Part shown: positions 1-64,000 of the stretch, piece after piece
How positions within the stretch are numbered: position 1 is the stretch's first letter
Layout of the letters: each line of letters opens with the position of its first letter
Assembly (NCBI RefSeq): GCF_020217425.1
Contig: NZ_CP084090.1
Coordinates: 372,001-436,000 of the forward strand
DNA: 64,000 bases
Direction: 5' to 3'
Origin: Halomicrobium urmianum
GTDB lineage: Archaea; Halobacteriota; Halobacteria; Halobacteriales; Haloarculaceae
Notes under the pieces: generated by a model
The model's input: the letters and a program-made list of their open reading frames with translations, nothing else
Databases searched by the model: none
What the model was told of the DNA's origin: nothing
Made by a program: the position numbers and the translations under genes

Positions 1-18
1 GTGGACGACGAGGAGTAA
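1..18 (+). CDS. C-terminal end of an unidentified acidic protein (partial)
   Basis: The window opens in a frame that reads Val-Asp-Asp-Glu-Glu and then a TAA stop. An acidic tail like this is typical of haloarchaeal proteins, so it is probably the 3' end of a gene that starts outside the window. Nothing can be said about its function. The next 168 bases, up to the minus-strand gene ending at 187, hold no coding sequence I can recognise. Confidence 0.4.
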   Translation: MDDEE

Positions 19-186
19 CGCGGACGATACCGACGGCCTCTTTTCCCGGCGTTCGCGGCTGCAGTCGCGTTCCGGTCGACGGCGAGCCGCGCCGACGATT
101 CGGGACCACACACTGCCGGCTGTAACCGTACGAGGATAGTGCCACCCAAAGTGGCGAACCGCGTCGCGGGCGTCCAGCCGGCGGCG

Positions 187-279
187 TCAGAGCCCGCCGC
201 CGACGAGCACGATACCCGTCGTGAACATCATCAGTGCGATGCCCGCCAGCACCAGGAACAGCAGATCCTTCTCGGCCAT
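187..279 (-). CDS. Tiny single-span membrane protein (30 aa)
   Basis: This short frame begins with ATG, has a charged N-terminus (MAEKD) and is followed by one continuous hydrophobic stretch of about 24 residues ending in a glycine-rich tail (VGGGL). It would form a single transmembrane helix. It is divergent from the membrane protein gene starting at 337, and an A-rich stretch near 300-310 could serve as TATA region for both genes. The composition is clearly not random, and such micro-membrane proteins are common in haloarchaea, but no family is recognised. Length is below the usual gene-calling cutoff, so it may be missing from automated annotations. Confidence 0.55.
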   Translation of the reverse strand: MAEKDLLFLVLAGIALMMFTTGIVLVGGGL

Positions 280-297
280 ACCGGGTGTTCGTCGCGG

Positions 298-316
298 AGT
301 GAAAAAGGCTAATCGA
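298..316. promoter_or_regulatory. Divergent promoter region
   Basis: An A/T-rich patch (GTGAAAAAGGCTAATCG) stands out in GC-rich DNA. It lies about 25 bases from both the ATG at 279 (minus strand) and the GTG at 337 (plus strand), the usual TATA-box distance for leaderless haloarchaeal transcripts. The assignment is by position and composition only. Confidence 0.35.
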
Positions 317-336
317 CTACGGATCCAACGGCCGCT

Positions 337-597
337 GTGAGCGAGCGCGTACAGTCACGGGCCGGGAGCCGGGTCGTCGTCACCATCTACCTGATCATCG
401 TCGGGCTGGCGGGCGTGATGGGGTTCATACTCGGCTACATCCGGCCGGAGAACCTCGATCCCCGGCTGTTCGGCGTCGTCGAGTTGCCGCCGACGCCGTT
501 CGGCGTGGCGGTGTACGGTCTCGTAACGGTCGCCGTCGTGCTGGGCGTCTTCCTGGCACTGGTCTCGTACGTCTCAGAGAAGTACCCGAACGCGTGA
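337..597 (+). CDS. Two-span membrane protein, cox-cluster/DUF7520-like (86 aa)
   Basis: The protein begins at GTG and has two hydrophobic segments (about residues 13-35 and 55-78) joined by a conserved-looking loop with the motif IRPENLDPRLFGVVELPPTP. From memory this pattern (RPxxLDPxLFGVVxLPPTP) belongs to a small haloarchaeal family annotated as cox cluster protein or DUF7520. Its function is unknown; the name comes from neighbours of cytochrome oxidase genes in other genomes, and no oxidase gene is present here. The closing residues (SEKYPNA) are hydrophilic. The coding call is firm; the family name rests on recall. Confidence 0.8.
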   Translation: MSERVQSRAGSRVVVTIYLIIVGLAGVMGFILGYIRPENLDPRLFGVVELPPTPFGVAVYGLVTVAVVLGVFLALVSYVSEKYPNA

Positions 598-655
598 GAC
601 GATCGCGTCGAGAATAGGGCCGACGCGGCGCTACGGCGGCGACCGGACGGGGTGT

Positions 656-2653
<1,998 letters not shown>

Positions 2654-2685
2654 AGGTAATTGTCCCCATGCCAAGGTCAGACGGT

Positions 2686-2712
2686 ACCCGTATTAATTTA
2701 TCCCCATTATTC
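2686..2712 (-). promoter_or_regulatory. Putative acs promoter (TATA region)
   Basis: On the minus strand the sequence reads GGGGATAAATTAATACGGG upstream of the acs ATG. The AT-rich core (TAAATTAATA) is the only strong TATA-like block upstream of the gene. It would place transcription start close to position 2665-2670, giving a leader of about 15 bases. Confidence 0.45.
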
Positions 2713-3078
2713 ACAACAGGCATCTGTCAAAATATTGTACAGCTGTGCAGAAACCGGTAGACGGCATCATCTCGTTCCTCCGTTCGGAATCGTACTCGAA
2801 GTGACGCGCGCTCGCCACTGACTGGGCGCGCAACGCCGCGTTGCGAGGAAATTCCGCGACGGTGATCGTACGCGCTGCGTCGTCGCTCCAGCCGAAATAT
2901 CACCGCCGATAATCGGCCACAACCGTCTTTACGACATAGACGGTCCTACCGCCCAGAACGTCTGAATCGGGAGACGATCACACACGATGGTCGCTGGAAA
3001 CGATAGCGTCGGCCGGGACAGAGCCACGGTGCGGAGACCGCCCGGACTGACGGGTGGAACGCGACCCGGACACCGATC
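2713..3078. other. Intergenic region with a short hairpin
   Basis: About 370 bases separate the divergent acs and surface-protein genes. No convincing reading frame was found. A perfect inverted repeat, CGCAACG-CCG-CGTTGCG, lies at 2829-2845. A second AT-rich block (CAAAATATTGTACAG) lies near 2727-2741. The hairpin could be an operator or a transcript structure; nothing in the sequence decides between these. Confidence 0.4.
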
Positions 3079-3945
3079 ATGCCGCGATTGACGACCGTCC
3101 GGACCGGCGTGGTCGTCGTCCTTGCCTGTGTGTTGCTCGCGTCGGTCGGCACCGCACAGGTGACCGCGGACTGCGCCGGGGACGGCGACGGTGCGCTGTT
3201 CGTCGCGGACGGCGGCCTCACCGTGGAGCACGCGGCTGGGACGTCGGTCAGCGAGGGAGAGACGTACCGCAACGCCAGCGCGCTCCGGTTCGGGAACGTG
3301 ACCGTCGTCGCGAGGGGCCCGGCGTCGCTCCGCCTGGACGCCGTCGGGGGGACGGTATGCGCGGTCGACGTGAACGCCTCCGAGACGCCGATCAGGATCG
3401 CAACCGACGGACAGCCGGCGATCACCGTCAGCGGACGGGCGTCCGCGTTCGCCGTCGGTCAGGTTTCGACGGACGACCCGTCCGACGCCGACGTCGCGTA
3501 CGAGGCCGCGGATCCGATCGGCGTCACGCTCGGCCCGCCAGACGGATCTACCGATCGACTGGTGGCGGTCGACGTGGCGACGAGCGAGACAGTCGCGATG
3601 TCGACCGACGACCCGGCCACGCTGTCGCTGCCGGCGGGTCGCCACCGGATCGCGTTCGTCGCCGCGACGACGACCGTCGAGCCGTCCTCGACCGGGTCGC
3701 CGCGCGGCGACTCGACTGCGACCGGCGGGACGGCGACGGCCACGGGGCCAGCGACGACCGCGACAGGGGACGACGCGACACGGACCGCGGAGTCGGGGTC
3801 CCGAGCGACGCCGACGCAGCGAGCGACCACGACGGCGCGAGGAACGACGACGACCGGGAGCGGACCGGGATTCGGGGGGCTCGCGGCGCTCACCGGGTTC
3901 GCGGGCGCGGTGCTACTGGGGATACGACGGAGGAAGCCACGATGA
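3079..3945 (+). CDS. Secreted protein with PGF-CTERM archaeosortase anchor (288 aa)
   Basis: The protein starts with a Sec-type signal (TGVVVVLACVLLASVGTAQV), continues as an Ala/Thr/Asp-rich extracellular domain of about 180 residues, then a Thr/Ser/Gly-rich, probably O-glycosylated linker (about residues 195-260). It ends with GPGFGG, a hydrophobic helix and the basic tail GIRRRKPR. That tripartite tail is the PGF-CTERM signal, which in haloarchaea is processed by archaeosortase A and replaced by a lipid anchor. The stop overlaps the next gene's start by four bases (ATGA), so the two are very likely translated together and may work as a pair on the cell surface. The extracellular domain matches nothing I recognise. 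Confidence 0.85.
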   Translation: MPRLTTVRTGVVVVLACVLLASVGTAQVTADCAGDGDGALFVADGGLTVEHAAGTSVSEGETYRNASALRFGNVTVVARGPASLRLDAVGGTVCAVDVNASETPIRIATDGQPAITVSGRASAFAVGQVSTDDPSDADVAYEAADPIGVTLGPPDGSTDRLVAVDVATSETVAMSTDDPATLSLPAGRHRIAFVAATTTVEPSSTGSPRGDSTATGGTATATGPATTATGDDATRTAESGSRATPTQRATTTARGTTTTGSGPGFGGLAALTGFAGAVLLGIRRRKPR

Positions 3946-6659
3946 CAGACGACGAACTCGCGGAACTCCGACGGCGCATCGAACGGCTCGAACGGGAGCG
4001 GGGCGGCAGCGGCTCCGACGGCGACTCGCCGGACGACGGGGACGAACGGTCCGGGCGACGCGGCGGCCGCGTGACGAGGCGCTCCCTGCTGCAGGCTATC
4101 GGCGTCGCCGGGCTCGTCGGCTACGGCGCGAGCGCCGCGAGCGCAGATCCGCAGGGCCAGCTCGGGACCACGTCCAGCCCGCTCAGGCGCCTGTACCTCG
4201 AGACGCTCGCCGGCGGGCTCACCGGCAGCGACGTCCTCTCCGGGCTCGACGGACCGGGCCTCCGGATCGAGGATGAGACCCTCCGGGCGGTCGTGAGCGA
4301 GGTCGAGAACGCCGGCGACGGCGTCCCGCTCGTCGAGGTCGCCGACGGCCAGGTGGCCGTCCGCTCCGTCAGAGACGGCAGCGGCATCGGCGTGGAGCGT
4401 GACGGGGACGAGGTCGTCGTCGAGAACACGCGCAGCGGCGGCGGCGAGAGCAACGACGGCGAGAACCTCGCCTCGAGCGGAGCGCGCGTGTACGCCGGCA
4501 TGGGCCGCGACACCCTCCAGTTCCGCCGACTGACTGAGGGCACCGGCGTCTCGCTCTCGGAGGGGGACGAGACGGTCGCGACCTCGGCCAGCGGCGGGAG
4601 CAACGATGGCGCGACGCTCGGGAGCGGCGACACCTCGATCTACGCAGGGCTGAACGGGGACACCCTGGAGTTCCGCCACCTCGACGGCGGTTCGAACGTG
4701 TCGCTGTCGGCCGGAACCGACGCGATCACGATCGACGCGTCTGACACCGACACGCACACGGGCGTCTCGGACAGCGGCACCTCGATCCGCTCGGACGTGA
4801 CGGACATCGACTTCGCCGCGAACCTCTCGGTGACCGACCAGGGCGACGGCTCCGTCGCAGTCGACGCCAGCGATACGGGCGAAGCGAACGACGGCGCTAA
4901 CCTCGGAACCGGTATCGGACTCTACGCGGGGAAGTCCGGGTCTACGCTCGAACTCAATTCGCTAGTCGGCGGCTCGAACGTCTCGCTGTCGTCGGCCTCC
5001 GGCGAGGTGACGATCGACGCGAGCGACACCAGGACCGACGTCTCCGACGGCGGGACGACCGTCGCCACGGGCGTCTCCGACATCGACTTCGCTACGGACC
5101 TCACGGTGACTGACGACGGGAACGGAACGGTCAGCGTCGACGCCTCGGTGGCCGACACTCACACGGACGTCTCGGACAACGGGACGACTGTCGTCTCCGA
5201 CACGGGCGACATCGACTTCGCCGCGAACCTCTCGGTGACCGACGACACCGACGGCACCGCCACCGTCGACGCGAGCGACACCCACACAGACGTCACCGAC
5301 AGCGAGGCGGGCGTCACCGTGAGCGACGTCGACGGCGTCGACTTCGGGAGCAGCCTCTCGGTGACCGACGACGGGGACGGCACCGTCACGGCGGACGTGA
5401 ACCTCTCGATCGGCGATATCGCCCAGAACGGCGCCACCGACGGCCAGGTCGTCACGTGGGACGGCTCCGCCTGGAAGACCGACTTCCCGGGGACGACGGG
5501 CGACGCCGCCTTCGACCTCCTGGCCGGCGGGACGCGGGGACTCCGCCTCGACCCCGACAACAGTTCGAAGGCGGTCTCCGTGGTCGGCGGCCACCCGAAC
5601 AACGCCGCCGAGAGCACCGCAGCGGCGGTTGGCGGCGGTGGCCTGGACGCCGACGGCAATCCCAACGTCGTCCACGACTCCGGCGGGACGATCGGCGGCG
5701 GGCGGGGCAACCAGGCCGGAAGCTCGTCGAACAACGAGGCGACCGTCGGCGGCGGTTACAAGAACACCGCGAAAGGCAGGAAGGCGACCGTCGCGGGCGG
5801 GAACTCGAACACCGCGAGCGGTCTGGAATCGGCCGTCGCGGGCGGCTATGGCAACTCGGCGTCGGCTGACTACTCGACCGTCGCTGGCGGGAACTCGAAC
5901 GCCGCCTCGGGGGCCAAGTCGGTCGTCGCCGGTGGAACCACCAACACCGCGAGCGGCCAGGAGTCGACCGTCGGTGGCGGATACAACAACACGGCCTCGG
6001 GGCAGTACTCGGGCGTCCTCGGCGGCATGAACAACACTGCAGGGGGCAATTACAGCGTCGCGATGGGGCGAAACGCCACTGCGAGTCACGCCGGTGCGAT
6101 CGTTCTCGGCGACTCCACGTCCACCGAAGAGCAATCGCAGCAATCGGACGAGGTCCGCTCGCAGATGGAGATGTACGCGCCGGCGTTTAACAGCCCCAGT
6201 GCCCGGTCGAAAAAGGAAGCCATCGATCCGGTCGATGAGGAGTCGATTCTGAAGGGGCTTCTCGACCTCGAGATCAGTACCTGGGAGTACATCGAACACG
6301 ATAACGGCCGGCATATGGGTCCGATGGCCGGCGACTTCGCAGATGCATTCGGTCTCAGTGACGACGAGGAGATGATCGGCGCAGTAGACGCCGATGGTGT
6401 CGCCTTCGCGGCGATCCAGGGCCTCGCCGAGCGCCTCCGCCGGAAGGGCGAGCGCATCGCGGACCTGGAGTCGACCGCCGACTCGCTCCGGAACGAGGCC
6501 GACGAGCTCGAGTCCGAGGTGGACGAACTCGCGGCAGAGACCGACGAGCTACGGGCCGAAAACGACGAACTGCGCGCCGAGAACGACGCGCTCCGGAACC
6601 GCTGTGACGAACTCGAGGAGCGCCTGGCCGCGGTCGAAGCGCGCCTCGGCGGGGAGTGA
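3942..6659 (+). CDS. Tat-exported surface fibre with YadA-like head repeats and a C-terminal S74 self-chaperone domain (905 aa)
   Basis: The ATG at 3942 overlaps the upstream stop. After a 45-residue charged leader comes a twin-arginine signal (TRRSLLQAIGVAGLVGYGA, arginines 46-47) with probable cleavage near residue 68. Residues about 165-490 hold two kinds of beta-rich repeats, and residues about 546-722 hold head repeats of the form GGxxNxASGxxSxVxGG, like those in bacterial trimeric adhesins. Residues about 753-840 resemble the intramolecular chaperone (peptidase S74) domain of phage tail fibres: Ser753 and Lys758 keep the Ser/+5 Lys spacing of the catalytic dyad. The last 70 residues are a heptad coiled coil. 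The inferred role is a trimeric surface fibre or adhesin. The module set is typical of bacteria and phages, suggesting transfer. Confidence 0.85.
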   Translation: MTDDELAELRRRIERLERERGGSGSDGDSPDDGDERSGRRGGRVTRRSLLQAIGVAGLVGYGASAASADPQGQLGTTSSPLRRLYLETLAGGLTGSDVLSGLDGPGLRIEDETLRAVVSEVENAGDGVPLVEVADGQVAVRSVRDGSGIGVERDGDEVVVENTRSGGGESNDGENLASSGARVYAGMGRDTLQFRRLTEGTGVSLSEGDETVATSASGGSNDGATLGSGDTSIYAGLNGDTLEFRHLDGGSNVSLSAGTDAITIDASDTDTHTGVSDSGTSIRSDVTDIDFAANLSVTDQGDGSVAVDASDTGEANDGANLGTGIGLYAGKSGSTLELNSLVGGSNVSLSSASGEVTIDASDTRTDVSDGGTTVATGVSDIDFATDLTVTDDGNGTVSVDASVADTHTDVSDNGTTVVSDTGDIDFAANLSVTDDTDGTATVDASDTHTDVTDSEAGVTVSDVDGVDFGSSLSVTDDGDGTVTADVNLSIGDIAQNGATDGQVVTWDGSAWKTDFPGTTGDAAFDLLAGGTRGLRLDPDNSSKAVSVVGGHPNNAAESTAAAVGGGGLDADGNPNVVHDSGGTIGGGRGNQAGSSSNNEATVGGGYKNTAKGRKATVAGGNSNTASGLESAVAGGYGNSASADYSTVAGGNSNAASGAKSVVAGGTTNTASGQESTVGGGYNNTASGQYSGVLGGMNNTAGGNYSVAMGRNATASHAGAIVLGDSTSTEEQSQQSDEVRSQMEMYAPAFNSPSARSKKEAIDPVDEESILKGLLDLEISTWEYIEHDNGRHMGPMAGDFADAFGLSDDEEMIGAVDADGVAFAAIQGLAERLRRKGERIADLESTADSLRNEADELESEVDELAAETDELRAENDELRAENDALRNRCDELEERLAAVEARLGGE
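4444..5400 (+). repeat. Two interleaved families of protein-coding repeats in the surface fibre gene
   Basis: Three copies of a roughly 50-residue unit (core SNDGxxLxSGxxxIYAG, then GGSNVSLS and IDASDT) begin near 4447, 4594 and 4876. Four copies of a roughly 42-residue unit (core THTDVSDxGTxV, DIDFAANLSVTD, DGDGTVxVDAS) begin near 4756, 5026, 5158 and 5281. The two types alternate. Repetition at protein level is clear; at DNA level the copies have diverged. Confidence 0.8.
5581..6110 (+). repeat. YadA/Hep-Hag-like head repeats
   Basis: About ten units of roughly 15-16 residues with the pattern GGxxNTASGxxSTVAGG follow one another without linkers. This is the left-handed beta-roll head repeat of trimeric adhesins and of many bacterial S74-domain proteins. 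Confidence 0.8.
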
Positions 6660-6663
6660 CTCG

Positions 6664-7530
6664 TCAGTCGGGCCCGCCGTTCTGGAGCCGCTCGGTGGCC
6701 TCGACGAGCGGGTGGTGGGCGTAATCGACGACCTCGATGTCGCTGATCTCCTCCAGCCCCTCCTCCTCGGCGGTCCGGGCCATGCCGAGCTCGACGGGTT
6801 CGTCGAGGACGATGACGTAGGCGTCCATCTCCTCGATGCCCAGCCGATTGGCGGCCGTCGCGCGGTGGTGGCCGTCCGCCAGGAGGAGGTCCCGCTCCCG
6901 GGCGGCGGTCTCGCCGGCGAGCTCGCCGACGGTCGCCCGGTTCTCCGGCGTGGCGCCGCCGTTGTCGATGACGACCAGCGGCTCGGCCAGTCCGCGCTCG
7001 AGCTCGTAGATCCGCCCCTCCAGTTCGTCGGCGTAGACCGTCCCCTGGGTCGGCACCAGGTCGGCGAGGGCCACCTCGCGGCGCTCCTCGCGAGCGTCGA
7101 CCCCGTGGATGGTCTCGAGGGTCCGGGTCAGCTTGTCTACCTTGCCCGGCGTGGCGCGCTCGATCTGCGAGCGGATGGCGTCCGCGTTCGAGATGATCCC
7201 CACGAGGTGACCGGCGTCGTCGACGACGGGGAGCTTCTGGATGCCCGACCGGAGGATCACGCGCGCGGCCTCCTGGACGGCCATGTCCGGGTGCGCGACT
7301 AGAAGGTCCTCGCTCATCACCCGGAAGATCGGCTCGTGGTCCTCCCGCAGGAGGAGGTCCCTGGCGCTGACGAACCCCTCGACGTGCCGGCCCTCGCAGA
7401 CCGGGAAGCCGCTGTGCCCGTCGCTCTCGGCGATACGGCGGGCGACGTCCTCGACCGTGTCGTCCGGCGAGACGGTCGCCACGTCCCGGGTCATGTACTC
7501 CTGGACGCGGGGTTTCGGCTCCTCGCTCAC
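6664..7530 (-). CDS. CBS-pair protein fused to a ParB/sulfiredoxin-fold domain (288 aa)
   Basis: The N-terminal half (residues about 10-125) contains two CBS motifs (VQEYMTRDVATVSPDDTVED and later LPVVDDAGHLVGIISNADAI), which in other proteins sense adenosine nucleotides. The C-terminal half has LVPTQGTVYADELEGRI, EPLVVIDNGG and ADGHHRATAANRLG, the hallmark of the ParB/Srx fold. The same fold is found in the archaeal free-serine kinase SerK and in SbnI, so a small-molecule kinase regulated by nucleotides is a more likely role than DNA partitioning. GTG 7530 was chosen because it directly precedes the conserved CBS part; upstream residues look like out-of-frame sequence. It converges with the fibre gene, four bases away. 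Confidence 0.8.
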   Translation of the reverse strand: MSEEPKPRVQEYMTRDVATVSPDDTVEDVARRIAESDGHSGFPVCEGRHVEGFVSARDLLLREDHEPIFRVMSEDLLVAHPDMAVQEAARVILRSGIQKLPVVDDAGHLVGIISNADAIRSQIERATPGKVDKLTRTLETIHGVDAREERREVALADLVPTQGTVYADELEGRIYELERGLAEPLVVIDNGGATPENRATVGELAGETAARERDLLLADGHHRATAANRLGIEEMDAYVIVLDEPVELGMARTAEEEGLEEISDIEVVDYAHHPLVEATERLQNGGPD

Positions 7531-7588
7531 GGATGGGTGGTGGCGTCGGCGCGGGAAAAACCTCGCGGCGGTCGGGTCGGCGCGTCCG

Positions 7589-9193
7589 TCAGCAGTCCGG
7601 CCGGCCTTCCCGCCGGTCGGCGGCCTCGCCGTCCCGGTCGCCCCCGGCTGACTCCGCGCCGTCGGCGTCGGAGCCGTCGTCGGTCTCGGCACCGGGGTCG
7701 GTCGACTCGTCCCCGTCGGCGCCGCCGTCGCCGTAGGTGCCGGCAGTGTACTCTCCGGGCGCGTACACCGGCGTCAGCAGGCGGTTCGACCGGGACTCGA
7801 TCGCCTCGAGGAAGCGCTCGTCGACGACCGATCGGACGATCTCGTGGAGCGACTCGTCTCGGTCCTCGATCGAGTCGAGCACGCCGAGCGTGATCTGAGC
7901 GCCGGCCATGTCGGCGTGCCCGCCGGCGCTGCCGATCCGGCCGAAGGCGTCCCGCAGCACCTCGCCGACGTCGAGGTCGGTGCCCCGCGCCCGCGCCGAG
8001 GCGTAGATCGTTCCCTCCATGACGCCGTAGACGAGCGTCGTGTTGACCTCCTCGAGGTCGAGCAGTCGGTCGGCGGCCTGGGCCAGGGCGTCGCGGTCGG
8101 ACAGTTCGCCGATGCAGGACAGCAGCACCGACCCCTCACGGGTCCGGTTGCGGATGGCCCGGGCGATGGTGTCGAGCGTGTCCGCGCCCATGCTCGGGTC
8201 CTCGATGCGCTGGAGGACGCTCAGGTCGGCGTGAGGCAGGAGGTAAGCGGCGGCCTCGAAGTCCTCCGGCGAGACCTCGCGCCGGAACTCGCGGGTGTCG
8301 ACGCTGATGCCGAACAGGAGACCGGTCGCGATGGTTCCGTCGAGCAGCGATTCCGACTGGCGGAGGTAGTCGGCCAGGAGGGTGCTCGTCGCGCCCACGT
8401 CGCTGCGCAGGTCGACGAACCGCGCCTCCACGGGGACCCGCGGCGGGTGGTGGTCGATCACCACGTCGATCGGCGTCTCCGGCGGGAGCTGGTCGTTGAC
8501 CCCTGCTCGGGAGTGGTCGACCAGGGCGAACCCGTCGTACTCCGAGATGTCGGCCTCCTCGTCCAGTTCCCGGAGGTCGAAGTCGAGCACGTTGACGAAC
8601 GCCCGGTTCTCCTGGTGGGTGATCTCGCCGTAGTAACAGACGTCGGTCTCGCAGCCGACGGCCTCGGCGATGCGCGCCAGCGCGACGGCGCTGGCGATGG
8701 CGTCGGGGTCGGGGTTGTCGTGAGTCACGACGGCCAGCCGGTCGCCGACGTCACGCAGGACCCGCCGGAGTTGTCGACTCCGGAGCGACTCGTCACCGAC
8801 CCGCTCGGTGACGTGGTCCGTCACGGCGCGGCCGTGGTCGACGACCCGGTCTGCGACGCCGTCGACCGCCTCGCGGACCGCTGCAGATGCGCCAGGGCCG
8901 GTCGCTGCCACCAGCATCGCGTCGGGGAACACCCGGCGGGCGTTCTCGGCGAGGGCGGCGTTGCGCTCGGGCTCGTCCGTCGCGACGACGACCGAGTCTG
9001 GATCGAGCCCCAGGCCGGCGAGACTCGCCTCGTCGATCGGATCGACCCGCTCGACCCGCACGCCGTTCGACCGGAGCGTCTCAGCCCGGTGCTCGTCGCT
9101 CGTGACCACGAGCAGGTCGCCCCGCCGCTGGGACAGCTCGTCCACGACTGCCCGCCACAGCGGGCCGGCTCCGACCACCAGACGAGAGACCAT
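7589..9193 (-). CDS. DHH-family phosphoesterase with N-terminal TrkA-N-like domain (534 aa)
   Basis: Residues 1-120 form a Rossmann-like domain (MVSRLVVGAGPLW, VVVATDEPERN) similar to TrkA-N nucleotide-binding modules. Residues about 150-460 are a DHH/DHHA1 phosphoesterase: THDNPDPDAIASA (metal-binding Asp/His, 158-164), VIDHHPP (DHH motif at 247-249) and GSAGGHADMAG of the DHHA1 half. Such proteins hydrolyse short oligonucleotides or cyclic dinucleotides, and the family includes RecJ-like and NrnA-like enzymes; this sequence does not reveal the substrate. The tail of about 50 residues is an acidic, disordered segment rich in Gly and Asp. All metal ligands are present, so activity is expected. 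Confidence 0.85.
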   Translation of the reverse strand: MVSRLVVGAGPLWRAVVDELSQRRGDLLVVTSDEHRAETLRSNGVRVERVDPIDEASLAGLGLDPDSVVVATDEPERNAALAENARRVFPDAMLVAATGPGASAAVREAVDGVADRVVDHGRAVTDHVTERVGDESLRSRQLRRVLRDVGDRLAVVTHDNPDPDAIASAVALARIAEAVGCETDVCYYGEITHQENRAFVNVLDFDLRELDEEADISEYDGFALVDHSRAGVNDQLPPETPIDVVIDHHPPRVPVEARFVDLRSDVGATSTLLADYLRQSESLLDGTIATGLLFGISVDTREFRREVSPEDFEAAAYLLPHADLSVLQRIEDPSMGADTLDTIARAIRNRTREGSVLLSCIGELSDRDALAQAADRLLDLEEVNTTLVYGVMEGTIYASARARGTDLDVGEVLRDAFGRIGSAGGHADMAGAQITLGVLDSIEDRDESLHEIVRSVVDERFLEAIESRSNRLLTPVYAPGEYTAGTYGDGGADGDESTDPGAETDDGSDADGAESAGGDRDGEAADRREGRPDC

Positions 9194-9218
9194 GAGAAAA
9201 GAGAGGGACTGGAGACAG

Positions 9219-9647
9219 TTACTTCAGTCGTTCCTGGAGGAACGAGGGGTGGGCCGCGGTGACGCCCTCGATGGAGAGGACGTCCTCCTCGATGATGTCG
9301 CCGACGGCGTCGCCGTCGGCCGCGCGGATCTCGGCCATCAGCATGTGATCACCGCTCGAGGTGTACAGCGACTCGATCGCGTCGATCGACTTCAGTTCGC
9401 GGGTCACCTCGACGTAACAGTCGCTGGCGACGTCCATCCCGACCAGCGCGATCGACTGGCTGGCGAGCTTCTTCGGATCGACGTCGGCCGAGTAGCCGAC
9501 GATCACGCCCTCGTCTTCCAGCTTGTTGATGTACTTGCGGACGGTGGGCTTGGAGACGTCGGCCCGGTCCGCGATCTCCGCGTAGGACGCTTGCGCGTCC
9601 TCCTCCAGAACCGACAGTATACGACGCTCCGTAGACTCGACGCTCAT
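9219..9647 (-). CDS. lrpA1: Lrp/AsnC-family transcription regulator, LrpA1-like (142 aa)
   Basis: An N-terminal winged helix-turn-helix (STERRILSVLEEDAQASYAE, then DVSKPTVRKYINKLEDEGVI) is followed by a RAM ligand-binding domain with the pattern SGDHMLMAEIRAADG. Proteins of this type bind DNA as oligomers and respond to amino acids. The gene lies next to, and on the same strand as, the oxidoreductase pair at 9779-12622; I recall that Halobacterium salinarum LrpA1 has the same neighbours (porB-porA), which supports the name. ATG 9647 follows a TATA-like block by 25 bases, indicating a leaderless transcript of its own. Confidence 0.85.
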   Translation of the reverse strand: MSVESTERRILSVLEEDAQASYAEIADRADVSKPTVRKYINKLEDEGVIVGYSADVDPKKLASQSIALVGMDVASDCYVEVTRELKSIDAIESLYTSSGDHMLMAEIRAADGDAVGDIIEEDVLSIEGVTAAHPSFLQERLK

Positions 9648-9667
9648 ACCCACTTCTTTTGGATGGA

Positions 9668-9684
9668 CGGAAAAATATGTTCCG
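9668..9684 (-). promoter_or_regulatory. lrpA1 promoter
   Basis: The minus strand reads GGAACATATTTTTCCGT ending about 21 bases before the ATG at 9647. The AT core sits at the expected distance for leaderless transcription. The remaining bases up to 9778 hold no gene. Confidence 0.5.
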
Positions 9685-9778
9685 AACGGCAAAAGGATAG
9701 TTGACAGGAAGATCCGATCCCGGTACCGTCGTGGGGAAATCGGGCCACGGCGGCGCTCGGGTCGGTTCTCCCGTCTGT

Positions 9779-10717
9779 CTATTTGTGGTAGTCGAGCAGT
9801 TCGTCGGCGGTCCGCTCCCACTCGGCGTCCTCGTCGAAGTACCGCTCGGCCAGCGGCTCGTCGGGCATCTCGCCGGTCGCCGACTTCTCCTCCTGGTAGG
9901 ACGGGCGGTCCTCGTCGACGTAGTACCGACCGGTCAGGACCTCGCCCTCGTAGAGCTTCGACTCCGTCTCGTACATGATCTCAGCGGCCTCCTGCCGGTC
10001 CGAGACGTCGTGGTCGTACTCGTCGGACTGCTGGATGTCCGTGTACGGGACGTACTGCTTGGCGTCCTTGTTCCAGGTCGGACACTGGGTCAGGAAGTCC
10101 ACGTGGGCGAAGCCGTCGTGCTCGATGGCCTCCGCGAGGATCTCCTTGGCCTGGTTCGGGTTGACGGCCGCGGTGCGGGCCACGTAGGACGCGCCGGCGG
10201 TCAGCGAGAGGCTGAGCGGCCGGATCGGCGACTTCGCCGAGCCGGACGGCTGGGTCTTGGACTTGTGGCCCTTCGGGCTCGTCGGCGACGTCTGGCCCTT
10301 GGTCAGCCCGAAGATCTCGTTGTTGAACACGATCGAGACCATGTCGTGGTTCTCGCGGGCCGTGTGGATGAAGTGGTTTCCGCCGATGCCGTAGTTGTCG
10401 CCGTCGCCGCCGGCGGCGATCACTTCGAGCTCGGGGTTGGCCAGCTTCGCCGCGCGGGCGACGGGCAGTTCGCGCCCGTGGATGGTGTGGAAGCCGTAGC
10501 TCTCGAAGTAGCTGTTGAGCTTGCCCGAGCAGCCGATGCCGGTGAACAGCGCCACCTCGTCGGGGTTCTTGCCGACCATCGGCATCGCCTGCTTCAGCGC
10601 CTTCAGGACGCCGAAGTCCCCGCAACCGGGACACCACGTGGCCTGCGGCTCGATGCCGGGTGTGAACTCATCGCGGTCGGTCTCTCGTTCCTCGCCGATT
10701 GCTGAGAATGCGCTCAT
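9779..10717 (-). CDS. porB: 2-oxoacid:ferredoxin oxidoreductase, beta (TPP) subunit, probably pyruvate-specific (312 aa)
   Basis: This is the thiamine-pyrophosphate-binding subunit of a coenzyme A-acylating 2-oxoacid oxidoreductase that transfers electrons to ferredoxin and replaces pyruvate dehydrogenase in haloarchaea. Visible motifs are TWCPGCGDFGVLKAL near the N-terminus, TGIGCSGKLNSYF, and the TPP/Mg motif GGDGDNYGIGGNHF followed by NNEIFGLTKGQ. It starts three bases after its alpha-subunit gene, so the two form an operon. The sizes (633 and 312 residues) and the adjacent LrpA1-like gene match, as I recall, the pyruvate enzyme PorAB rather than the 2-oxoglutarate enzyme KorAB, whose subunits are smaller. 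The substrate assignment is therefore inference. Confidence 0.88.
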   Translation of the reverse strand: MSAFSAIGEERETDRDEFTPGIEPQATWCPGCGDFGVLKALKQAMPMVGKNPDEVALFTGIGCSGKLNSYFESYGFHTIHGRELPVARAAKLANPELEVIAAGGDGDNYGIGGNHFIHTARENHDMVSIVFNNEIFGLTKGQTSPTSPKGHKSKTQPSGSAKSPIRPLSLSLTAGASYVARTAAVNPNQAKEILAEAIEHDGFAHVDFLTQCPTWNKDAKQYVPYTDIQQSDEYDHDVSDRQEAAEIMYETESKLYEGEVLTGRYYVDEDRPSYQEEKSATGEMPDEPLAERYFDEDAEWERTADELLDYHK

Positions 10718-10720
10718 TGG

Positions 10721-12622
10721 TTAGTCACCTGCCGCGGGTACGTACTTCATGTTGTTCGCGGCGAGTTCCTCGCCGTTGATGCTGGACTCGAAGCCCTCCA
10801 CGATCTCGTGGGGCTCGAAGGGGTTGCCGTTGTACTTCAGCAGGCTCGAGAGCTTCGGCCCGAAGCGGCCGATCTCCTTCTGGGTGAGACCGCGGAACTG
10901 GCCGGTGGCGTTCATCTCGACGACCAGCGCCTGGTCGACGGACTCGAGCCACTCCGAGACCTCCTCGACCGGGTACGGCATCAGGTCGGAGACGCCCAGC
11001 GCCTTGACCGAGTGGCCGTTCTCGTTGAGCCGGTCGACCGCCTCGAAGACGGTGTCCTGGTGGCTGCCCCACACGAGGATGCCGTGGTCGGCGTCCTCCG
11101 GACCGTGGTACGTCTGGTGGGAGGCGTTCTCGTCGAGGTCCGTGCGGATGTCGTCGAGCTTGCCCAGCCGGCGGTCCATCTGGAAGACCCGGTTCTGCGG
11201 GTCCTCGCTGATGTGGCCGGACTCGTTGTGCTCGTTGCCGGTCGCGAGGAAGCGACCGTCCTTCTGGCCGGGCACGGAGCGCGGGCTGACGTTCGAGCCG
11301 TCCTCGGGCTCGTGCTGGAAGCGCTGGAACTTGCCCGACTCGTGGTGGGCGGCCTCGGCGATCTCCTCCTCCGTGAGGACCGAACCCGGATCGCCGCTGG
11401 GCTCGCGGTCGAAGAAGCCCTCGTCGACGTTGCGCAGTTCGCCCTGGAGCTTCTGGTCGTAGACGACGATCGCCGGGATCTGGTAGTCGTAGGCGATCTC
11501 GAAGGCCTTCCTGGTCTGGTCGTAACACTCCCGGAGGTTACCGGGCGCGAAGACGACCCGCGAGGAGTCCCCCTGGCTCGTGTACAGGACGTGCTCGAGG
11601 TCGCCCTGTTCGGGCTTGGTCGGCATCCCGGTCGAGGGACCGGCGCGCATGGCCTCGACCAGCACGACCGGCGTCTCCGTCATCTCGGCGAGGCCGAGCG
11701 GCTCGGACATCAGCGCGAACCCGCCGCCGGAGGAGCCGGACATCGCCTTGACGCCGGCGTGGGACGCACCGATCGCCAGCGACGCGGCGGCGATCTCGTC
11801 CTCGACCTGCTCGGAGATGCCCCCGAACTTCGGGAGGTTCTGGGACATGATCGTGAAGACGTCGGTCCACGGGGTCATCGGGTACCCGGAGATGAACCGA
11901 CAGCCCTCGTCGAGCGCGCCGTAGGCGATGGCGTTCGAACCGGAGAGGAGGACCTGATCCTCGTCGTGGGCCTCGGCCTCCGGAATCGTGAGGTCGTGGT
12001 CGTGATCCATCTCGGAGACCTCGTCGTAGGCCTGATCGAGGACCTTCAGGTTGGCCTCCATCACGTCGCCGGACATGTTCTCCTGGATCAGCTCCTCGAA
12101 GTAGGAGGTGTCCATGCCCAGCAGCGCGGCGGTCGCGGCGACGCCGGCGGTGTTCCGCATGACCTCGCGCCCGTGCTCGCGGGCGATCTCGCGCAGGTTC
12201 AGCGGGTACACGTGCCAGTCGTTCTCCTCGGCGCGCTCCTCGAGGTTCAGGTCCGCGATGTCGTCCTCTTCGAGGAGGCCCTCGTCGTAGACGATGACGC
12301 CTCCCTCGCGGAGGTCGTGCAGATTCTCGGAAAGCGGCTTGACCTCCTCGTTGCCGTAGTACGCTCCTTCCTGCGGGTTCCGTGCGAAGGAGTCACCGAG
12401 GGCGAGAAGGAAGTTGTACCCGTCACCGCGCGAACGTACGTCGTCGTTGCTCGCGCGTACCTCTACGAACGTGTGGCCGCCCCGGATGCGCGACGGGTAG
12501 TGGCGATGAGTGAACACGTCGAGTCCCGACCGCATCAGGGCCTTGGCGAAGTTCTGGCTGGTCGAGTCGATCCCGTCCCCGGAACCGCCAGCGATTCGCC
12601 AGATTAGTTCCTGGCCTGTCAT
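10721..12622 (-). CDS. porA: 2-oxoacid:ferredoxin oxidoreductase, fused gamma-alpha subunit, probably pyruvate-specific (633 aa)
   Basis: Residues 1-190 are the gamma domain (IAGGSGDGIDSTSQNFAKAL, RIRGGHTFVEVR), and residues about 205-630 the alpha, pyrimidine-binding domain (LLSGSNAIAYGALDEGCRF, GYPMTPWTD, GASHAGVKAMSGSSGGGFAL, AMRAGPSTGMPTKPEQGD). Together with PorB it forms the two-subunit enzyme that converts pyruvate and CoA to acetyl-CoA, CO2 and reduced ferredoxin. There is no delta (ferredoxin-like) subunit, as is normal in haloarchaea. The gene begins at an ATG in MTGQELIWRI and leads the operon. Confidence 0.9.
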   Translation of the reverse strand: MTGQELIWRIAGGSGDGIDSTSQNFAKALMRSGLDVFTHRHYPSRIRGGHTFVEVRASNDDVRSRGDGYNFLLALGDSFARNPQEGAYYGNEEVKPLSENLHDLREGGVIVYDEGLLEEDDIADLNLEERAEENDWHVYPLNLREIAREHGREVMRNTAGVAATAALLGMDTSYFEELIQENMSGDVMEANLKVLDQAYDEVSEMDHDHDLTIPEAEAHDEDQVLLSGSNAIAYGALDEGCRFISGYPMTPWTDVFTIMSQNLPKFGGISEQVEDEIAAASLAIGASHAGVKAMSGSSGGGFALMSEPLGLAEMTETPVVLVEAMRAGPSTGMPTKPEQGDLEHVLYTSQGDSSRVVFAPGNLRECYDQTRKAFEIAYDYQIPAIVVYDQKLQGELRNVDEGFFDREPSGDPGSVLTEEEIAEAAHHESGKFQRFQHEPEDGSNVSPRSVPGQKDGRFLATGNEHNESGHISEDPQNRVFQMDRRLGKLDDIRTDLDENASHQTYHGPEDADHGILVWGSHQDTVFEAVDRLNENGHSVKALGVSDLMPYPVEEVSEWLESVDQALVVEMNATGQFRGLTQKEIGRFGPKLSSLLKYNGNPFEPHEIVEGFESSINGEELAANNMKYVPAAGD

Positions 12623-12905
12623 GGTAAATCATCGGCCCCAAAGCAGGTGCCGTATCTGAGGAAAAGAATGGCCCCGACTAAAGATTTTCCACTGATTTAC
12701 GTCCCATTAATCGTTATCGATTGGGAGATGGCCCCTCGCTCCCGATTTCGGGAGGGCGAGAAAAGAGCTAACAAACCGTATTTGCACCCATTATGTAATG
12801 GAATAATCAGGATCGGGAATGGCGAGGGCGTACATATCCCTCGTAAGCAATAAATCGCCGAGCGGAGCGGGGCGGACGGAAACGAGAGAAAACAGATCGA
12901 TCCGG
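12623..12905. other. Intergenic region between porA and cheC
   Basis: This AT-richer stretch separates two minus-strand genes. It must hold the porA promoter; candidate AT blocks on the minus strand are near 12700-12720 (GATAACGATTAATGGGACG). Just after the cheC stop, the minus strand has a T-rich run (CTGTTTTCTCTCG, 12886-12898) that may end the cheC transcript. A 68-residue open frame here was judged not to be a gene. Confidence 0.4.
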
Positions 12906-13508
12906 TCAGACTTCGATCTCCTGCATCAGGCCGACGAGTTCCTCCAGTCGCGGGAAGGTGTAGACCGTGACGTCGATGTCGGACTCGAGGGCGTGCACGC
13001 GGGAGTCGAACATCAGGGCCATGTCCGTCTCCCGGTCGCCGACGAGCTCGTCGACCATCCCGCTCCCGGGACCGAAGGTGAAGTTCGGCGTCGACATGTC
13101 GATCGTCGTGTCGAGGACGTTCGCCCACCCGTCGATGAACCCGCTCGTCATGATGTTGCCGATCTCCCGGATCGCAGACCGCTCCATGTCGGTGAACCCG
13201 CTGGCCTCGGGGTCCGTCTCGCCCATGTCGCCGATCATGCCGTGGGCGAGTTCCTTCGCGCTGGCGGCGTTGAACAGAAAGAGGATGTGTCCGTGAGGCG
13301 GTTCGAGCATCTGGATGCTGATGCCGATCTGCTTCTGATCGCCGACGTGGGTCTTGATGTCGGGGACGTCGATGAAGTTGATCTTGGTGATCTCCATCTC
13401 CGTCTCCATCCCCGTCATCTGGCTGAGGTGGTTGGCGACCGTGTTCCCGCCCTCCTTGGCCATCCGGTTGAACAGCCCGAGCTTCCGTATGTCGATCATC
13501 AGACTCAT
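12906..13508 (-). CDS. cheC: Chemotaxis protein CheC (CheY-P phosphatase family, 200 aa)
   Basis: CheC proteins dephosphorylate CheY-P and interact with CheD to adapt the chemotaxis response. The two helix signatures of the family (E-x3-N) are present: FNRMAKEGGNTVANHLSQM near the N-terminus and RSAIREIGNIMTSGFIDGW in the middle. The duplicated alpha-beta fold accounts for the whole length. I chose ATG 13508 (MSLMIDIRKLG); a second Met at 13499 is possible. The gene stands alone here, whereas in many haloarchaea CheC genes lie in a che cluster; other motility genes of this window are about 33 kb away (46.5-49.2 kb). Confidence 0.92.
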   Translation of the reverse strand: MSLMIDIRKLGLFNRMAKEGGNTVANHLSQMTGMETEMEITKINFIDVPDIKTHVGDQKQIGISIQMLEPPHGHILFLFNAASAKELAHGMIGDMGETDPEASGFTDMERSAIREIGNIMTSGFIDGWANVLDTTIDMSTPNFTFGPGSGMVDELVGDRETDMALMFDSRVHALESDIDVTVYTFPRLEELVGLMQEIEV

Positions 13509-13642
13509 AGCGAGGGGTACTGGGGCCACGTTTCCCGCCCTCCCACATAAGAGGTAGACCCCCATTCTCGGAGACGAGAATCGCGGGCCTCGGGGCGATC
13601 GCGGGTCGTATCAGGCCTCAACGCTTTTCACGCAGTACGTGT

Positions 13643-15691
13643 ATGGTACGGGGACACGCGATGAGTCACCTGCTCGAAGCGCCGACTGCCGTCGTGGTGG
13701 TCGGCGACGACGCTGACTCCGGCGTCGAGTCGGCGTTGACTGGGGGAGCGGTCACGGACGTCGTCCACCGAACCGCGGCCGACGGGGCAGTCGTGACGAT
13801 GGGGGAACGCGACGACGTCGGCTGCGTCGTCCTGTTCGAGCCCGCGAGCGAGGGCGCTACCCACGCCTGCCGTATGATCCGGGACGCAGACCGGAACGTG
13901 CCGATCGCAGTGGTGACCGGGGTGGGGCCCGACGTCACCGCAGCGCTCGCGGACGTCGAGCACTGCCGCCTCCTGCCGCGGTCGGTCTCGCCGGCCCGCC
14001 TGCGGGAGGTCGTCGACGGGGCGCTGGCCGACTACGAGGAGCGCCGCGACCGGACCGCGAACAGCAGCATCCTCGAGACGCTGCTCGAGGAGAGCGAGGT
14101 CTCGATCTACGCCAAGGACGAGCAGGCGCGGCTCGTCCGGATGGCTGACCTGGAGTACAGTCCCGACCCCGACGAGGCGCGCGGGAAGACGGACCCGGAT
14201 ATATGGGGCGACGAGACGCCGGAGATGGCCCAGAGGACCTACGAGGACGACCTCGAGGTCATCGAGACCGGCGAGCCCGTCTACGAGCAGTGCGAGCGGT
14301 TCGACCAGGAGGACTACACGTACTGGTCGGAGACGACGAAGGTGCCCTGGCGCGACGGGGACGGCGAGATTCAGGGGCTCGTCGGCGTCTCGCGGGACGT
14401 CACCGAGCACATGGAGCGGGCCCAGGAGCTCCACGAACGGCGCCGCCTCATCGAGCGGTTCGCGAGCTACGTCTCCCACGACCTCAAGACGCCGCTGCAG
14501 GTGGCCAGCGGCTCCCTCCAGCTCGCCCGCGAGACCGGCGACGAGGAGGCCTTCCGGAAGGTCGACGAGGCCCTGGAGCGCATGGAGGAGACCATCGACG
14601 ACCTCAGCGAACTCGCCAAGCGGAAGGCCGAGGCGGCCACGACCGACGACGTTGAGGAGAGCCTATCCGACCTGGAGGCCGACGAGTCGATCAACACGCC
14701 GGCGCTGCGCGGCCTCGTCGAGGACGTCTGGAGCGTGATCGGCGCCGAGGAGGCGACCCTCGAGGTCGACGCGCCCGGCGGCGCGACGGTCACGGCCGAT
14801 CCGGAGACGCTCCGCCCGCTGATCGAGAACCTGCTGAAAAACGCCGTCGTCCACGCCGGCCCCGACGTGACCGTCCGCGTCGGGCTCACCGACCGGAACG
14901 GCTTCTACGTCGCCGACGACGGCCCGGGCATCCCGCCGGAGGAACGCGACCGCGTCGTCGACGAGGGGTACACGACGGACGAGGACGGCACCGGGATGGG
15001 CCTCAACATCGTCGACGAGATCGCCGCCGAGAACGAGTGGACCCTGGACATCACGGACAGCCGGGCCGGCGGCGCCCGCATCGAGATCAACGACTGCACC
15101 GTCGTGGGCGAGCGGCCCCGCGACTTCGTCCCCGGACGCCCGGTCCAGCTGGTCGACGACGTCGGGGTCGCGGGGACGGCCGAACACGTCGAGGCCGTCG
15201 ACCGCTGGATCGTCACCGGCGCCGGAGAGAACATCTGGGCCGGGACCAACGAGTTTCACTTCCTCTACGGCACGACGACGCCGGTGCGGATTCAGGCCCG
15301 GATCCGCGACCTGGACGCCGTCGACGAGTACAGCAAGACCGGCGTGACGATCCGCGGCGGCCTCACCGAGGACGCCCCGTTCGGGTTCGTCGGCCTGACC
15401 GGCGGCCACGGCACGGAACTGGCCTGGCGCGAGACCGCGACGGGACCCACCGAGACCCGGCAGTTCGAGGAGCCCGAGTCGACCTACGAGTGGTACCGGA
15501 TCGAGTGCGTCGACGGGACGGTCACCTGCTCGGTCTCCCGGGACGGCGACGAGTGGAGGGCCATCGACCAGCGGACCCTCCCGTTCGACGGCGAGGTGTA
15601 CGTGGGACTCGCCGTCTGCAGCCACGACGAACACGTCCACAGCGTCGCCGAGTTCGAGGCCGTCAGCGCCTACCAGCTCAACGAGCGGTGA
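13643..15691 (+). CDS. Cytoplasmic PAS-histidine kinase with a C-terminal concanavalin-like domain (682 aa)
   Basis: No membrane segment is visible. Domain order: a receiver-like domain (about 10-130) without a convincing phospho-acceptor Asp, a PAS domain (about 140-258, ending LVGVSRDVTEHM), a HisKA domain with the H-box SYVSHDLKTPLQ (His279), and a HATPase domain (about 385-485) with N-box ENLLKNAVVHA and G-boxes DDGPGIP and GTGMGLNIV. The last 180 residues (from about 505) look like the DUF1349 or laminin-G/concanavalin fold (VTGAGENIWAGTNEFHFLYG; KTGVTIRGG), normally found on secreted glycosidases. This addition to a cytoplasmic sensor kinase is odd. The start may instead be ATG 13661 (MSHLLEAP). 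No partner regulator is adjacent. Confidence 0.88.
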   Translation: MVRGHAMSHLLEAPTAVVVVGDDADSGVESALTGGAVTDVVHRTAADGAVVTMGERDDVGCVVLFEPASEGATHACRMIRDADRNVPIAVVTGVGPDVTAALADVEHCRLLPRSVSPARLREVVDGALADYEERRDRTANSSILETLLEESEVSIYAKDEQARLVRMADLEYSPDPDEARGKTDPDIWGDETPEMAQRTYEDDLEVIETGEPVYEQCERFDQEDYTYWSETTKVPWRDGDGEIQGLVGVSRDVTEHMERAQELHERRRLIERFASYVSHDLKTPLQVASGSLQLARETGDEEAFRKVDEALERMEETIDDLSELAKRKAEAATTDDVEESLSDLEADESINTPALRGLVEDVWSVIGAEEATLEVDAPGGATVTADPETLRPLIENLLKNAVVHAGPDVTVRVGLTDRNGFYVADDGPGIPPEERDRVVDEGYTTDEDGTGMGLNIVDEIAAENEWTLDITDSRAGGARIEINDCTVVGERPRDFVPGRPVQLVDDVGVAGTAEHVEAVDRWIVTGAGENIWAGTNEFHFLYGTTTPVRIQARIRDLDAVDEYSKTGVTIRGGLTEDAPFGFVGLTGGHGTELAWRETATGPTETRQFEEPESTYEWYRIECVDGTVTCSVSRDGDEWRAIDQRTLPFDGEVYVGLAVCSHDEHVHSVAEFEAVSAYQLNER

Positions 15692-15731
15692 TGGCAGCGT
15701 CCACGTGGTCGACGAGCGGTGACGACGGCGC

Positions 15732-16406
15732 CTATTCCCCGTCGACTCTGATGCTCGCGGCCACGCCCTGCCCCAGCGGCAGCAGGCCCGTCTCGAAGGC
15801 GGGGTCGTCGCGCACCGTCGCCAGGTAGTCGGCGACGCCGCGGCTCCCCTCGCTGGCGTCGACGGCCTCGCCCGCCAGCAGGGCCCGGACGTCCTCGAAG
15901 TCCAGCGACCCGGCCTCGACGGCGTTGTCGGCGACGACCACGCCGCCCTCGGAGACCTTCGGGCGGACCGCCTCGAAGGCCTCCCGGTAGCGGTCCTTCT
16001 CGTTGTCGATCAGCACCAGGTCGAACGGGCCCTCGTAGTCGGCGACCGTCTCGATCGCGTCGCCGTGCTCGAAGCGGGCGCGGTCGGCGTAGCCGCCCCG
16101 CTCCAGGTTCTCGCGGGCGTCGGCCAGTTCGTCCTCGTCGATCTCGGTGAGGACGATCTCGCCGTCAGCGGGCAGCGCCGGCGCCGTCCAGTAGGCCGAG
16201 TAGCCGTAGCCGGAGCCGAACTCGAAGACCCGCTCGGCGTCGACGGCGCGGGCGAGCAGCCGGAGCCACCCGCCGACCGCGGGCCCGACCGTCGGGAACC
16301 CCTCGCTGTCGGCGCGGGCGTCCATCTCCGCGATCACATCGTCGCGGTCCGGCGCGAGCGTCCGTGCGAACTCCTCTGTGACGTCCGGGAGCGGATCTTC
16401 GTCCAT
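15732..16406 (-). CDS. O-methyltransferase, class I SAM-dependent (224 aa)
   Basis: The protein has the S-adenosylmethionine-binding motif VFEFGSGYGYSAYW, the acidic partner VLTEIDEDEL, and FDLVLIDNEKDRYREAF and GGVVVADNAVEAGS further on, all typical of the catechol-O-methyltransferase-like family 3. Family members methylate small hydroxylated molecules with the help of a divalent metal, here presumably held by the Asp of LIDNEK and ADNAV. The substrate is unknown. ATG 16406 was preferred to the upstream start at 16427 because the extra residues look random. Confidence 0.85.
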   Translation of the reverse strand: MDEDPLPDVTEEFARTLAPDRDDVIAEMDARADSEGFPTVGPAVGGWLRLLARAVDAERVFEFGSGYGYSAYWTAPALPADGEIVLTEIDEDELADARENLERGGYADRARFEHGDAIETVADYEGPFDLVLIDNEKDRYREAFEAVRPKVSEGGVVVADNAVEAGSLDFEDVRALLAGEAVDASEGSRGVADYLATVRDDPAFETGLLPLGQGVAASIRVDGE

Positions 16407-16475
16407 GCCGGGCGGTCCACGTCGCACGGGATAAATCCCCTCCCCGAATCACGGCGGCGACGGGAACGGTCGGGG

Positions 16476-17273
16476 TCAGAGGGCGTCCACGAGGCGTCGA
16501 ACCCGGTCCTCGTCGACCGGGTTCGCGACCTCCCCGTCCCGCTTGAACGCCGTCCCAACGATGGCCCCGTCGGCGACGTCCAGCAGGTCCGGGGCGTTCT
16601 CGGCCGTGACGCCGCTCCCGACGAGGACGGGCACGTCCGGATCCACGTCGTCGCGGACGCCGACCACGGCGGCGAGTTCGTCCGCGTCTGCGGACGACCC
16701 CGTCGCCGGTCCCGAGACGACCAGCCCGTCGGCGCGGCCGCGCTCGGCGGCGTCGGCGACCTGCTCCGTGACGGGTCTCGCGGACAGCGGCGCGGAGTGT
16801 TTGACCGCCACGTCGGCCAGTACGGCGACGTCGGCGTCGATCCGGTCGCGCAGGCGCAGCGTCTCGTGGGCCCGGCCCTCGATCACGCCCTGGTCGGTCG
16901 CGCGGGCGCCGACGTGGACGTTCACCCGGACGAACGATCCGCCGGTCGCTGCGGCGACGGACAGCGCCGCCTCGGCGTCGTTCCGGAGGACGTTCACACC
17001 GACGGGGCAGTCGACGGCCTCGCGGACGGCCCGGGTCGCCGCGGTCATCTCGGTGATGACGTGGTCGGGGACGTCGTCGGGGTAGAAGGGCGCGTCCCCG
17101 AAGTTCTCGACCAGTACCGCGTCGACGCCGCCCGCGGCCAGCGCCTCGGCGTCCGCGACGGCGCGCTCGCGGACCACCTCGCGGTCCTCGAACCCCGGCG
17201 CCCCGGGCAGCGGGGGAAGGTGCACCATGCCGACGACCGGCGACCCGGCGCCGAGTCGCGCTGCGACGTCCAT
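16476..17273 (-). CDS. BtpA family protein (264 aa)
   Basis: A TIM-barrel protein recognised by GMVHLPPLPGAPGF, AVLVENFGDAPFY, GVNVLRNDAEAAL, RVNVHVGARATDQG and GSGVTAENAPDLL. In cyanobacteria BtpA is needed for stable photosystem I; archaeal relatives have no established role and are likely sugar- or nucleoside-phosphate enzymes, since the barrel ends in phosphate-binding-like loops. The start at ATG 17273 (MDVAARLGAG) is followed at once by the conserved barrel. The next gene upstream on the same strand (Usp) ends 47 bases before it, so the two may be cotranscribed. Confidence 0.85.
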   Translation of the reverse strand: MDVAARLGAGSPVVGMVHLPPLPGAPGFEDREVVRERAVADAEALAAGGVDAVLVENFGDAPFYPDDVPDHVITEMTAATRAVREAVDCPVGVNVLRNDAEAALSVAAATGGSFVRVNVHVGARATDQGVIEGRAHETLRLRDRIDADVAVLADVAVKHSAPLSARPVTEQVADAAERGRADGLVVSGPATGSSADADELAAVVGVRDDVDPDVPVLVGSGVTAENAPDLLDVADGAIVGTAFKRDGEVANPVDEDRVRRLVDAL

Positions 17274-17319
17274 TGCGGGGCCGTTCGCGGGGGCAGGCCA
17301 AAACGCCACCGGCGGCGGC

Positions 17320-18180
17320 TCAGCCGCCCTGCTCCTCTTCCTCCTCGGCGGACAGGACCAGCACGGGCACGTCGAGGTCCTCGACGAGTTTCGTCGCGAC
17401 GCTCCCCAGTAGCTGTCCGGAGAGGCTCCCGGAGCGCTCCGAGGCGATCACGACGACGTCGACGCCCGCCTCGGCCACGTAGGCGTCGATCTCCTCGTGC
17501 GGGGTCCCACGCCGGACCTCCCGTTCGACGCGGGCGCTGGTCGCGTCCGCCACCTCCAGGAACTCGTCGACGTCGTCGGCCGCCTCGCGCTCCAGCCGGT
17601 CCAGGTACTCCGAACTCGCGCCGCCGGCGTCGAAGCTGCCCGCCTCCGTCGAGAGGTCCACGACCCGGGCGACGTGCAGCGTCGCGTCGAACTCCCGCGC
17701 GAGCAGCGACGCCCACGGCGCCGCGTATTCGGCCTCGTGGCTCCCGTCGGTCGTGGCGAGCACGTCGTCGTACGCAGTCGCCGGGTCCACGTCGGCCGTC
17801 TCCGGCACGGCGAGGACGGGCACGTCGGTCGTCCGCAGCAGGCGATCGACAGCGCTCCCGAACAGCCGCTCGCCGACGCTACTGGGGTCGCTCCGCCCGA
17901 TCACGACCACGTCCGCGCCCGTGTCGCGCACGTGTCGCTCGAGGGCCTCGGGAACGTCCCCGTCGATCACGTGCGACTCCCGGTCGACCGACCCGGCGTC
18001 GACCGTGGCGTCGGCGACGGCGTCCCTCGCAAGCGCCGCCGGATCGCCCGACGTGCCGTCGTCCGCGACGTGGACGGCGTCCAGCGTCGCGTCGTGGGTC
18101 GCCGCGAACGCCTTCGCCACGGCTGCCGCTCGCCGGGCCGATTCCCCGTCGCCGACGGCGACCATGATCCGGTCGATCAT
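17320..18180 (-). CDS. Universal stress protein with two UspA domains (286 aa)
   Basis: Two UspA folds follow each other. The first begins MIDRIMVAVGDGESARRAAA and ends GSAVDRLLRTTDVPVLAVP; the second begins DDVLATTDGSHEAEYAAPWA and ends GSVATKLVEDLDVPVLVLS. The G-S-(V/A)-x8-VPVLxV endings are the nucleotide-binding signatures of ATP-binding Usp proteins. The C-terminus is a short Glu-rich tail. Start ATG 18180 immediately precedes the first beta strand. Usp proteins act in stress tolerance, but the exact function here is unknown. Confidence 0.9.
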   Translation of the reverse strand: MIDRIMVAVGDGESARRAAAVAKAFAATHDATLDAVHVADDGTSGDPAALARDAVADATVDAGSVDRESHVIDGDVPEALERHVRDTGADVVVIGRSDPSSVGERLFGSAVDRLLRTTDVPVLAVPETADVDPATAYDDVLATTDGSHEAEYAAPWASLLAREFDATLHVARVVDLSTEAGSFDAGGASSEYLDRLEREAADDVDEFLEVADATSARVEREVRRGTPHEEIDAYVAEAGVDVVVIASERSGSLSGQLLGSVATKLVEDLDVPVLVLSAEEEEEQGG

Positions 18181-18287
18181 CACCGTCCCCTTCGGCCTAT
18201 CGACGGGTAAGTGTTGACGTGGAACAACGATCTGGCTAATCGCCCGTCGGTCGAGGGGGGCGAACAGACGCGGTCGAGAGCGGATCG

Positions 18288-18878
18288 CTATGCCTCCCAG
18301 TAGTCGGGCTCGTTGCCGGGCTTCCACTTGATCGAGCAGCCACGCGAGGGCTTCTCCTCGGCCGTGACCTCGTCGCCGGCCAGCAGCGTCTCGACGTGAG
18401 CCCTCATCTCGCGCTCGCTCGGTTCGTCGTCCGGATGCAGCGCGTCGTCGATGCGACCGTGGTAGGCGACGCGGAAGGTGCCGTCGTCGTTCTGTAGCAG
18501 GAACGGATCGGGCGTGCAGCGGGCGCCGTACGCCGCCGCGACCTCCTGGGACTCGTCGCGGAGGTAGGCGTCGTAGCGGATCGTGCCGTCCTCGACGAGT
18601 TCCGTCATCCGGTCGAGGGAGTCGTCCGGATACTCCCCCTCGTCGTTCGCGTTGACGCCCACGACGGCGAGGTCGTCGTACTCCTCGGCGAGCGCGTTCA
18701 GCTCGTCGAGCTTCGCCTGCGCGTACGGGCAGTGGTTGCAGGTGAACACCACCAGCGCGGCCTCGCGGTCGGCGAACTCCGACAGGGCGTAGGTCTCGCC
18801 GTCGGCGCCGGGCAGTTCGAATGTCGGTGCCTCGTCCCCGCGCGCGAGGACGTCGTCCTGGGACTCGAGTGCCACCAT
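18288..18878 (-). CDS. Thioredoxin-like/peroxiredoxin-like protein with CNHCP motif (196 aa)
   Basis: The AhpC/TSA-type thioredoxin fold is indicated by GDEAPTFELPGADGETYALS, FTCNHCPYAQAKLDELNALA and VVGVNANDEGEYPDDSLDRM. The CxxC dithiol (CNHC) stands where redox thioredoxins have their active site, followed by the usual proline. The closing segment RGCSIKWKPGNEPDYW is characteristic of a widespread family annotated as thioredoxin family protein or redoxin. It probably reduces or scavenges a peroxide or disulphide in the cytoplasm; no signal peptide is present. Start ATG 18878 is internal to a longer frame. Confidence 0.85.
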   Translation of the reverse strand: MVALESQDDVLARGDEAPTFELPGADGETYALSEFADREAALVVFTCNHCPYAQAKLDELNALAEEYDDLAVVGVNANDEGEYPDDSLDRMTELVEDGTIRYDAYLRDESQEVAAAYGARCTPDPFLLQNDDGTFRVAYHGRIDDALHPDDEPSEREMRAHVETLLAGDEVTAEEKPSRGCSIKWKPGNEPDYWEA

Positions 18879-18929
18879 GGTCGTCCCGACCTTCACGGCC
18901 GCTGACAAAGAGGTTCGGGGATCGACGGA

Positions 18930-19226
18930 TCAGTCCGCGGTCGCGGCGTCGAACGCCCGCGCGGCCTGCAGGGCCTCGCTGTCAGTCGCGAGGGCGTACA
19001 CCGGCTCCTCGTCCCCCCGGTCGCGCTTCTCCACGAGTCCCAGGTCGGCGACGGCCGCCAGCGTGCCCTCGAGGTACAGCGTCCTGTACGGCACGCCGGT
19101 GGCGCCGCTCAGTTCCGTCCGGGTGTAGGTCTCGCCCGGATCGAGGTCCAGCAGGGCGGCGACCAGTGCGGCCGCGTCGTCGTGCTCGGCGAGCGCGTCC
19201 CACCCGCTGTGGGTCCCGTCGGTCAT
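18930..19226 (-). CDS. Small winged-helix protein (98 aa)
   Basis: The sequence ALLDLDPGETYTRTELSGAT, then VPYRTLYLEGTLAAVADLGL and VEKRDRGDEEPVYALA, has the spacing of a winged helix-turn-helix followed by a beta wing. The protein contains little else, so it is probably a DNA-binding regulator of the MarR/ArsR-like superfamily. Start ATG 19226 lies 25 bases downstream of a clear TATA box, indicating a leaderless transcript. The target is unknown; it sits between the thioredoxin-like gene and the divergent Lrp-aminotransferase pair. Confidence 0.75.
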   Translation of the reverse strand: MTDGTHSGWDALAEHDDAAALVAALLDLDPGETYTRTELSGATGVPYRTLYLEGTLAAVADLGLVEKRDRGDEEPVYALATDSEALQAARAFDAATAD

Positions 19227-19246
19227 GCGGATGGGGTTGCGTCCGG

Positions 19247-19258
19247 TCGTCTTAAATG
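19247..19258 (-). promoter_or_regulatory. TATA box of the small winged-helix gene
   Basis: The minus strand reads CACATTTAAGAC, a good haloarchaeal TATA element in GC-rich surroundings, centred about 27 bases before the ATG at 19226. Confidence 0.55.
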
Positions 19259-19355
19259 TGCACCCTCCCGCCGCTGGACCGGCGCGTGACGCGCGCCACC
19301 GGCGGTCCCGCCCGTTGCCGCGGAGGCGTGTGCGGACCGTCGGCACGGGGTAGCA

Positions 19356-19368
19356 ACGCTTTAGTCCG
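19356..19368 (+). promoter_or_regulatory. TATA-like box of the Lrp-aminotransferase operon
   Basis: The sequence AACGCTTTAGTCC lies 21-33 bases before the ATG at 19389, the expected spacing for a leaderless transcript. Confidence 0.45.
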
Positions 19369-19388
19369 CGCCGGAGCGGTGGTTAGGT

Positions 19389-19883
19389 ATGGACGACCGC
19401 GGCGAGATCCTGGCGCTGTTGCGCGAGAACGCCCGCTACACCACCGAGGACATGGCCCGCCAGACGGGCCTCGACGAGGCCGAGGTCGAGGCGGCGATCG
19501 AGGAACTGGAGGCCGAGGGCGTCGTCCGCGGCTACCAGGCCGTCGTCGACTGGGACGCCCTCGACGAGGACGAAGAGCGCGTCCGCGCGACGGTCGAACT
19601 CAACGTCACCCTCGACCGCGAGACCAACTACGTCGACATCGCCGACCGGATCGCGAAGTTCCCGCAGGTGCGATCGCTGCGGCTGGTCAGCGGCGACTAC
19701 GACTTCGACCTCGAGGTGGAGGGCGACTCCATGCAGGAGGTCTCGCACTTCGTCAGCGACAAGATCGCCCCGATCCCGGAGATCACCCAGACCGTGACCC
19801 ACTACGTCATGGACTCCTACAAGGAGCAGGGCATCGAGTTCGGCGACGGGGACGACGACGACCGACTGTCCGTCTCGCCATGA
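19389..19883 (+). CDS. Lrp/AsnC-family transcription regulator (164 aa)
   Basis: An N-terminal winged helix (RGEILALLRENARYTTEDMA, then DEAEVEAAIEELEAEGVVRG) is joined to a RAM domain (VRSLRLVSGDYDFDLEVEG). The C-terminal 20 residues are an acidic extension. The stop codon overlaps the ATG of the following aminotransferase by four bases (ATGA), so regulator and enzyme are translationally coupled. A likely inference is that the regulator responds to an amino acid substrate or product of that enzyme. The protein differs from the other Lrp homologue of this window (9219-9647) in length and sequence. Confidence 0.9.
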   Translation: MDDRGEILALLRENARYTTEDMARQTGLDEAEVEAAIEELEAEGVVRGYQAVVDWDALDEDEERVRATVELNVTLDRETNYVDIADRIAKFPQVRSLRLVSGDYDFDLEVEGDSMQEVSHFVSDKIAPIPEITQTVTHYVMDSYKEQGIEFGDGDDDDRLSVSP

Positions 19884-21025
19884 CGTTCGAGCCGGCCGAC
19901 CGCGTCGCGGACGTGCCGCCCAGCGGCATCCGCCGCTTCTTCGAGCTGGCCGAGGAGATGGACGACATCATCTCGCTGGGCGTCGGCGAGCCCGACTTCT
20001 CCGCGCCGTGGGCCGCCCGCGAGGCCGCCATCGCCTCGCTGGAGCAGGGGAAGACCTCGTACACGGCCAACCGCGGCAAGCGCGAGCTCCGGGAACTGAT
20101 CGCGGCGGACGTCGACCGGCGGTACGACCTCGACTACGACCCCGACGAGGAGATCCTCGTCACCACCGGAGCGAGCGAGGGGCTGGACCTGGCCTTCCGC
20201 GCCCTGCTGAACCCCGGCGACCGGGTAGCGGTCGCTCAGCCGTGCTACATCTCCTACGTTCCCGGTGTGGAGTTCGCGGGCGGCGAGGTGATCGACGCCC
20301 CCACGCGCGCGGCGGACGAGTTCAAACTGACCTACGAGGTGCTCGAGGAGTCCGGCGCGGCCGAGGCGGAGGCGCTGGTGTACTGCTACCCCAACAACCC
20401 CACCGGCGCGACGATGACCGAAGCGGAGCTCCGGGAGGTCGCCGAGTTCGCTCGCGAGCACGACCTGATGGTCTTCGCCGACGAGATCTACTCGGAGCTG
20501 AGCTACGAGCACGACCACACCTCCATCGCGACGCTACCGGGCATGCGCGAGCGGACGGTCGTGTTCAACGGCTTCTCGAAGGCCTACGCCATGACCGGGA
20601 TGCGCCTCGGCTACGCCCTGGCGCCGCCGGAGGCGATCACGGCGATGAACCGCGTCCACCAGTACACGATGCTGTCGGCACCGACGACCGCCCAGTACGC
20701 CGCCATCGAGGCCCTGCAGACCTGCGGCGACGAGGTCGTCGACATGCGCGAGCAGTACGACCGCCGCCGGCAGTTCGTCCTCTCGCGGTTCGAGGAGATG
20801 GGCCTGGAGTGCTTCCCCGCGGCCGGCGCGTTCTACGCCTTCCCCGAGTGTCCGTGGGACGACGGCGACGAGTTCGCCGAGGCCCTGCTCGAGGAGGAGC
20901 GGGTCGCCGTCGTCCCCGGCAACGTGTTCGGCGAGGGCGGCGAGGGTCACCTCCGCGTCTCCTACGCGACCGGCCTCGGCGAGCTGAAGGAGGCGATGGC
21001 GCGCATAGAGTCGTTCATCGACTGA
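19880..21025 (+). CDS. Pyridoxal-phosphate aminotransferase, class I/II (381 aa)
   Basis: A fold-type I aminotransferase: LGVGEPDFSAPWAAREA at the N-terminus, VTTGASEGLDLAFRALLNPG, YPNNPTGATMT, VFADEIYSEL (Asp for the pyridine nitrogen), NGFSKAYAMTGMRLGY with the Schiff-base Lys, and RVSYATGLGELKEA with the carboxylate-binding Arg. It is closest in pattern to the aspartate/aromatic aminotransferases of the archaeal AspC/PatA type; the substrate cannot be fixed. It forms an operon with the Lrp regulator, overlapping it by four bases. Confidence 0.92.
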   Translation: MTFEPADRVADVPPSGIRRFFELAEEMDDIISLGVGEPDFSAPWAAREAAIASLEQGKTSYTANRGKRELRELIAADVDRRYDLDYDPDEEILVTTGASEGLDLAFRALLNPGDRVAVAQPCYISYVPGVEFAGGEVIDAPTRAADEFKLTYEVLEESGAAEAEALVYCYPNNPTGATMTEAELREVAEFAREHDLMVFADEIYSELSYEHDHTSIATLPGMRERTVVFNGFSKAYAMTGMRLGYALAPPEAITAMNRVHQYTMLSAPTTAQYAAIEALQTCGDEVVDMREQYDRRRQFVLSRFEEMGLECFPAAGAFYAFPECPWDDGDEFAEALLEEERVAVVPGNVFGEGGEGHLRVSYATGLGELKEAMARIESFID

Positions 21026-21433
21026 GACGCCACAGCGAGAGGGCCGGGTCGCCGCGGGGCGGCGACGTCGTGCCTCCGATGCGTCGAAAGAGGGACAGGG
21101 TGGTCGACGCCCCCGACGAAGGGTTCGGGCTCCGAGGACCGGTGGGACCGCCGCAGGCCGGGCCCGGTGACCACCCGTAGCGGGGCGGCCAGACCGGGTG
21201 CCGGCTCCGGCGGTCCGTGCGAGGCACGCGCACCGACCGACTGGCTGTGTCGTGCGGACGGCCGTCGCCAGCGGATCGACCGCCGGGCTACGTGCGGCCG
21301 ACCCGGAGATCGCGACGGCAGTCCGGGCTTCGTCAGGGGCACTAGCGTCGGAGACCCGTATTCGATTGAACCTTTACCTACCATGGTCGGGTACGGGGCA
21401 GGTATTTTTGCCCCGGAGCAGAACGTGAACGTA
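21026..21433. other. Intergenic region
   Basis: Four hundred bases with no convincing gene. The frame of the following gene is open back to 21167, but the upstream residues are Arg/Gly/Ala-rich and lack the acidic bias, so they look non-coding. Near the end, GGTATTTTTGCC (21400-21411) is a TATA-like block 23-34 bases before the ATG at 21434. Confidence 0.5.
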
Positions 21434-22183
21434 ATGGCATCGCCGAAGCGCGAACTCCTGAGCGTGGAGCTGGAGCTCTGGCACCCCGACTGCTGGACGA
21501 ACGAGGTGATGGACGAGACGGACGCCGGCGTGTTGGGCCACGGGAGCGTCCTGGATGGGCGACGGGCCTACGAGCGGTGTACGGTCTACGGCGACTCGCC
21601 GGAGCACGTGGCCGAGGCCGTGGGGACGGCCGAGGAGTCCACGCGGATCGGTGACGTCCAGACCGTGCAGTCGACGCCGGCCGAGAGCGTCGTCCCGGAG
21701 TCGGCCATCGGCACGTTCGCGCAGGACGTCTTCATCGAGTACGAGTTCTCCGAGGGGATCGGACCGGCCTTCGCCTCCCGTGGGTTCGTCCTCGACGGCG
21801 CGTCGCAAATGGAGAACGGCAGGGAGGTCTGGCCCTTTCTGGTGCAGATGAACCGGTCGTCGCTCGGCCGCCGGATCGAGGAGATCCGCAACGAGTACGA
21901 CGCGAACATCACCATCAGGCAGGTCACGTCGGCCGACCGCGAGCGGTCGACGTCCTCCTTTGAGGACCGACTGAGCGAACTGACCCCGCGCCAGCGGCAG
22001 GCCTACGAGCTGGCGCGGCGGCGCGGGTACTACGAGTGGCCCCGGGAGACGAGCGTGCAGGAGCTCGCCGACGACCTGGGCGTCTCGAAGACGACCTTCC
22101 TCGAGCACCTCCGGTCGGCCGAGAACCACCTCCTCGACCCGCCGGAGTCGCGGGATCGGTCCGGTGACGGTAGCGGCGGCTGA
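21434..22183 (+). CDS. Bat-type helix-turn-helix transcription regulator (249 aa)
   Basis: The C-terminus is the haloarchaeal bacterioopsin-activator HTH: LSELTPRQRQAYELARRRGY, then YYEWPRETSVQELADDLGVS and KTTFLEHLRSAENHLL. The N-terminal 170 residues are the alpha/beta sensing part found in this family, beginning MASPKRELLSVELELWHPDC. Such regulators control diverse genes in haloarchaea; the ligand and targets here are unknown. ATG 21434 was chosen because it follows a TATA-like block by about 25 bases and starts the conserved part. Confidence 0.88.
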   Translation: MASPKRELLSVELELWHPDCWTNEVMDETDAGVLGHGSVLDGRRAYERCTVYGDSPEHVAEAVGTAEESTRIGDVQTVQSTPAESVVPESAIGTFAQDVFIEYEFSEGIGPAFASRGFVLDGASQMENGREVWPFLVQMNRSSLGRRIEEIRNEYDANITIRQVTSADRERSTSSFEDRLSELTPRQRQAYELARRRGYYEWPRETSVQELADDLGVSKTTFLEHLRSAENHLLDPPESRDRSGDGSGG

Positions 22184-22345
22184 ACGCCGCGACGGACTCG
22201 CACGACGTCCGGGACGCGGCGTCTTGATCGGTACGACGGTCGCCCGATCATAGTAGGGTGAGTTCCTTACCGGTGCGAGCGCTGGCCGCTACCATCGATC
22301 CGGAACGCGGCACCGACCGGACCGACCGCGCGCTGGGAGGGTATC

Positions 22346-23038
22346 ATGACAGACGACACCGGGAAACAGTGGACCGAGCTGTATCACGCGAACGAGGACG
22401 AGGACGCGCCCCTCATGCCGTCGGAACCGCTTCCGTTTGTCGAGGAGATCGTGGGGGTCCTCGAGGAACGGGGCTACGGGACCGTCCTCGAGGCCGCCGC
22501 CGGCGAGGGCCGGAACAGCCAGCGGTTCGTCGAGGCCGTCTCCGATCTCCACGCGTGTGACATAAGCGAGGCGGCGCTCTCCGTCTGCGCCGAGCGGACG
22601 GGGGGACGGGTCACGGCGCGGCGCGCCGACGTCCGGGACCTCCCGTACGGCGACGGCGCGTTCGAGGCGACGATCATGCTGGACGCGCTGACCCACCTGC
22701 GGGAGGTCGAACTCGTGCTCCGCGAACTCGCACGGGTGACGGAGACGGGCGGACACGTCGTCTTCAACATGCCCGTCGAGGGGGACGACGCCGCGTCGAC
22801 GGGCGAGCTCGTCGGCGGCTGGGGGGCGCTCGCGGAGTACGAGTACGCGACGGGCGGCCACGACGTGACCTACATGTTCGTCGGAGAACGGGATCGGTTC
22901 ACGGCGCTCCTGTCGTCGTACGGGCTCCGGGTCGAGCGCGTCACGACGTGGGAGTGGCGGGACCCGCCGCATCCGCAGTACCGGCGCGAGGAGCACGACC
23001 ACAGGAACGTCGTCGTGTACGCGAGAACCGGGGGCTAG
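22346..23038 (+). CDS. Class I SAM-dependent methyltransferase (230 aa)
   Basis: The motif VLEAAAGEGRNSQRFVEAV binds S-adenosylmethionine; ADVRDLPYGDGAFEATIML and ELARVTETGGHVVFNMP are the usual motifs II and III of methyltransferase 11-type enzymes. The N-terminus (KQWTELYHANEDEDAPLMPS) is the short helix that precedes the fold in small-molecule methyltransferases. Substrate unknown. It lies five bases before azlC and may share a transcript with it, though there is no functional link that I can see. Confidence 0.85.
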   Translation: MTDDTGKQWTELYHANEDEDAPLMPSEPLPFVEEIVGVLEERGYGTVLEAAAGEGRNSQRFVEAVSDLHACDISEAALSVCAERTGGRVTARRADVRDLPYGDGAFEATIMLDALTHLREVELVLRELARVTETGGHVVFNMPVEGDDAASTGELVGGWGALAEYEYATGGHDVTYMFVGERDRFTALLSSYGLRVERVTTWEWRDPPHPQYRREEHDHRNVVVYARTGG

Positions 23039-23043
23039 CGAAC

Positions 23044-23754
23044 ATGGAGGCGCACGCCGGGCCGGACGAGGCGGAGTTCAGCCAGGAGGGGCTCGTCGCC
23101 GGCGTTCGGGAGAGCGTTCCGATCGCGCTGGGCGTCTTCACCTACGGGGTCGTGTTCGGCGTCCTCGCGCGGCAGTCGCCGCTCGGCCTCGGCGAGGCCG
23201 TGCTGATGAGCGCCTCGGTGTTCGCCGCGTCCGCGCAGTTCGTCGTCCTGGACCTGTGGGAGTCGCCGCTGCCGGTGGTCGCCATCGTCGCCACGACCGT
23301 CGCGGTGAACCTCAGACACCTCCTGATGGGCGCGTCGATCCAGCCGTGGCTCGAACGGCTCGCGCCCCGGACGACCTACGGGACGCTGTACTTCCTCAAC
23401 GACGAGTCGTGGGGACTGACGATGCGCGCCCGGTCGAACGGGGAGCGCGACGCCGCGTTCCTGCTGGGCAGCGGCCTGGTCGTGTTCGTCGCGTGGGTCG
23501 GCGCGACCGTTCTGGGGGTCGCCGTCGGCGGCCTCGTCGAGAACCCCGCCCGGTACGGCCTCGACATGGCCTTCGTCGCCGTCTACATCGCGCTGCTGGT
23601 CGGCGTCTGGGACGGCCGCGGGGACGCCGTTCCCGTCGGGACGGCGGCGGCGGTGGCGGTCGTCGCCTCCGTCGTCGTCCCGGGGAGCTGGTACATCCTC
23701 GTCGGCGGGGTCGCCGGGAGCCTCGCCGGCGTCGCGCGGGACGAATATGTCTGA
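23044..23754 (+). CDS. azlC: AzlC family membrane protein, branched-chain amino acid exporter subunit (236 aa)
   Basis: Motifs of the large subunit of the AzlCD exporter are visible: VPIALGVFTYGVVFGVLARQ, MSASVFAASAQFVVLDLW, NLRHLLMGASIQPWL and FLNDESWGLTM. About seven hydrophobic segments are present. AzlC with AzlD forms a membrane complex that in bacteria exports branched-chain amino acids or analogues. Start ATG 23044 follows the preceding stop by five bases, and its end overlaps azlD by eight bases. Confidence 0.9.
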   Translation: MEAHAGPDEAEFSQEGLVAGVRESVPIALGVFTYGVVFGVLARQSPLGLGEAVLMSASVFAASAQFVVLDLWESPLPVVAIVATTVAVNLRHLLMGASIQPWLERLAPRTTYGTLYFLNDESWGLTMRARSNGERDAAFLLGSGLVVFVAWVGATVLGVAVGGLVENPARYGLDMAFVAVYIALLVGVWDGRGDAVPVGTAAAVAVVASVVVPGSWYILVGGVAGSLAGVARDEYV

Positions 23755-24067
23755 ACTGGACGTCGACGGCCTCGCACTCGTAGCCATCGTCGGCATGGCG
23801 GTGGGTACGTACGTCACCAGGGTCGGCGGCTACTGGCTGGTGAGCCAGTTCGAACTGACCCTCCGATTCCGGGCGTGGCTGCGCTACCTGCCAGGCGCGG
23901 TCCTGGTGTCGCTGATCGTCCCCGACCTCGTGAACGGCGGCCCGGCGGAGTGGGGGGCGGCGCTCGCCGCGCTCGCCGTCGCCTGGCGCTCGGGGAACAT
24001 CCTGTACGCGATGCTGGCCGGCGTCGGCGTCGTCTTCCTCCTCCGGCGTCTCCCGGTGATCGGGTGA
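23747..24067 (+). CDS. azlD: AzlD family membrane protein, exporter small subunit (106 aa)
   Basis: A 106-residue protein with four hydrophobic segments, including GMAVGTYVTRVGGYWLV and the LRYLPGAVLVSLIVPDLVNG motif of AzlD. It is the partner of AzlC and overlaps its stop by eight bases, so the pair is translationally coupled. Confidence 0.9.
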   Translation: MSELDVDGLALVAIVGMAVGTYVTRVGGYWLVSQFELTLRFRAWLRYLPGAVLVSLIVPDLVNGGPAEWGAALAALAVAWRSGNILYAMLAGVGVVFLLRRLPVIG

Positions 24068-24216
24068 CCGGGGCAACCGGCCGTCAGTTACCCGTTCACG
24101 CGCGTCTCGACTCCTCCCGAGAACCGGGTCGTCACGCGCGGTGCACTACAGTTAGATGCCAAGTGGACTGAATCCGCCGTAACCTTTTTTTCGAGTTAGA
24201 AGGCAGTTACGCGCTG
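24068..24216 (+). promoter_or_regulatory. Promoter region of the pilus operon
   Basis: A 149-base gap precedes the pilus ATPase. The string CGTAACCTTTTTTTCGAG (24178-24195) is an AT-rich block 21-38 bases before the ATG at 24217 and is the best TATA candidate. No other structure is evident. Confidence 0.45.
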
Positions 24217-26721
24217 ATGGCTATCGACGATTCCGGGGGCGGGGGGGCAGAGCAGGTCGGCCAAAATAGAGACCTCGGGGAGGGCGAGTCCGCCGCGGTC
24301 GGGGAGTACACGTGGGACGACCTGCGGCGGGACCACCACGACGGGGGTCGGTTCGACCGCAGCGAGTACCTCGGGTTCGAACCGAAGCGCATCGGCGACA
24401 GACTGGAGACCGCCGCCGGGAACGCGGAGACGATCGACGAGGTGTTTCAGGCCTACGTCGATCCCGAGGCCACGCCGGTCGTCAAGGGAGTCTACACGTG
24501 GGAGCACTTCAAGCAGGAGTACTACTACGAGGATGACGGATCGCTCCCGCGGGACGGCGAGGGCGAGCAGATCCCCTTCGAACCGGAGGATCACCTCGGG
24601 TTCGACCCGGACGAGACGGAGAACAGGCTCTCGCACGGCGAAGACGCCGCCGTGACGCTTTCGAACCTCGTCGACGAGCGGACCGTCGACGTCAACGAGG
24701 ACCTTGACGAGGACGACTTCTTCTCCGATCAGGACGGCGATACGACGGTCGTCAACCGCTACGACCTCGAGAAGGCCGTCCCGATGTCCAAGAAGCGCCA
24801 CTTCACCGAGATCGAGCGCTACTGGGTCAACAAGCCCTACGCCTGCGTCGTCATCTTTCACTCGCGCAAGGAGAACGAGAAGAAGTACTACGTCGTCGAG
24901 CCCTACCTCAACGAGATCGAGGAGGACCTGGCGGAGTTCCTCTCCGGGAAGCTCAAGACCGCCATCAAGTACGCCGAGGACGACGTCATCGTCGAGGGGT
25001 CCGAGGCCGACCGCGCCGACGTGATCCAGCGCGAGGCCGAGCGGCTCCTAGAGCGGTACGACCTCTACGAGGGGGCGATCGGCGGCCTCGGGACGGTCGA
25101 CCAGGTCAAGGAACTACTGGGCATGGAGGTCCAGCGGCACGAGCCCGAGGACAGCCTGGAAGGGATCTCGGCCCGACCCGAGCCAGCGATCATCGAGGAC
25201 GACCCCGAGGAGCTCAACGAGTACCAGGTCGAGAAGTTGCTGTACAAGCTCAAGCGGGACTTCATCGGCTACGCGCGGATCGACCCCGTCAAGCACGACA
25301 TCAACGTCGAGGACGTCTCCTGCGACGGGTACAACTCCCGCGTGTTCGTCTACCACACCGACTACGAGCAGATCATCTCCAACGTCGAGCACGGCGAAGA
25401 GGAACTGGACGACTTCGTGGTCAAACTGGCCCAGCGCTCGGGCAAGGGTATCTCCAAGCGCCAGCCGCAGGTCGACGCCACGCTGCCGGACGGCTCCCGC
25501 GCCCAGCTGACGCTCGGCCGAGAGGTCTCAGACCACGGGACCAACTACACCATCCGCCAGTTCAAGGACGTCCCGTTCACGCCGATCGACCTCATCAACT
25601 GGAACACCTTCTCGCTGGACGAGATGGCGTTCCTGTGGCTCTGCATCGAGAACAACAAGAGCCTCATCTTCGCCGGGGGTACCGCTTCGGGGAAGACCAC
25701 CAGCCTGAACGCCGTCTCCCTGTTCATCCCCTCGAACGCGAAGATCGTCTCCATCGAGGACACCCGCGAGGTGGAACTGCCCCAGCGCAACTGGGTCGCC
25801 AGCGTCACCCGCCCGTCGTTCGGCGACGACGACACCGGCGACGTCGACGAGTTCGACCTGCTTGAGGCCGCGCTGCGCCAGCGGCCCGACTACATCGTCA
25901 TGGGCGAGATCCGCGGCGAAGAGGGTCGGACGCTGTTCCAGGTCATGTCGACCGGGCACACCACCTACACCACCTTCCACGCCGACTCCGTCGGCGAGGT
26001 GATCAAGCGGTTCACCACGGAGCCGATCAACGTCTCGAAGACGCTGTTCACGGCGCTGGACCTGGTCTCCATCCAGACCCAGACGCGCGTCGACGGCCGG
26101 AAGGTCCGCCGCAACAAGACGCTGACCGAGATCAACGAGTACACCGCCGAGAACGACGAGATCAACGTCCGCGACGTCTACGAGTGGCGCGCCGAGACGG
26201 ACGAGTTCATCCAGATGGGCAACTCCAACACCCTGGAGGAGATCAAGTTCGACCGCGGGTGGACCCAGGAGCGGCTCGACGAGGAGCTGTTCAAGCGGAA
26301 GGTGGTGCTGGCCTACCTCATCGAGAACGGCCTCAACACCTACACCGAGGTCGCGGCGACCATCCAGGCGTTCATCAACGATCCCGACACCATCCTGACG
26401 CTGATCGCCAACGACCAGCTCGCCCAGTCGCTTTCGGACCTCCGCGAGATGGAGAGCGTCAGCATCGACATCGACCAGGAGAAAGAGGAGATGGTCCCCC
26501 GGCCGGACGCACCCGACGAGATGCTCTCGGAGGCGGGCGACATCCTCGACAACGCCGGGCCGCTCTTTAACCGCTACCTGGAGATGGAGACGCCGGACAT
26601 CGTCTCGGCGCTGACCGGCATCGAGGACGACGGCGACGACGGCGGGGCCGCCGACGACGGGGACGGCATCGACTTCGGGCAGTTCGTCCCCAAGGCCGGC
26701 AAGGAGGCCGATAGCGAATGA
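24217..26721 (+). CDS. pilB: Type IV pilus assembly ATPase, PilB/GspE superfamily (834 aa)
   Basis: This cytoplasmic hexameric ATPase powers pilin extraction from the membrane and pilus assembly. Residues 1-230 are an acidic, haloarchaea-specific N-terminal region with two similar half-repeats (YTWDDLRRDHHDGGR and YTWEHFKQEYYYEDD). The ATPase core shows Walker A IFAGGTASGKTTSLNA (about 484-498), the Asp box VSIEDTREVELPQRNW, Walker B PDYIVMGEIRGEEG (about 556-569) and the His box STGHTTYTTFHADS (about 578-591). The stop overlaps the next gene's ATG (ATGA). Haloarchaea carry several pilB-pilC pairs, and which numbered pair this is cannot be said. Confidence 0.92.
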   Translation: MAIDDSGGGGAEQVGQNRDLGEGESAAVGEYTWDDLRRDHHDGGRFDRSEYLGFEPKRIGDRLETAAGNAETIDEVFQAYVDPEATPVVKGVYTWEHFKQEYYYEDDGSLPRDGEGEQIPFEPEDHLGFDPDETENRLSHGEDAAVTLSNLVDERTVDVNEDLDEDDFFSDQDGDTTVVNRYDLEKAVPMSKKRHFTEIERYWVNKPYACVVIFHSRKENEKKYYVVEPYLNEIEEDLAEFLSGKLKTAIKYAEDDVIVEGSEADRADVIQREAERLLERYDLYEGAIGGLGTVDQVKELLGMEVQRHEPEDSLEGISARPEPAIIEDDPEELNEYQVEKLLYKLKRDFIGYARIDPVKHDINVEDVSCDGYNSRVFVYHTDYEQIISNVEHGEEELDDFVVKLAQRSGKGISKRQPQVDATLPDGSRAQLTLGREVSDHGTNYTIRQFKDVPFTPIDLINWNTFSLDEMAFLWLCIENNKSLIFAGGTASGKTTSLNAVSLFIPSNAKIVSIEDTREVELPQRNWVASVTRPSFGDDDTGDVDEFDLLEAALRQRPDYIVMGEIRGEEGRTLFQVMSTGHTTYTTFHADSVGEVIKRFTTEPINVSKTLFTALDLVSIQTQTRVDGRKVRRNKTLTEINEYTAENDEINVRDVYEWRAETDEFIQMGNSNTLEEIKFDRGWTQERLDEELFKRKVVLAYLIENGLNTYTEVAATIQAFINDPDTILTLIANDQLAQSLSDLREMESVSIDIDQEKEEMVPRPDAPDEMLSEAGDILDNAGPLFNRYLEMETPDIVSALTGIEDDGDDGGAADDGDGIDFGQFVPKAGKEADSE

Positions 26722-28754
26722 GCATCGAGGCGAAAGGCAGCGAACAGCTCAGCGCCGGCGGCGCCCTCGGCGACACGTTCTACCCCGCCTTCCAGTACCT
26801 GTTCGACGAGGAGGGGGAGTTCGTCAGCAACGTCGAGGACAAGCTCGCCGAGGCCCGGATGGCCGACAACGTCGAGATGTTCCTCTCTCGGGCGCTCGCG
26901 GTCGGCGCCATCTCGGGGGTCTCCCTGTGGATCGTCGGTACCTTCATCGGCTACTTCCTCGTCACGCTCTTCTTCGGCGGCGGCGGCGAGTCGCTGGTGT
27001 TCATCGGCGTCCCGCTGCCGACCTGGGCGGAGCCGGTCGTCCGCGCCATCAAGCTCCCCGCGGTAATCGGCGTCACCGGCGTCGTCTTCGGGGCTATCGG
27101 CTTCGGCATCGGCTTCGGCTCCCTGATATCGATCCCCTACTTCCGTTCGAGCGCGCGCGAGCGCGAGATCAACGTCCTCCTCTCCGACGCCATCTCCTTC
27201 ATGTACGCGCTGTCCGTCGGCGGCCTCAACCAGCTGGAGATCCTCCAGGCGATGGCCAAGGCCGACGACACCTACGGCGAGTGCGCCAAGGAGTTCCAGT
27301 CCATCGTCCTCGAGACGGAGTACTTCGACACGGACTACCGGACCGCCATCCGCAACCAGGCGATGGAGACCCCCTCCGACGAGCTCTCGCAGTTCCTGAC
27401 GGACATGCTGTCGATCATCAACTCCGGCGGGGACATGACCACCTTCCTCGAGGACCAGAAGGACAAGCACATGCGCACCGCCAAGCAGGAGCAGCAGAAG
27501 ATGCTGGACACCCTGGAGCTGTTCGGCGAGATGTACATGACCCTCTCGCTGTTCCCGCTCCTGCTCATCATCATCCTCGTGATCATGTCGATGATGGGCA
27601 ACTCCCAGGAGATGCTCCTCTACGGCACGGTCTACGGCCTGATCCCGCTGACCGGTCTCGGCTTCCTCGTGCTGGTCTCGACGGTCACCCAGGACACCAT
27701 CGGCGACGGCTACCTCCGGCCCGACGGCAGCGAGGACGAACTCGTCGTCGACGACGGGCTGGGCATCCTCGACCTGGGCCGCATCGAGAACTACACCGGC
27801 GGATACGCCGTCTTCGACCGGATCAAGAGCCGCGAGGGGACCTACGAGCTGATGCAGATCGTCCGCAAGCCCCACCTGTTCTTCCGCGACCACCCGCTGA
27901 TGGTGCTCGGGCTGACGATCCCGCTGACCGTCGTCGCGGTCACGATGACCATCGCCTTCGACTGGGCGCCGCTGTCGATCGAGGGCATGACGTCCAATCC
28001 CGTCCGCGGGACCTTCTTCTGGGTGTATGTGCCGCTGTACATCAACCTGATCCCGCTGGCGGTCTTCTACGAGTGGAACGTCCGCTCGCGGAAGGCCATC
28101 ATCGGCAACCTCTCGGAGAACCTCCGGAAACTGGCCTCCGCGAACGACACGGGGATGACCCTGCTGGAGTCGATCAAGGTCGTCTCGGAGACCTCCGCCG
28201 GCAAGCTGGCCGACGAGTTCGAGGTCATGCACTCCAAGGTCAACTACGGCACCAACCTCAAGAACGCCCTCCGGGAGTTCAACAACAGCTACCACGTCCC
28301 GCGGCTGGCCCGGACGGTGAAGCTCATCAGCGAGGCTCAGGAGGCCTCCAGCCAGATCCAGGACGTCCTCTCGACGGCCGCCCAGGCCTCGGAGAACCAG
28401 GACGACATCGACCGCGAGCGCATCTCCCGGACGCGGATGCAGGTCGTCATCATCCTGATGACCTACCTCACGCTTCTGGGCGTCATGGCGCTGCTGAAGG
28501 CGCAGTTCCTCAGCGAGATGGCCGCGCTGGCCTCGCAGGGCGCCTCCAGCGGCGGCGGTGCCGGCCCGGCCGGCGGCTTCGGACAGAGTCTCGACACAGA
28601 CCTGCTGTCGATGCTGTTCTTCCACGCCGTCGTGATCCAGGCGATCCTCTCGTCCTTTATCGCCGGCTACATCCGGACCGTCAAGATCCTCGCCGGGGTC
28701 AAGTTCGCCGTGTTGCTCTCGACCGTCGCGCTCGTCGTCTGGATGGCGATCTAA
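26718..28754 (+). CDS. pilC: Type IV pilus membrane platform protein, PilC/TadC (T2SSF) family (678 aa)
   Basis: An integral membrane protein with two T2SSF domains. The first carries YFRSSAREREINVLLSDAIS and later QEQQKMLDTLELFGEMYMTL, the second RSRKAIIGNLSENLRKLASA and ENQDDIDRERISRTRMQVVI; each is followed by long hydrophobic helices. About nine transmembrane spans are visible in total. In pilus systems it is the platform on which PilB works. Coupled to pilB by a four-base overlap and followed three bases later by the first pilin-like gene, so the operon runs on. Confidence 0.92.
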   Translation: MSIEAKGSEQLSAGGALGDTFYPAFQYLFDEEGEFVSNVEDKLAEARMADNVEMFLSRALAVGAISGVSLWIVGTFIGYFLVTLFFGGGGESLVFIGVPLPTWAEPVVRAIKLPAVIGVTGVVFGAIGFGIGFGSLISIPYFRSSAREREINVLLSDAISFMYALSVGGLNQLEILQAMAKADDTYGECAKEFQSIVLETEYFDTDYRTAIRNQAMETPSDELSQFLTDMLSIINSGGDMTTFLEDQKDKHMRTAKQEQQKMLDTLELFGEMYMTLSLFPLLLIIILVIMSMMGNSQEMLLYGTVYGLIPLTGLGFLVLVSTVTQDTIGDGYLRPDGSEDELVVDDGLGILDLGRIENYTGGYAVFDRIKSREGTYELMQIVRKPHLFFRDHPLMVLGLTIPLTVVAVTMTIAFDWAPLSIEGMTSNPVRGTFFWVYVPLYINLIPLAVFYEWNVRSRKAIIGNLSENLRKLASANDTGMTLLESIKVVSETSAGKLADEFEVMHSKVNYGTNLKNALREFNNSYHVPRLARTVKLISEAQEASSQIQDVLSTAAQASENQDDIDRERISRTRMQVVIILMTYLTLLGVMALLKAQFLSEMAALASQGASSGGGAGPAGGFGQSLDTDLLSMLFFHAVVIQAILSSFIAGYIRTVKILAGVKFAVLLSTVALVVWMAI

Positions 28755-28756
28755 CG

Positions 28757-29385
28757 ATGCCGGGGGGTAGGGACCTGACGGAGACGGGGGACGCGGACCG
28801 CGGCCAGACGAACCTCGACTTCGTCATCGGCGTGAGCATCTTCGTGGTGGCGGTCATCGTCGCCGTCACGTTCGTGCCGGATCTGATCGGCGGCGTCGCC
28901 GGCACCGGCCAGTCGAACGGCGTCCTCGCGGACAGGGTGGCCTCGGATCTGGCAACGACGACCTCGGCCATCCCGCAGCGGCGGGTCGACTCCAGCTCGA
29001 CTGCACCGTGTCGCTGTTCAGCAGCTCGAAGGGGTTCTGCGGGCTCGACGACGGCGACCCCGCCGACAACCTCGAACAGGCGAGTTCAGTCAACGTCTCG
29101 CTGGTCTACAGGGAGCGGGCCTGCCGAGACGCGAGCAGTTCGGACATCGTCCCCGCCGACAGTTCCGACTGCGGCGACGAATCGGGCGACGCGACCCTCG
29201 ACAGGAACGTCCGGGCGTGCTACGAGGCGGACGCGGGACGGATCGTCCGGGAGGGATCCTGTTCCAGCACTGACGTCCTCCTGCTCGGCGGGCCGCAGCC
29301 GGGAAGCAGCCAGGACACCTCGATCGCCCGCCGGGGCGTTCAGCTGGACGGCAAACGGCTGATCCTGGAGGTGCGCACATGGTAG
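28757..29385 (+). pseudogene. Pilin-like gene, cassette 1 gene A (DUF7287-like), frameshifted
   Basis: The start reads MPGGRDLTETGDADRGQTNL followed by a hydrophobic helix, an N-terminus very like cassette 2 gene A (35484-36098). After LADRVASDLATTT the frame turns into Arg/Ser/Thr-rich nonsense, while the frame one base back continues with LGHPAAAGRLQLDCTVSLFS and ends GKRLILEVRTW. Adding a single C at 28961-28964 restores a 209-residue protein that aligns throughout with the intact 204-residue paralogue (LLGSPREPGVLDRECTVAFF there). So the reading frame is broken by one missing base: a true mutation, a sequencing error in a C run, or less likely a programmed shift. The restored product would be a minor pilin-like protein with one N-terminal transmembrane helix. 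Confidence 0.8.
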
Positions 29386-30014
29386 ACCGCGGCCAGGCGT
29401 ACACGCTGGAGGGGATCGTCGCCGCGCTGGTGGTGCTGGCCGGCGTCTTCTTCGCCATCCAGGCGACCACCGCGGCGCCCCAGGCCGCCGGCGCGTCCAG
29501 CCCCCACGCCGAGCAGCACGACCGCGCGCTGACCGCCAGCGCGCTCGTCGCCGCCGACGACGAGACGATCCGCGAGGCGCTGCTGTACTGGGACGGCAGC
29601 GCGTTCCACTGCACGACCGGCGAGTCGTACTACACCGGCGCGGCCGACGACGGCGGGGACTGTCCGTCCTCCGACGCCGTCCCGCCCCTCGACTTCGGCG
29701 AGTCCATCGCGGACGCCCTCGGCCCCAGGTACACGTACAACGTGATCCTCGCCTACAACGACACCACCGACAGGACGACCCGGCGGATGGTCTACCAGGG
29801 CGAACCCGGCGACGGCGCGATCCGGGCGACGACGACCGTCGTCCTGACCGACGGCCACAACCTCACGAGGGAGAACGGCGACGAGAGCGAGCAGCGCCTC
29901 GGCGAGAGCGGGAGCTTCTACGCGCCGGACCTGGAGACGGACGGCCCCTCCAGCGGCCGGGAGGAGTACCTCTACAACGTCGTCAGCGTGGAGGTGGTGG
30001 CGTGGCGCGCGTGA
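29379..30014 (+). CDS. Pilin-like protein, cassette 1 gene B (DUF7288-like, 211 aa)
   Basis: The N-terminus MVDRGQAYTLEGIVAALVVL is a short basic leader plus a hydrophobic helix, resembling a prepilin signal with the cut expected after RG. The extracellular domain contains two Cys near the middle and ends in YNVVSVEVVAWRA. It is paralogous to 36100-36702, with matching segments (EALLYWDGSAFH versus PTLLYWNNDSAEFH). It overlaps the preceding gene by seven bases and the next by 13, so translation is coupled. The family name is from memory; the role as a minor pilin is inferred from the helix and from pilB and pilC upstream. Confidence 0.82.
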   Translation: MVDRGQAYTLEGIVAALVVLAGVFFAIQATTAAPQAAGASSPHAEQHDRALTASALVAADDETIREALLYWDGSAFHCTTGESYYTGAADDGGDCPSSDAVPPLDFGESIADALGPRYTYNVILAYNDTTDRTTRRMVYQGEPGDGAIRATTTVVLTDGHNLTRENGDESEQRLGESGSFYAPDLETDGPSSGREEYLYNVVSVEVVAWRA

Positions 30015-30835
30015 CCGACCGCGGCCAGGCCCTGCTCGTCGGGGCCGTCGTCCTCGCCGTGGCCTTCCTCGGACTGGCGCTCGTGCTCAACGGCGCGATC
30101 TACGAGACGACCCTCTCGACGGAGGCCAGCGAGGACGTCAGCGGCAACGGCCTCGTGACGATTCAGGACGCCGTCCGCGGCGACGTGGCGACGGTGATAG
30201 AGCGGGCGGTGAACCGGAGCAGCGCTGCCGGCGATCAGAAAGCGTACGTCGAGGCGGCGTTCGAAGAGGGTCGCGTCGGGGCCAACTATACCCGTCAGTA
30301 CGCCGAGCGAGACGTCTTGGTGCGAGTTTCCTACAGCGATTCCCGGAACGGGAGCGTTGGCGAAGATCCCGACTTTACCACGCTGTCGTTCAGTGACCGG
30401 ATGCGCGTCTTCCGGATGACGTTCAATAATCTTGACGGCTCCGACCCGCTGACGGTATCCTTCGAGGACACCGACGGAAGCGAGTGGAACGTCACGGCCG
30501 ACGGGGACAGCGGTGAACTAACAGTCGATCCGCCGTCGGAGCCCGAGGTCACCTGCGCCAACAGCGAGCCCGACTACGTCGACTTCACGAACGGAAGCTA
30601 TCGGACCGGCTCGGGGATCGAACGCTGTCCGGCGTTGAACGTCCTCGCACATATGGACGGCGTCAATTCCATCGAAGCGCACAACGGGAGCCACGTGAGC
30701 TCCGGTAGTTACCGGTACTTCGTCAACGACGGGACGGACGACCGGATCTATCAGGTCAGCGTCGACCTCGTCGTCTACTCCGAATCGATCGACTACGAGG
30801 GGACGCTCCGGGTCGCCCCGGGTGAGCCGCGATGA
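30002..30835 (+). CDS. Pilin-like protein, cassette 1 gene C (DUF7261-like, 277 aa)
   Basis: GTG start, then MARVTDRGQALLVGAVVLAV and a single hydrophobic helix followed by LNGAIYETTLSTEASED, a pattern shared with 36690-37628 (DRGQILLVAALALAAVF, VNSAIFTENLASRGET). The large outer domain is rich in Asn-x-Ser/Thr sites (such as NRS, NGS, NVT) and would be N-glycosylated in a haloarchaeon. Both copies end in APGEP. The middle of this gene has a somewhat lower GC content than its neighbours. Inferred to be a minor pilin or pilus-associated protein. Confidence 0.82.
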   Translation: MARVTDRGQALLVGAVVLAVAFLGLALVLNGAIYETTLSTEASEDVSGNGLVTIQDAVRGDVATVIERAVNRSSAAGDQKAYVEAAFEEGRVGANYTRQYAERDVLVRVSYSDSRNGSVGEDPDFTTLSFSDRMRVFRMTFNNLDGSDPLTVSFEDTDGSEWNVTADGDSGELTVDPPSEPEVTCANSEPDYVDFTNGSYRTGSGIERCPALNVLAHMDGVNSIEAHNGSHVSSGSYRYFVNDGTDDRIYQVSVDLVVYSESIDYEGTLRVAPGEPR

Positions 30836-31314
30836 CGGGGTGGTCTCGCCGGGAGAGCGCGCGCGACCGCGCCGTCCAGACCACCGTCTCCTACGTCATC
30901 ACGGTCGGCATCGCGCTGGCGCTGGTCACCGGCCTGATCGCCGCGGGGACGACCATGGTCGAGGACCAGAACCGCCGCACAACGGAGTCCCAGCTTCGGA
31001 CCATCGGCCACCAGGTCGCCGGCACGCTCGAGCTCGCCGACCGCACGGTCCGGGCCAGCGACGACGTGGACACGCTGAACCTGACGGTCGATCTGCCCGA
31101 TCAGGTCGTCGGGTCGGAGTACTACGTCGACGTCGACAGCGACCTGGTGGCCGTCAGCGCCAGCGGCGTCGGCGTCTCCATGCCGGTCGACCACACCGCG
31201 GAGACGGACGTTCGCGACTCGCTGGGAAACGCCTCGGAGGGATCCTACGAGGGCGGGCGGCTGTACGTGACCTACGACACCGACGACGAGCACCTGAAGG
31301 TGAACGATGACTGA
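30832..31314 (+). CDS. Pilin-like protein, cassette 1 gene D (DUF7266-like, 160 aa)
   Basis: A short leader with RRESARDRAVQTTVSYVITV leads into one hydrophobic helix and the motif EDQNRRTTESQLRTIGHQVA, matching cassette 2 gene D (ARQDQVLRTELAVIGEQVAA). It overlaps its upstream neighbour by four bases and its downstream neighbour by eight. The outer part is a small acidic beta-rich domain. No prepilin-type RG site is as clear as in genes A-C, but the overall architecture is the same. Confidence 0.8.
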   Translation: MTGWSRRESARDRAVQTTVSYVITVGIALALVTGLIAAGTTMVEDQNRRTTESQLRTIGHQVAGTLELADRTVRASDDVDTLNLTVDLPDQVVGSEYYVDVDSDLVAVSASGVGVSMPVDHTAETDVRDSLGNASEGSYEGGRLYVTYDTDDEHLKVNDD

Positions 31315-32080
31315 CCGCGCACAGAGCGACACGCTCGGGTTCGTCCTGCTGTTCACCGTCCTCATCGCCTCGCTCGGCGTGGTCGCGACGGCCGGCGTCG
31401 GAACCCTCGAGTCCGGCCGGGACGTCGCGACCAGCCAGAACGTCGAGCAGTCCATGATCGAACTGGCCGGTGCCGGAACCGACGTCCACCGCGAGAACGT
31501 CTCCGTGCGCACCGCGCGGATGGGGCTGGGCAACGGCCAGCTCGAAGCGGGCGAGGAGACCGAGATCGCGGTCGAAGTAGACGGCAGTCCGGCGGATGTC
31601 GGCGGAACGAGGATCGACGGACTCGCCGTCCAGCCGATCACGTACAGCCTGGACGGACGGGCGGTCACCTACGAGGGAACTGCGGTCGTCAGGCACCAGG
31701 ACGGCGGCTCCGTGCTCGTTCGCGAGCCGGACTTCCACTTCGATCCCGACGGCGGCGTCGTCGCCGTACCGGTCGTCAACACGACGCTGGTCGGCGACGC
31801 CGACTCCGTCGGAGGCGGCAACGCCGAGGTCCGACTGCTTCGCGGCGACGCGAGTACCAGAATTACCGACAGCGCCACGTCGTTCACCCTCACCGTGGAT
31901 CCGCCGGCTGACCGGGTCGACGCCTGGAAAACGGCGCTGGAATCGTCCGCGGAGTCGAGCACCGATTGCAGCGAGGACGAGTCCAGCGGCACCGTCTCCT
32001 ACGAGTGTCCGTCACTGGGACCCGACGAGCCGACGATCGTTCTGCGGCTCGTCACCGTGGCGTTCGAGTTGAGCGGGTGA
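31307..32080 (+). CDS. Pilin-like protein, cassette 1 gene E (DUF7289-like, 257 aa)
   Basis: Begins MTDRAQSDTLGFVLLFTVLI, a single N-terminal helix, then GVGTLESGRDVATSQNVEQS and LAGAGTDVHRENVSVRTARM. The signature ITYSLDGRAVTYEGTAVVRH with QDGGSVLVREPDFHFD is shared with cassette 2 gene E (LTYEGGGVFRKNRYG) and with the long genes F1 and F2 (LAYQGGGIFEL). It is the last plus-strand gene of the cassette. The 126 bases after its stop, up to the convergent gene F1, hold only a GC-rich palindromic patch (CCCCGGGGTGGTCCCGGGGC at 32090-32109). Confidence 0.82.
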   Translation: MTDRAQSDTLGFVLLFTVLIASLGVVATAGVGTLESGRDVATSQNVEQSMIELAGAGTDVHRENVSVRTARMGLGNGQLEAGEETEIAVEVDGSPADVGGTRIDGLAVQPITYSLDGRAVTYEGTAVVRHQDGGSVLVREPDFHFDPDGGVVAVPVVNTTLVGDADSVGGGNAEVRLLRGDASTRITDSATSFTLTVDPPADRVDAWKTALESSAESSTDCSEDESSGTVSYECPSLGPDEPTIVLRLVTVAFELSG

Positions 32081-32206
32081 CTGCACCGACCCCCGGGGTG
32101 GTCCCGGGGCGAGGTACGGATCGCTTTCGGGACGCCGCGCTCGTAGAGCGAGTCGTAATCGCCGGAATCGGGACGAGACCAGACCCCGTGCCGAGGTTTC
32201 TACGGT

Positions 32207-34803
32207 TCAGGCGTCGTCGGCCGTCACTGTGGTCGTCGTGACGTGGAGGAAGCCGACCCGCTCGGACTGCGAGCCGCTGCCACCGCCGCCACCGCCGCCG
32301 ACGCCCGTCCTGGCTTCCAGGGTCTCGTCGAAGTGGATCTTCGCGTCGGTGTTGATGCTGTCCGATTCACCGACGATCGCACCGAACAGTTCGACCTGGT
32401 TCGTGAGCTGGTAATCCGTGCCCCCGCCGGAACCGTCCGCGCCGTACAGGACGCCGGTGATCGAGGCGCCACCGTTGGTGTTGATCCGGGCGCTCGGCAT
32501 GGTGTAGACGAGGAACTGGCTCGCGTTGTCGTTCTGCGTCGTTATCTCTGCCCCGCCACCGAACGTGATGTCGCCGCCGTCCATCGCGACTTCGATCCGT
32601 GCGTCGTCGTCCTGAACGTCGACGTTCGTGTCCTGTACGTCGAACGGGTGCCCGTTGACGTACACGTTGACCTGGCTCCCGTCTTCGACGTTGATCTCGC
32701 TGTTGCTGATCAGATTGACGCCTTCGCTCTCGACGGTGATGTTCACTTCACCGCCTCCCCGGACGTTGACCTCGCCGTCCTGCATCTCCCAGCCGTGGGA
32801 TCCCCCTTCGACGTGGATGTCGACGTCGCCGGAATCCGTCTCGACGTCCAGCCGTCCCCCGTCGGTGATCCGCATCTGGTCGAGGTGGTACTCGCCGGCG
32901 GAGAGCGTGCAGGGGTTCGACGGGGACCGGTCGCAACCGTCCCAGGTTTCGATGTCGCTGATGTCGCTATCACTATCACTGTCGGCGGGCTCCACCTCCA
33001 TGGATCGCACCGGGTCGATGAAGTCCTCGGCCGGCGCGTTCGACGGGATGTCCGGCGACCGCGGACTCGGGATGGACGGGGAGTCCGGCGTTCTGGGCGT
33101 GCCGCCGTCGCCCGACTCGCCCGTGACGGTCCCGCCCGCGACCACCTCGTGGTCGTCCTCGACGTCGCCGTACACGTAGACGTCGCCGCTCGCGTGCACG
33201 TCGCCGTCGACGGTCGCGCCGCTCTCGACGATCACGTCGCCGCCGGCGACGACGTCCGCGTCGTACGTGACCGTGGACTCGGAGTCGTTGACGTACACTG
33301 TCCCGGCCGCGTGCACTTCGCTCCACGAGTCCGAATTGTCGAACGAGACGCCGTCACCGATCTCGACGCTCCCGCCGGTCGAGACGATATCGCCCGTGAT
33401 CTCGGCGTCGCGTTCCGCCCCGGATTCGTTGAGGTCGATCGGTCCGCTGGCCACGACCGAGCCGTCGATCCCACCGCTGTTGTGGACGTAGAAGTCGTTC
33501 CCGTTGTCCATCAGCGCGCCGTTCACGTAGATCGATCCGTCCACGGTCGCCGCGTGGAGCTGGACGAAGTCCCCGCCCACGATGACGTCGTCGCCGATGG
33601 TCACCAGGTTGGATACGCCCGTCCCCATATCGAACGCGTCCGCGACGGAGACGCTCCCCCCGAACTCGCCGCTGTTGTCGACGTCGGACGAGCCGCCGAT
33701 AGTGGCGTCCCCGTGGACGACGAAGGAATTCGTTCCGACGAAGTCGCCACCGACTTCGAGGTCGCCACCGATCTCCGGACTCTCGGAGAGGTCGATAGTA
33801 CCGGTCGCGACGACGTCCCCGTTCGTCCGGCGCGGGAACGAAGCGGCCGTCGGATAGCCGCCGGCGTCCGAGCGATAGCTGTCGATCCGGCCGACGTTCG
33901 TGATCGACCCTGACCCGGTGAACATGACCCCGGTAATCGGACCAGCGGCAACCCCGCCGCCGGGCGGCGACGACCCGTCCCGTTCGAGCGTCACCTCGCC
34001 GTCGCCGTCGTCGTAGGTCACGCTCCCGTCCGTCCGACGCTCGAACGTCGTCCCCCAGGCGCGGTAGAACTCGCTTCGGACGGTGATCTTGACGGTGTAG
34101 TCCTCCTGCACCGGGTTTCGAAGTGCCTCCGGCGAGACGGTGCTGTCGGGTACGTCGCTCGTGTCGTCCTCGAGGCAACTCGCGCTCGGGAACCCTCGCT
34201 GCTGGCTGCCCGTCTTGCTGAGCGAGATGTCGCTTCCCGTCGCGTCGCCGTCGATGCGGACGAGCGGCAACGAGAGTGTCTGCTGTCCGTTCCGGTACTG
34301 GTACTGGAAGCCGGGCGCGGAGACGACGGAGCTGTCGTCGGCGCCCGCCGCCAACTCGAAGATGCCGCCACCCTGATACGCGAGCGTCTGGCCGCCCTGC
34401 TCGTAGATCACTCGTCCGAGGGGCTGGGCGGTGACTTCGTCGTCGCCATCGCCGTCAGTGTCCGCTATCCGACCCACGACGGTACAGACGGTTGGTCGGG
34501 CTCGCCCCGTCCGGATCAGTGATCTGAACGGTCACGTTTCCCTTCCCGCTCTGTACCCTCGCCCTTCCGTCTCCGAGGTTCGCCATCGAGACGCTCTCCT
34601 TCGAACCTGACACCACCTGCGCGAGGTCGGCGTCGAGCCGCTGGAACGACGCGCGCACCGACTCCATCGACGTCGCCTGCTGGCGGTCCTCGAGAGCCTG
34701 CGCCCCCACGACGACCACGGTCACGGAGACCACGATCACGATGGCGAACAGCAACGTCACACCCAGGACGTGTGACTGTCCACGCCCCCTCGTTCGACTC
34801 CAC
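32207..34803 (-). pseudogene. Long pilin-like/beta-helix protein, cassette 1 gene F, with two frameshifts
   Basis: The start reads VESNEG in one frame, continues as RGQSHVLGVTLLFAIVIV in a second, and as VGRIADTDGDGDDEV in a third. Removing one G from the five-G run at 34785-34789 and one from the four-G run at 34505-34508 gives a continuous protein of about 864 residues. It has a prepilin-like N-terminus, a DUF7289-like domain (LAYQGGGIFEL), a long series of bactofilin-like beta-helix turns (such as GDVIVESGATVDGDVHASGD), a Pro/Ser linker, and a C-terminal domain (GASITGVLYGADG, LFGAIVGESDS, VGFLHVTTTT) like DUF7305 of bacterial pilin-associated proteins. The same end occurs in gene F2 (38871-40292), which is intact. 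Sequencing error in homopolymers is an alternative to real decay. Confidence 0.8.
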
Positions 34804-34805
34804 TA

Positions 34806-34836
34806 TATCTTAGTATTAGTTGATTATAGTCTGTAG
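34806..34836 (-). promoter_or_regulatory. AT-rich promoter region of gene F1
   Basis: On the minus strand the bases before the GTG at 34803 read TATAATCAACTAATACTAAG followed by ATATAG. The AT block is strongly different from the surroundings and lies at TATA distance from the start. Confidence 0.4.
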
Positions 34837-34936
34837 ACTAATGCCTGTCGGTCGTTAGCACGATTGGTGAGGTAGTAGACAGATCAGCTGCGGAAATGAC
34901 AGTCAGGTAGTCTGAGCGCGAAGACGTCGGCCACAT

Positions 34937-35020
34937 TATAGTAGGAATTGAAACTATTTGCACGTCGAAGGGCATCCGTGGTTCCCTTCGAGTGTGTCAG
35001 TGCGTTCAATTTCTACTATA
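34937..35020. repeat. 84-bp near-palindromic element, copy 1
   Basis: The element starts TATAGTAGGAATTGAAACTA and ends GTTCAATTTCTACTATA; the two arms (about 34 bases each) are inverted repeats of one another around a short centre (GGGCATCCGTGGTTCCC). An almost identical element in the opposite orientation lies at 50899-50981. Repeated palindromes of this kind are usually miniature mobile elements or ends of transposons. No coding capacity. Confidence 0.75.
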
Positions 35021-35066
35021 GCTACAGCCTCACACGGCTGTCTGAGTTCCTTCATCCTCCCCACTG

Positions 35067-35082
35067 TGGACTCGCCGGGATT
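35067..35082 (-). repeat. tRNA-Ala 3'-end fragment, copy 1 (att-like)
   Basis: TGGACTCGCCGGGATT is an exact copy of the last 16 bases of the adjacent tRNA-Ala gene (35234-35249 in the same orientation). Such duplicated tRNA 3' ends are usually left by integrase-mediated insertions. Confidence 0.7.
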
Positions 35083-35141
35083 CCCGTGAGCGGAGCGAAC
35101 GGGAAGACGGTGAGGGAACGAGACGAACCAGATGAGTCGAG

Positions 35142-35155
35142 TGGACTCGCCGGGA
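35142..35155 (-). repeat. tRNA-Ala 3'-end fragment, copy 2 (att-like)
   Basis: TGGACTCGCCGGGA is a second exact copy, 14 bases, of the tRNA-Ala 3' end, 75 bases after the first fragment and 92 bases before the true tRNA end. It continues into unrelated sequence (CTGAGCGAAACC). Confidence 0.65.
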
Positions 35156-35233
35156 CTGAGCGAAACCGGAGGCTTCGCGAAGGTCGGCGAGTTCACGAAC
35201 GACTGACGAAGCGAAGCGGCGGAAGGAAGTGAG

Positions 35234-35305
35234 TGGACTCGCCGGGATTTGAACCCGGGGCCTTCCCCGTGCCAGGGGGATGATCTACCACTGATCTACG
35301 AGCCC
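35234..35305 (-). tRNA. tRNA-Ala (anticodon GGC)
   Basis: The minus strand folds into a complete 72-base cloverleaf: acceptor GGGCTCG pairing with CGAGTCC, D-arm GATC-AGTGGTA-GATC, anticodon stem TCCCC/GGGGA around loop CTGGCAC (anticodon GGC, reading GCC and GCT alanine codons), T-arm CCGGG-TTCAAAT-CCCGG and discriminator A. No intron and no encoded CCA. A TATA box lies about 30 bases upstream. The gene sits exactly between the two pilin cassettes and its 3' end is duplicated twice nearby. Confidence 0.97.
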
Positions 35306-35329
35306 TCGCACCCTATCGTATCCGGCGGG

Positions 35330-35342
35330 TTTTCTTAAACCC
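35330..35342 (-). promoter_or_regulatory. tRNA-Ala promoter
   Basis: Minus strand GGGTTTAAGAAAA is a strong TATA box about 27-35 bases before the first base of the tRNA. Confidence 0.6.
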
Positions 35343-35483
35343 ATCGAAGGCGGGACTCCCGTGCCAGATGGTGACGGGGCGCCGCCCGTCGGACTGTTCA
35401 GTCCGTCTTCAATTACTGATACTCGGAGACCAATTAGCCACAACGGATAAGAGCGAGCGGACGATGATCAACGGAAGGAAGTC

Positions 35484-36098
35484 GTGTCCGACGAAGCGCG
35501 TGCGTCGAGGGAGTCAGAATCAACGAATGTAACGCGGCCGGTCCGCACTGAGAGCGCCGGCCGCGGGCAGACGACGCTGGATTTCGCCATCGGGACGAGC
35601 CTGTTCCTGGGCATCGTGTTGCTGGTCTTCCTGTTCGTGCCCGGGGCGCTGGATCCGTTTACGCAGGGTGCCCAGGCGGAGACGGTGACGGCCGATCGCG
35701 TGGCCGACGACCTGGCCTACGGGCTCCTGGGGTCGCCGCGTGAGCCGGGCGTGCTCGACCGCGAGTGCACGGTCGCGTTCTTCGCCAACGAATCGCCCGG
35801 CGAGTGCCGGTTCGAGGGAGCGACGACCCACGAGCGGCTGGGGCTGTCGGACCGCAGGGGCGTCAACGTCACCGTCCGGGGGAACGTCTCGGGCGCACCG
35901 GACGGACCGAACCGGCTCTGCTGGAACGGGGACGACACCCGGCTCGCCGAGACCGACGACGGGGACTGCGGGTCGAGCGACGACGTCGCTCTGACGGCGG
36001 GCGATCCCCTGACGCAGACGGACACCTCGACGGTGACCGCCGTGCGAACCGTATCGCTGTTCCGAACGGACGTCACGATCCTGGTGGAGATGTGGTAA
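35484..36098 (+). CDS. Pilin-like protein, cassette 2 gene A (DUF7287-like, 204 aa)
   Basis: The GTG start opens a 28-residue charged leader, then RGQTTLDFAIGTSLFLGIVL: a prepilin-like site followed by one hydrophobic helix. Cys residues are scattered in the outer domain (DRECTVAFF, GECRF, NRLCWNG, DDGDCG). The end TVSLFRTDVTILVEMW matches the end of cassette 1 gene A after its frame is repaired. It heads a five-gene run with tiny gaps or overlaps. There is no ATPase or platform gene with this cassette, so the products would have to use the pilB-pilC machinery upstream, or another set elsewhere. Confidence 0.85.
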   Translation: MSDEARASRESESTNVTRPVRTESAGRGQTTLDFAIGTSLFLGIVLLVFLFVPGALDPFTQGAQAETVTADRVADDLAYGLLGSPREPGVLDRECTVAFFANESPGECRFEGATTHERLGLSDRRGVNVTVRGNVSGAPDGPNRLCWNGDDTRLAETDDGDCGSSDDVALTAGDPLTQTDTSTVTAVRTVSLFRTDVTILVEMW

Positions 36099-36099
36099 C

Positions 36100-36702
36100 G
36101 TGGGGCTGAAAATCATGGATGGAGACCGCGGGCAGGCGCACACGCTGGAGGCCATCGTGGCGGGGCTACTGCTGCTCAGCAGCGTCGTCTACGCGCTCCA
36201 GATGACGGCGGTGACGCCGCTATCAGCGAGCACGTCGAGCCAGCACATCGAGAACCAGCAGTCGTCGGTGGCGCGGGGCGTCCTGGCGGCGGCGGCCGAG
36301 CGGGACGCCCTGAGGCCGACCCTGCTCTACTGGAACAACGACTCCGCCGAGTTCCACGGGGCCCCGGGGACGGGCTATTACACCACGGGGCCACCGAACA
36401 CCACCTTCGGCGGCATGCTGGAGCGGGCGTTCGACGACGCCGCCATCGCGTACAACGTCGACGTCCGCTACCGGACGACCGACGGCGACGTGGCGCGCAA
36501 GCCGATGGTCCACCGCGGCGTCCCCAGCGACAACGCGGTGCGGTCGGCCCGCGCCGTCACGCTGACCGACGACGACCGACTGGTCGACCCCGACGGGTCG
36601 CGCAACGTGACGGTCGCCGAGTCGTCGACGTTCTACGCGGACGACCTGAACGGCACCGTCTACAACGTGGTCCGCGTGGAGGTGGTCGCGTGGCGCATCT
36701 GA
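36100..36702 (+). CDS. Pilin-like protein, cassette 2 gene B (DUF7288-like, 200 aa)
   Basis: MDGDRGQAHTLEAIVAGLLL contains the RG/Q prepilin-like junction and the start of the membrane helix. The start may be GTG 36100, one base after the preceding stop, or ATG 36115, which gives an N-terminus like that of gene B1. It ends YNVVRVEVVAWRI, almost the same as B1. The outer domain has several N-glycosylation sequons (such as NDS, NTT, NVT, NGT). Confidence 0.83.
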   Translation: MGLKIMDGDRGQAHTLEAIVAGLLLLSSVVYALQMTAVTPLSASTSSQHIENQQSSVARGVLAAAAERDALRPTLLYWNNDSAEFHGAPGTGYYTTGPPNTTFGGMLERAFDDAAIAYNVDVRYRTTDGDVARKPMVHRGVPSDNAVRSARAVTLTDDDRLVDPDGSRNVTVAESSTFYADDLNGTVYNVVRVEVVAWRI

Positions 36703-37628
36703 ACGGGGACCGCGGTCAGATCCTCCTCGTCGCCGCCCTGGCGCTGGCGGCCGTGTTCGTCCTGCTGACGGTCGTGGTCAACTCTGCCATCTTCACGGAG
36801 AACCTCGCGAGTCGGGGCGAGACGGTCGGCAGCGACGAGGCGCTCGCGCTCCGGGCCGCGGTGGTCGATAACGTCGGCGAGACGGTCGCGTACGCGAACC
36901 GGCACAACAACAGCGACTACGACGCGCTCGCACGGAACGTGACGGCTGAGACGGCCAACGTCAGCGCGGCGCTGAGCCGTCACTACGTCGCCGACGGCGT
37001 CGTCGTCGAGGTCACCGGCCCCAACGAGTTCGCCAACGGCACCCGAATCGTCGACGAGAACGAGAGCGGGTCGACCTTCGCGGGGGCCGACGGCAGCGTC
37101 GCGAACTGGACCGTGGCGACGGACGTGGACGGCGTCCGCGCCTACAGGCTCAACGTCTCGAACGGCAGCGTCAGTACGTTCGGCTCCGACGACGCGTTCT
37201 CACTGACCGTCGAGAACGACACCGCCGAGTGGCGAGCGAACTTCACGAGGAAATCGGGTACGTTCACCGTCGGCGTGGACGGAACGTCCGACGACGGGAC
37301 GTGTCAGGTCGCCGGCTCGCCCGAGTACGTCCGCGTCGACCTGACCGAGGGCACCGTCGCGGGCGAGCCCTGTGCGCCGCTGCAGTTCGCCCGGGACGTC
37401 TCGTCGCCCTACGACGTCAGCTACCGCAACGGCGACGCGGTGAGCGGGAACTACTCGCTGGTAGTGAACGAGAGCGGGCACAGCAACGACAACCTGACCG
37501 ACACGGCGGGCACGGACGATCCGTACGTTCACGACGCCGTCTACTCGGCCGACGTCCGGTACCGCTACGACGGACCGCAACTGCACTACGAGACGAACGT
37601 CACCGTCGCCCCGGGTGAGCCGGAATGA
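36690..37628 (+). CDS. Pilin-like protein, cassette 2 gene C (DUF7261-like, 312 aa)
   Basis: GTG start overlapping gene B2 by 13 bases, exactly as in cassette 1. After AHLNGDRGQILLVAALALAA comes one helix and VVNSAIFTENLASRGETVGS, homologous to C1. The outer domain is longer than in C1 (312 versus 277 residues) and carries many N-x-S/T sites, consistent with a glycosylated surface protein. It ends TVAPGEPE, overlapping gene D2 by four bases. Confidence 0.83.
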   Translation: MAHLNGDRGQILLVAALALAAVFVLLTVVVNSAIFTENLASRGETVGSDEALALRAAVVDNVGETVAYANRHNNSDYDALARNVTAETANVSAALSRHYVADGVVVEVTGPNEFANGTRIVDENESGSTFAGADGSVANWTVATDVDGVRAYRLNVSNGSVSTFGSDDAFSLTVENDTAEWRANFTRKSGTFTVGVDGTSDDGTCQVAGSPEYVRVDLTEGTVAGEPCAPLQFARDVSSPYDVSYRNGDAVSGNYSLVVNESGHSNDNLTDTAGTDDPYVHDAVYSADVRYRYDGPQLHYETNVTVAPGEPE

Positions 37629-38083
37629 CGGACCGGGCCGTCTCGTCGGCGCTGAACTACGCGCTGACGCTCGCGATCGCGACGCTGCTGGTCACCGGGC
37701 TGTTGATCGCGGGCATCGACTTCGTCGAGGCCCGACAGGACCAGGTGCTCAGGACGGAGCTGGCGGTGATCGGCGAGCAGGTCGCGGCCGACCTCGACCG
37801 CGCGAATCGGCTCGCGGCGGCCGGCGACGGGACCACGGCGGTGTGGATCAACCAGTCGTTCCCCGAGCGCGTCGCCGGGGCCCGGTACTGGGTGCGGCTC
37901 GAACCGGAGACGGGGTCGGAGCCGCCCCGGGTCGTCGTGGAGGCGACCGATCCCGCAGTGACGGCCGCGGTCCGGCTCAAGCAAACCGTGACGGTCGCCG
38001 AGTCGCGGACGGACGGGGGCGACGTGGCCGTCGTGTATAACGACAGCGGCGACCCGTCGACGCTGGAGGTGGCCGATGGCTGA
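37625..38083 (+). CDS. Pilin-like protein, cassette 2 gene D (DUF7266-like, 152 aa)
   Basis: MTDRAVSSALNYALTLAIAT and a single N-terminal helix are followed by FVEARQDQVLRTELAVIGEQ, the conserved stalk of the family. The remaining 90 residues are a small acidic domain. Paralogue of 30832-31314. The eight-base overlap with the next gene is also conserved between the cassettes. Confidence 0.82.
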   Translation: MTDRAVSSALNYALTLAIATLLVTGLLIAGIDFVEARQDQVLRTELAVIGEQVAADLDRANRLAAAGDGTTAVWINQSFPERVAGARYWVRLEPETGSEPPRVVVEATDPAVTAAVRLKQTVTVAESRTDGGDVAVVYNDSGDPSTLEVADG

Positions 38084-38819
38084 CCGGGCCGCCAGCGAGG
38101 TGCTGAGCTTCGCCATGGTGTTCGCGCTGGTCCTCGCGTCAGTGACCGTGGTGTCCGTCGGCGGGCTGGAGAGCCTCCAGACGGCGAGGGACGCCGAGCA
38201 ACTGGACAACGCCGAGCGGGCCTTTGACGTCCTCGCTGACAACTTCCGCGACGTCCACCAGCGGGGCGCGCCCAGTCGGGCGACGGAGATCAGCCTCGGC
38301 TCCGGCGAGCTGTACACCGGCGCGAACGTGACCGTCGAGGTCTCGGCCAACCGGAGCGACGGCGGGTGGGACAACGTCAGCCGCGAGGTCAGGCCGCTCG
38401 TGTACGGGGGCGAGAACGAGCGGGTCCTGACATACGAGGGCGGCGGGGTGTTCCGCAAGAACCGGTACGGCGGCCGCGCGCTGGTCGACCCGCCCTTCGT
38501 GTTCCGGGACGACCGCGTCCTGCTGACGCTGGTGGCGCCGCAGACCTCGACCGTCGAGAGCCACGGCGACGCGACGGTGCTGGTGCGGACGAACCGCGAG
38601 GACAGGGCCGTCCCGATCCACGGCGGCGACTACGACGACGTCTACCTCAACGTCACCTCGCCCCGGCGGAACCAGTGGCAGCGGTACCTGCGGACCGAGA
38701 CCGAGGCCGCGAACTGCGGTCCGAACGGCGACGACGAGGCGTACGTGGTCTGTCGGTACGACGATCCGGGGCAGCTCCACGTCGTGGTCTACGACCTCGG
38801 GCTGACCATCGAACGGTAG
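38076..38819 (+). CDS. Pilin-like protein, cassette 2 gene E (DUF7289-like, 247 aa)
   Basis: MADRAASEVLSFAMVFALVL with a single helix, then SVGGLESLQTARDAEQLDNA and ATEISLGSGELYTGANVTVE. The segment VLTYEGGGVFRKNRYGGRAL is the hallmark shared with genes E1, F1 and F2. It ends the plus-strand run; gene F2 converges on it after 51 bases. Confidence 0.83.
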   Translation: MADRAASEVLSFAMVFALVLASVTVVSVGGLESLQTARDAEQLDNAERAFDVLADNFRDVHQRGAPSRATEISLGSGELYTGANVTVEVSANRSDGGWDNVSREVRPLVYGGENERVLTYEGGGVFRKNRYGGRALVDPPFVFRDDRVLLTLVAPQTSTVESHGDATVLVRTNREDRAVPIHGGDYDDVYLNVTSPRRNQWQRYLRTETEAANCGPNGDDEAYVVCRYDDPGQLHVVVYDLGLTIER

Positions 38820-38870
38820 TCGACTCAGCTGCCTCGATCTGGCGCTATCCGCCGGTGGTTCGACGGGGCG

Positions 38871-40292
38871 CTATCCGTCGGTGATCTCGACCGGGTTCTC
38901 GGAGACGTGGAGGAAGGTGATGTAGATGACGTCGTCGCCGTTGAGGCTCAGCGAAGTGTCCTCGATGGCCTCGTCGTAGGTGAACTCGTTGGGATTGCCG
39001 TTGATGTCCATCGTCTGGCAGACGGCACCGCCCGTCAGGTTCGCGTTCCCGTTCAGGTCGCAGGTCGACCCCGGCGCGTAAATGAGGCCGACGTACTCGG
39101 CCTCCCCGTTGAAGTCGACCTCGCCGTCGGAGTGGACGGCCGTCTCCATGTTGCCGGCGTCGCCCTCGACGACGTTCACCTCTTCGCCGCCGTCGACGAC
39201 GAAGTCGTTCCTGACGTACACCGATACGGACTCGTCGTCGTCGACCGCCTCGAGCGTGACGTTTGTCGGCTCGTAGGCGCCGTCGACGAGGATGGTGACG
39301 TTGCCGTCCGGATCCTCGACGGTCAGCGACCCGTCGAAGGTACCGTCGTGGATGTACCAGCCGGCGCTGGTGACGGTGTCTCCCTCGGAAACGTCCGTGC
39401 AGTTGTCACCCCCACAGTCCGCGATGGCGTCCTCGATGCGGCTGTCGATCGTCGGGTAGTTCATCCCCTCGTCGTAGGGCTCCGGCGGGTCGTGGTTACC
39501 GTTGACCGTGACGCCGGCCTCGCTCGTCGTGGCTACGGCGTTCTCGTAGCTCTCGTTGATCGGGACGATCAGTTCCGCTCGCACCGTGTCCGCGGTGTGG
39601 TTGTAGTAGACCTTGCCGTCCGTCCGCTCGTCGAAGTAGCTCCCCCACGCCCGGTAGTACCGACTGCTGACGGTGACGTTGATCCGGCCTTCCCTGAGGG
39701 GGTTAGTCCGGTCCGCAGCGCGGTCTGGGAAGTGCTGGGTCGACGAGCCGTCCTTCCGGACGACGACCTGCCCGTCGAGCGACCGGTCGCCGGAGACGGT
39801 CACCAGCGGGAGCGTCAGCGTGGCGTCCCGATAGTGGAACTCCGGCGGCGAGATCATGCGGGCGCCGCCGGGACCGCCGCGCCAGACGCCGCCGCCCTGG
39901 TAGGCGATAGTCCGCTCGCCGTCGTCGTACGTGACCGCGCCGAGCGTGACGTCCATGAGCGACCTCGTGTCGCCGGTGCTCTCGTTCGTGACGGTGACGT
40001 TCATCCGCCCGGCGCCGCCGTGGACCCGATAGCTCGCGTCGCCGGCCTGCGAGAGCGGAACGCGCGTCTGCCGGGAGTTCCCCAGCGCCACGAGCGCCGT
40101 CTGCGAATCGAACTGCGTGAGCCCCTTCTCGGCCCGCTCGACGTCCAGCGACTGGCGGGTGTCGAGGATGGCCGACCCGCCGACGGTGACCACGAGCGCC
40201 GCCCCCGCGAGGACCATCGAGAGCACGAGGAGCACCCCCAGCGGCTCCGACTGCGCGCGCCCGTCGCCCTCGCTGCCCGCGCCGAATATCAT
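38871..40292 (-). CDS. Long pilin-like protein, cassette 2 gene F (DUF7289 + DUF7305-like, 473 aa)
   Basis: The N-terminus EGDGRAQSEPLGVLLVLSMV gives one membrane helix after a short leader. Residues about 60-230 are the DUF7289-like domain (RTIAYQGGGVWRGGPGGARM). The rest is a beta-rich domain ending AEYVGLIYAPGSTCDLNGNA, LTGGAVCQTMDINGN and VIYITFLHVSENPVE, the same C-terminal module as F1 but without the long run of beta-helix turns, so it is about 390 residues shorter. The gene is intact. It is transcribed toward gene E2, as F1 is toward E1. Confidence 0.83.
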   Translation of the reverse strand: MIFGAGSEGDGRAQSEPLGVLLVLSMVLAGAALVVTVGGSAILDTRQSLDVERAEKGLTQFDSQTALVALGNSRQTRVPLSQAGDASYRVHGGAGRMNVTVTNESTGDTRSLMDVTLGAVTYDDGERTIAYQGGGVWRGGPGGARMISPPEFHYRDATLTLPLVTVSGDRSLDGQVVVRKDGSSTQHFPDRAADRTNPLREGRINVTVSSRYYRAWGSYFDERTDGKVYYNHTADTVRAELIVPINESYENAVATTSEAGVTVNGNHDPPEPYDEGMNYPTIDSRIEDAIADCGGDNCTDVSEGDTVTSAGWYIHDGTFDGSLTVEDPDGNVTILVDGAYEPTNVTLEAVDDDESVSVYVRNDFVVDGGEEVNVVEGDAGNMETAVHSDGEVDFNGEAEYVGLIYAPGSTCDLNGNANLTGGAVCQTMDINGNPNEFTYDEAIEDTSLSLNGDDVIYITFLHVSENPVEITDG

Positions 40293-40698
40293 ACCGGCTA
40301 CATTGCTATCGCTCGTGATAAGTGCGGCGGCTGGTTACCAGTTGTCGTCCGACGCCAATTGAGAGAGCGTGACAGGCCGGTTCTGGTTCGACTGACTCGA
40401 CCCGGCTGGTATCAGCCCCGATATCGACTCCCGACTGGCGCGGGACCGTCCGTTCCGCCAACCGTCGGCTGACCGGCGGCCGCAGGCGGCGCTACAGCGG
40501 ACGCGCTATAGTAACGGTTTTAGGCGGGGAGGCGCGACCGTTTCGTGGGAACGGCACGACCGCAAATCCGACGCGTCGCCCGTTTGGGCGGCTTGGGATT
40601 GCGGCCGTGTTCGGCGCGGACCGGCAGTCGCCGGTCAGGGACGCCTGTCCCGTGCGCCAACACAGCGGCACCGACGGTTGTGCAGTTCCAACCCAACT
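40293..40698. other. Intergenic region before rps15
   Basis: This 406-base gap must carry the promoters of the divergent gene F2 and the ribosomal operon. CTATAGTAACGGTTTTAGG (40506-40524) is the main AT-rich block and would give rps15 a leader of roughly 150 bases; no TATA box is obvious closer to the ATG at 40699. For gene F2 the minus strand has ACTTATCACGAGCGATAGC at 40304-40322. No gene or RNA structure was recognised in the leader. Confidence 0.4.
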
Positions 40699-41163
40699 AT
40701 GGCACGAATGCACACCCGACGCCGCGGCTCGTCCAACTCTGACAAGCCCGCGGCAGACGAACCGCCGGAGTGGAGCGACGTGGACGAAGACGCCATCGAA
40801 GAGCGCGTGGTCGAGCTGGCCGAGCAGGGCCACTCGCCCAGCGAGATCGGCCTGAAGCTGCGCGACGAGGGCGTTCAGGGCACGCCGGTCCCGGACGTCT
40901 CCCTCGCGACGGGCAAGAAGATCAGCGAGATCCTCGAGGAGAACGACGCCGACCCCGACCTCCCCGAGGACCTGCGGAACCTGATGGAGCAGGCCGTCCG
41001 GCTGCGCGAGCACATGGACGAGAACCCCAACGACCATCAGAACAAGCGCGCGCTCCAGAACACGCAGTCGAAGATCCGTCGCCTCGCCGACTACTACCGC
41101 GGCGACGAACTCGACGAGGACTTCACCTACAGCTACGACAACGCCGTCGAGCTGCTCGAGTAG
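40699..41163 (+). CDS. rps15: 30S ribosomal protein S15 (154 aa)
   Basis: Archaeal/eukaryal-type S15 (eS13/uS15) with the N-terminal extension MARMHTRRRGSSNSDKPAAD, EWSDVDEDAIEERVVELAEQ, SEIGLKLRDEGVQGTPVPDV, and the rRNA-binding region ENPNDHQNKRALQNTQSKIR. The haloarchaeal protein is acidic and of the expected length. ATG 40699 is the standard start; a longer frame upstream is not conserved. It begins the operon rps15 - RecJ-like - pcc1 - rps3ae with no gap to the next gene. Confidence 0.97.
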   Translation: MARMHTRRRGSSNSDKPAADEPPEWSDVDEDAIEERVVELAEQGHSPSEIGLKLRDEGVQGTPVPDVSLATGKKISEILEENDADPDLPEDLRNLMEQAVRLREHMDENPNDHQNKRALQNTQSKIRRLADYYRGDELDEDFTYSYDNAVELLE

Positions 41164-42270
41164 ATGTCCGCAGCCGGTCGCGACCACGCGTCAGCCACGG
41201 CCGCCAGCGACGTCGCCGCCGCCGTCCGCGAGGCCGACTTCGTCCGCCTCGTGGCCCGCGCGGACGGGGACGCACTGGCAGCCGCGGGCGTGCTCGCCCG
41301 GGCGCTCGACGCCCGCGGCACGCCCTTCCAGGCGACCGTGGCGCGGCCGTTCGAGGACGCCGACCGCGGGACCGACGCCGACCTGACAGTCGCCGTCGGC
41401 CACGGCGGCCCCGCCGACGAGTCCGTTCGCGGCCGACCCGCGAGCGCGACCGCCTTCAAGGCCGTTCAGGAACTGGGCGTCGAGCCCGACGCGACGCTGG
41501 CGCTGGCCGGCGCCGTCGCCGCCGACGACCCCGGCGCGATCCCGTCGGCTCCGGAGCGGGCCGGCGTCGAGCGGCGGCCCGGCGTCGCCGTCCCGGTCGC
41601 CGACCTCGCGGACGGGCTGGCCCACACCACGCTCGTCCACGCCCCGTTCACGGGCGAGGAAGGGCGAGCGGCCGACGCGCTGGCCGACCTCGACCTCGGG
41701 GACGCCGTCGACGAGGAGGACCGCCGCAGGGTCGCCTCGCTGGTGGCCCTGACGGTCGCCGGCGATCCCGGCGCGACGGAGCGAGCGACCGAGGCCGTCG
41801 AGCGGGCGCTCCGGCCCCGCGTCGGCGGCCCGTTCGAGACGCTCGGCGGCTACGCCGACGTGCTCGACGCGACTGCGCGGGAACGGTCCGGCATCGCGGT
41901 GGCGCTGGCGCTGGGCGGCGACGTCCGCGAGGCGGCGCTGTCCGCCTGGCGTGACCACGCCGACCGGGCTCACGCGGCCGTCCGCGGGGCCGACGCGTCT
42001 CGCTACGAGGACCTGTCCGTCCTCCGCGACGCTGCCCCAGTCGGCACCGTCGCCCGCCTCGCGGCCGACTTCCGCTCGCCCGAGCCCGTGACGCTCGCGC
42101 TGGCCGGCGGCGAGGCCGCGGTCAGATCGACCGACGGCCGCGACGTCGCCGACGCCGTCGCCGCGGCCGCGAACGCCGTCAACGGAGAGGCAGTCGGGCG
42201 CGGCGACCGGGCGCGCGCACGAATCGACGACGCGGACGCCTTCGTCGCGGCGCTCCGGGAGGCACTATGA
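41164..42270 (+). CDS. RecJ/Cdc45-like protein with degenerate DHH motifs (368 aa)
   Basis: The position between rps15 and rps3ae is, as I recall, where many euryarchaea keep the RecJ/Cdc45 homologue (GAN-type) that works with GINS and MCM at replication forks. The N-terminal motif is RADGDALAAAGVLARALDAR, keeping Asp-Gly-Asp but not the preceding His-x-Asp of active DHH nucleases; the region DLTVAVGHGGPADESV stands where later catalytic Asp and His-His should be; the C-terminal part ALAGGEAAVRSTDGRDVADA resembles DHHA1. The loss of metal ligands suggests a structural, Cdc45-like role instead of a nuclease. The start abuts the rps15 stop, and the end overlaps pcc1 by four bases. Confidence 0.75.
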   Translation: MSAAGRDHASATAASDVAAAVREADFVRLVARADGDALAAAGVLARALDARGTPFQATVARPFEDADRGTDADLTVAVGHGGPADESVRGRPASATAFKAVQELGVEPDATLALAGAVAADDPGAIPSAPERAGVERRPGVAVPVADLADGLAHTTLVHAPFTGEEGRAADALADLDLGDAVDEEDRRRVASLVALTVAGDPGATERATEAVERALRPRVGGPFETLGGYADVLDATARERSGIAVALALGGDVREAALSAWRDHADRAHAAVRGADASRYEDLSVLRDAAPVGTVARLAADFRSPEPVTLALAGGEAAVRSTDGRDVADAVAAAANAVNGEAVGRGDRARARIDDADAFVAALREAL

Positions 42271-42503
42271 GACGCGCCGAGATCCGGACCACGCACGGCG
42301 ACGCCGAGACCGCCGAGCGGATCGCCGCCGCGATCAGCCCGGACAACACCGACGAGATGTCGACCCGGACCGACGGCGACGCCGTCGTGACCGCAGTCGA
42401 GCGCGAGACGACCGGCGGACTCCACGCGACCGTCGACGACTACGTCGTCAACCTCCGCGTAGCGGCACAGTTATCCGACCGACTCACTTCACACGACACA
42501 TGA
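42267..42503 (+). CDS. pcc1: KEOPS complex subunit Pcc1 (78 aa)
   Basis: Small protein of the Pcc1/CTAG family: AEIRTTHGDAETAERIAAAI, SPDNTDEMSTRTDGDAVVTA, and TTGGLHATVDDYVVNLRVAAQ at the C-terminus. Pcc1 is the dimerising subunit of KEOPS, which makes the tRNA modification t6A. It overlaps both its neighbours by four bases, so its level is tied to ribosomal proteins S15 and S3Ae. Confidence 0.85.
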   Translation: MRRAEIRTTHGDAETAERIAAAISPDNTDEMSTRTDGDAVVTAVERETTGGLHATVDDYVVNLRVAAQLSDRLTSHDT

Positions 42504-43144
42504 GCGAACGATCCGTCTCACGACAGAAGCAGGAAAAGCGGTGGTACACCGTGCTCGCCCCCGAGCAGTTCGACCGGGCCGAGCTCGGCCGCACCACCGC
42601 CGACGAACCGGACAAGGTGCTCGGACGCACCATCGAGACCACGCTGGGCGACCTCGAGGGCGACGCCAGCGAGAACAACACCAAGCTGACCTTCAAGATC
42701 AACGAGGTCGCCTCGGACTCCGCGTACACGGAGTTCGTCCGCCACGAGCTCACGCGGGACTACCTCCGCTCGCTCGTGCGCCGGGGCTCCTCGAAGATCG
42801 AGGCTTACGTCACCGTGCTGACCACGGACGACTACCGCGTCCAGATCCAGCCCGTGGCGTTCACGACCAAGAAGGCCGACGCCAGTCAGGAGCAGGCCAT
42901 CCGCCGGACGATGATCGACCTCGTCGAGGAGGCCGGCGACGAGCGGACCTTCCAGGACCTGATCGACTCGGTCGTGGAGGGCCGCCTCTCCTCGGCCATC
43001 TACGGCGAGGCCAAGGACGTCTACCCGCTGCGCCGCGTCGAGATCCAGAAGGCCACCCTCGAGGCCCGTCCCGAGGAGGTCGCCGAGGAAGAGGAGACCT
43101 CGGTCGCCGCCGACGCCGACGACGTCGACGTCGAGGCCGAATAA
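42500..43144 (+). CDS. rps3ae: 30S ribosomal protein S3Ae (eS1, 214 aa)
   Basis: Matches archaeal S3Ae/eS1: SVSRQKQEKRWYTVLAPEQF, LTFKINEVASDSAYTEFVRH, RDYLRSLVRRGSSKIEAYVT and IYGEAKDVYPLRRVEIQKAT. The acidic C-terminal tail is typical of haloarchaea. Last gene of the ribosomal operon; the next gene is convergent. Confidence 0.97.
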   Translation: MSERSVSRQKQEKRWYTVLAPEQFDRAELGRTTADEPDKVLGRTIETTLGDLEGDASENNTKLTFKINEVASDSAYTEFVRHELTRDYLRSLVRRGSSKIEAYVTVLTTDDYRVQIQPVAFTTKKADASQEQAIRRTMIDLVEEAGDERTFQDLIDSVVEGRLSSAIYGEAKDVYPLRRVEIQKATLEARPEEVAEEEETSVAADADDVDVEAE

Positions 43145-43231
43145 AGGACTTCGCGGCGGGGACTTCTTTCCGACCGCGACTGGGTAGCGGTCGCTCTGGA
43201 CGGCGACGGCCGGAACCGGACAGCGGCGGCA

Positions 43232-43651
43232 CTACTCCTCGACGACGATCCGACCGAGCATCTCGCCGGACTCGTGGGGCAGACAGACGTAGTCGTAGGT
43301 CCCGGGTACCTCGAAGGTGTGCTCGAAGGTCTGGGCCTCCGTCAGGACGCCGCCCGACCTGTTGCGCCAGGCGTCCCTCGCGGCTGACTCGCTGTCGTAG
43401 TCGCCGGAGGCGAAGTACGCCGCCTCGTCGGGGATACCGTCCTCGTAGGCGGTGACGGTGTGGCCCTGTTTGCTCGTGTTGCGCCAGACGACGGTGTCGC
43501 CCGCGGAGACGGTGTGCTCCTCGGGCCGGAACTCGATGGTAGACATCCCGATGTCGTACTCGTCGGCGCCGGAAGCACCGACTCCGAGACACCCCGCCAG
43601 TCCAGCGGCCGAGACGCCGGCCGCGGCCCGCAGGTACGCGCGGCGCTGCAT
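43232..43651 (-). CDS. Halocyanin-like blue copper lipoprotein (139 aa)
   Basis: MQRRAYLRAAAGVSAAGLAGC is a twin-arginine signal ending in a lipobox, so the protein is exported and lipid-anchored. The mature domain is a cupredoxin: the first copper His lies in GHTVTAYEDG, and the remaining ligands Cys, His and Met are in CLPHESGEM. Such halocyanins are small membrane-attached electron carriers. ATG 43651 was chosen to keep the Arg-Arg near the N-terminus; an ATG two codons upstream is possible. Confidence 0.9.
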   Translation of the reverse strand: MQRRAYLRAAAGVSAAGLAGCLGVGASGADEYDIGMSTIEFRPEEHTVSAGDTVVWRNTSKQGHTVTAYEDGIPDEAAYFASGDYDSESAARDAWRNRSGGVLTEAQTFEHTFEVPGTYDYVCLPHESGEMLGRIVVEE

Positions 43652-43699
43652 GCACATACCTCTCGGCCGGAGCGCCATAGACGAATCGCTTCCGGACGA

Positions 43700-44938
43700 T
43701 CAGGTCGCGTCCGGATCTGCACCCGAGACCACGTCGGCGTCGGTCGGCCCCTGCCCGTCGAACTCGGCGACGAACGCGTCGAGTTGCTCGGGGTCGTCGG
43801 CGCCCGGTAGCGCCCGCTCGGCCGTCCCGCAGTCGGCGTCGACGCCCAGCCGGTCGCAGATCAGGTCCGCCGTCGACTCGGCCATCAGCCGGTAGGTCGT
43901 CAGCTTCCCGCCGACGACGCTGACGCAGTTCCCGACGCCGTCGTCGGCGTGGTCCAGCCGGAAGAACCCCCGCGAGATGCCGCGGCCGCCGCGCTCGTCC
44001 TCGTCGGGCGCGTACAGCGGCCGGACGCCCCACCAGGTCCGGCGGACCGGGGCGTCGGCCGCCGGCGGGAACATCGCCGCGCACTCCTCGACGGTCGTCT
44101 CGACCTCCCAGTCCGCCCGCTCGTAGTCGTCCGGATCGGAGACCGGGACGCTCGTGGTGCCGAGGACGGCCTCGGTCTCGTGGGGCACGACGATGTCGCC
44201 GTCGTCCGGCGCCCGGCAGCGGTTGAGCACCGGACCGAGGCCGTCGTACTCGACCGACACCATCACGCCGCGGGTCGGTCGCATCTCGACGTCGAGGCCC
44301 GCCATCTCGGCCACCCGGCCGGCCCACGCGCCCGCGGCGTTGACGACGTACTCCGGTTCGACGACGTCGTCGACCGCCCCGCCGAGGCGGGCCTCGGCGA
44401 CCCGCCCGTCCTCGACGGTCAGGTCCGAAAGCGGCGCGTGGGGGTGGACGTCGGCCCCCTGCTCCCTCGCGTCGGCGGCGTTGGCCGCCACCAGCCGCGA
44501 TGGGTAGATCACCGCGTCGGGCACCCGCAGCGCGCGCTCGACGGCGGCGGCGAGGTCCGGAACCGCCTCGCGGGCCTCGTCGCCGTCGAGGGTCTCGACG
44601 TCCATCCCCACGTCCTCGCAGGCCGCGCGCTTGGCCTCGAAGTACGCCGGATCGTCCGATTCTAACTGGACGAACAGCCCGCCCGTCTCCCGGATCGCCG
44701 CGCCGGCGATCCGCCGGAGGATCCGGTTCTCACCGAGGCAGTCGTTCGCGTCTTCGGGCTCGTCCGGTACGTACCGCGCCCCGCTGTGGAGCAGCCCGTG
44801 CGAGCGCCCGGAGGTCCCGCTGCTCAGGCCGTCGCGGTCCACGAGCGTCACGTCCAGACCACGCAGCGCCAGGTCCCGGGCCACGCCTGCGCCCGTCGCC
44901 CCGCCGCCGACCACGAGTACATCTGTGGAGAGAGTCAC
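43700..44938 (-). CDS. FAD-dependent glycerol-3-phosphate dehydrogenase-like oxidoreductase (GlpA-like, 412 aa)
   Basis: The dinucleotide-binding start TDVLVVGGGATGAGVARDLA, GTSGRSHGLLHSGARYV, EYVVNAAGAWAGRVAEMAGL and SVVGGKLTTYRLMAE are the family motifs of GlpA/GlpD flavoproteins. Haloarchaeal GlpA proteins of the GlpABC complex are usually about 550-580 residues with a C-terminal Fe-S/BFD-like part, which is missing here, and no glpB, glpC or glycerol kinase gene is nearby. It is therefore a short, stand-alone paralogue; the substrate may be glycerol-3-phosphate or another hydroxy acid. Confidence 0.82.
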   Translation of the reverse strand: MTLSTDVLVVGGGATGAGVARDLALRGLDVTLVDRDGLSSGTSGRSHGLLHSGARYVPDEPEDANDCLGENRILRRIAGAAIRETGGLFVQLESDDPAYFEAKRAACEDVGMDVETLDGDEAREAVPDLAAAVERALRVPDAVIYPSRLVAANAADAREQGADVHPHAPLSDLTVEDGRVAEARLGGAVDDVVEPEYVVNAAGAWAGRVAEMAGLDVEMRPTRGVMVSVEYDGLGPVLNRCRAPDDGDIVVPHETEAVLGTTSVPVSDPDDYERADWEVETTVEECAAMFPPAADAPVRRTWWGVRPLYAPDEDERGGRGISRGFFRLDHADDGVGNCVSVVGGKLTTYRLMAESTADLICDRLGVDADCGTAERALPGADDPEQLDAFVAEFDGQGPTDADVVSGADPDAT

Positions 44939-45015
44939 GTCGTGCGCTTGGGGTGCCGGAGGGGTACACCTGACGCTCGGAGTGGAGGATGCTGTCGCTC
45001 CGGACAGTTAGCGGC

Positions 45016-45182
45016 GTAAAGAACCAGAAAGCCCCGGCCGGCTACGGTCGGGGGCTTCGCTGCGCGCGCTCCCGGCGGTAGCGTGCTTGCGTCAGCCGCC
45101 TTCCCGTAGCCAGCCGCCCCTTTCAGTCCCGCCCAGCGTTGATTGGCTAACCGGCTACGGGCGGGACTTTCTGGTTCTTCAC
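45016..45182. repeat. 167-bp element with 20-bp terminal inverted repeats (MITE candidate)
   Basis: The left end is GTAAAGAACCAGAAAGCCCC and the right end, read on the minus strand, is GTGAAGAACCAGAAAGTCCC: 18 of 20 bases match. Inside, CGGCTACGG or its complement occurs near each end. No coding capacity. Structure fits a miniature inverted-repeat element, though only one copy is present in this window. It lies in the 313-base gap between the GlpA-like and mvaD genes. Confidence 0.55.
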
Positions 45183-45251
45183 AGGGATTCCAGATCCAGT
45201 TACTGCTGGGCGGTTCGCAACTGCAAAGTGCAGGGACCGGAAGGGTGGACT

Positions 45252-46226
45252 ATGAAAGCGACCGCGAAGGCACACCCGATCCAGGGGCTGGTGAAGTACC
45301 ACGGGATGCGCGACGAGGAGCTTCGGCTCCCGTACCACGACAGCATCAGCGTCTGCACGGCGCCGAGCCACACGCGGACCACCGCGGCGTTCGACCCCTC
45401 GCTGGAGGAGGACGTCTACGAGATCGACGGCGAGGCCGTCGAGGGGCGCGGGGCCGAGCGGATCCGGGCGGTAGTCGACCACGTCCGGGAGCTGGCCGGC
45501 GTCGACCACCGCGTCCGGTTCGTCTCGGAGAACTCCTTCCGGACGAACATCGGCTTCGGGTCCTCGTCGTCGGGGTTCGCCGCGGCGGCGATGGCCCTGG
45601 TCGAGGCCGCCGGGCTGGACATGACGCGGCCGGAGATCTCGACCGTCGCCCGCCGGGGCTCGTCCTCGGCGGCGCGGGCGGTGACGGGCGCGTTCTCGCA
45701 CCTCCGGACCGGCCTCAACGACGAGGACTGTCGCTCGGAGCGCATCGAAACGGGCCTGGAGGACGACCTCCGCGTCGTCGCCGGGATGGTGCCGTCCTAC
45801 AAGGAGACGGAAGCGGCCCACGAGGAGGCGGCCGAGAGCCACATGTTCGAGTCGCGGATGGCCCACATCCACGGCCAGATCGCGGAGATGCGCGACGCGC
45901 TCCGGGCGGGCGACTTCGAGCGGACCTTCGAACTGGCCGAGCACGACTCGCTGTCGCTGGCGGCGACGACGATGACCGGCCCGGCGGGCTGGGTGTACTG
46001 GCAGCCCCAGACGATCGAGATTTTCAACGCCGTCCGCGAGCTCCGTACCGAGGAAGACGTCCCGGTGTACTTCTCCGTCGACACGGGCGCCAGCGTCTAC
46101 GTCAACACCACCGCCGACCACGTCGACCGCGTCGAGGAGGTCGTCGCGGACTGCGGCGTCGAGACGCGCCGCTGGGAGGTCGGCGGCCCCGCGCGGGTCC
46201 TCGACGAGGACGCGGCGCTGTTCTAG
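45252..46226 (+). CDS. mvaD: Phosphomevalonate decarboxylase / diphosphomevalonate decarboxylase family (MvaD, 324 aa)
   Basis: GHMP-kinase-fold enzyme of isoprenoid-lipid synthesis. Motifs: MKATAKAHPIQGLVKYHGMR at the start, the phosphate loop NIGFGSSSSGFAAAAMALVE, RRGSSSAARAVTGAFSHLRT, and the catalytic Asp in PVYFSVDTGASVYVN. In Haloferax volcanii the homologue was shown to act on phosphomevalonate instead of the diphosphate, giving isopentenyl phosphate in the archaeal mevalonate pathway; the same is likely here but cannot be read from sequence alone. ATG 45252 is 25 codons or more downstream of other possible starts and fits the family N-terminus. Confidence 0.9.
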   Translation: MKATAKAHPIQGLVKYHGMRDEELRLPYHDSISVCTAPSHTRTTAAFDPSLEEDVYEIDGEAVEGRGAERIRAVVDHVRELAGVDHRVRFVSENSFRTNIGFGSSSSGFAAAAMALVEAAGLDMTRPEISTVARRGSSSAARAVTGAFSHLRTGLNDEDCRSERIETGLEDDLRVVAGMVPSYKETEAAHEEAAESHMFESRMAHIHGQIAEMRDALRAGDFERTFELAEHDSLSLAATTMTGPAGWVYWQPQTIEIFNAVRELRTEEDVPVYFSVDTGASVYVNTTADHVDRVEEVVADCGVETRRWEVGGPARVLDEDAALF

Positions 46227-46289
46227 GAACGGCCTAGGGACGCGGATAGGCGAAGAGTACATTTCCGTGCGGGCCCATCTTCGACAGTA

Positions 46290-46514
46290 GTGCGGTCCGT
46301 ACCGATGGTCCTGGTCGGGCTCGCCCTGACAGCCGGGGGCGCCGTCGCCGCAGTGTCGGGCTTCTTCTATCAGTTGCGCGAGTGTTCGGTCCTGCTGGGC
46401 CCGAACGGCGGCTGTCCGGAACCGTCGATCGTCTCGGCCCTGGCGCTCCTGCTGCTCGCGGTCGGAATCCCGCTGATCGGCATCGGCCTCCGGACCGTCT
46501 TCCTGTACCGGTGA
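46290..46514 (+). CDS. Small two-span membrane protein (74 aa)
   Basis: GTG start, two hydrophobic segments (about residues 5-25 and 47-70) joined by a loop with two cysteines (RECSVLLGPNGGCPEP). Length and composition are unlike random frames in this GC-rich DNA. The Cys pair faces the same side in the loop and could form a disulphide outside the cell. No family recognised. Confidence 0.65.
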   Translation: MRSVPMVLVGLALTAGGAVAAVSGFFYQLRECSVLLGPNGGCPEPSIVSALALLLLAVGIPLIGIGLRTVFLYR

Positions 46515-46544
46515 CCGGTCGGGCCGGGCGGAGAAAGCGTCGCC

Positions 46545-47660
46545 CTACTCGTCCTCGTCGCCGACGGCCGCGCCGAGGGCGACCTCGGGGTCGATCCAGA
46601 CGACGAACTCGTCGTCGTCCTCGCGGTCGACGACGCCCTCGACGTAGTCGGTCTCGACCGGCGGGTCGTTGACCTGCGAGGGCGTCACGGGCACGACCTG
46701 CCGGACCTCGTCGACGAGCCAGCCCAGCGCCCCCTGGTCGTCGAAGGCGTCCGGGTCGAAGACGACGATCAGTTCCGGCGAGCCGTCGGCCTCGATGTCC
46801 AGGAGCTCCTTCGGATCCAGAATCGTCGTGATCTGGCCGCGCAGGTCGACCACGCCGGTGACGCAGTCCCGGGTGTTCGGGACCCGCGTCACGGACTCGC
46901 GCTCGACGATCTCCTCGACGCCGTCGATGTCGATGCAGTAGCGCTCGCCGCCGAGAGCGAACTCCAGTACGCGGGTCGAGTCCGCCCGGCCGGCGGCCTC
47001 GGCGCCCGCGGTCGCACGCGCGCCGCCGCGGCCGGCGTCGGTCGGGTCCCCGGCGTCGTCGTCCGCAGCTCCCGTCTCGGCCGCCGCGACTGCCTCCTCG
47101 ACGGCATCGGCTGCCTCGTCGGCCTCCGGCAGGTCGATCGAACCGACGTCCGCGGCGGCCGCAGCGACGGCCTCGTCCGCGTCGTCGGACCGCGGTTCCG
47201 CCGCGACACCGGAATCGTCCGAGCCGCCGCCGGCGACCTGCGTCGCTGACTGCGCCGCCCGCCGGGCGGCCGCGACGGCTTCGTCGCCCGGTTCATCGCC
47301 GGTCACGGTGGTATCGTCCTCGCTCATCGCGTCGCCCTCGTCGACCGCTTCGGTCTCGTCGTCCGCCGTCACACGCTCCGCATCCTCGTTCCCACCGACC
47401 GCGGCCCCGTCCGCGTCGGCCGTGACCTCGTTCCCACCGTCCGGAGCCTCGTGCGCGTCGGCCGCGGCCCCCTGTCCGCCGTCGGCCACGCTCCCGTCCC
47501 CGTCTGCGGGGGCGGCCGACTCGTCGGGCACCGTGTCGTCGGGCTCGTCCCGCGGCGACTCGTCGTCGGCCCCGTCGGCCGCCTCGGACTCGTCGGCGCG
47601 TTGGCCCTCGCGCATCCGCCGGATCCGGCGGGCCCGATCCATGCGTTCGTCGTCGCTCAT
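46545..47660 (-). CDS. cheW: CheW-domain protein with a long disordered N-terminal region (371 aa)
   Basis: The last 140 residues form a CheW domain: LEFALGGERYCIDIDGVEEI, VTRVPNTRDCVTGVVDLRGQ, and VDEVRQVVPVTPSQVNDPPV. CheW links chemoreceptors to the kinase CheA. The first 230 residues are a low-complexity Asp/Glu/Ala/Gly stretch, beginning MSDDERMDRARRIRRMREGQ with a basic patch. Ordinary CheW is about 140-170 residues, so this is a more than twofold extension. The ATG overlaps the stop of the upstream ParA gene by four bases. Confidence 0.9.
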   Translation of the reverse strand: MSDDERMDRARRIRRMREGQRADESEAADGADDESPRDEPDDTVPDESAAPADGDGSVADGGQGAAADAHEAPDGGNEVTADADGAAVGGNEDAERVTADDETEAVDEGDAMSEDDTTVTGDEPGDEAVAAARRAAQSATQVAGGGSDDSGVAAEPRSDDADEAVAAAAADVGSIDLPEADEAADAVEEAVAAAETGAADDDAGDPTDAGRGGARATAGAEAAGRADSTRVLEFALGGERYCIDIDGVEEIVERESVTRVPNTRDCVTGVVDLRGQITTILDPKELLDIEADGSPELIVVFDPDAFDDQGALGWLVDEVRQVVPVTPSQVNDPPVETDYVEGVVDREDDDEFVVWIDPEVALGAAVGDEDE

Positions 47661-48553
47661 GCCGGCACCTCCGCTGCGCCGAGACGCTCGTCGATCTCGT
47701 CCGCGATGCCGAGGAAGACCCGCTCCATGTCGACCGAGTCCCCGTACTCGAACAGCGACACGCCCTCCGAGAAGGCGCGCTGGAGGGCGACGCGCTTGCG
47801 GACCTGCCAGACCGGGTAGTCCGCGAACACCTCCTCGAGCCACCGAAGCATGGTCCGGTCCTCGTTGGTCTTCTCGACGCGGTTGGCGACCACGCCCAGC
47901 GTCCGGACGGAGATGTCGGTCTGCCCTTCGAGCGCCGCTATCTGGTCGATCAGCAGTTCGACGGCCCGTTCGGAGGTCGCCTCGGTCAGCGCCGGCACGA
48001 GGACGTTCCGGGCGGCGTAGATGCCCGTGTCCGTGAGCTTGCCGTAGAACGGCGGTGAGTCGACGACGACGTAGTCGTAGTCGTCGTCGACGACCGCCAG
48101 CACCTCGTCGAGCGCGCCCAGCGCGTGGCCGTCGGTCACCGCGTCCGGCGTGACGTTCATCGCCAGCTCGGCCAGCGCGTCGGGGTCGACGCCGAACTCC
48201 GGGGCCCGTGCCGTCAGTTCCGCGATAGTCAGCTCGTGTTCGGCCTGGAGCATGTCGATGTTGCTCGGGACGACGTCCATCTCCGGGTGGGAGACGATCA
48301 GGTCCTCGACCACCGACCGCCCCTCGGGGTCGGTCAGGGCGTCGAACAGCGTCGGCGGGCCGGCGTCGTAGGCGTCGACGAGGCCCAGTCCCTCCGTGGC
48401 GTTGCCCTGCGGGTCGAGGTCGACGAACAGGACGTCGTGGCCGCGCTCGTTGAGCGCGCCGGCGACGTTGACCGCGACCGTCGTCTTCCCCGTCCCGCCC
48501 TTCGCGTTCGTCACGCACAGGCGCGCCGGTCCGGACCCTGGTTGGCTGCTCAT
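47657..48553 (-). CDS. ParA/Soj family ATPase coupled to CheW (298 aa)
   Basis: ParA-type ATPase with the deviant Walker A KGGTGKTTVAVNVAGALN, the Walker A' region VLFVDLDPQGNATEGL and Walker B DYDYVVVDSPPFYGKL. In bacteria such ATPases form gradients that place plasmids, chromosomes or, in the ParC/ParP systems, chemotaxis arrays. Here the gene is translationally coupled to the CheW-domain gene and there is no ParB partner or centromere-like repeat, so positioning of a chemosensory array is the likelier job. A TATA box (GTATTTTTATAC on the minus strand) lies about 33-44 bases upstream. Confidence 0.88.
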   Translation of the reverse strand: MSSQPGSGPARLCVTNAKGGTGKTTVAVNVAGALNERGHDVLFVDLDPQGNATEGLGLVDAYDAGPPTLFDALTDPEGRSVVEDLIVSHPEMDVVPSNIDMLQAEHELTIAELTARAPEFGVDPDALAELAMNVTPDAVTDGHALGALDEVLAVVDDDYDYVVVDSPPFYGKLTDTGIYAARNVLVPALTEATSERAVELLIDQIAALEGQTDISVRTLGVVANRVEKTNEDRTMLRWLEEVFADYPVWQVRKRVALQRAFSEGVSLFEYGDSVDMERVFLGIADEIDERLGAAEVPA

Positions 48554-48585
48554 CGTCGGGCTGAACGGGAGTCGAGGCTACCCGA

Positions 48586-48597
48586 GTATAAAAATAC
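48586..48597 (-). promoter_or_regulatory. Promoter of the parA-cheW operon
   Basis: Minus strand GTATTTTTATAC, a self-complementary AT-rich box 33-44 bases before the ATG at 48553, the only such block between the two divergent genes' near ends. Confidence 0.5.
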
Positions 48598-48724
48598 GCC
48601 CCCGATTATCAACGCTGCAAGTCGGCTCGGTGCGCGGCGAGTCCGTTCCGCCGCGCTACGGTCGCGTCTCCGGTCCACACACCCCAGTTATCATCGTTTA
48701 CTCCAACATACCGGATCGGCTACA

Positions 48725-48735
48725 ATCTTTATCAC
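48725..48735 (+). promoter_or_regulatory. Promoter of the FlaD/E-domain gene
   Basis: ATCTTTATCAC lies 23-33 bases before the ATG at 48758, TATA spacing for a leaderless transcript. Confidence 0.45.
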
Positions 48736-48757
48736 GTAGTAACCAGTAGGTGGCCGC

Positions 48758-49231
48758 ATGACCATCAACCCGCGCGATTACGACCTCGACGAGCTGCGGA
48801 AGATGGCCCGGCGGCCGGAAGACGGCCTCGACGAGGACCGCGACCCGGCAGAGATTACCGTGGAGACCGACGAGGACGTACTGGCCGGCGAGTCGTTCCG
48901 GTCCGGGCTGCACCGCGAGCTGTTGCCGTTCCTCGACGACGACCTGGAGAAGCCGTACCTGTCGTCGCTGCCCGAGACGTACGCCGCCGAGTTCGTCGTC
49001 TTCGAGTGGCTTGAGTTCCTGCTGATGCACTCCGGCCACCGGGGCGCCGAGGGGGCGCTGGCCTACTACGAGCGCGTCGACTGGATCACCGAGGACGTCC
49101 GGGACGCGCTCTCGGAGTACCTTCGGGGCATCGACGACGCCGGCGCGGGCGCCGGCGACGGCTCGGAACTCGACGTCGACGACCACATGCTGAGTCTCGT
49201 CTACGTCGCGAAGCTCAACTCGATGGCGTGA
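48758..49231 (+). CDS. Archaellum-associated FlaD/FlaE (ArlD/ArlE) domain protein (157 aa)
   Basis: The central part KPYLSSLPETYAAEFVVFEW, then LEFLLMHSGHRGAEGALAYY and ERVDWITEDVRDALSEYLRG, is the FlaD/E domain found in the cytosolic parts of the archaellum, which in haloarchaea help couple the motor to the chemotaxis system. The N-terminus is an acidic segment starting MTINPRDYDLDELRKMARRP and the C-terminus ends DDHMLSLVYVAKLNSMA. No other archaellum genes are present in the window; its divergence from the parA-cheW operon supports a motility link. Confidence 0.82.
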   Translation: MTINPRDYDLDELRKMARRPEDGLDEDRDPAEITVETDEDVLAGESFRSGLHRELLPFLDDDLEKPYLSSLPETYAAEFVVFEWLEFLLMHSGHRGAEGALAYYERVDWITEDVRDALSEYLRGIDDAGAGAGDGSELDVDDHMLSLVYVAKLNSMA

Positions 49232-49337
49232 GTCGGTCGACTGTCAATTCTCATTATCTGAACTGATCCGGCCGGCACCACGGTAACGACCGGACTGTGC
49301 TGGCCTCCAATTATCACGAACGGAATTTTTGTCCGCA

Positions 49338-49347
49338 ACTATATACC
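49338..49347 (+). promoter_or_regulatory. Promoter of the actin-homologue gene
   Basis: ACTATATACC, a clear TATA box 25-34 bases before the ATG at 49372; downstream GGAGGAAAG may also act as a ribosome binding site. Confidence 0.6.
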
Positions 49348-49371
49348 GGAGGAAAGAATACAGGGCTCCGT

Positions 49372-50460
49372 ATGAGCGACGACGCAGACGATGCCGAACC
49401 GACCGCCGCCGCCGAGGAAAACGGGGGGACGGGCACCACCGTCCCCATCGGCGTGAAGCTCGGGAGCACGCGCACCGTCGTCTCGCTGCCGGGCGAACGG
49501 GGCGCCGACGACCAGATCATCCGCACGCTGACCTGTCTCGCCACCTACGAGGACGCCCTGACCGGCGAAGAGAAGGTCCTCTACGGCGAAGAGGCCGCAA
49601 CCGAGTATCCCGACCGCGTGCAGTTCATGCTCCGCTCCGGGCTCCCCGAGGACGCCGACCGGGCGGACCTGACCCGGACGTTCTTCGAGGCGCTCATCGA
49701 GGAGAACGACCTCCCGGCCAACAGCGCCGTCGTCTACGCCATCCCCACCATCGACAACCCCGAGGGCCTCGACAACCTCCGCTCGGTCATCGAGAACAGC
49801 TCCATCGGCATGCGTCTGGTCGAGAGCTACCCCGAATCGCTCTGCGGTGCCATCCCCGCCTTCGGCGACGACCTGCAGGCCATCGACGAGATCTTCCTCG
49901 CGATCAACATGGGCTCGACGAACCTGGAGGCCTCCGCCTACCGTCGCGGCGAGCAGTTGGCCCCCTTCACGACCGGCGCGGTCACCGGCAACGAGGTCGA
50001 CCGGATGATCGCCAACTACGTCGAAGAGGAGACCCAGGGCCGGGTCAACATCGACACCCAGACCGCCCGCGAGTACAAGGAGGAGCACGCCGACTTCGTC
50101 GACTTCGAGCCGTTCACGGACGTCATTCAGCAGCCCGGCGGCGGTTCCCACGAGTTCACCATCGAGCGCTCGGTCATGGACGCGCTCGACGAGTACGTCG
50201 ACGACGCCGTCGAGGAGATCGCGAACACCTTCCTCCCCGAGCTGGCCAACGACTACATGAAGGTCTACCAGCTCGCCCTCGAGCGGCCGATCGTCGTCAC
50301 CGGCGGAATGGCCTGCATCCCCGGCATCACCTCGGAGTTCGAGCGGCGGCTCGGTGAGGAACTGGACCGCGACGTCGAGGTCATCGCCGCGGACCGCCCC
50401 GACCTCGCCCCGACGATCGGTGCCCAGCGGATCGCCCGGCGGCTCGCTGCGAACGACTGA
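49372..50460 (+). CDS. Actin/MreB-like protein, salactin/volactin type (362 aa)
   Basis: After an acidic 25-residue leader, PIGVKLGSTRTVVSLPG occupies the first phosphate-binding position of the actin fold, LAINMGSTNLEASAYRRG the second, and RPIVVTGGMACIPGITSEFE the adenosine motif near the C-terminus. The order and spacing are those of actin/MreB/Hsp70 ATPases. Haloarchaeal actins described as salactin and volactin form dynamic filaments affecting cell growth and shape; the overall layout matches these, but I cannot say which one. Transcribed from its own strong TATA box, just after the FlaD/E gene. Confidence 0.82.
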   Translation: MSDDADDAEPTAAAEENGGTGTTVPIGVKLGSTRTVVSLPGERGADDQIIRTLTCLATYEDALTGEEKVLYGEEAATEYPDRVQFMLRSGLPEDADRADLTRTFFEALIEENDLPANSAVVYAIPTIDNPEGLDNLRSVIENSSIGMRLVESYPESLCGAIPAFGDDLQAIDEIFLAINMGSTNLEASAYRRGEQLAPFTTGAVTGNEVDRMIANYVEEETQGRVNIDTQTAREYKEEHADFVDFEPFTDVIQQPGGGSHEFTIERSVMDALDEYVDDAVEEIANTFLPELANDYMKVYQLALERPIVVTGGMACIPGITSEFERRLGEELDRDVEVIAADRPDLAPTIGAQRIARRLAAND

Positions 50461-50529
50461 TACGGACTGTCGGAGCCGTTTTTCGGTACGATCCCCGACT
50501 ACGGACGGTCGTATCGGTACCGAACTATT

Positions 50530-50890
50530 GTGAAGTACCTCGGGGACAAGCCCCGAGGCTTCACCGTTTTGTCCATGTCGTCCAGAAATGGACGGATGGA
50601 CGCAGGCGAATTTAATTCCCCTCGACCTCCCCCGAGTAGGGTCGGCTGGAATTAACACCCGAACACCTCGCTGGTGTCCGTGAGGGTTGGTCGCTCCACC
50701 ACGACCCGACAACTCCCGTCTCACGCCCAATGGACGGTTTTGAGAGGAGTCGCATTTCCAAACCTCTGAACGACCGCTTCACAGTAAGGTCTTTAATGTC
50801 TGCCACGGTCGTTAAACCACAGTACGAGGCATGGTAAATTAAATCCTTTGACGGGCTTCACCCTCGGGGTCAAGCCCCGAGGCACTCGCC
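50530..50890 (-). mobile_element. Decayed IS200/IS605-family, IS1341-type element (internally deleted)
   Basis: Both ends carry the same subterminal hairpin, CCTCGGGG-nCAAG-CCCCGAGG, at 50538-50558 and 50862-50882, as in IS605-type elements that transpose as single strands and have no terminal inverted repeats. The inside is only about 300 bases and retains a short relic frame on the minus strand. The right end (left on the map) includes the palindrome TTGTCCATGTCGTCCAGAAATGGACG region at 50570-50597. The element is far too short for a functional TnpB and has no TnpA. Confidence 0.7.
50612..50806 (-). pseudogene. Relic of a TnpB (IS1341-type transposase) gene
   Basis: The 64-residue frame starts at GTG (ADIKDLTVKRSFRGLEMRLL) and ends GVNSSRPYSGEVEGN. 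The basic, non-acidic composition is unlike host genes. The C-terminal piece (SWWSDQPSRTPARCSGVNSS) resembles, from memory, C-termini of haloarchaeal IS1341-type TnpB proteins, implying that nearly the whole RuvC-containing body has been deleted. In intact elements the noncoding guide RNA (omega/sot RNA) overlaps this end of the gene. Confidence 0.55.
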
Positions 50891-50898
50891 CTGCTCCG

Positions 50899-50981
50899 CC
50901 TGTAGAAATTGAACGCACTGACACACTCGAAGGGCACCCGTGATGCTCTTCGATGTGTGAATAGTTTCAATTTCCACTATA
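50899..50981. repeat. 83-bp near-palindromic element, copy 2
   Basis: Reverse-orientation copy of the repeat at 34937-35020. It begins GTAGAAATTGAACGCACTGA after three bases and ends AGTTTCAATTTCCACTATA; most differences from copy 1 are compensated or lie in the loop. It directly follows the decayed IS element, with 16 bases between them. Confidence 0.75.
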
Positions 50982-51135
50982 CGACAGTCCCGCGAGCGGA
51001 CCGATCGCGACGCCGATTCTCACCTGCGTTCGACGCCGCAGTCCGATCACCGGCAGGTTCGTGTAGTCGCGGTGCGGTCGGACGCGCGACGGCGGCCGAA
51101 AACCTTAATCACTTCATACAATATAATCAGTTTTA
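50982..51135. other. Intergenic remainder and promoter of the small zinc-finger gene
   Basis: GC-rich sequence without recognisable genes until CCTTAATCACTTCATACAAT and ATAATCAGTTTTA (51104-51135), an AT-rich block that immediately precedes the ATG at 51136 and should contain its TATA box. Confidence 0.4.
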
Positions 51136-51276
51136 ATGCCCGAGTGTCCACGGTGCGGCGAGCGGATGAGCTACAACGACCGAACGACGAAGCTGGTCGA
51201 GTACGTCTGTCCGCGCTGTCACGAGAAGCGCATCGACTGGACTGACCGGGCGCGACGGCCGTCCGGTTCCGCCTGA
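51136..51276 (+). CDS. Small CPxCG-type zinc finger protein (46 aa)
   Basis: The sequence reads MPECPRCGERMSYNDRTTKL, then a second knuckle VEYVCPRCHEKRIDW, and a basic tail. The four cysteines (CPRCG and CPRCH) form a compact zinc site. Haloarchaea contain many such micro zinc-finger proteins, several of which affect biofilm formation and motility in Haloferax, but their molecular roles are mostly unknown. Below common length cutoffs, so easily missed. Confidence 0.8.
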   Translation: MPECPRCGERMSYNDRTTKLVEYVCPRCHEKRIDWTDRARRPSGSA

Positions 51277-51366
51277 CCGGGGCGAGCGAGGCGGCCCGAA
51301 CGGCAGACGACGCCGCCTCGCGCCGGACAACGAGTCCTTTTTGCGTCCGCCGCGGCTTGCTGTGAC

Positions 51367-53478
51367 ATGGCCGAACCGGAGACAGCAGTCGCTCTCCTCC
51401 ACGGAGGCGAGCAGTCGCCAGAGCAGGTCGCCGCCGAGTCGTGGTGCCGGTCCGCCGAGTTCGACGTGGACGTCCTCGCCGCCGGGGCCGTCGCCGGGGA
51501 CGCCGCACTGACGCCCTACGACGTCGTCTGGTGGCACGCGGACGCCGTGCCCGGCACGCCGGCCGTCGCCGACCTCGGGACCGAGCTCCGGTCGTTCGTC
51601 GCCGACGGCGGCGGCCTGGTGCTGTCGCTGGCCGCCCTGTCAACCGTCGACGAACTCGGCATCGACCCCGTGGCGCCCGACGACGTCGTCGTCGATCCCG
51701 ACGGCCCGCCCGCGGGGCCCCTCCTGAAGTCCCTCCACGACGACCTCCCCGTCTTCGAGGCCGTCGACCGCCGGTCGATCACCCGGGAGGCAACGGACGC
51801 CACCGTCGCCCGCTACGAGGCCGTCCTCCCCGATCGCGGCGAAGTGCTCGCGGCGACGCGCCTGCCGGACCGCGACGAACCCGACCTCGTGACCGCCGTC
51901 GGCTGGTCGATCGGCGAGGGTAGCGTCGTGGGACTGGGCGACTGCCTCGTCTTCGACGCCGAGCCGCCGGCGGACGTCGCGGCCGCGCGTGACGCGCTGG
52001 CGACGGGCCTCCTCTCGAACGTCGGCGACGCGGACGTCCCCGACAGGCCCCGCGACGCCGAGGAGCTGACCGCGCTGCGCGAGCGCCTGGCAGACGACCC
52101 CCACCGGCCGAGCTACCACCTCTCGCCGCCGGCCAACTGGCTGAACGACCCCAACGGGCTGATCGAGTGGAACGGCCGCTACCACGTCTTCTACCAGTAC
52201 AACCCCGGCGGCCCGAACCACGACACCATCCACTGGGGCCACGCCGTCTCAGACGACCTCCTCCACTGGGAGGACGAGCCCGTCGCGCTGACGCCCTCGC
52301 CCGACGGTCCTGACCGCGACGGCTGCTGGTCGGGCTGCGCCGTCGACGACGACGGGACGCCGACGCTGCTGTACACCGGCGGCCGCGGGGCCGAACAGCT
52401 CCCCTGTCTCGCGACCACCGGCGACCCCGACCTCCGGACCTGGGAGAAGTCTCCGGACAACCCGATCATCGAGGAGCCGCCCGCGGAGCCCGCCGTCCTC
52501 TCGACCGACCACTGGGACGGCGAGTTCCGCGACCACTGCGTCTGGCGCGAGGACGGCACCTGGTACCAGCTGATCGGCGCCGGGCTCGCGGACGGCGGCG
52601 GGGCGGCGCTGCTGTACGCATCCGGGGACCTCCGCGAGTGGGAGTACCGCGGCCCGATCCTGACCGGCGATTACGGGATCGACGGCGTGGTCTGGGAGTG
52701 CCCGGAGCTGCTGGACCTCGGCGAGCGGAGCCTCCTGCACGTCTCGAACTACGAGGACGTCGTCTACTTCCTCGGCGAGTACGCCGACGGCGAGTTCGAG
52801 CCCGAGGAGCGGGGGCTGCTGGACCACGGCGACTTCTACGCCCCGCAGTCAATGCGGACCGGCGACGGGCGGCTGCTCACCTGGGGGTGGCTCCCGGAGG
52901 CCCGGACCGCGAGCGCCCACTGGGACGCCGGCTGGGCCGGCGCGCTGTCGCTGCCCCGCGAGCTGTCGGTGGACGGCGACGGCGACCTCCGCCAGCGGCC
53001 GGCGCCCGAACTGCGGGACCTGCGCGGGGCCCGCGAGAGCCGCGCGGACTGGACCGTCGCCCCCGACGATCCGGCGGCGCTCGACATGACCGGGCGGTCG
53101 CTGGAGCTCCGGGCCGAGGTGGCGCTGACCGACGCCGACGCGGTAGAGCTGGCGGTGCTGGAGACGCCCGACCGCGAGGAGCGGACGGCGCTGCGCTACA
53201 CCCGCGAGGGCGACCTCGTCGTCGACCGGTCCGCCGCGAGCCTCGACCCCAAGGCGTCGGACGAGGAGCTACGGACGTCGGTGCCGCCGTACGACGAGCC
53301 GCTCGACCTACGCGTCTACGTCGACGGCTCAGTCGTCGAGGTGTTCGCCAACGAGCGCCACTGCCTGACGGCCCGCGTCTACCCGACCCGGGAGGACGCG
53401 ACGGGCGTCTCGCTGACCGCGCAGGGCGGGGCCGCCGAGGTGTCGCTGGACGCCTGGGAACTGTCAGGGACGTTCTGA
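51367..53478 (+). CDS. GH32 fructosidase with an N-terminal ThuA/amidotransferase-like domain (703 aa)
   Basis: Residues about 230-530 form the five-bladed propeller of glycoside hydrolase family 32: [20 protein letters not shown] (nucleophile Asp261), [12 protein letters not shown] (Asp389, where most relatives have Arg-Asp-Pro) and [12 protein letters not shown] (acid/base Glu444). The beta-sandwich follows to the end. The first 220 residues resemble a class I glutamine amidotransferase-like or ThuA fold ([36 protein letters not shown]). No signal peptide is visible, so it probably acts inside the cell on sucrose, fructo-oligosaccharides or imported fructans. A GH68 fructosyltransferase gene lies about 0.8 kb further on, in the opposite orientation. 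Confidence 0.9.
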
Positions 53479-53568
53479 GCCGACCGGAAAAAGGCGCGGT
53501 TGGAGAGCCGAACGGCGTCGGCGCGGAAGGGGGCCAAGGTTCGGCCGTGAGAGGGTGGTCGCGAGCGC

Positions 53569-54084
53569 TTACCGGCTCATCATCTGCATGCCGCCCTGCA
53601 TGCCGCTGCCCTGCATCTGGCCCTGCTGCATCGACTGGCCCTGCTGGCCCATCGAGAGGTACTGCTGGATGGCGTCGGTCGCGCGGTGCAGTTCCTCGGC
53701 GCACTCCTGGCAGTGGGCGTGGGAGTGTCGGCCGCACTCCTGGGCGCAGGCCTGCATCGCCTGCTGGAGCGTCTGGAGGACCGAGCGCTCGAATCGCGAC
53801 TGCCGGGGCACGAACGTCTCGGCGACCTCGGCGAGCTCAGAGACGTCCTCGCACATCTGGATGCACTCGATCATCATCGGATCGGCCTCCTGGATGCACT
53901 GGTCGGCGCACCACTCGCAGGTCATGGCTGCCCGGTGGATCGTCTGTGTCATCTCCCGCATCTGCGGCGTCTCGATCTCGCTGAATCGCATCCCCTGGCC
54001 GCCCATCTGCTGGCCGCCCGTCTGGCTCATCTGTCCGCCTGTGCCCTGCATCTGCCCGCTCGTGGACTGGAAGTTCTGTGACAT
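53569..54084 (-). CDS. Cysteine-rich four-helix copper-storage-like protein (DUF326/Csp-type, 170 aa)
   Basis: Four helices with regularly spaced Cys: MTCEWCADQCIQEADPMMIE, CIQMCEDVSELAEV, ACAQECGRHSHAHCQECAEE. This is the pattern of the Csp family, whose helical bundles bind many Cu(I) ions along an inner row of thiolates. The N- and C-terminal tails are Gln/Met/Gly-rich (GGQMSQTGGQQMGGQGM and GSGMQGGMQMMSR) and could bind further copper. ATG 54084 begins MSQNFQSTSGQM; no signal peptide, so cytosolic storage is likely. Its neighbours (fructan genes) give no hint of function. Confidence 0.85.
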   Translation of the reverse strand: MSQNFQSTSGQMQGTGGQMSQTGGQQMGGQGMRFSEIETPQMREMTQTIHRAAMTCEWCADQCIQEADPMMIECIQMCEDVSELAEVAETFVPRQSRFERSVLQTLQQAMQACAQECGRHSHAHCQECAEELHRATDAIQQYLSMGQQGQSMQQGQMQGSGMQGGMQMMSR

Positions 54085-54315
54085 GGCTGTCTCGTGGGCA
54101 GTCGCACCCGGTGGGAGGGACACGCAGGACCGGGAAAGTTACTGGCGCGGTACGGGCGCTAACGCGGAATTACGCGCCGGACCGCGGGACGGCGTCCCGG
54201 GCGACAGCCGCGAACCAGCGGCGGCGACGCCGCCAGGGGGCCGATAACGCAAGCATACTGCAGGCGACCGGTGCCCAGGCGAAGCGAGCCGGTCGGGAAC
54301 TGTCGTCTACGTCGA
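54085..54315. other. Intergenic region
   Basis: About 230 bases between two minus-strand genes. It holds the upstream region of the copper-storage-like gene; no clear TATA box, hairpin or reading frame was found. Confidence 0.4.
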
Positions 54316-55632
54316 TCAGGAGAGCCCGTCGCCGTACGGGCCCCGTGGGCGGTCGGCGGACGGCTCGAACAGCGCCGACTCCAGCGGCGGCAGGTCCTCC
54401 CGGGGGAGCGGCACGTGCCAGTTGTCGAGCTTGCCGCGGATCTGCGTGGTCCGCCCGTCGATGCCGAGGCGCAGCGTCGGCGCCATCGTCCCGCCGAACC
54501 GGCGGCGCTGCTCGGCGTCGGGCAGGTCAGCGACCGCGTCCATCGACGGGGCCGCGAAGTCGTAGTAGTTGAAGAAGCTCTGGACGAGCGCCTCGTCGCC
54601 GTGGGGCAGGACCATCCACGAGTACGACTGGTAGGGCGCGTTCTCGGGGTTCGTGACGACCAGTCCCGACCCGTTCAGGGGCTCGTAGTCCCCGCGCAGC
54701 GAGTCCGCGGCGAACCCGTACAGCGCGTCGAACCCGTCCAGCCCGGGCGCGAAGGTGTGGCGGTGGCTCGAGACGAAGAGGTAGTAGCGGCCATCGCGCC
54801 GGAGCACGTGGGGCCGCTCCAGTTCCTGGTTGACGCAGACGGCGTCGAGAATCGGCTCCCGCAGCTCCCACTCCAGCGGGTCGCCCGAGGGGGACTCGGC
54901 CAGCCCGACGCAGCCGTTGAACGCCTGCTGCTCGGGGTCCCCGCCGCAGGCGTCGCTGCCCTCGGGGACGGGCACGTTGGCCTCGAACAGGAGAGACGTG
55001 GTCCCCGTCTCGGGGTCCTCGTAGAACCAGGGGTCCCGGAAGGTGTAGGTCATCCCGCGGGACTGGTCCTCGCGCTCGTAGCGCTCGCCGTCAGGCTCGA
55101 AGAGCACCTGATGCTCCCAGGAACCCGTCACGGCGAGGCCATCACCACCATCGGCCTCGATGTTCCCGCCGCCCGCGCCGACGACGCGCTGGGTGTAGGT
55201 CAGCTCCTCGTCCTCGGCGCGGCCCGCGGCCGTGTAGAAGAGGTACAGGTCGCCGTCGTCGTACAGCGCAGACCCCGCCCACTGGCGCTGTCCCAGGGGA
55301 GCCTCGAAGACGGGCTCGCCCACCTCCCAGGACCGGCCGTCGGCGGAGTAGCTGTACCGTATCGTCGCGACGTCGTGGCGCTTCCCCGGTAGCAGGTCGG
55401 CCGGCGCGGTCAGGTGAAAGGCGACGCGGTGGCCGCCGACCTCGGCGATCCGTCCCCGCCGGTCCCGGAGCAGCCACGTGTCCCACACGTGGACGTCCTC
55501 GGCGGGGTCCGACTCGGGCGGGTAGAACACCGGCGCGACGGCGTCGTCGCCCCGTTCGAGCGCGGCCGCGTGGTCCCGCGTCCATCCCGAACGGGCCCGG
55601 AAGCCCGACGCGTGACCCTCGACTGGATCCAT
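54316..55632 (-). CDS. GH68 fructosyltransferase (levansucrase/inulosucrase family, 438 aa)
   Basis: Family 68 motifs are complete: VWDTWLLRDRRG with the nucleophile Asp51, RQWAGSALYDDGDLYLFYTA, TYTFRDPWFYEDPETG with the stabilising Asp200, and VNQELERPHVLRRDG with the acid/base Glu272. These enzymes split sucrose and build levan or inulin-type fructans. Most bacterial GH68 enzymes are secreted; no signal peptide is visible here (MDPVEGHASGFRARSGWTRD). Together with the GH32 gene it suggests a small sucrose/fructan locus. Whether levan or inulin is made cannot be read from the sequence. Confidence 0.92.
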   Translation of the reverse strand: MDPVEGHASGFRARSGWTRDHAAALERGDDAVAPVFYPPESDPAEDVHVWDTWLLRDRRGRIAEVGGHRVAFHLTAPADLLPGKRHDVATIRYSYSADGRSWEVGEPVFEAPLGQRQWAGSALYDDGDLYLFYTAAGRAEDEELTYTQRVVGAGGGNIEADGGDGLAVTGSWEHQVLFEPDGERYEREDQSRGMTYTFRDPWFYEDPETGTTSLLFEANVPVPEGSDACGGDPEQQAFNGCVGLAESPSGDPLEWELREPILDAVCVNQELERPHVLRRDGRYYLFVSSHRHTFAPGLDGFDALYGFAADSLRGDYEPLNGSGLVVTNPENAPYQSYSWMVLPHGDEALVQSFFNYYDFAAPSMDAVADLPDAEQRRRFGGTMAPTLRLGIDGRTTQIRGKLDNWHVPLPREDLPPLESALFEPSADRPRGPYGDGLS

Positions 55633-55681
55633 ACCGGGAGGTGACGGAGCCGCTGGAAAAAGGTTTACACGCCAGTTGTAG

Positions 55682-55921
55682 CTACTCCTCGTCGGGGTCG
55701 CTCCGGTCGACGCTCTCCGGCCCGGTGATGTCCAGCGGCCGGATCCAGACGTACCAGAGCATCAGGATACCGGTGCCGTACCCGATGGCCCAGACCGCGC
55801 TGCCGACGGTCTGGTAGCCGAGTTCCTCCAGCGCGAAACTCGCCAGCCCGGGGAGGACGATCACCGCGAGCGCGGCCAGCGCAGGGGCGAGTTTCTCCCG
55901 ACGGTCGGCGTCCATGCCCAT
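55682..55921 (-). CDS. Small two-span membrane protein (79 aa)
   Basis: The protein MDADRREKLAPALAALAVIV has two hydrophobic segments (about 11-30 and 40-62), a WYVWIRPLDITGPESVDRSD tail and an acidic end. The start is ATG 55921 or, two codons on, ATG 55915. It looks like one of the many small haloarchaeal membrane proteins of unknown function, and it follows no evident operon. Confidence 0.65.
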   Translation of the reverse strand: MGMDADRREKLAPALAALAVIVLPGLASFALEELGYQTVGSAVWAIGYGTGILMLWYVWIRPLDITGPESVDRSDPDEE

Positions 55922-56003
55922 ACGGACCGAACGGCGGCCGCGCGCAAATGGGTGCCGGATTCCCGCTCGCCTGGTTCGAGGCCTCGCTCCGCTCGGCCTC
56001 GCA

Positions 56004-56258
56004 TCAAACGAGTCGTGGCACGACCCCCGCCGCGGGTCCGCGACGACCCCACCGATCGCGCCGGCACGTCGCGACGTCGAAGCCGGCCTCCTCCAGCGCC
56101 GCGGCCAGCGCCGACACCGGCACTCGCCCGTCGACCTCGGCCGTATCCGTCTCGTGGTCGGCGTCGGCGTCCGTCACGCCCGCGACCCCGGAAAGGGCTG
56201 TCTCGACCGTCGTCGCGCTCTCCTCGCCGGTCATGCCGTCGACCCTGAGCAGTAACAT
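56004..56258 (-). CDS. Heavy-metal-associated (HMA)-like domain lacking the CxxC metal site (84 aa)
   Basis: MLLLRVDGMTGEESATTVET, then ALSGVAGVTDADADHETDTA and EVDGRVPVSALAAALEEAGF, is the ferredoxin-like beta-alpha-beta fold of copper chaperones. The metal loop should read GMTCxxC, but here it is GMTGEES, so both thiols are missing. A lone Cys occurs later (DVATCRRDRW). The C-terminal 20 residues are basic, unlike the rest. Either the protein has lost metal binding or has taken a new role. TATA-like ACTATAGTG is about 30 bases upstream on the minus strand. Confidence 0.7.
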   Translation of the reverse strand: MLLLRVDGMTGEESATTVETALSGVAGVTDADADHETDTAEVDGRVPVSALAAALEEAGFDVATCRRDRWGRRGPAAGVVPRLV

Positions 56259-56297
56259 TCGCCTCGCACTCCTGTTGTCTCCCCCACACTATAGTTG

Positions 56298-57302
56298 TCA
56301 CGAACCGGAGAGTTCCCGGAACACCGTCCAGGCCGGGTCGGCGTCGGGTGTGCTGACGCGCTCGCCGTCGACGTAGACGCCCTCGCCGGCGGCGACCTCG
56401 CCGACGACGGCCGCCGGCGTCCCGCTCGCCTCCAGCGCATCGACGACCGCGTCGGCCCCGTCGGCGACGGCGATCAGCAGCGTCCCGGCGCTGCTGGCCG
56501 CCCAGGGGTCGATCCCGACGGCGTCGCAGACCGCCTCCACGCCCGGGGCCACCGGAACGGCCTCGCGGTCCACGTCGAACCGGACGCCCGCGCCGTCGGC
56601 CATCTCCACGAGCGCGCCCCGGAGGCCGCCCTCGGTGGCGTCGTGCATCGCCGACACGTCGCCGCTCTCGAAGGCAGCGCGCGCGTCCGCGACGACCGCG
56701 ATATCGTCCACCCGCTCCTGTGCGGTCGCGACCGTCTCCGCGTCCAGCTCCAGCGCCTCCGGAAACAGCGTCGCGAACAGGCCGGTCACCTCCGCGGCGG
56801 GGCCCGTGGAGATCACAAGGTCGTCGCCCGGGCGCGCGCCGTCCGGCCGGACCACGTCGTCGTGGCCGCCCACGCCCAGCGCGGTCGCACCGCCGACCCA
56901 CGACGTGTCGATGCCGGGGTAGCGCGCGGTGTGGCCCGACGCGACGCTCACGCCCAGCTCCGCCGCGTGGTCGCTGATCGCCCGCCAGAGCCGACCGAGT
57001 TCGTCGTCGGTCATCGACGGCGGCAGCGAGAGCGAGATGGCGAGGTGCGTCGGCGGGACCCCGGAGACCGCCACGTCCGCGAGGACGACCTCCAGCGCCA
57101 GCCGTCCGGCCCGCTCCCAGCCCAGTTCCGGCAGGATCGAGATCGGATCGGTCGCGAGGACGACCGCGCGGTCGCCCACCTCGAGCACCCCGAAGTCCAC
57201 GCCGTGTCGCGGTCCCACGACCACGTCGTCCCGGTCGGCGCCGAGGTTCGGATAGATCACCTCGTCGAAGAAGTCGCGGTCGATCTTCCCCAGGTCGGTC
57301 AT
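56298..57302 (-). CDS. AIR synthase-family protein (HypE/ThiL-like, 334 aa)
   Basis: The PurM/HypE/SelD superfamily layout is clear: RDDVVVGPRHGVDFGVLEVG, LATDPISILPELGWERAGRL, VVLADVAVSGVPPTHLAISL (metal-binding Asp), PGDDLVISTGPA and VSAMHDATEGGLRGALVEMA. The superfamily includes thiamine-phosphate kinase ThiL, AIR synthetase PurM and hydrogenase maturation HypE. No hydrogenase genes are present, and the gene follows a thiamine-type ABC transporter on the same strand with a 56-base gap, so a role linked to thiamine is possible but unproven. ATG 57302 is the conserved start. Confidence 0.85.
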   Translation of the reverse strand: MTDLGKIDRDFFDEVIYPNLGADRDDVVVGPRHGVDFGVLEVGDRAVVLATDPISILPELGWERAGRLALEVVLADVAVSGVPPTHLAISLSLPPSMTDDELGRLWRAISDHAAELGVSVASGHTARYPGIDTSWVGGATALGVGGHDDVVRPDGARPGDDLVISTGPAAEVTGLFATLFPEALELDAETVATAQERVDDIAVVADARAAFESGDVSAMHDATEGGLRGALVEMADGAGVRFDVDREAVPVAPGVEAVCDAVGIDPWAASSAGTLLIAVADGADAVVDALEASGTPAAVVGEVAAGEGVYVDGERVSTPDADPAWTVFRELSGS

Positions 57303-57358
57303 CGGTCTAGGTCGACCGTCCTCCCCCAAAGGCGTACCTGAGTCCGTCGGTCGGCAGC

Positions 57359-58510
57359 CTACAGGACGCACACGTCGTCGGCGGCCACGCCCAGTTCGAC
57401 CGCTCCGGCGGGGGGATCGGTGGCGGCGGTCTTGACGATCAGGTCCCGGCCCCGCCACTCGCAGTGGACGCGGTAGGCGTCGCCCAGGAACTCGGCGGTC
57501 CGGACGGTCGCCGTCAGCGTCGCGCCGTCCGCCGTCGCGGCGCCATCGTGCATCCCGCCGACGGCGAGGTCCTCCGGGCGCACGGCGACCGTCACCCCGT
57601 CGCCGGGCTCGACGTCCGCGCCGGACGGCAACGGCAGGTCGACGCCGTCGGACGAGTCCGACGAGCCTCCGCTCGCTTCGCTCGCGGAGACCCCGTCGAC
57701 CCGGACGCGCCCGTCTCCCGTCGCGACGCCGTCGAGGACGTTGTTGTCGCCGACGAACTCCGCGACGAACCGGGAAGCGGGCTCGCGATACACCGTCTCC
57801 GGCGTGGCCACCTGCTCGACGCGGCCGTCCTGCAGTACGGCCACGCGGTCGCTGATCGCTAGCGCCTCCGCCTGGTCGTGGGTGACGTAGATCGTCGTGA
57901 TCCCCAGGTCGCGCTGGATGTCCCTGATGCGCACGCGCAGGCGCTGGCGCAGCTGCGCGTCCAGCGCCGACAACGGTTCGTCCAGCAGCAGGACGTCCGG
58001 CCCCGGCGCGAGCGCGCGGGCGAGCGCGACGCGCTGCTGCTGCCCGCCCGAGAGCTGTTCCGGATCCCGGTCCGCGAGAGCCGCCATGTCCACCAGTTCG
58101 AGCAGTTCGGTCACTCGCTCTTCGGTCGTCGCACCGCCGGGTGGGTCGGCGAAGCGGAGGCCGTAGGCGACGTTCTCGCGGACGCTCATGTGCGGGAAGA
58201 GCGCGTAGTTCTGGAACACGACGCCGACGTCGCGCTCCTCCGGCGGCCGGCCGGTCACGTCCCGCCCGCCGATGCGCACGCGACCCGCGTCGGGCGACTC
58301 CAGCCCCGCGACGGCGCGCAGGGTGGTCGTCTTGCCGCAGCCGGAGGGCCCGACGAGCGTGAAGAACTCGCCGTTCTCGACCGAGAGGGAGACGTCCCGC
58401 AGCGCGGTCACGCCGCCGAAGCGGACCGTGAGGTCCTCGACGGCGACGCCGGCGCTCTCCTGCCCGTCCCGCCGTGGCGGCCCGTCGGCGTCCCGCTGCT
58501 CGTCGCTCAT
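57359..58510 (-). CDS. thiQ: ABC transporter ATP-binding protein, thiamine/iron/spermidine type (383 aa)
   Basis: Walker A GPSGCGKTTTLRAVAG, Q-loop VVFQNYALFPHMSVRENVAY, signature LSGGQQQRVALARALA, Walker B DVLLLDEPLSALD and H-loop IYVTHDQAEALA are all present. Residues about 250-383 form a TOBE-type regulatory domain, so the protein is longer than typical bacterial ThiQ (about 230 aa). Its ATG overlaps the stop of the permease gene by four bases. The thiamine specificity is inferred from the binding protein of the same operon; gene symbol by operon position. Confidence 0.85.
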   Translation of the reverse strand: MSDEQRDADGPPRRDGQESAGVAVEDLTVRFGGVTALRDVSLSVENGEFFTLVGPSGCGKTTTLRAVAGLESPDAGRVRIGGRDVTGRPPEERDVGVVFQNYALFPHMSVRENVAYGLRFADPPGGATTEERVTELLELVDMAALADRDPEQLSGGQQQRVALARALAPGPDVLLLDEPLSALDAQLRQRLRVRIRDIQRDLGITTIYVTHDQAEALAISDRVAVLQDGRVEQVATPETVYREPASRFVAEFVGDNNVLDGVATGDGRVRVDGVSASEASGGSSDSSDGVDLPLPSGADVEPGDGVTVAVRPEDLAVGGMHDGAATADGATLTATVRTAEFLGDAYRVHCEWRGRDLIVKTAATDPPAGAVELGVAADDVCVL

Positions 58511-60285
58511 CGCTCCCACCGCCCTCCGACGCGGTCGATGACCACGAAGCTGGCGGCCGTCACCGCGAGCAGCACGGTCCCCATCGCCGTCGCCGGGCCG
58601 AGGTTCGGCCCCAGCGAGCGGTTCCCGACGTACCGCTCCAGTGCCACGGGCATCGTGTAGCTGTCGACCCCCTCGGCGAGGAGGACCGTCGAGTCGAACT
58701 CGCCGACGCTGATGGCGAACGCGAAGGCCGCGCCGGCGACGAGCGCGCCGGCCACGAGCGGGAGTTCCACGTCGACGAGCGCCCGGGCGCGGGAGGCACC
58801 GAGCGAGCGGGCGGCGTCGACGAGTCGCCCGTCGAGGCCGCCCAGCGCCGGCGTCACGTTCCGGGAGACGAACGGGTAGGCGGCGACGGCGTGGGCCGCG
58901 ATGACGGCTCCGGCGCCCGTGACCACGACGCGGTGGCCGAACAGCTCCGTCCCGAACACGAGCGTCTGCAGGAGGCCCAGGCCGACGACGATGCCGCTGA
59001 CCGCCAGCGGCGCGGTCAGCAGGGCCTCGGCCGCACGGGAGCCCCGGCCGCCCCGCGTCGCCACGACGGAGACGACCACGCCCATCGGGAGCGCCAGGAG
59101 CAGCGTCCCGGCGCCGAACAGCAGCGAGTTCCGCACCGCGGGCAGCGGGCGGACCGTCCCGACGGCGACGCCGCGCTGTTGCTCCAGGAGGAAGGCGTAG
59201 TACTCCAGCGTGAACCCACCGTCCGGGCCGGTGACGCTCTCGACGACCAGACTCGCCAGCGGGCCGACGAACACGACCAGCGCGACGGCGGCGTAGGCGA
59301 GCAGGCCCAGGCGGCGAGCGTCGAGCGACCGCCAGCCGTCGAACAGGGGCGCCCGGCCGAGCGACTCGCCCGCGCTGCCGGCCTGGACCTGGGCGGCCTC
59401 GTATCGGAGGTAGGCGTAGGTCAGCCCCAGCGAGAGCGCCGTCTCCAGCGTGCCGAGCGTCGCAGCCTCCGCGAGGTCGAGGTCCTGAACGCGCGCGTAC
59501 AGCCACACCTCGACGGTCGCCAGTTCCAGCCCGCCCAGCGCGAGCACGATGGGGAAGGTCATGAACGTGAACACGAACGTCAGCAGCGCGGCGGTCATGA
59601 GGCTCGGCAGGAGCTGGGGCGCGACCACGTCACGGAACGCCCGTAGCGGCGAGGCGCCCATCGTCCGGGCGGTCTCGACCTGCCGGCGGTCGACCGACTC
59701 CCAGGCCGTCGTCACCAGCCGCGTCACCAGCGGCGCGTTGTAGAAGGCGTGGGCGAGCACGACGATCTCCAGCGTGCCGACGAGTTCGACGGGCCCCAGG
59801 CCGAGCGGTCCGAGGAGGTCGTTGAACACCCCGGTCCGGCCGAACATGGCGAGAAAGCCCACCGCGACCATGATCGACGGCAGGACGAACGGGAGGATGG
59901 TCACCGACCGCAGCAGGCGGCGGCCGGGGAACTCGAAGCGGGCGAGCAGATAGGCGCCCGGCAGCCCCAGCAGGACACTGGCGACCGTCGACAGCGCGGC
60001 CTGGTAGGCCGTGAAGCCGAAGAGACCGAGCCTGACCGACGGCGCGCCCGCGGCGAGCCACTCGGCGACGCCGCCGGGGATCCCGAGCGGGTCCGTCACG
60101 AGGTAGTGAGCGACGCCGACGTAGAATGGATCGGAGAGAACCTCCGCGAGCGGCGCGAGCGTGAGGCGCCCGCCCTGGTAGACGGCCGCCGCGAGGACGC
60201 TCCCGACCGGGTAGTAGAAGAGGACCGCGAGCGCCGCGACGGTGGCGGCGACGCCCGCGGGAATCGCGACCCGGTCGGCCCGCAT
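58507..60285 (-). CDS. thiP: ABC transporter permease with two fused membrane domains (ThiP/FbpB type, 592 aa)
   Basis: Twelve or so hydrophobic segments fall into two homologous halves, each with an EAA loop: ETARTMGASPLRAFRDVVAP in the first and DAARSLGASRARALVDVELP in the second. This fused arrangement occurs in thiamine (ThiP) and ferric iron (FbpB) importers. It is located two bases downstream of the binding protein gene and is coupled to the ATPase gene. Confidence 0.9.
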   Translation of the reverse strand: MRADRVAIPAGVAATVAALAVLFYYPVGSVLAAAVYQGGRLTLAPLAEVLSDPFYVGVAHYLVTDPLGIPGGVAEWLAAGAPSVRLGLFGFTAYQAALSTVASVLLGLPGAYLLARFEFPGRRLLRSVTILPFVLPSIMVAVGFLAMFGRTGVFNDLLGPLGLGPVELVGTLEIVVLAHAFYNAPLVTRLVTTAWESVDRRQVETARTMGASPLRAFRDVVAPQLLPSLMTAALLTFVFTFMTFPIVLALGGLELATVEVWLYARVQDLDLAEAATLGTLETALSLGLTYAYLRYEAAQVQAGSAGESLGRAPLFDGWRSLDARRLGLLAYAAVALVVFVGPLASLVVESVTGPDGGFTLEYYAFLLEQQRGVAVGTVRPLPAVRNSLLFGAGTLLLALPMGVVVSVVATRGGRGSRAAEALLTAPLAVSGIVVGLGLLQTLVFGTELFGHRVVVTGAGAVIAAHAVAAYPFVSRNVTPALGGLDGRLVDAARSLGASRARALVDVELPLVAGALVAGAAFAFAISVGEFDSTVLLAEGVDSYTMPVALERYVGNRSLGPNLGPATAMGTVLLAVTAASFVVIDRVGGRWER

Positions 60286-60287
60286 CG

Positions 60288-61427
60288 TCAGTTAGTGGCG
60301 ACCTGCCGCGCCCACTGCTCGATCCAGCCGCTCACGTTGCCGACCAGTTCGTCGTAGCTGTAGGTGACCGGCTCGGGCGGTTCCAGTGCGTACTCGCCGA
60401 AGTCGCCGCCGGGCTCGACGCCCTCGACAGCGGGGAACTGGACGTTCCGGACGGCGATCTCCTTCTGGGCCTCCTCGGTGAGGGCGAACTCCATGAACCG
60501 CTCCGCGAGGGCGGGCTGGTCGGAATCGACGAAGCGGGCCATCGCCTCCGGGTTGGCGTAACCCTGGTCGTTGATGAACCCGACCTGGTGGCGGGACACG
60601 TCGACGTCTTCGCCGTGGTAGTACACCTGGTCGGTCGAGTAGGAGACGACCATCGGCGCCTCGCCCTCCGTGTAGGCGTTGTAGGCCGGCTGCCAGTCGT
60701 CCATGATCTGGACGCCGTTGTCGACCAGGCCCTGCCAGTAGTCGAGGTACTGGTCCGGGCCCTTCTCGTGGATGGTCCACAGGAGGAACGCGCGCCCGGG
60801 GTCGGAGTGCTGGGCGTTCTGCGTGATCAGGGCGTCCTCGTAGGCCGGTTCGAGCAGCGAGTCGAAGGTGTCCGGCTCGTCGACCTCGTCCTCGTCGTAG
60901 ACGAGGCTGATGTAGCCGGTGTCGTAGGGGATCGCCCGGCCGTCGGGGTCGATCCACAGGTCCTGCTTGACCCGGTCGGAACCCTCGACGCCATCGGCCG
61001 CGGGCGCGAACAGTTCCTCGTCCAGTTGCTCGTCGACGCGGACGAGTTCGCCGGTGTTGAGGCCGACGAAGAGGTCGGCGTCTATGGGCGCGCCCTGTTG
61101 CTTGCGCTGGACGAACTGGTTGACGCCGTTCTCCGGCGTCGCGAACTCGACGGTGACGTCCGGATACTCCGACTCGAAGGCCGACTTGAGCCAGTTGCCG
61201 GCCGTGTCCTCGCCGGTGAACGAGCTGTAGGTCGCCACCATCAGCGTCCCACTGGGCCCGGCCGTCGTGCCGGTCGTGGTGCCCGTCGACGCCTCCGTCG
61301 CGGTGTCGGTCGACCCCTCGGTCGCCGTGCCCGCCTCGCCGTCCGATCCGTCGCCGACGCAGCCCGCCAGCCCCGCGAGGCCGGCGACGCCGACGCCGGT
61401 CCGCCCGAGGAAGGTTCGTCGTCTCAT
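60288..61427 (-). CDS. thiB: Thiamine-type ABC transporter substrate-binding lipoprotein (379 aa)
   Basis: A Tat lipoprotein signal (MRRRTFLGRTGVGVAGLAGL followed by the lipobox Cys in AGC) and a Thr/Gly-rich linker lead to the binding domain. Motifs such as TLMVATYSSFTGEDTAGNWL, ADLFVGLNTGELVRVDEQLD, IPYDTGYISLVYDEDEVDEP, LWTIHEKGPDQYLDYWQGLV and VSGWIEQWARQVA correspond to the ThiB/TbpA family of thiamine-binding proteins. No TPP riboswitch motif (CTGAGA) was found in the 125 bases upstream, so if thiamine controls the operon it must be by a protein. Confidence 0.85.
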   Translation of the reverse strand: MRRRTFLGRTGVGVAGLAGLAGCVGDGSDGEAGTATEGSTDTATEASTGTTTGTTAGPSGTLMVATYSSFTGEDTAGNWLKSAFESEYPDVTVEFATPENGVNQFVQRKQQGAPIDADLFVGLNTGELVRVDEQLDEELFAPAADGVEGSDRVKQDLWIDPDGRAIPYDTGYISLVYDEDEVDEPDTFDSLLEPAYEDALITQNAQHSDPGRAFLLWTIHEKGPDQYLDYWQGLVDNGVQIMDDWQPAYNAYTEGEAPMVVSYSTDQVYYHGEDVDVSRHQVGFINDQGYANPEAMARFVDSDQPALAERFMEFALTEEAQKEIAVRNVQFPAVEGVEPGGDFGEYALEPPEPVTYSYDELVGNVSGWIEQWARQVATN

Positions 61428-61552
61428 TACCCCGTTGTTTCATCGAGTGGTACTTGAACCGCACGTTCCGGACTCGAACAGTCGCCGGTCAGACACTTCT
61501 GGAAACCGGGAACCAGAACGCATACTTCCCGCCGTGCGGACTGTCGACGGGA

Positions 61553-63748
61553 ATGGCGGACGAGCGGACGATACGGCGACTCCGCGAACGGGTCGGCAGG
61601 GACAGCGACGCCCACCGGGTCTACCGCGAGCGCGTCTCGGCTGCGCTGGCGGGCGACGGGGAGGATCGCCGGGCGTTCGAGGCGTGGCGGCGGGCGTTCG
61701 TCGCCGCCCACGGCGACGTCCTCGGCGACCTCGACGCGAGCGCCGAGGCGGTGTTCGCGGACCGCGCGTACTACGGGGCCGTCGTCGACCGCCTGGTCGA
61801 CGCCGTCGAGGGCGCCTACGGCGTCGAGGTGATGAACCGGGGCGTCGACGGCGCTCTCGGCACTGGCGACTTGCTGGGAGACGCTGCCGACGGCGTCGAT
61901 GCCCTGGCGGACCTGGCGGCGCTTGACCGGTCGACGCTCGCCGACCTCGACGCCGACGCGCTCCGCGACCTCTACGAGGGGATCGTCCCGCGCGAGGTGC
62001 GCCTGGCGCTGGGGGAGTACCACACGCCCCGCGGCGTCGCGGACCTCGCCGTCGACGCGCTGGCGGTCGACCCGGCCGAGGCGACCTACCTCGATCCCGG
62101 TTGCGGCTCGGGGGCCTTCCTCGCCGCCTGCGTCGATCGCGTGGCCGCGGCCGCATCCGACGACCCCGCGGCGGTCGTCGACCGCGTCACCGACACCGTG
62201 TTCGGTATCGACCTCAGCCCGGTCGCCGTCGCGAGCGCCCGGCTCACCTACCTGCTCGCGCTGGCACCGCACCTCGACGCGGCCGAGCGCGTGACCGTCC
62301 CCGTCTACCACGGCGACGCCCTGGGACTGGTGGACGCGCCCGACGAAGGCGGTGACGACGAGGGCGGGAACGGCCGAGACCTCGCGGCGTCGCTCCCGCC
62401 GGTCGACTGCCTCGTCGGGAACCCCCCGTGGATCACCTGGGATCGGCTGCCCGATCGACTCCAGGACCGCTGGCGGGACCGCTCCGAGGAACTGGACCTG
62501 TTCCCCCACGAGGGGGCCGCCGCGCTGCTGGGCCACGGCAACGACGACCTCTCCGTCCCGTTCGTCTGGGTGTGTATCGACCGCTACCTCGACGCCGGCG
62601 GCGAGGTCAGCGTCGTCCTCAAGCGGGACGTGACCAAGGGGCCCGCCGGCCGGTTGTTCCGCTCGCTGCGCGCCGGCGACCAGCCCCTCGCCCTCTCGCA
62701 CGTCCACGACTTCGGGACGCTGTCGCCGTTCGGCGACCAGGTCGCCGCCGGTGCGGCCGTCTTCACCCTCCGGGCCGAGGAGGGAGAGTCGTTCCCGGCG
62801 CCGGCCACCGCGTGGGAGCGGGACGGGGCGGCCCCCGACTACGGGAGCGGCGACGCCGTCCGGGAGCTACTGGCCCGCGAGGGGACGGCGCTGGTCCCCG
62901 TCGATCCCGAGGACCCGGCCTCGGCGTGGATCCGCCGGGACGCCGAGCGGGCGGCGCTGGGCGATGCCGGCCAGGAGATCCGCCACGGCCTCAAGGACGA
63001 CGCCGAGGACGTGTTCTCGGTCGACCGGGACCTGCTCGACCGGATCGAACTCGACCTGGTGTACCCCTATCTCAAGTCCCGCCACGTCGTCCGATACGGT
63101 CACTTCGGCCACGACCTGCGGCTGGTCCCGATGCGGGAGGCCCACGAGGACAACGAGGCGCGACTCCGCGAGCGCTACCCCGAGACCTACCGGTACCTCC
63201 GGGAGCGGCGCGGGGCGCTCGAAGAGCGGTCCTCGTCGTGGCTGGACAACGGCCCGTTCTACAACGTCTTCGGCCTCGGCGAGTACACCTGGGCCGACTA
63301 CAGGGTCGCCTGGTGCCGGCTGGGGTACAAGCCACACTTCGCCGTCGTCTCGACGGCCGACGACCCCGACCTCGGCGAGAAGCAGGTGATCCCCGGCGAC
63401 CACTACATGTTCGTCGCCACCGACGACGAGCGCGAGGCCCACTTCCTCTGTGCCCTGCTCAACTCCGCGCCCTACCAGCGGTCGCTCCGGGACGTCGCCG
63501 GCGACGGCAAGGCGAGCCTCACGAAGTCGACCGTCTCGCGGCTTGCCCTGCCCGACTACCCCGGCACCGAACGCGCCGAGGAACTTGCCGAGCGCTCGAT
63601 GGCGGCCCACGACGTCGTCGCCGACCACGACCACCTGAGCAAGCGGGCCTACCGCGACCGCGAGGTTCCTGAACTGGCCGCCGTCCAGGCCCAGATCGAC
63701 GACCTCGCCGAGTCGCTCGTGGCCGAGCGGAACGGGCGGCAACTCTGA
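61553..63748 (+). CDS. N6-adenine DNA methyltransferase, Eco57I/TaqI-like, without a visible nuclease (731 aa)
   Basis: The SAM motif ATYLDPGCGSGAFLAACVDR and the catalytic motif IV CLVGNPPWITWDRLPDR define a gamma-class N6-adenine methyltransferase. The N-terminal helical part (MADERTIRRLRERVGRDSDA) and a C-terminal half with target-recognition-like segments (DNGPFYNVFGLGEYTWADYR, PGDHYMFVATDDEREAHFLC, LCALLNSAPYQRSLRDVAGD) match the layout of type IIG or TaqI-like enzymes. I see no PD-(D/E)xK nuclease and no neighbouring restriction gene, so it may be an orphan methylase. ATG 61553 chosen; the upstream extension is non-acidic. Confidence 0.85.
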   Translation: MADERTIRRLRERVGRDSDAHRVYRERVSAALAGDGEDRRAFEAWRRAFVAAHGDVLGDLDASAEAVFADRAYYGAVVDRLVDAVEGAYGVEVMNRGVDGALGTGDLLGDAADGVDALADLAALDRSTLADLDADALRDLYEGIVPREVRLALGEYHTPRGVADLAVDALAVDPAEATYLDPGCGSGAFLAACVDRVAAAASDDPAAVVDRVTDTVFGIDLSPVAVASARLTYLLALAPHLDAAERVTVPVYHGDALGLVDAPDEGGDDEGGNGRDLAASLPPVDCLVGNPPWITWDRLPDRLQDRWRDRSEELDLFPHEGAAALLGHGNDDLSVPFVWVCIDRYLDAGGEVSVVLKRDVTKGPAGRLFRSLRAGDQPLALSHVHDFGTLSPFGDQVAAGAAVFTLRAEEGESFPAPATAWERDGAAPDYGSGDAVRELLAREGTALVPVDPEDPASAWIRRDAERAALGDAGQEIRHGLKDDAEDVFSVDRDLLDRIELDLVYPYLKSRHVVRYGHFGHDLRLVPMREAHEDNEARLRERYPETYRYLRERRGALEERSSSWLDNGPFYNVFGLGEYTWADYRVAWCRLGYKPHFAVVSTADDPDLGEKQVIPGDHYMFVATDDEREAHFLCALLNSAPYQRSLRDVAGDGKASLTKSTVSRLALPDYPGTERAEELAERSMAAHDVVADHDHLSKRAYRDREVPELAAVQAQIDDLAESLVAERNGRQL

Positions 63749-63764
63749 GAGACACCCGACCAGT

Positions 63765-63801
63765 TTCCGTGAGAACGCCGCCGAAGATTCCGTGAGAACG
63801 C
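63765..63801. repeat. Tandem 14-bp direct repeat, period 23
   Basis: TTCCGTGAGAACGC occurs at 63765-63778 and again at 63788-63801. Two full turns of DNA separate the copies. It lies about 160 bases before the next gene's start, next to an AT-rich patch (CAAACTATTTGG), which would suit a regulator binding site; it could also be chance duplication. Confidence 0.4.
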
Positions 63802-63960
63802 GTCGCAAACTATTTGGTCTCCGGATGCGTACGCCTTTCTAGCGGACGATCCTGTCTATCTCCCGTCGTCTCCCGGTCCGCGCCGCTGGTGGTCGTTCTG
63901 TCCTGCGCAGGCGCTGGACCGCCGGGGACAGCGCCGCGGGATCGTTCGACGGAGGACACC

Positions 63961-64000
63961 ATGCCCCACGAAACCGACCTCCCCTGCCCGGACTGTGGAA
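63961..64000 (+). CDS. Start of a zinc-ribbon protein (partial)
   Basis: ATG opens a frame reading MPHETDLPCPDCG, a CPxCG zinc knuckle at the very N-terminus. The gene continues outside the window. The 212 bases before it, after the methyltransferase stop, hold only the direct repeat and AT patch. Function unknown. Confidence 0.55.
   Translation, partial: MPHETDLPCPDCG

Follow-up and report, generated by a model that had tools for sequence, protein, structure and literature searches.

The window analysed here is a stretch of 64,000 nucleotides from the haloarchaeon Halomicrobium urmianum, and it contains two overlapping genes on the forward strand. The downstream gene encodes a repeat-rich, fibre-like protein and occurs once in the whole genome. 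The gene upstream of it, which we call the partner, ends within the start of the fibre gene (overlap ATGA). The features recognized at this locus are as follows.

3079..3945, + strand: partner gene, 288 aa, coding for a signal peptide, then a conserved all-beta dock domain, a linker rich in Ser/Thr and a PGF-CTERM-like tail
3166..3669, + strand: conserved dock domain of the partner (alignment A1; homologous to a provirus domain)
3942..6659, + strand: fibre gene, 905 aa (ORF)
3942..4073, + strand: N-terminal stretch ahead of the Tat motif, residues 1–44, with a short heptad coiled coil at residues 2–22 (heptad score, fibre alignment)
4074..4145, + strand: Tat-type signal TRRSLLQAIGVAGLVGYGASAASA, residues 45–68 (sequence; RR kept in 19 fibres)
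4146..4290, + strand: predicted mature N-terminus DPQGQLGTTSSPLRRLYLETL and the residues after it, proposed docking segment (alignment A3)
4449..5418, + strand: stalk with two alternating repeat families (sequence)
5630..6100, + strand: UspA1/YadA-like head repeats with their flanks, in GGxxNxAS units of 15 residues (phmmer, repeat analysis)
6198..6416, + strand: Peptidase_S74/ICA core, residues 753–825, with the Ser753/Lys758 dyad (profile, alignment, model, Foldseek)
6417..6656, + strand: C-terminal coiled coil, residues 826–905 (long helix in the model, pLDDT mostly 95–98)

An initial annotation had described the fibre as an archaeal surface protein with YadA-like heads and an S74 self-chaperone domain. 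Its ORF, coordinates and residue numbers are all exact, including the 153 residues from Ser753 to the C-terminal end, and we confirm that the observation is real and clearly above chance level. It had overlooked what is most conserved in the system, namely the N-terminus of the fibre and the adjacent partner gene.

From one end to the other, the fibre consists of a coil (residues 2–22), the Tat-type signal (45–68), the segment DPQGQLGTTSSPLRRLYLETL, the two-family stalk, eight head units, the S74 core and the C-terminal coiled coil. The heptad score of residues 2–22 is equalled by fewer than 1% of shuffles, and most aligned fibres have a coil ahead of the Tat motif. This motif, TRRSLLQAIG, begins at residue 45 and is followed by an ASA site and then by DPQGQLGT. 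The proposed Tat signal is borne out by the RR motif, hydrophobic stretch and AxA site that TRRSLLQAIGVAGLVGYGASAASA shares with Tat substrates; the RR pair is invariant in 19 fibres, and export by Tat is probable. The Pfam TAT_signal model gave no match on the N-terminus of the window fibre itself. Behind the signal, residues G72, G75, T76 and P80 are invariant (alignment A3, whose first row begins at residue 2). Haloarchaeal secreted proteins commonly use the Tat route, and for this reason Tat use alone does not show that the fibre folds before export, as had been read from the signal.

The dock domain of the partner is about 170 residues long and defines its own family (alignment A1), with no match in Pfam. 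A partner structure model of low confidence (pLDDT 62.5, from 3 sequences) gave no significant dock match in Foldseek, and fold likenesses suggested by VIA-align Z scores of up to 7.2 were rejected as no higher than common arrangements give for models of this kind. The tail scores 22.0 bits against NCBIfam PGF-CTERM, below the cut-off of 24.5 (E 9e-5), and a PGF motif, a hydrophobic stretch and a basic end are visible. Relatives of the partner carry other likely anchors: a transmembrane segment in some and, in a single genus, a histidine kinase. In three genomes (G041, G059 and G114) the partner domain forms the N-terminal part of a protein of 943–970 aa, and the single one of these tested (L031, from G041) bears HisKA_7TM and HATPase_c. 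Within a phylum-wide sample of 295 genomes the partner was confined to haloarchaeal members of the same order, and a search of IMG/VR with the partner domain returned no relatives.

To describe how fibre and partner are distributed, 391 haloarchaeal genomes were scanned, with neighbouring genes called by a simple ORF filter. Partner matches were taken at E < 1e-40 and fibre N-terminus matches at E < 1e-20; weak matches of the latter profile resemble generic Tat signals. Strong partner matches occur at 19 places in 15 genomes, and at 18 of the 19 a fibre N-terminus match lies no more than 5 kb away, the exception being G208, where both genes are present and unlinked. All 15 partner genomes contain the fibre N-terminus (hypergeometric p 3e-25, uncorrected for shared ancestry). 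The paired fibres have in common a coiled coil, a Tat signal and the motif DPQGQxGTxxxPLxxLYT. At several loci the paired fibre has no S74 domain and ends differently, with a C1q/BclA-like ending in L221. No fibre was seen near the dock-domain proteins of G208 and L258, nor in the examined part of L224. Judged from these alignments, the gene pair is conserved. Its constant elements are the dock domain and the N-terminus of the fibre, while heads, stalks and S74 domains vary. Binding of the processed fibre N-terminus by the dock would be the simplest reading.

Some loci contain additional small genes. A gene of 90–99 aa lies beside or overlaps the fibre stop in L025 (12974–13246), L248 (6872–7168) and L223 (7148–7426 and 8033–8332), with no Pfam match for the one tested, and in L025 two fibre genes have small HicA/HicB-like genes between them.

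Weaker homologues of the partner are mostly membrane proteins of 550–690 aa. In integrated elements, the C-terminal part of these proteins matches CDS0012 of the Haloferax lemon-shaped virus LSV-48N, and several such elements carry more LSV-48N genes. When the cellular and the weaker (provirus) dock domains were compared, hhalign gave a probability of 99.85% (E 1.4e-30), and reciprocally the provirus dock profile matches the window partner with E 1.7e-16. These profile matches indicate that the dock domains of cells and of LSV-48N-related proviruses are homologous. Five of the elements (L249–L253) have a fibre with Tat signal, coil and GxxGT-type motif nearby; the GxxGT motif is missing from the neighbouring spikes of L225 and L226. 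The dock domain was not detected in LSV-48N itself, whose CDS0012 has a different N-terminus. Virion proteins of LSV-48N have been detected by mass spectrometry (PMC12714723), and comparison of CDS0012 with the most abundant of them gave no certain match. The genome studied here also holds an LSV-48N-related element, integrated in G000:C1 at about 3291000–3306000 (L226) and repeated on G000:C4 (L227, L257). On C4, a dock-like gene is found at 8841, 22918, 36995 and 60804, and the first three are exactly 14077 bp apart, which may reflect a multimer or an assembly effect.

One alternative is that the Tat signal stays uncleaved and anchors the fibre by itself, leaving the N-terminal coil in the cytoplasm; the partner would then be an independent surface protein, or a sensor with another ligand, and the pairing would signify co-regulation only. 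Retention of the coil in most paired fibres speaks for such self-anchoring, as this would be odd for a segment merely discarded with a signal peptide. We nevertheless regard it as unlikely, since an ASA-type site with an invariant motif right behind it suits a processed mature N-terminus, and the fibre/dock pair recurs in proviruses. Docking of a processed N-terminus by the partner is the reading retained below.

Beyond the docking segment, two kinds of stalk repeats are seen at about residues 170–490, in line with the two alternating families noticed earlier. The head contains eight GGxxNxA(S/G/K) units at residues 586–701, spaced by 15 residues from residue 604 onward and visible in the DNA as a repeat of period 45 with 5.7 copies. 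Although adhesin-type repeats are indeed present and match UspA1 heads of known structure (3pr7, phmmer E 2e-20), Pfam YadA_head reaches 17.3 bits on the fibre, under its cut-off of 25, and the head is better called UspA1-type than YadA-like. Comparison of the whole fibre with phage records gave weak stalk-repeat matches and nothing else.

The S74 assignment was examined with profiles, alignments and structure prediction. Pfam Peptidase_S74 (cut-off 22) is passed by residues 721–905 (23.9 bits, E 5e-5) and just missed by the full fibre (21.0 bits, E 4e-4). S74 is matched by each of the 57 sequences in an archaeal and bacterial alignment, of which the window fibre is one, and the columns of Ser753 and Lys758, five residues apart at the spacing claimed for them, are invariant in 57/57. 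An AlphaFold2 model of residues 721–905 (pLDDT 85.8) has the MyRF ICA domain 7dc3 as its top PDB match (probability 1.00), followed by endoNF 3gw6 and 3gud. The scores against 7dc3 (Foldseek E 5e-3, VIA Z 5.2) are both moderate, which would be expected of a single chain taken from a trimer. The expected final coiled coil appears in the model as a long C-terminal helix, so that an ICA fold followed by a coiled coil is predicted for the end of the fibre. The combined comparisons support an S74/ICA domain with an intact dyad in an archaeal, probably Tat-exported, adhesin-headed protein.

In MyRF, substitution S587A or K592A abolishes cleavage; these residues correspond to S911 and K916 of endoNF, likewise at +5 spacing, and MyRF cleavage requires the trimer (PMC8326128). 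With an invariant dyad, an S74 match, a model resembling these domains and a residue pair whose equivalent is indispensable in MyRF, self-cleavage of the fibre at Ser753 is likely by analogy. The presence of a dyad is no proof of activity, and an S74 relative at L046 (5970–7145) has exchanged both catalytic residues (Ala and Arg in the alignment); the domain could therefore act in folding only, with the coiled-coil tip retained. Conservation of both Ser and Lys in every one of the aligned sequences makes such a loss of cleavage in the fibre distinctly improbable, and we continue with a self-cutting S74 domain.

The archaeal S74 domain had been singled out as notable. It is real, but the window is not unique in having one, since 22 of 391 haloarchaeal genomes pass the Pfam cut-off. 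A tailored profile finds about 30/391 at E < 1e-20, a limit imposed because the count from one class-wide profile (143 genomes) was swollen by coiled-coil matches. We found no paper on S74 in haloarchaea in the open-access literature. By their sequence features the proteins can be sorted into three types: type A, with coil, Tat signal and QGQxGT motif and with the partner present; type B, with a Tat signal and without the coil, QGQxGT or partner features; and type C, in which no signal was recognised and of which one locus has a T4 gp19-like tail-tube gene immediately upstream. The Tat-type S74 proteins of L208, L210, L212 and L215 have neither docking motif nor partner. The tail-tube arrangement is that of L030 (5278–6586), and homologous genes are arranged in the same way in L034. 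Other S74 proteins without a recognised signal (L022, L028, L037) adjoin a small Tat/lipoprotein-like gene with a Gly/Tyr-rich end (YGxxxYGxxGYGG-like). In L029 (3278–7305, G043) a fibre gene is apparently split by an insertion with a TnpB-like gene into an N-terminal part (3278–3892) and a C-terminal S74 part (6661–7305).

A bacterial origin had been suspected for the modules. Archaeal S74 domains lie on one side of a branch and 24 bacterial rows on the other (bootstrap/SH-aLRT 99/93), and the base composition of the locus is ordinary; a recent bacterial transfer is therefore unsupported and was dropped. The S74 relatives in IMG/VR are distant and occupy a branch of their own. The S74 domains of type A fibres do not form one clade (AU p 1e-43); ends have therefore been exchanged among haloarchaeal fibre types while the docking pair was retained.

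We propose, as a reading that is rather probable, that the overlapping genes encode a Tat-exported trimeric surface fibre and a dedicated dock that holds its N-terminus, with S74 as an exchangeable, self-cutting folding cap. The fibre would leave the cell by Tat, and the coil ahead of the signal might join three chains prior to export. The C-terminal S74 domain and coiled coil would then register the three chains and drive folding of stalk and head, after which S74 would use the Ser753/Lys758 dyad to cleave at Ser753 and release itself, like endoNF and MyRF. Cleavage of the signal peptide would create the new N-terminus DPQGQLGT..., and the partner, kept at the cell surface by its PGF-CTERM-like tail, would bind this N-terminus with its beta domain; for anchoring, relatives would use a transmembrane segment or a histidine kinase, and the kinase found in one genus could sense the state of the fibre. 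The docking pair would stay constant, and head and chaperone would be exchangeable. The trimeric state, the cleavage, the binding of fibre to partner and a function in attachment are what we infer here. It is very unlikely that the pair is instead a chromosomal viral attachment module, either left over from a lemon-shaped-virus relative or carried by one as cargo: the homologous dock and the Tat/coil fibres of LSV-48N-related proviruses, and the presence of such an element in the same genome, point that way, but the locus is surrounded by metabolic and signalling genes, the window yielded no LSV-48N homologue, and cellular partners carry a PGF-CTERM-like tail or histidine kinase and not a viral membrane part.

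A wider version of the docking proposal, which we put forward tentatively and consider doubtful as a whole, would make the fibre-dock pair common to cells and lemon-shaped-virus relatives. The N-terminal coil would zip three Tat signals together in the cytoplasm, where the S74 cap would fold and proofread the trimer; the fibre would be exported folded by Tat, and its N-terminus captured by one beta domain mounted on a surface anchor or histidine kinase in cells and on a virion membrane protein in viruses. If these proposals are correct, haloarchaea possess a modular two-gene display of trimeric fibres in which an adhesin-type head is combined with a self-cleaving chaperone of phage type and a dock that has no Pfam match; this dock would be common to cells and an archaeal virus family, and one genus would have it connected to a kinase. 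The pair would also allow a concrete test of whether Tat can export a homotrimer assembled beforehand, and would suggest how LSV-48N-related viruses may attach.

The window fibre resembles endoNF, the T5 L-shaped tail fibre and MyRF in the C-terminal position of Peptidase_S74/ICA, the Ser/Lys pair at +5, the long C-terminal coiled coil and the predicted fold. Unlike these, it is archaeal, apparently exported and attached to a UspA1-type head, and its cleavage is putative. Bacterial secreted proteins from Verrucomicrobiota, Chloroflexota, Planctomycetota and Lysobacterales likewise join head repeats to S74, in the same HxGPMA...DADGVALAAIQGL form; by inspection they differ in having mostly Sec-like signal peptides and another N-terminal domain, and no haloarchaeal docking motif was detected. 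UspA1 and YadA, the trimeric autotransporter adhesins, share the head repeat type, but the window fibre ends in S74 and a coiled coil in place of the C-terminal beta-barrel translocator and anchor of type Vc proteins, and has the proposed separate dock instead of a YadA-type membrane anchor. With LSV-48N the likeness lies in the related proviruses, which bear the dock domain on a CDS0012 homologue with a Tat/coil fibre nearby, whereas cellular partners carry other anchors. Finally, although its tail scores below the family cut-off, the window partner resembles haloarchaeal PGF-CTERM surface proteins: it begins with a signal peptide and has a linker rich in Ser/Thr before a PGF-type tail.

Follow-up and report, generated by a model that had tools for sequence, protein, structure and literature searches.

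Halomicrobium urmianum carries two sets of six pilin-like genes in the same order, one directly behind pilB and pilC and the other on the far side of a tRNA gene. Where do these two sets come from, and why does a single locus hold both? We addressed this question in a 64,000-nt stretch of the genome (GCF_020217425.1, contig NZ_CP084090.1, positions 372,001–436,000), hereafter called the window, from the start of which all positions are counted. Comparisons with related loci lead us to propose, with a probability of about 70%, that this haloarchaeal type IV pilus locus combines a fixed motor, PilB-PilC, with an exchangeable cassette of six pilins. The best reading of the locus is that of a two-slot relative of the "homeocassettes" of Halorubrum.

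Two Cassettes Beside One pilB-pilC Pair

The initial annotation recognized sets resembling type IV pilus minor pilins next to one pilB-pilC pair, and Pfam matches and gene positions bear this out: a PilB-family ATPase and a PilC/TadC platform adjoin the pilin-like genes (Table 1), and the motor genes precede cassette 1 only. Genes A–E lie on the plus strand and F on the minus strand in both cassettes, the overlaps are equal (13 bases for B/C, 4 for C/D and 8 for D/E), and the two members of every pair share a Pfam family (DUF7287, DUF7288, DUF7261, DUF7266, DUF7289, and DUF7289 + DUF7305 for A to F). In these respects, the description of two A–F cassettes stands. The reading frames of A1 and F1, by contrast, are not open. 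Since E and F both carry DUF7289, they are also paralogues of each other. The consensus of a class III signal is [KR][GA] ahead of a hydrophobic helix. What looks like this motif can be made out by eye in the translations of the small subunits, and F1 has no in-frame start. The tRNA between the cassettes is indeed a tRNA gene, read by ARAGORN as an alanine tRNA on the minus strand.

Table 1. Features of the pilus locus, in window positions.
Feature	Position	Strand	Basis or remark
pilB, assembly ATPase (T2SSE; PilB3_C)	24217..26721	+	Pfam E 4e-31
pilC, T2SSF/TadC-like platform, left edge of slot 1	26718..28754	+	Pfam E 7e-27
A1, DUF7287 pilin-like, frameshifted ~28955-28988	28757..29385	+	DUF7287 match in two frames
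B1, DUF7288	29379..30014	+	Pfam E 6e-45
C1, DUF7261	30002..30835	+	Pfam E 3.5e-7
D1, DUF7266	30832..31314	+	Pfam E 1e-18
E1, DUF7289	31307..32080	+	Pfam E 4e-41
F1, DUF7289 + DUF7305, broken near 34785 (start region) and near 34490	32207..34803	-	
Imperfect inverted repeat, arms 34935-34952 and 35005-35021, low-GC gap (0.53)	34935..35021		
Extra copy of 14-bp core of tRNA 3' end, TGGACTCGCCGGGA	35067..35080		bounds 44-kb element in H. katesii
Second extra copy of 14-bp core	35142..35155		
tRNA-Ala(GGC), integration target, divides slots 1 and 2	35233..35305	-	ARAGORN; integration in G114
A2, DUF7287	35484..36098	+	Pfam E 1e-39
B2, DUF7288	36100..36702	+	Pfam E 6e-64
C2, DUF7261	36690..37628	+	Pfam E 4e-10
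D2, DUF7266	37625..38083	+	Pfam E 2e-23
E2, DUF7289	38076..38819	+	Pfam E 9e-64
F2, DUF7289 pilin part + DUF7305 predicted beta-solenoid	38871..40292	-	Pfam and structure model

The Two Cassettes Are of Different, Old Types

The cassettes had been interpreted as a tandem duplication in the H. urmianum lineage. The equal order, strands and overlaps, together with the shared Pfam family of each pair, would fit a duplication of the whole cassette followed by divergence. The pairs A1/A2 to E1/E2 are not closest kin, however: for all 11 queries, the partner from the same genome ranks only 20th to 95th among the 93–107 homologues matched. A sister relationship of cassettes 1 and 2 is rejected (p 1e-43; AU tests with 52 rows), and in the cassette tree (85 of 108 cassettes, the other 23 belonging to loci chosen as redundant) cassette 2 groups with 32 other slot-2-type cassettes from Haloarculaceae. 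The partner ranks and the AU test contradict a recent tandem duplication, and we regard a tandem duplication in this lineage as very improbable.

Genome comparison instead establishes that the locus in Haloarculaceae usually offers two cassette slots, one from pilC to the tRNA-Ala gene and one just beyond it, and that the slots hold old, different cassette types, which form separate clades in the cassette tree. An antisense tRNA-Ala gene lies just upstream of A in 29 of 33 slot-2-type cassettes and in 1 of 66 other cassettes, a tally from which eight redundant loci were left out. Exchange between slots by gene conversion or from a silent reservoir, as exemplified by pilE/pilS, is not seen, with the two types in separate clades.

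Cassette 1 of the window occupies the ancestral slot, from pilC to the tRNA, and is unlike the slot-1 cassette of most congeners. Because it shares at most 36% identity with its nearest relative, its arrival must be old and its placement rests on long branches. The pilBC genes of the window group with those of its six congeners; the pilBC tree (51 loci after a similar redundancy drop list and a length cut-off) tracks genus, and the cassette tree does not.

Full sets occupy both slots in four of the seven genomes of the genus, so the two sets are not simply alternatives. A division of labour, with two pili or pseudopili in simultaneous use and a shared PilB-PilC, is conceivable, and in these four relatives the domain type of F differs by slot (CARDB/Ig versus DUF7305). 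Against it, the remaining three genomes have a single complete set: A1 and F1 are broken in the window, B2–E2 are deleted in G041, and G145 has no slot-1 pilins and carries foreign genes in that slot. We regard this division of labour as a tentative possibility only. In Haloarcula rara, slot 1 is empty. That one assembly machine serves both cassettes of H. urmianum, as initially proposed, is unproven, since the genome contains five T2SSE-family ATPase matches and cassette 1 is probably dead.

Cassettes Are Replaced in Place

Two genomes of the same genus, G041 and G059, demonstrate by their alignment that whole cassettes are replaced while the flanks stay nearly identical. The left flank matches with 96.6% DNA identity over 4918 bp and ends at the pilC stop codon; 5.9 kb without a match follow, and 94% identity resumes from a copy of the tRNA 3' end onward. 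At the protein level, PilB-PilC are 98.1% identical and the slot-1 cassettes 22.0%. A second swap concerns slot 2 of the Haloarcula genomes G084 and G106, where a cassette of about 68% identity lies between flanks of 91% (left) and 92% (right). These are the only two swaps with near-identical flanks on both sides; the flanks of the window locus match those of congeners at only about 82%, against 94–97% DNA identity for G041 and G059. Among the 30 pairs with at least 95% identity in pilBC, the median cassette identity is 89.8%. This comparison covers the 65 of 80 pilC-bearing loci whose B and D genes are near enough to each other for pairing. In its top pilBC bin, one pair (L038/L099) appears to be one genome counted twice, with rows that partly duplicate others. 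In Haloarcula G055 and G084, the slot-1 F differs and the neighbouring cassette 2 does not, which indicates that F can move alone.

These observations bear on the idea that the two types go back to a duplication in the ancestor of Haloarculaceae, followed by fast divergence in slot 1 and no exchange at all, so that cassette 1 of the window would be a fast-evolving type-1 cassette. Two or more DUF7287 matches are indeed found in 20 of 28 Haloarculaceae genomes against 10 of 117 other genomes, and long branches could misplace cassette 1. Rate cannot, however, explain a cassette of 22% protein identity between flanks of 96% DNA identity in G041 and G059. Moreover, joining the slot-1 cassettes of the window and G041 to the type-1 clade is rejected (AU test, p 0.002). 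We therefore consider ancient duplication without exchange quite unlikely and favour replacement of cassettes.

Cassette 1 of the Window Is Probably Dead

Around 28955–28988 the frame of A1 changes: both frames match DUF7287, tblastn with A2 returns frames 1 and 3, and a codon-usage scan switches at this point. The pilin frame of F1 lacks a start, with a run of five C at 34785–34789 near a GTG at 34803, and a second frame change occurs at about 34490. Cassette 2 is intact. Sequencing or assembly errors in an otherwise functional cassette 1 could account for the breaks, given that one of them sits in a homopolymer of five and that B1–E1 are open. Yet the codon-usage scan of the whole 64-kb window found no broken gene besides A1 and F1, both within one 6-kb cassette, which makes error less likely as the source and this explanation doubtful. 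A further switch flagged by the scan at 3679 reflects two ordinary genes.

The tRNA-Ala Gene as an Integration Site

In Halomicrobium katesii (G114), this tRNA-Ala gene contains a 44-kb element that encodes a tyrosine integrase and is bounded by the 14-bp core. The window contains three copies of the core (35067, 35142 and 35234), all on the tRNA side. The window, G041 and G145 all have extra cores next to the tRNA, and the G041/G059 swap ends on its right at an extra copy 133 bp from the tRNA. The cassette itself is not an integrative element: there is no att copy on its left side, and the cassette genes have no Pfam match to integrase families. The pilC–tRNA-Ala interval might nevertheless act as a dedicated exchange platform, in which integrase traffic at the core repeatedly opens, empties and refills the pilin slots and so mounts foreign, pre-fitted tips on a constant motor; we consider this unlikely.

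Predicted Structures

The model of D2 (pLDDT 89.8) consists of a 63-residue N-terminal helix and a seven-stranded head. VIA-align gave a best Z of 5.5, to a type II secretion pseudopilus chain, which may reflect only a common arrangement, and Foldseek against the PDB returned no significant match (best E 0.3). F proteins combine DUF7289 with either DUF7305 or CARDB/Ig modules. In the model of F2 (pLDDT 82), the DUF7305 part is a predicted beta-solenoid with VIA-align Z scores of 16.9 to ice-binding proteins and 11.5 to ComZ. Foldseek had no significant PDB match for F2 either, with E 0.011 at best. F2 is predicted to be a pilin that carries a solenoid like that of Thermus ComZ.

A Model for Tip Exchange

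The suggestion that the cassettes provide alternative pilus tips, or something like them, is supported; the function itself we infer. A–E may form a tip or initiation complex, and F may be an adhesin at the tip whose binding domain can be interchanged. The six proteins would tend to travel as a set through mutual fit. Recombination between pilBC and the tRNA, which are the conserved flanks, would replace the set, and mobile elements that come and go at the tRNA may help to open or empty a slot. The likely selective gain would be a new surface for adhesion or virus recognition on an unchanged motor. A report on Sulfolobus islandicus describes, in its available part, virus resistance from pilin deletions (PMC7217056). 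This model turns an uncharacterized group of DUFs into a testable proposal of one pilus motor with exchangeable tip sets. G041 and G059 are natural relatives with the locus flanks in common and the cassette not, and such pairs could reveal whether the pilus tip of an archaeon determines which surfaces and mating partners it selects or how sensitive it is to viruses.

Comparison with Known Systems

The initial annotation regarded these families as lacking a described function. A literature search found no paper that names these six DUFs, the arCOGs tried are named by Makarova 2016 only, and among the matches listed for Halomicrobium mukohataei none was useful. As loci, these sets are not undescribed, to judge from the available portions of two papers. 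The locus appears to be of the "PilB4-type" among the haloarchaeal pilus loci in Makarova 2016 (PMC4858521, Figure 4B), in which pilB-pilC likewise come with their own set of several pilins. Its signature minor pilin arCOG02911, variable in length and prone to duplication, fits DUF7289, a mapping made by description only. In-place exchange and a tRNA-flanked second slot, as found here, do not feature in the part of its account of this locus that was accessible.

Replacement flexible genomic islands (PMC4033161, as far as available) also involve gene clusters for exposed structures swapped between conserved flanks, which that study attributes to homologous recombination and phage pressure. What is replaced in the present case is a defined set of six pilin genes, and the motor in front of it stays the same. 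ComZ, a competence pilin of Thermus thermophilus (PMC6561018, partial text), resembles F2 as a pilin with a large solenoid (rmsd 3.4 over 174 F2 residues), a likeness that concerns the predicted fold of F2.

The closest parallel are the homeocassettes described by Feng 2024 for Islands 25 and 26 of Halorubrum ezzemoulense (PMC11078007). In the sections available to us, these are islands of different content that lie between the same core genes, themselves nearly identical, with at least half of the island genes homologous and mutual exclusion between genomes of a species. G041 and G059 likewise hold different islands between near-identical core genes, and A–F occur in both. Each of these two genomes has only two DUF7287 matches, one per slot. 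We take the Halorubrum alternatives to lie at the same locus; in a genus of our set that is presumably Halorubrum (g13), pilBC is followed by this kind of cassette in 10 of 10 loci examined, and an AlaRS-like editing gene (PF01411/PF07973) flanks the cassette in both of the two checked. Unlike the Halorubrum homeocassettes, the locus described here has two slots astride a tRNA-Ala gene, a second slot with its own cassette clade, one cassette in decay, and a tRNA at which integration is proven for a congener of H. urmianum.

Kinship of the two pilin cassettes

In the window's genome (haloarchaeal, 4.25 Mb, 6 contigs), pilB and pilC lead into cassette 1 (A1-F1); cassette 2 (A2-F2) lies beyond a tRNA-Ala(GGC) on the minus strand. 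As the initial annotation stated, the order, strands and 13-, 4- and 8-base overlaps of A to F are alike in both cassettes. Each pair belongs to one Pfam family (A to F: DUF7287, DUF7288, DUF7261, DUF7266, DUF7289, DUF7289+DUF7305), and this type of haloarchaeal pilus locus was already described in 2016 (PMC4858521).

The proposed tandem duplication was not borne out. We ran 11 queries from both cassettes; each matched 93-107 homologues, and its partner in the same genome came 20th to 95th in rank. A tree of 85 cassettes places cassette 2 within a clade of 33, which we read as Haloarculaceae. Most other cassettes of the family that adjoin pilBC fall in a separate clade of 19; cassette 1 lies outside it and clusters with those of G050, G002 and the congener G041. 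A constraint uniting both window cassettes was rejected (p 1e-43), as was one placing the pilBC-adjacent cassettes of the window and G041 in the type-1 clade (p 0.002; the long branches call for caution).

Two slots around tRNA-Ala

We call the interval from pilC to the tRNA slot 1 and the position just past the tRNA slot 2. Many of the other haloarchaea examined carry just one cassette, immediately behind pilBC, which makes slot 1 the likely older position. DUF7287 occurs in 137 of 145 genomes of the class, with at least two matches in 20 of 28 genomes of the window's family versus 10 of 117 elsewhere; these are matches, not genes (the three in G000 represent two genes). An antisense tRNA-Ala lies immediately upstream of A in 29 of the 33 cassettes of the type-2 clade and in 1 of 66 others.

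This tRNA is a docking site. At its 3' end in H. katesii (G114), about 44 kb have been inserted between the two cassettes, with a duplicated 14-base core (the tRNA 3'-end sequence) and a tyrosine integrase gene close to the junction. We rejected the idea that the cassette itself is an integrative element, since the window has no core copy near pilC; its three copies all adjoin the tRNA.

Features of the locus and its relatives (window positions unless a locus, L, is named)
Feature	Position	Strand	Remark
Flagged frame switch	3679
Cassette 1	28757-34803
F1	32207-34803	-
Inverted repeat	34935-35021		arms ~17 bases; lies in the low-GC F1-tRNA gap; may be left over from a small mobile element
Core copies	35067, 35142, 35234
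tRNA-Ala(GGC)	35233-35305	-
Cassette 2	35484-40292
Right edge of G041/G059 exchange, in G041	L098:13489		extra 14-bp core copy
F2 stump, G041	L098:14373-14867		overlaps end of A2
Slot-1 insert, G145	L106:7534-8689		PF01909 gene, followed by an ORF that matches no Pfam family and by eye may be HEPN-like; the two could be toxin and antitoxin
Integrative element, H. katesii	L103:17083 to L102:9136		also MCM helicase
Open frame, G050	L115:1436-8323		2296 residues, four CARDB stretches; adjoins cassette genes; genome has three DUF7287 matches

Loss and probable decay

Among the seven genomes of the genus, including the window's, G059, G138, G146 and G114 retain two full sets. The other three have one, because a deletion in G041 removed B2-E2 and most of F2, slot 1 of G145 lacks pilins and is occupied by low-GC DNA bearing a nucleotidyltransferase gene, and A1 and F1 are broken in the window. 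In Haloarcula rara slot 1 is empty, with ~180 bases from pilC to the tRNA.

As a correction to the initial annotation, A1 and F1 are not intact. DUF7287 matches A1, and DUF7289 matches F1, in two frames each, and the pilin-helix frame of F1 has no start codon. A codon-usage path across all 64 kb, with each same-strand frame switch checked, flagged just these genes and a third site, which resolved into two normal genes. Since both are broken, cassette 1 is probably decaying; the breaks could also be an assembly error.

Exchange in place

In the pilBC tree the window stays with its six congeners. G041 and G059 share 98.1% pilBC protein identity and 22.0% slot-1 cassette identity. Among the 30 pairs with pilBC identity of at least 95%, the cassette median is 89.8%, and only G041 against G059 and G114 falls below 80%. 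The G041/G059 DNA match (96.6%) stops at the pilC stop codon and restarts next to the tRNA. In Haloarcula, G084 and G106 are 91-92% alike in both flanks and ~68% in the slot-2 cassette between; G084 and G055 share 88% in cassette 2, 95% in the left flank and just 71-73% in the intervening slot-1 F. The slots can therefore change independently, and F without its neighbours. Ten loci of another genus (g13) form groups of dissimilar cassettes at a single pilBC site.

We favour a reading in which the motor stays constant and tip cassettes would be exchangeable, replaced via recombination in conserved flanks. As far as our literature searches reach, the new elements are the placing of two slots around a tRNA that serves as integration target in Haloarculaceae, the independent slot changes, the probably decaying cassette and the model-based solenoid reading of F.

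Protein models

The D2 model (pLDDT 89.8) has a long helix and a seven-strand head; its best structural match, a weak one, is a type II pseudopilus chain (Z 5.5). Slot-1 F proteins of several relatives (~1300 residues) carry CARDB rather than a solenoid on the same DUF7289 base, some with Fn3- or Ig-like modules; an F whose binding domain can be exchanged would fit the look of a tip adhesin. In the F2 model (pLDDT 82), residues 246-442 form a beta-solenoid that matches ice-binding proteins (Z 16.9); of the pilins, it matches ComZ, the competence pilin of Thermus (Z 11.5).
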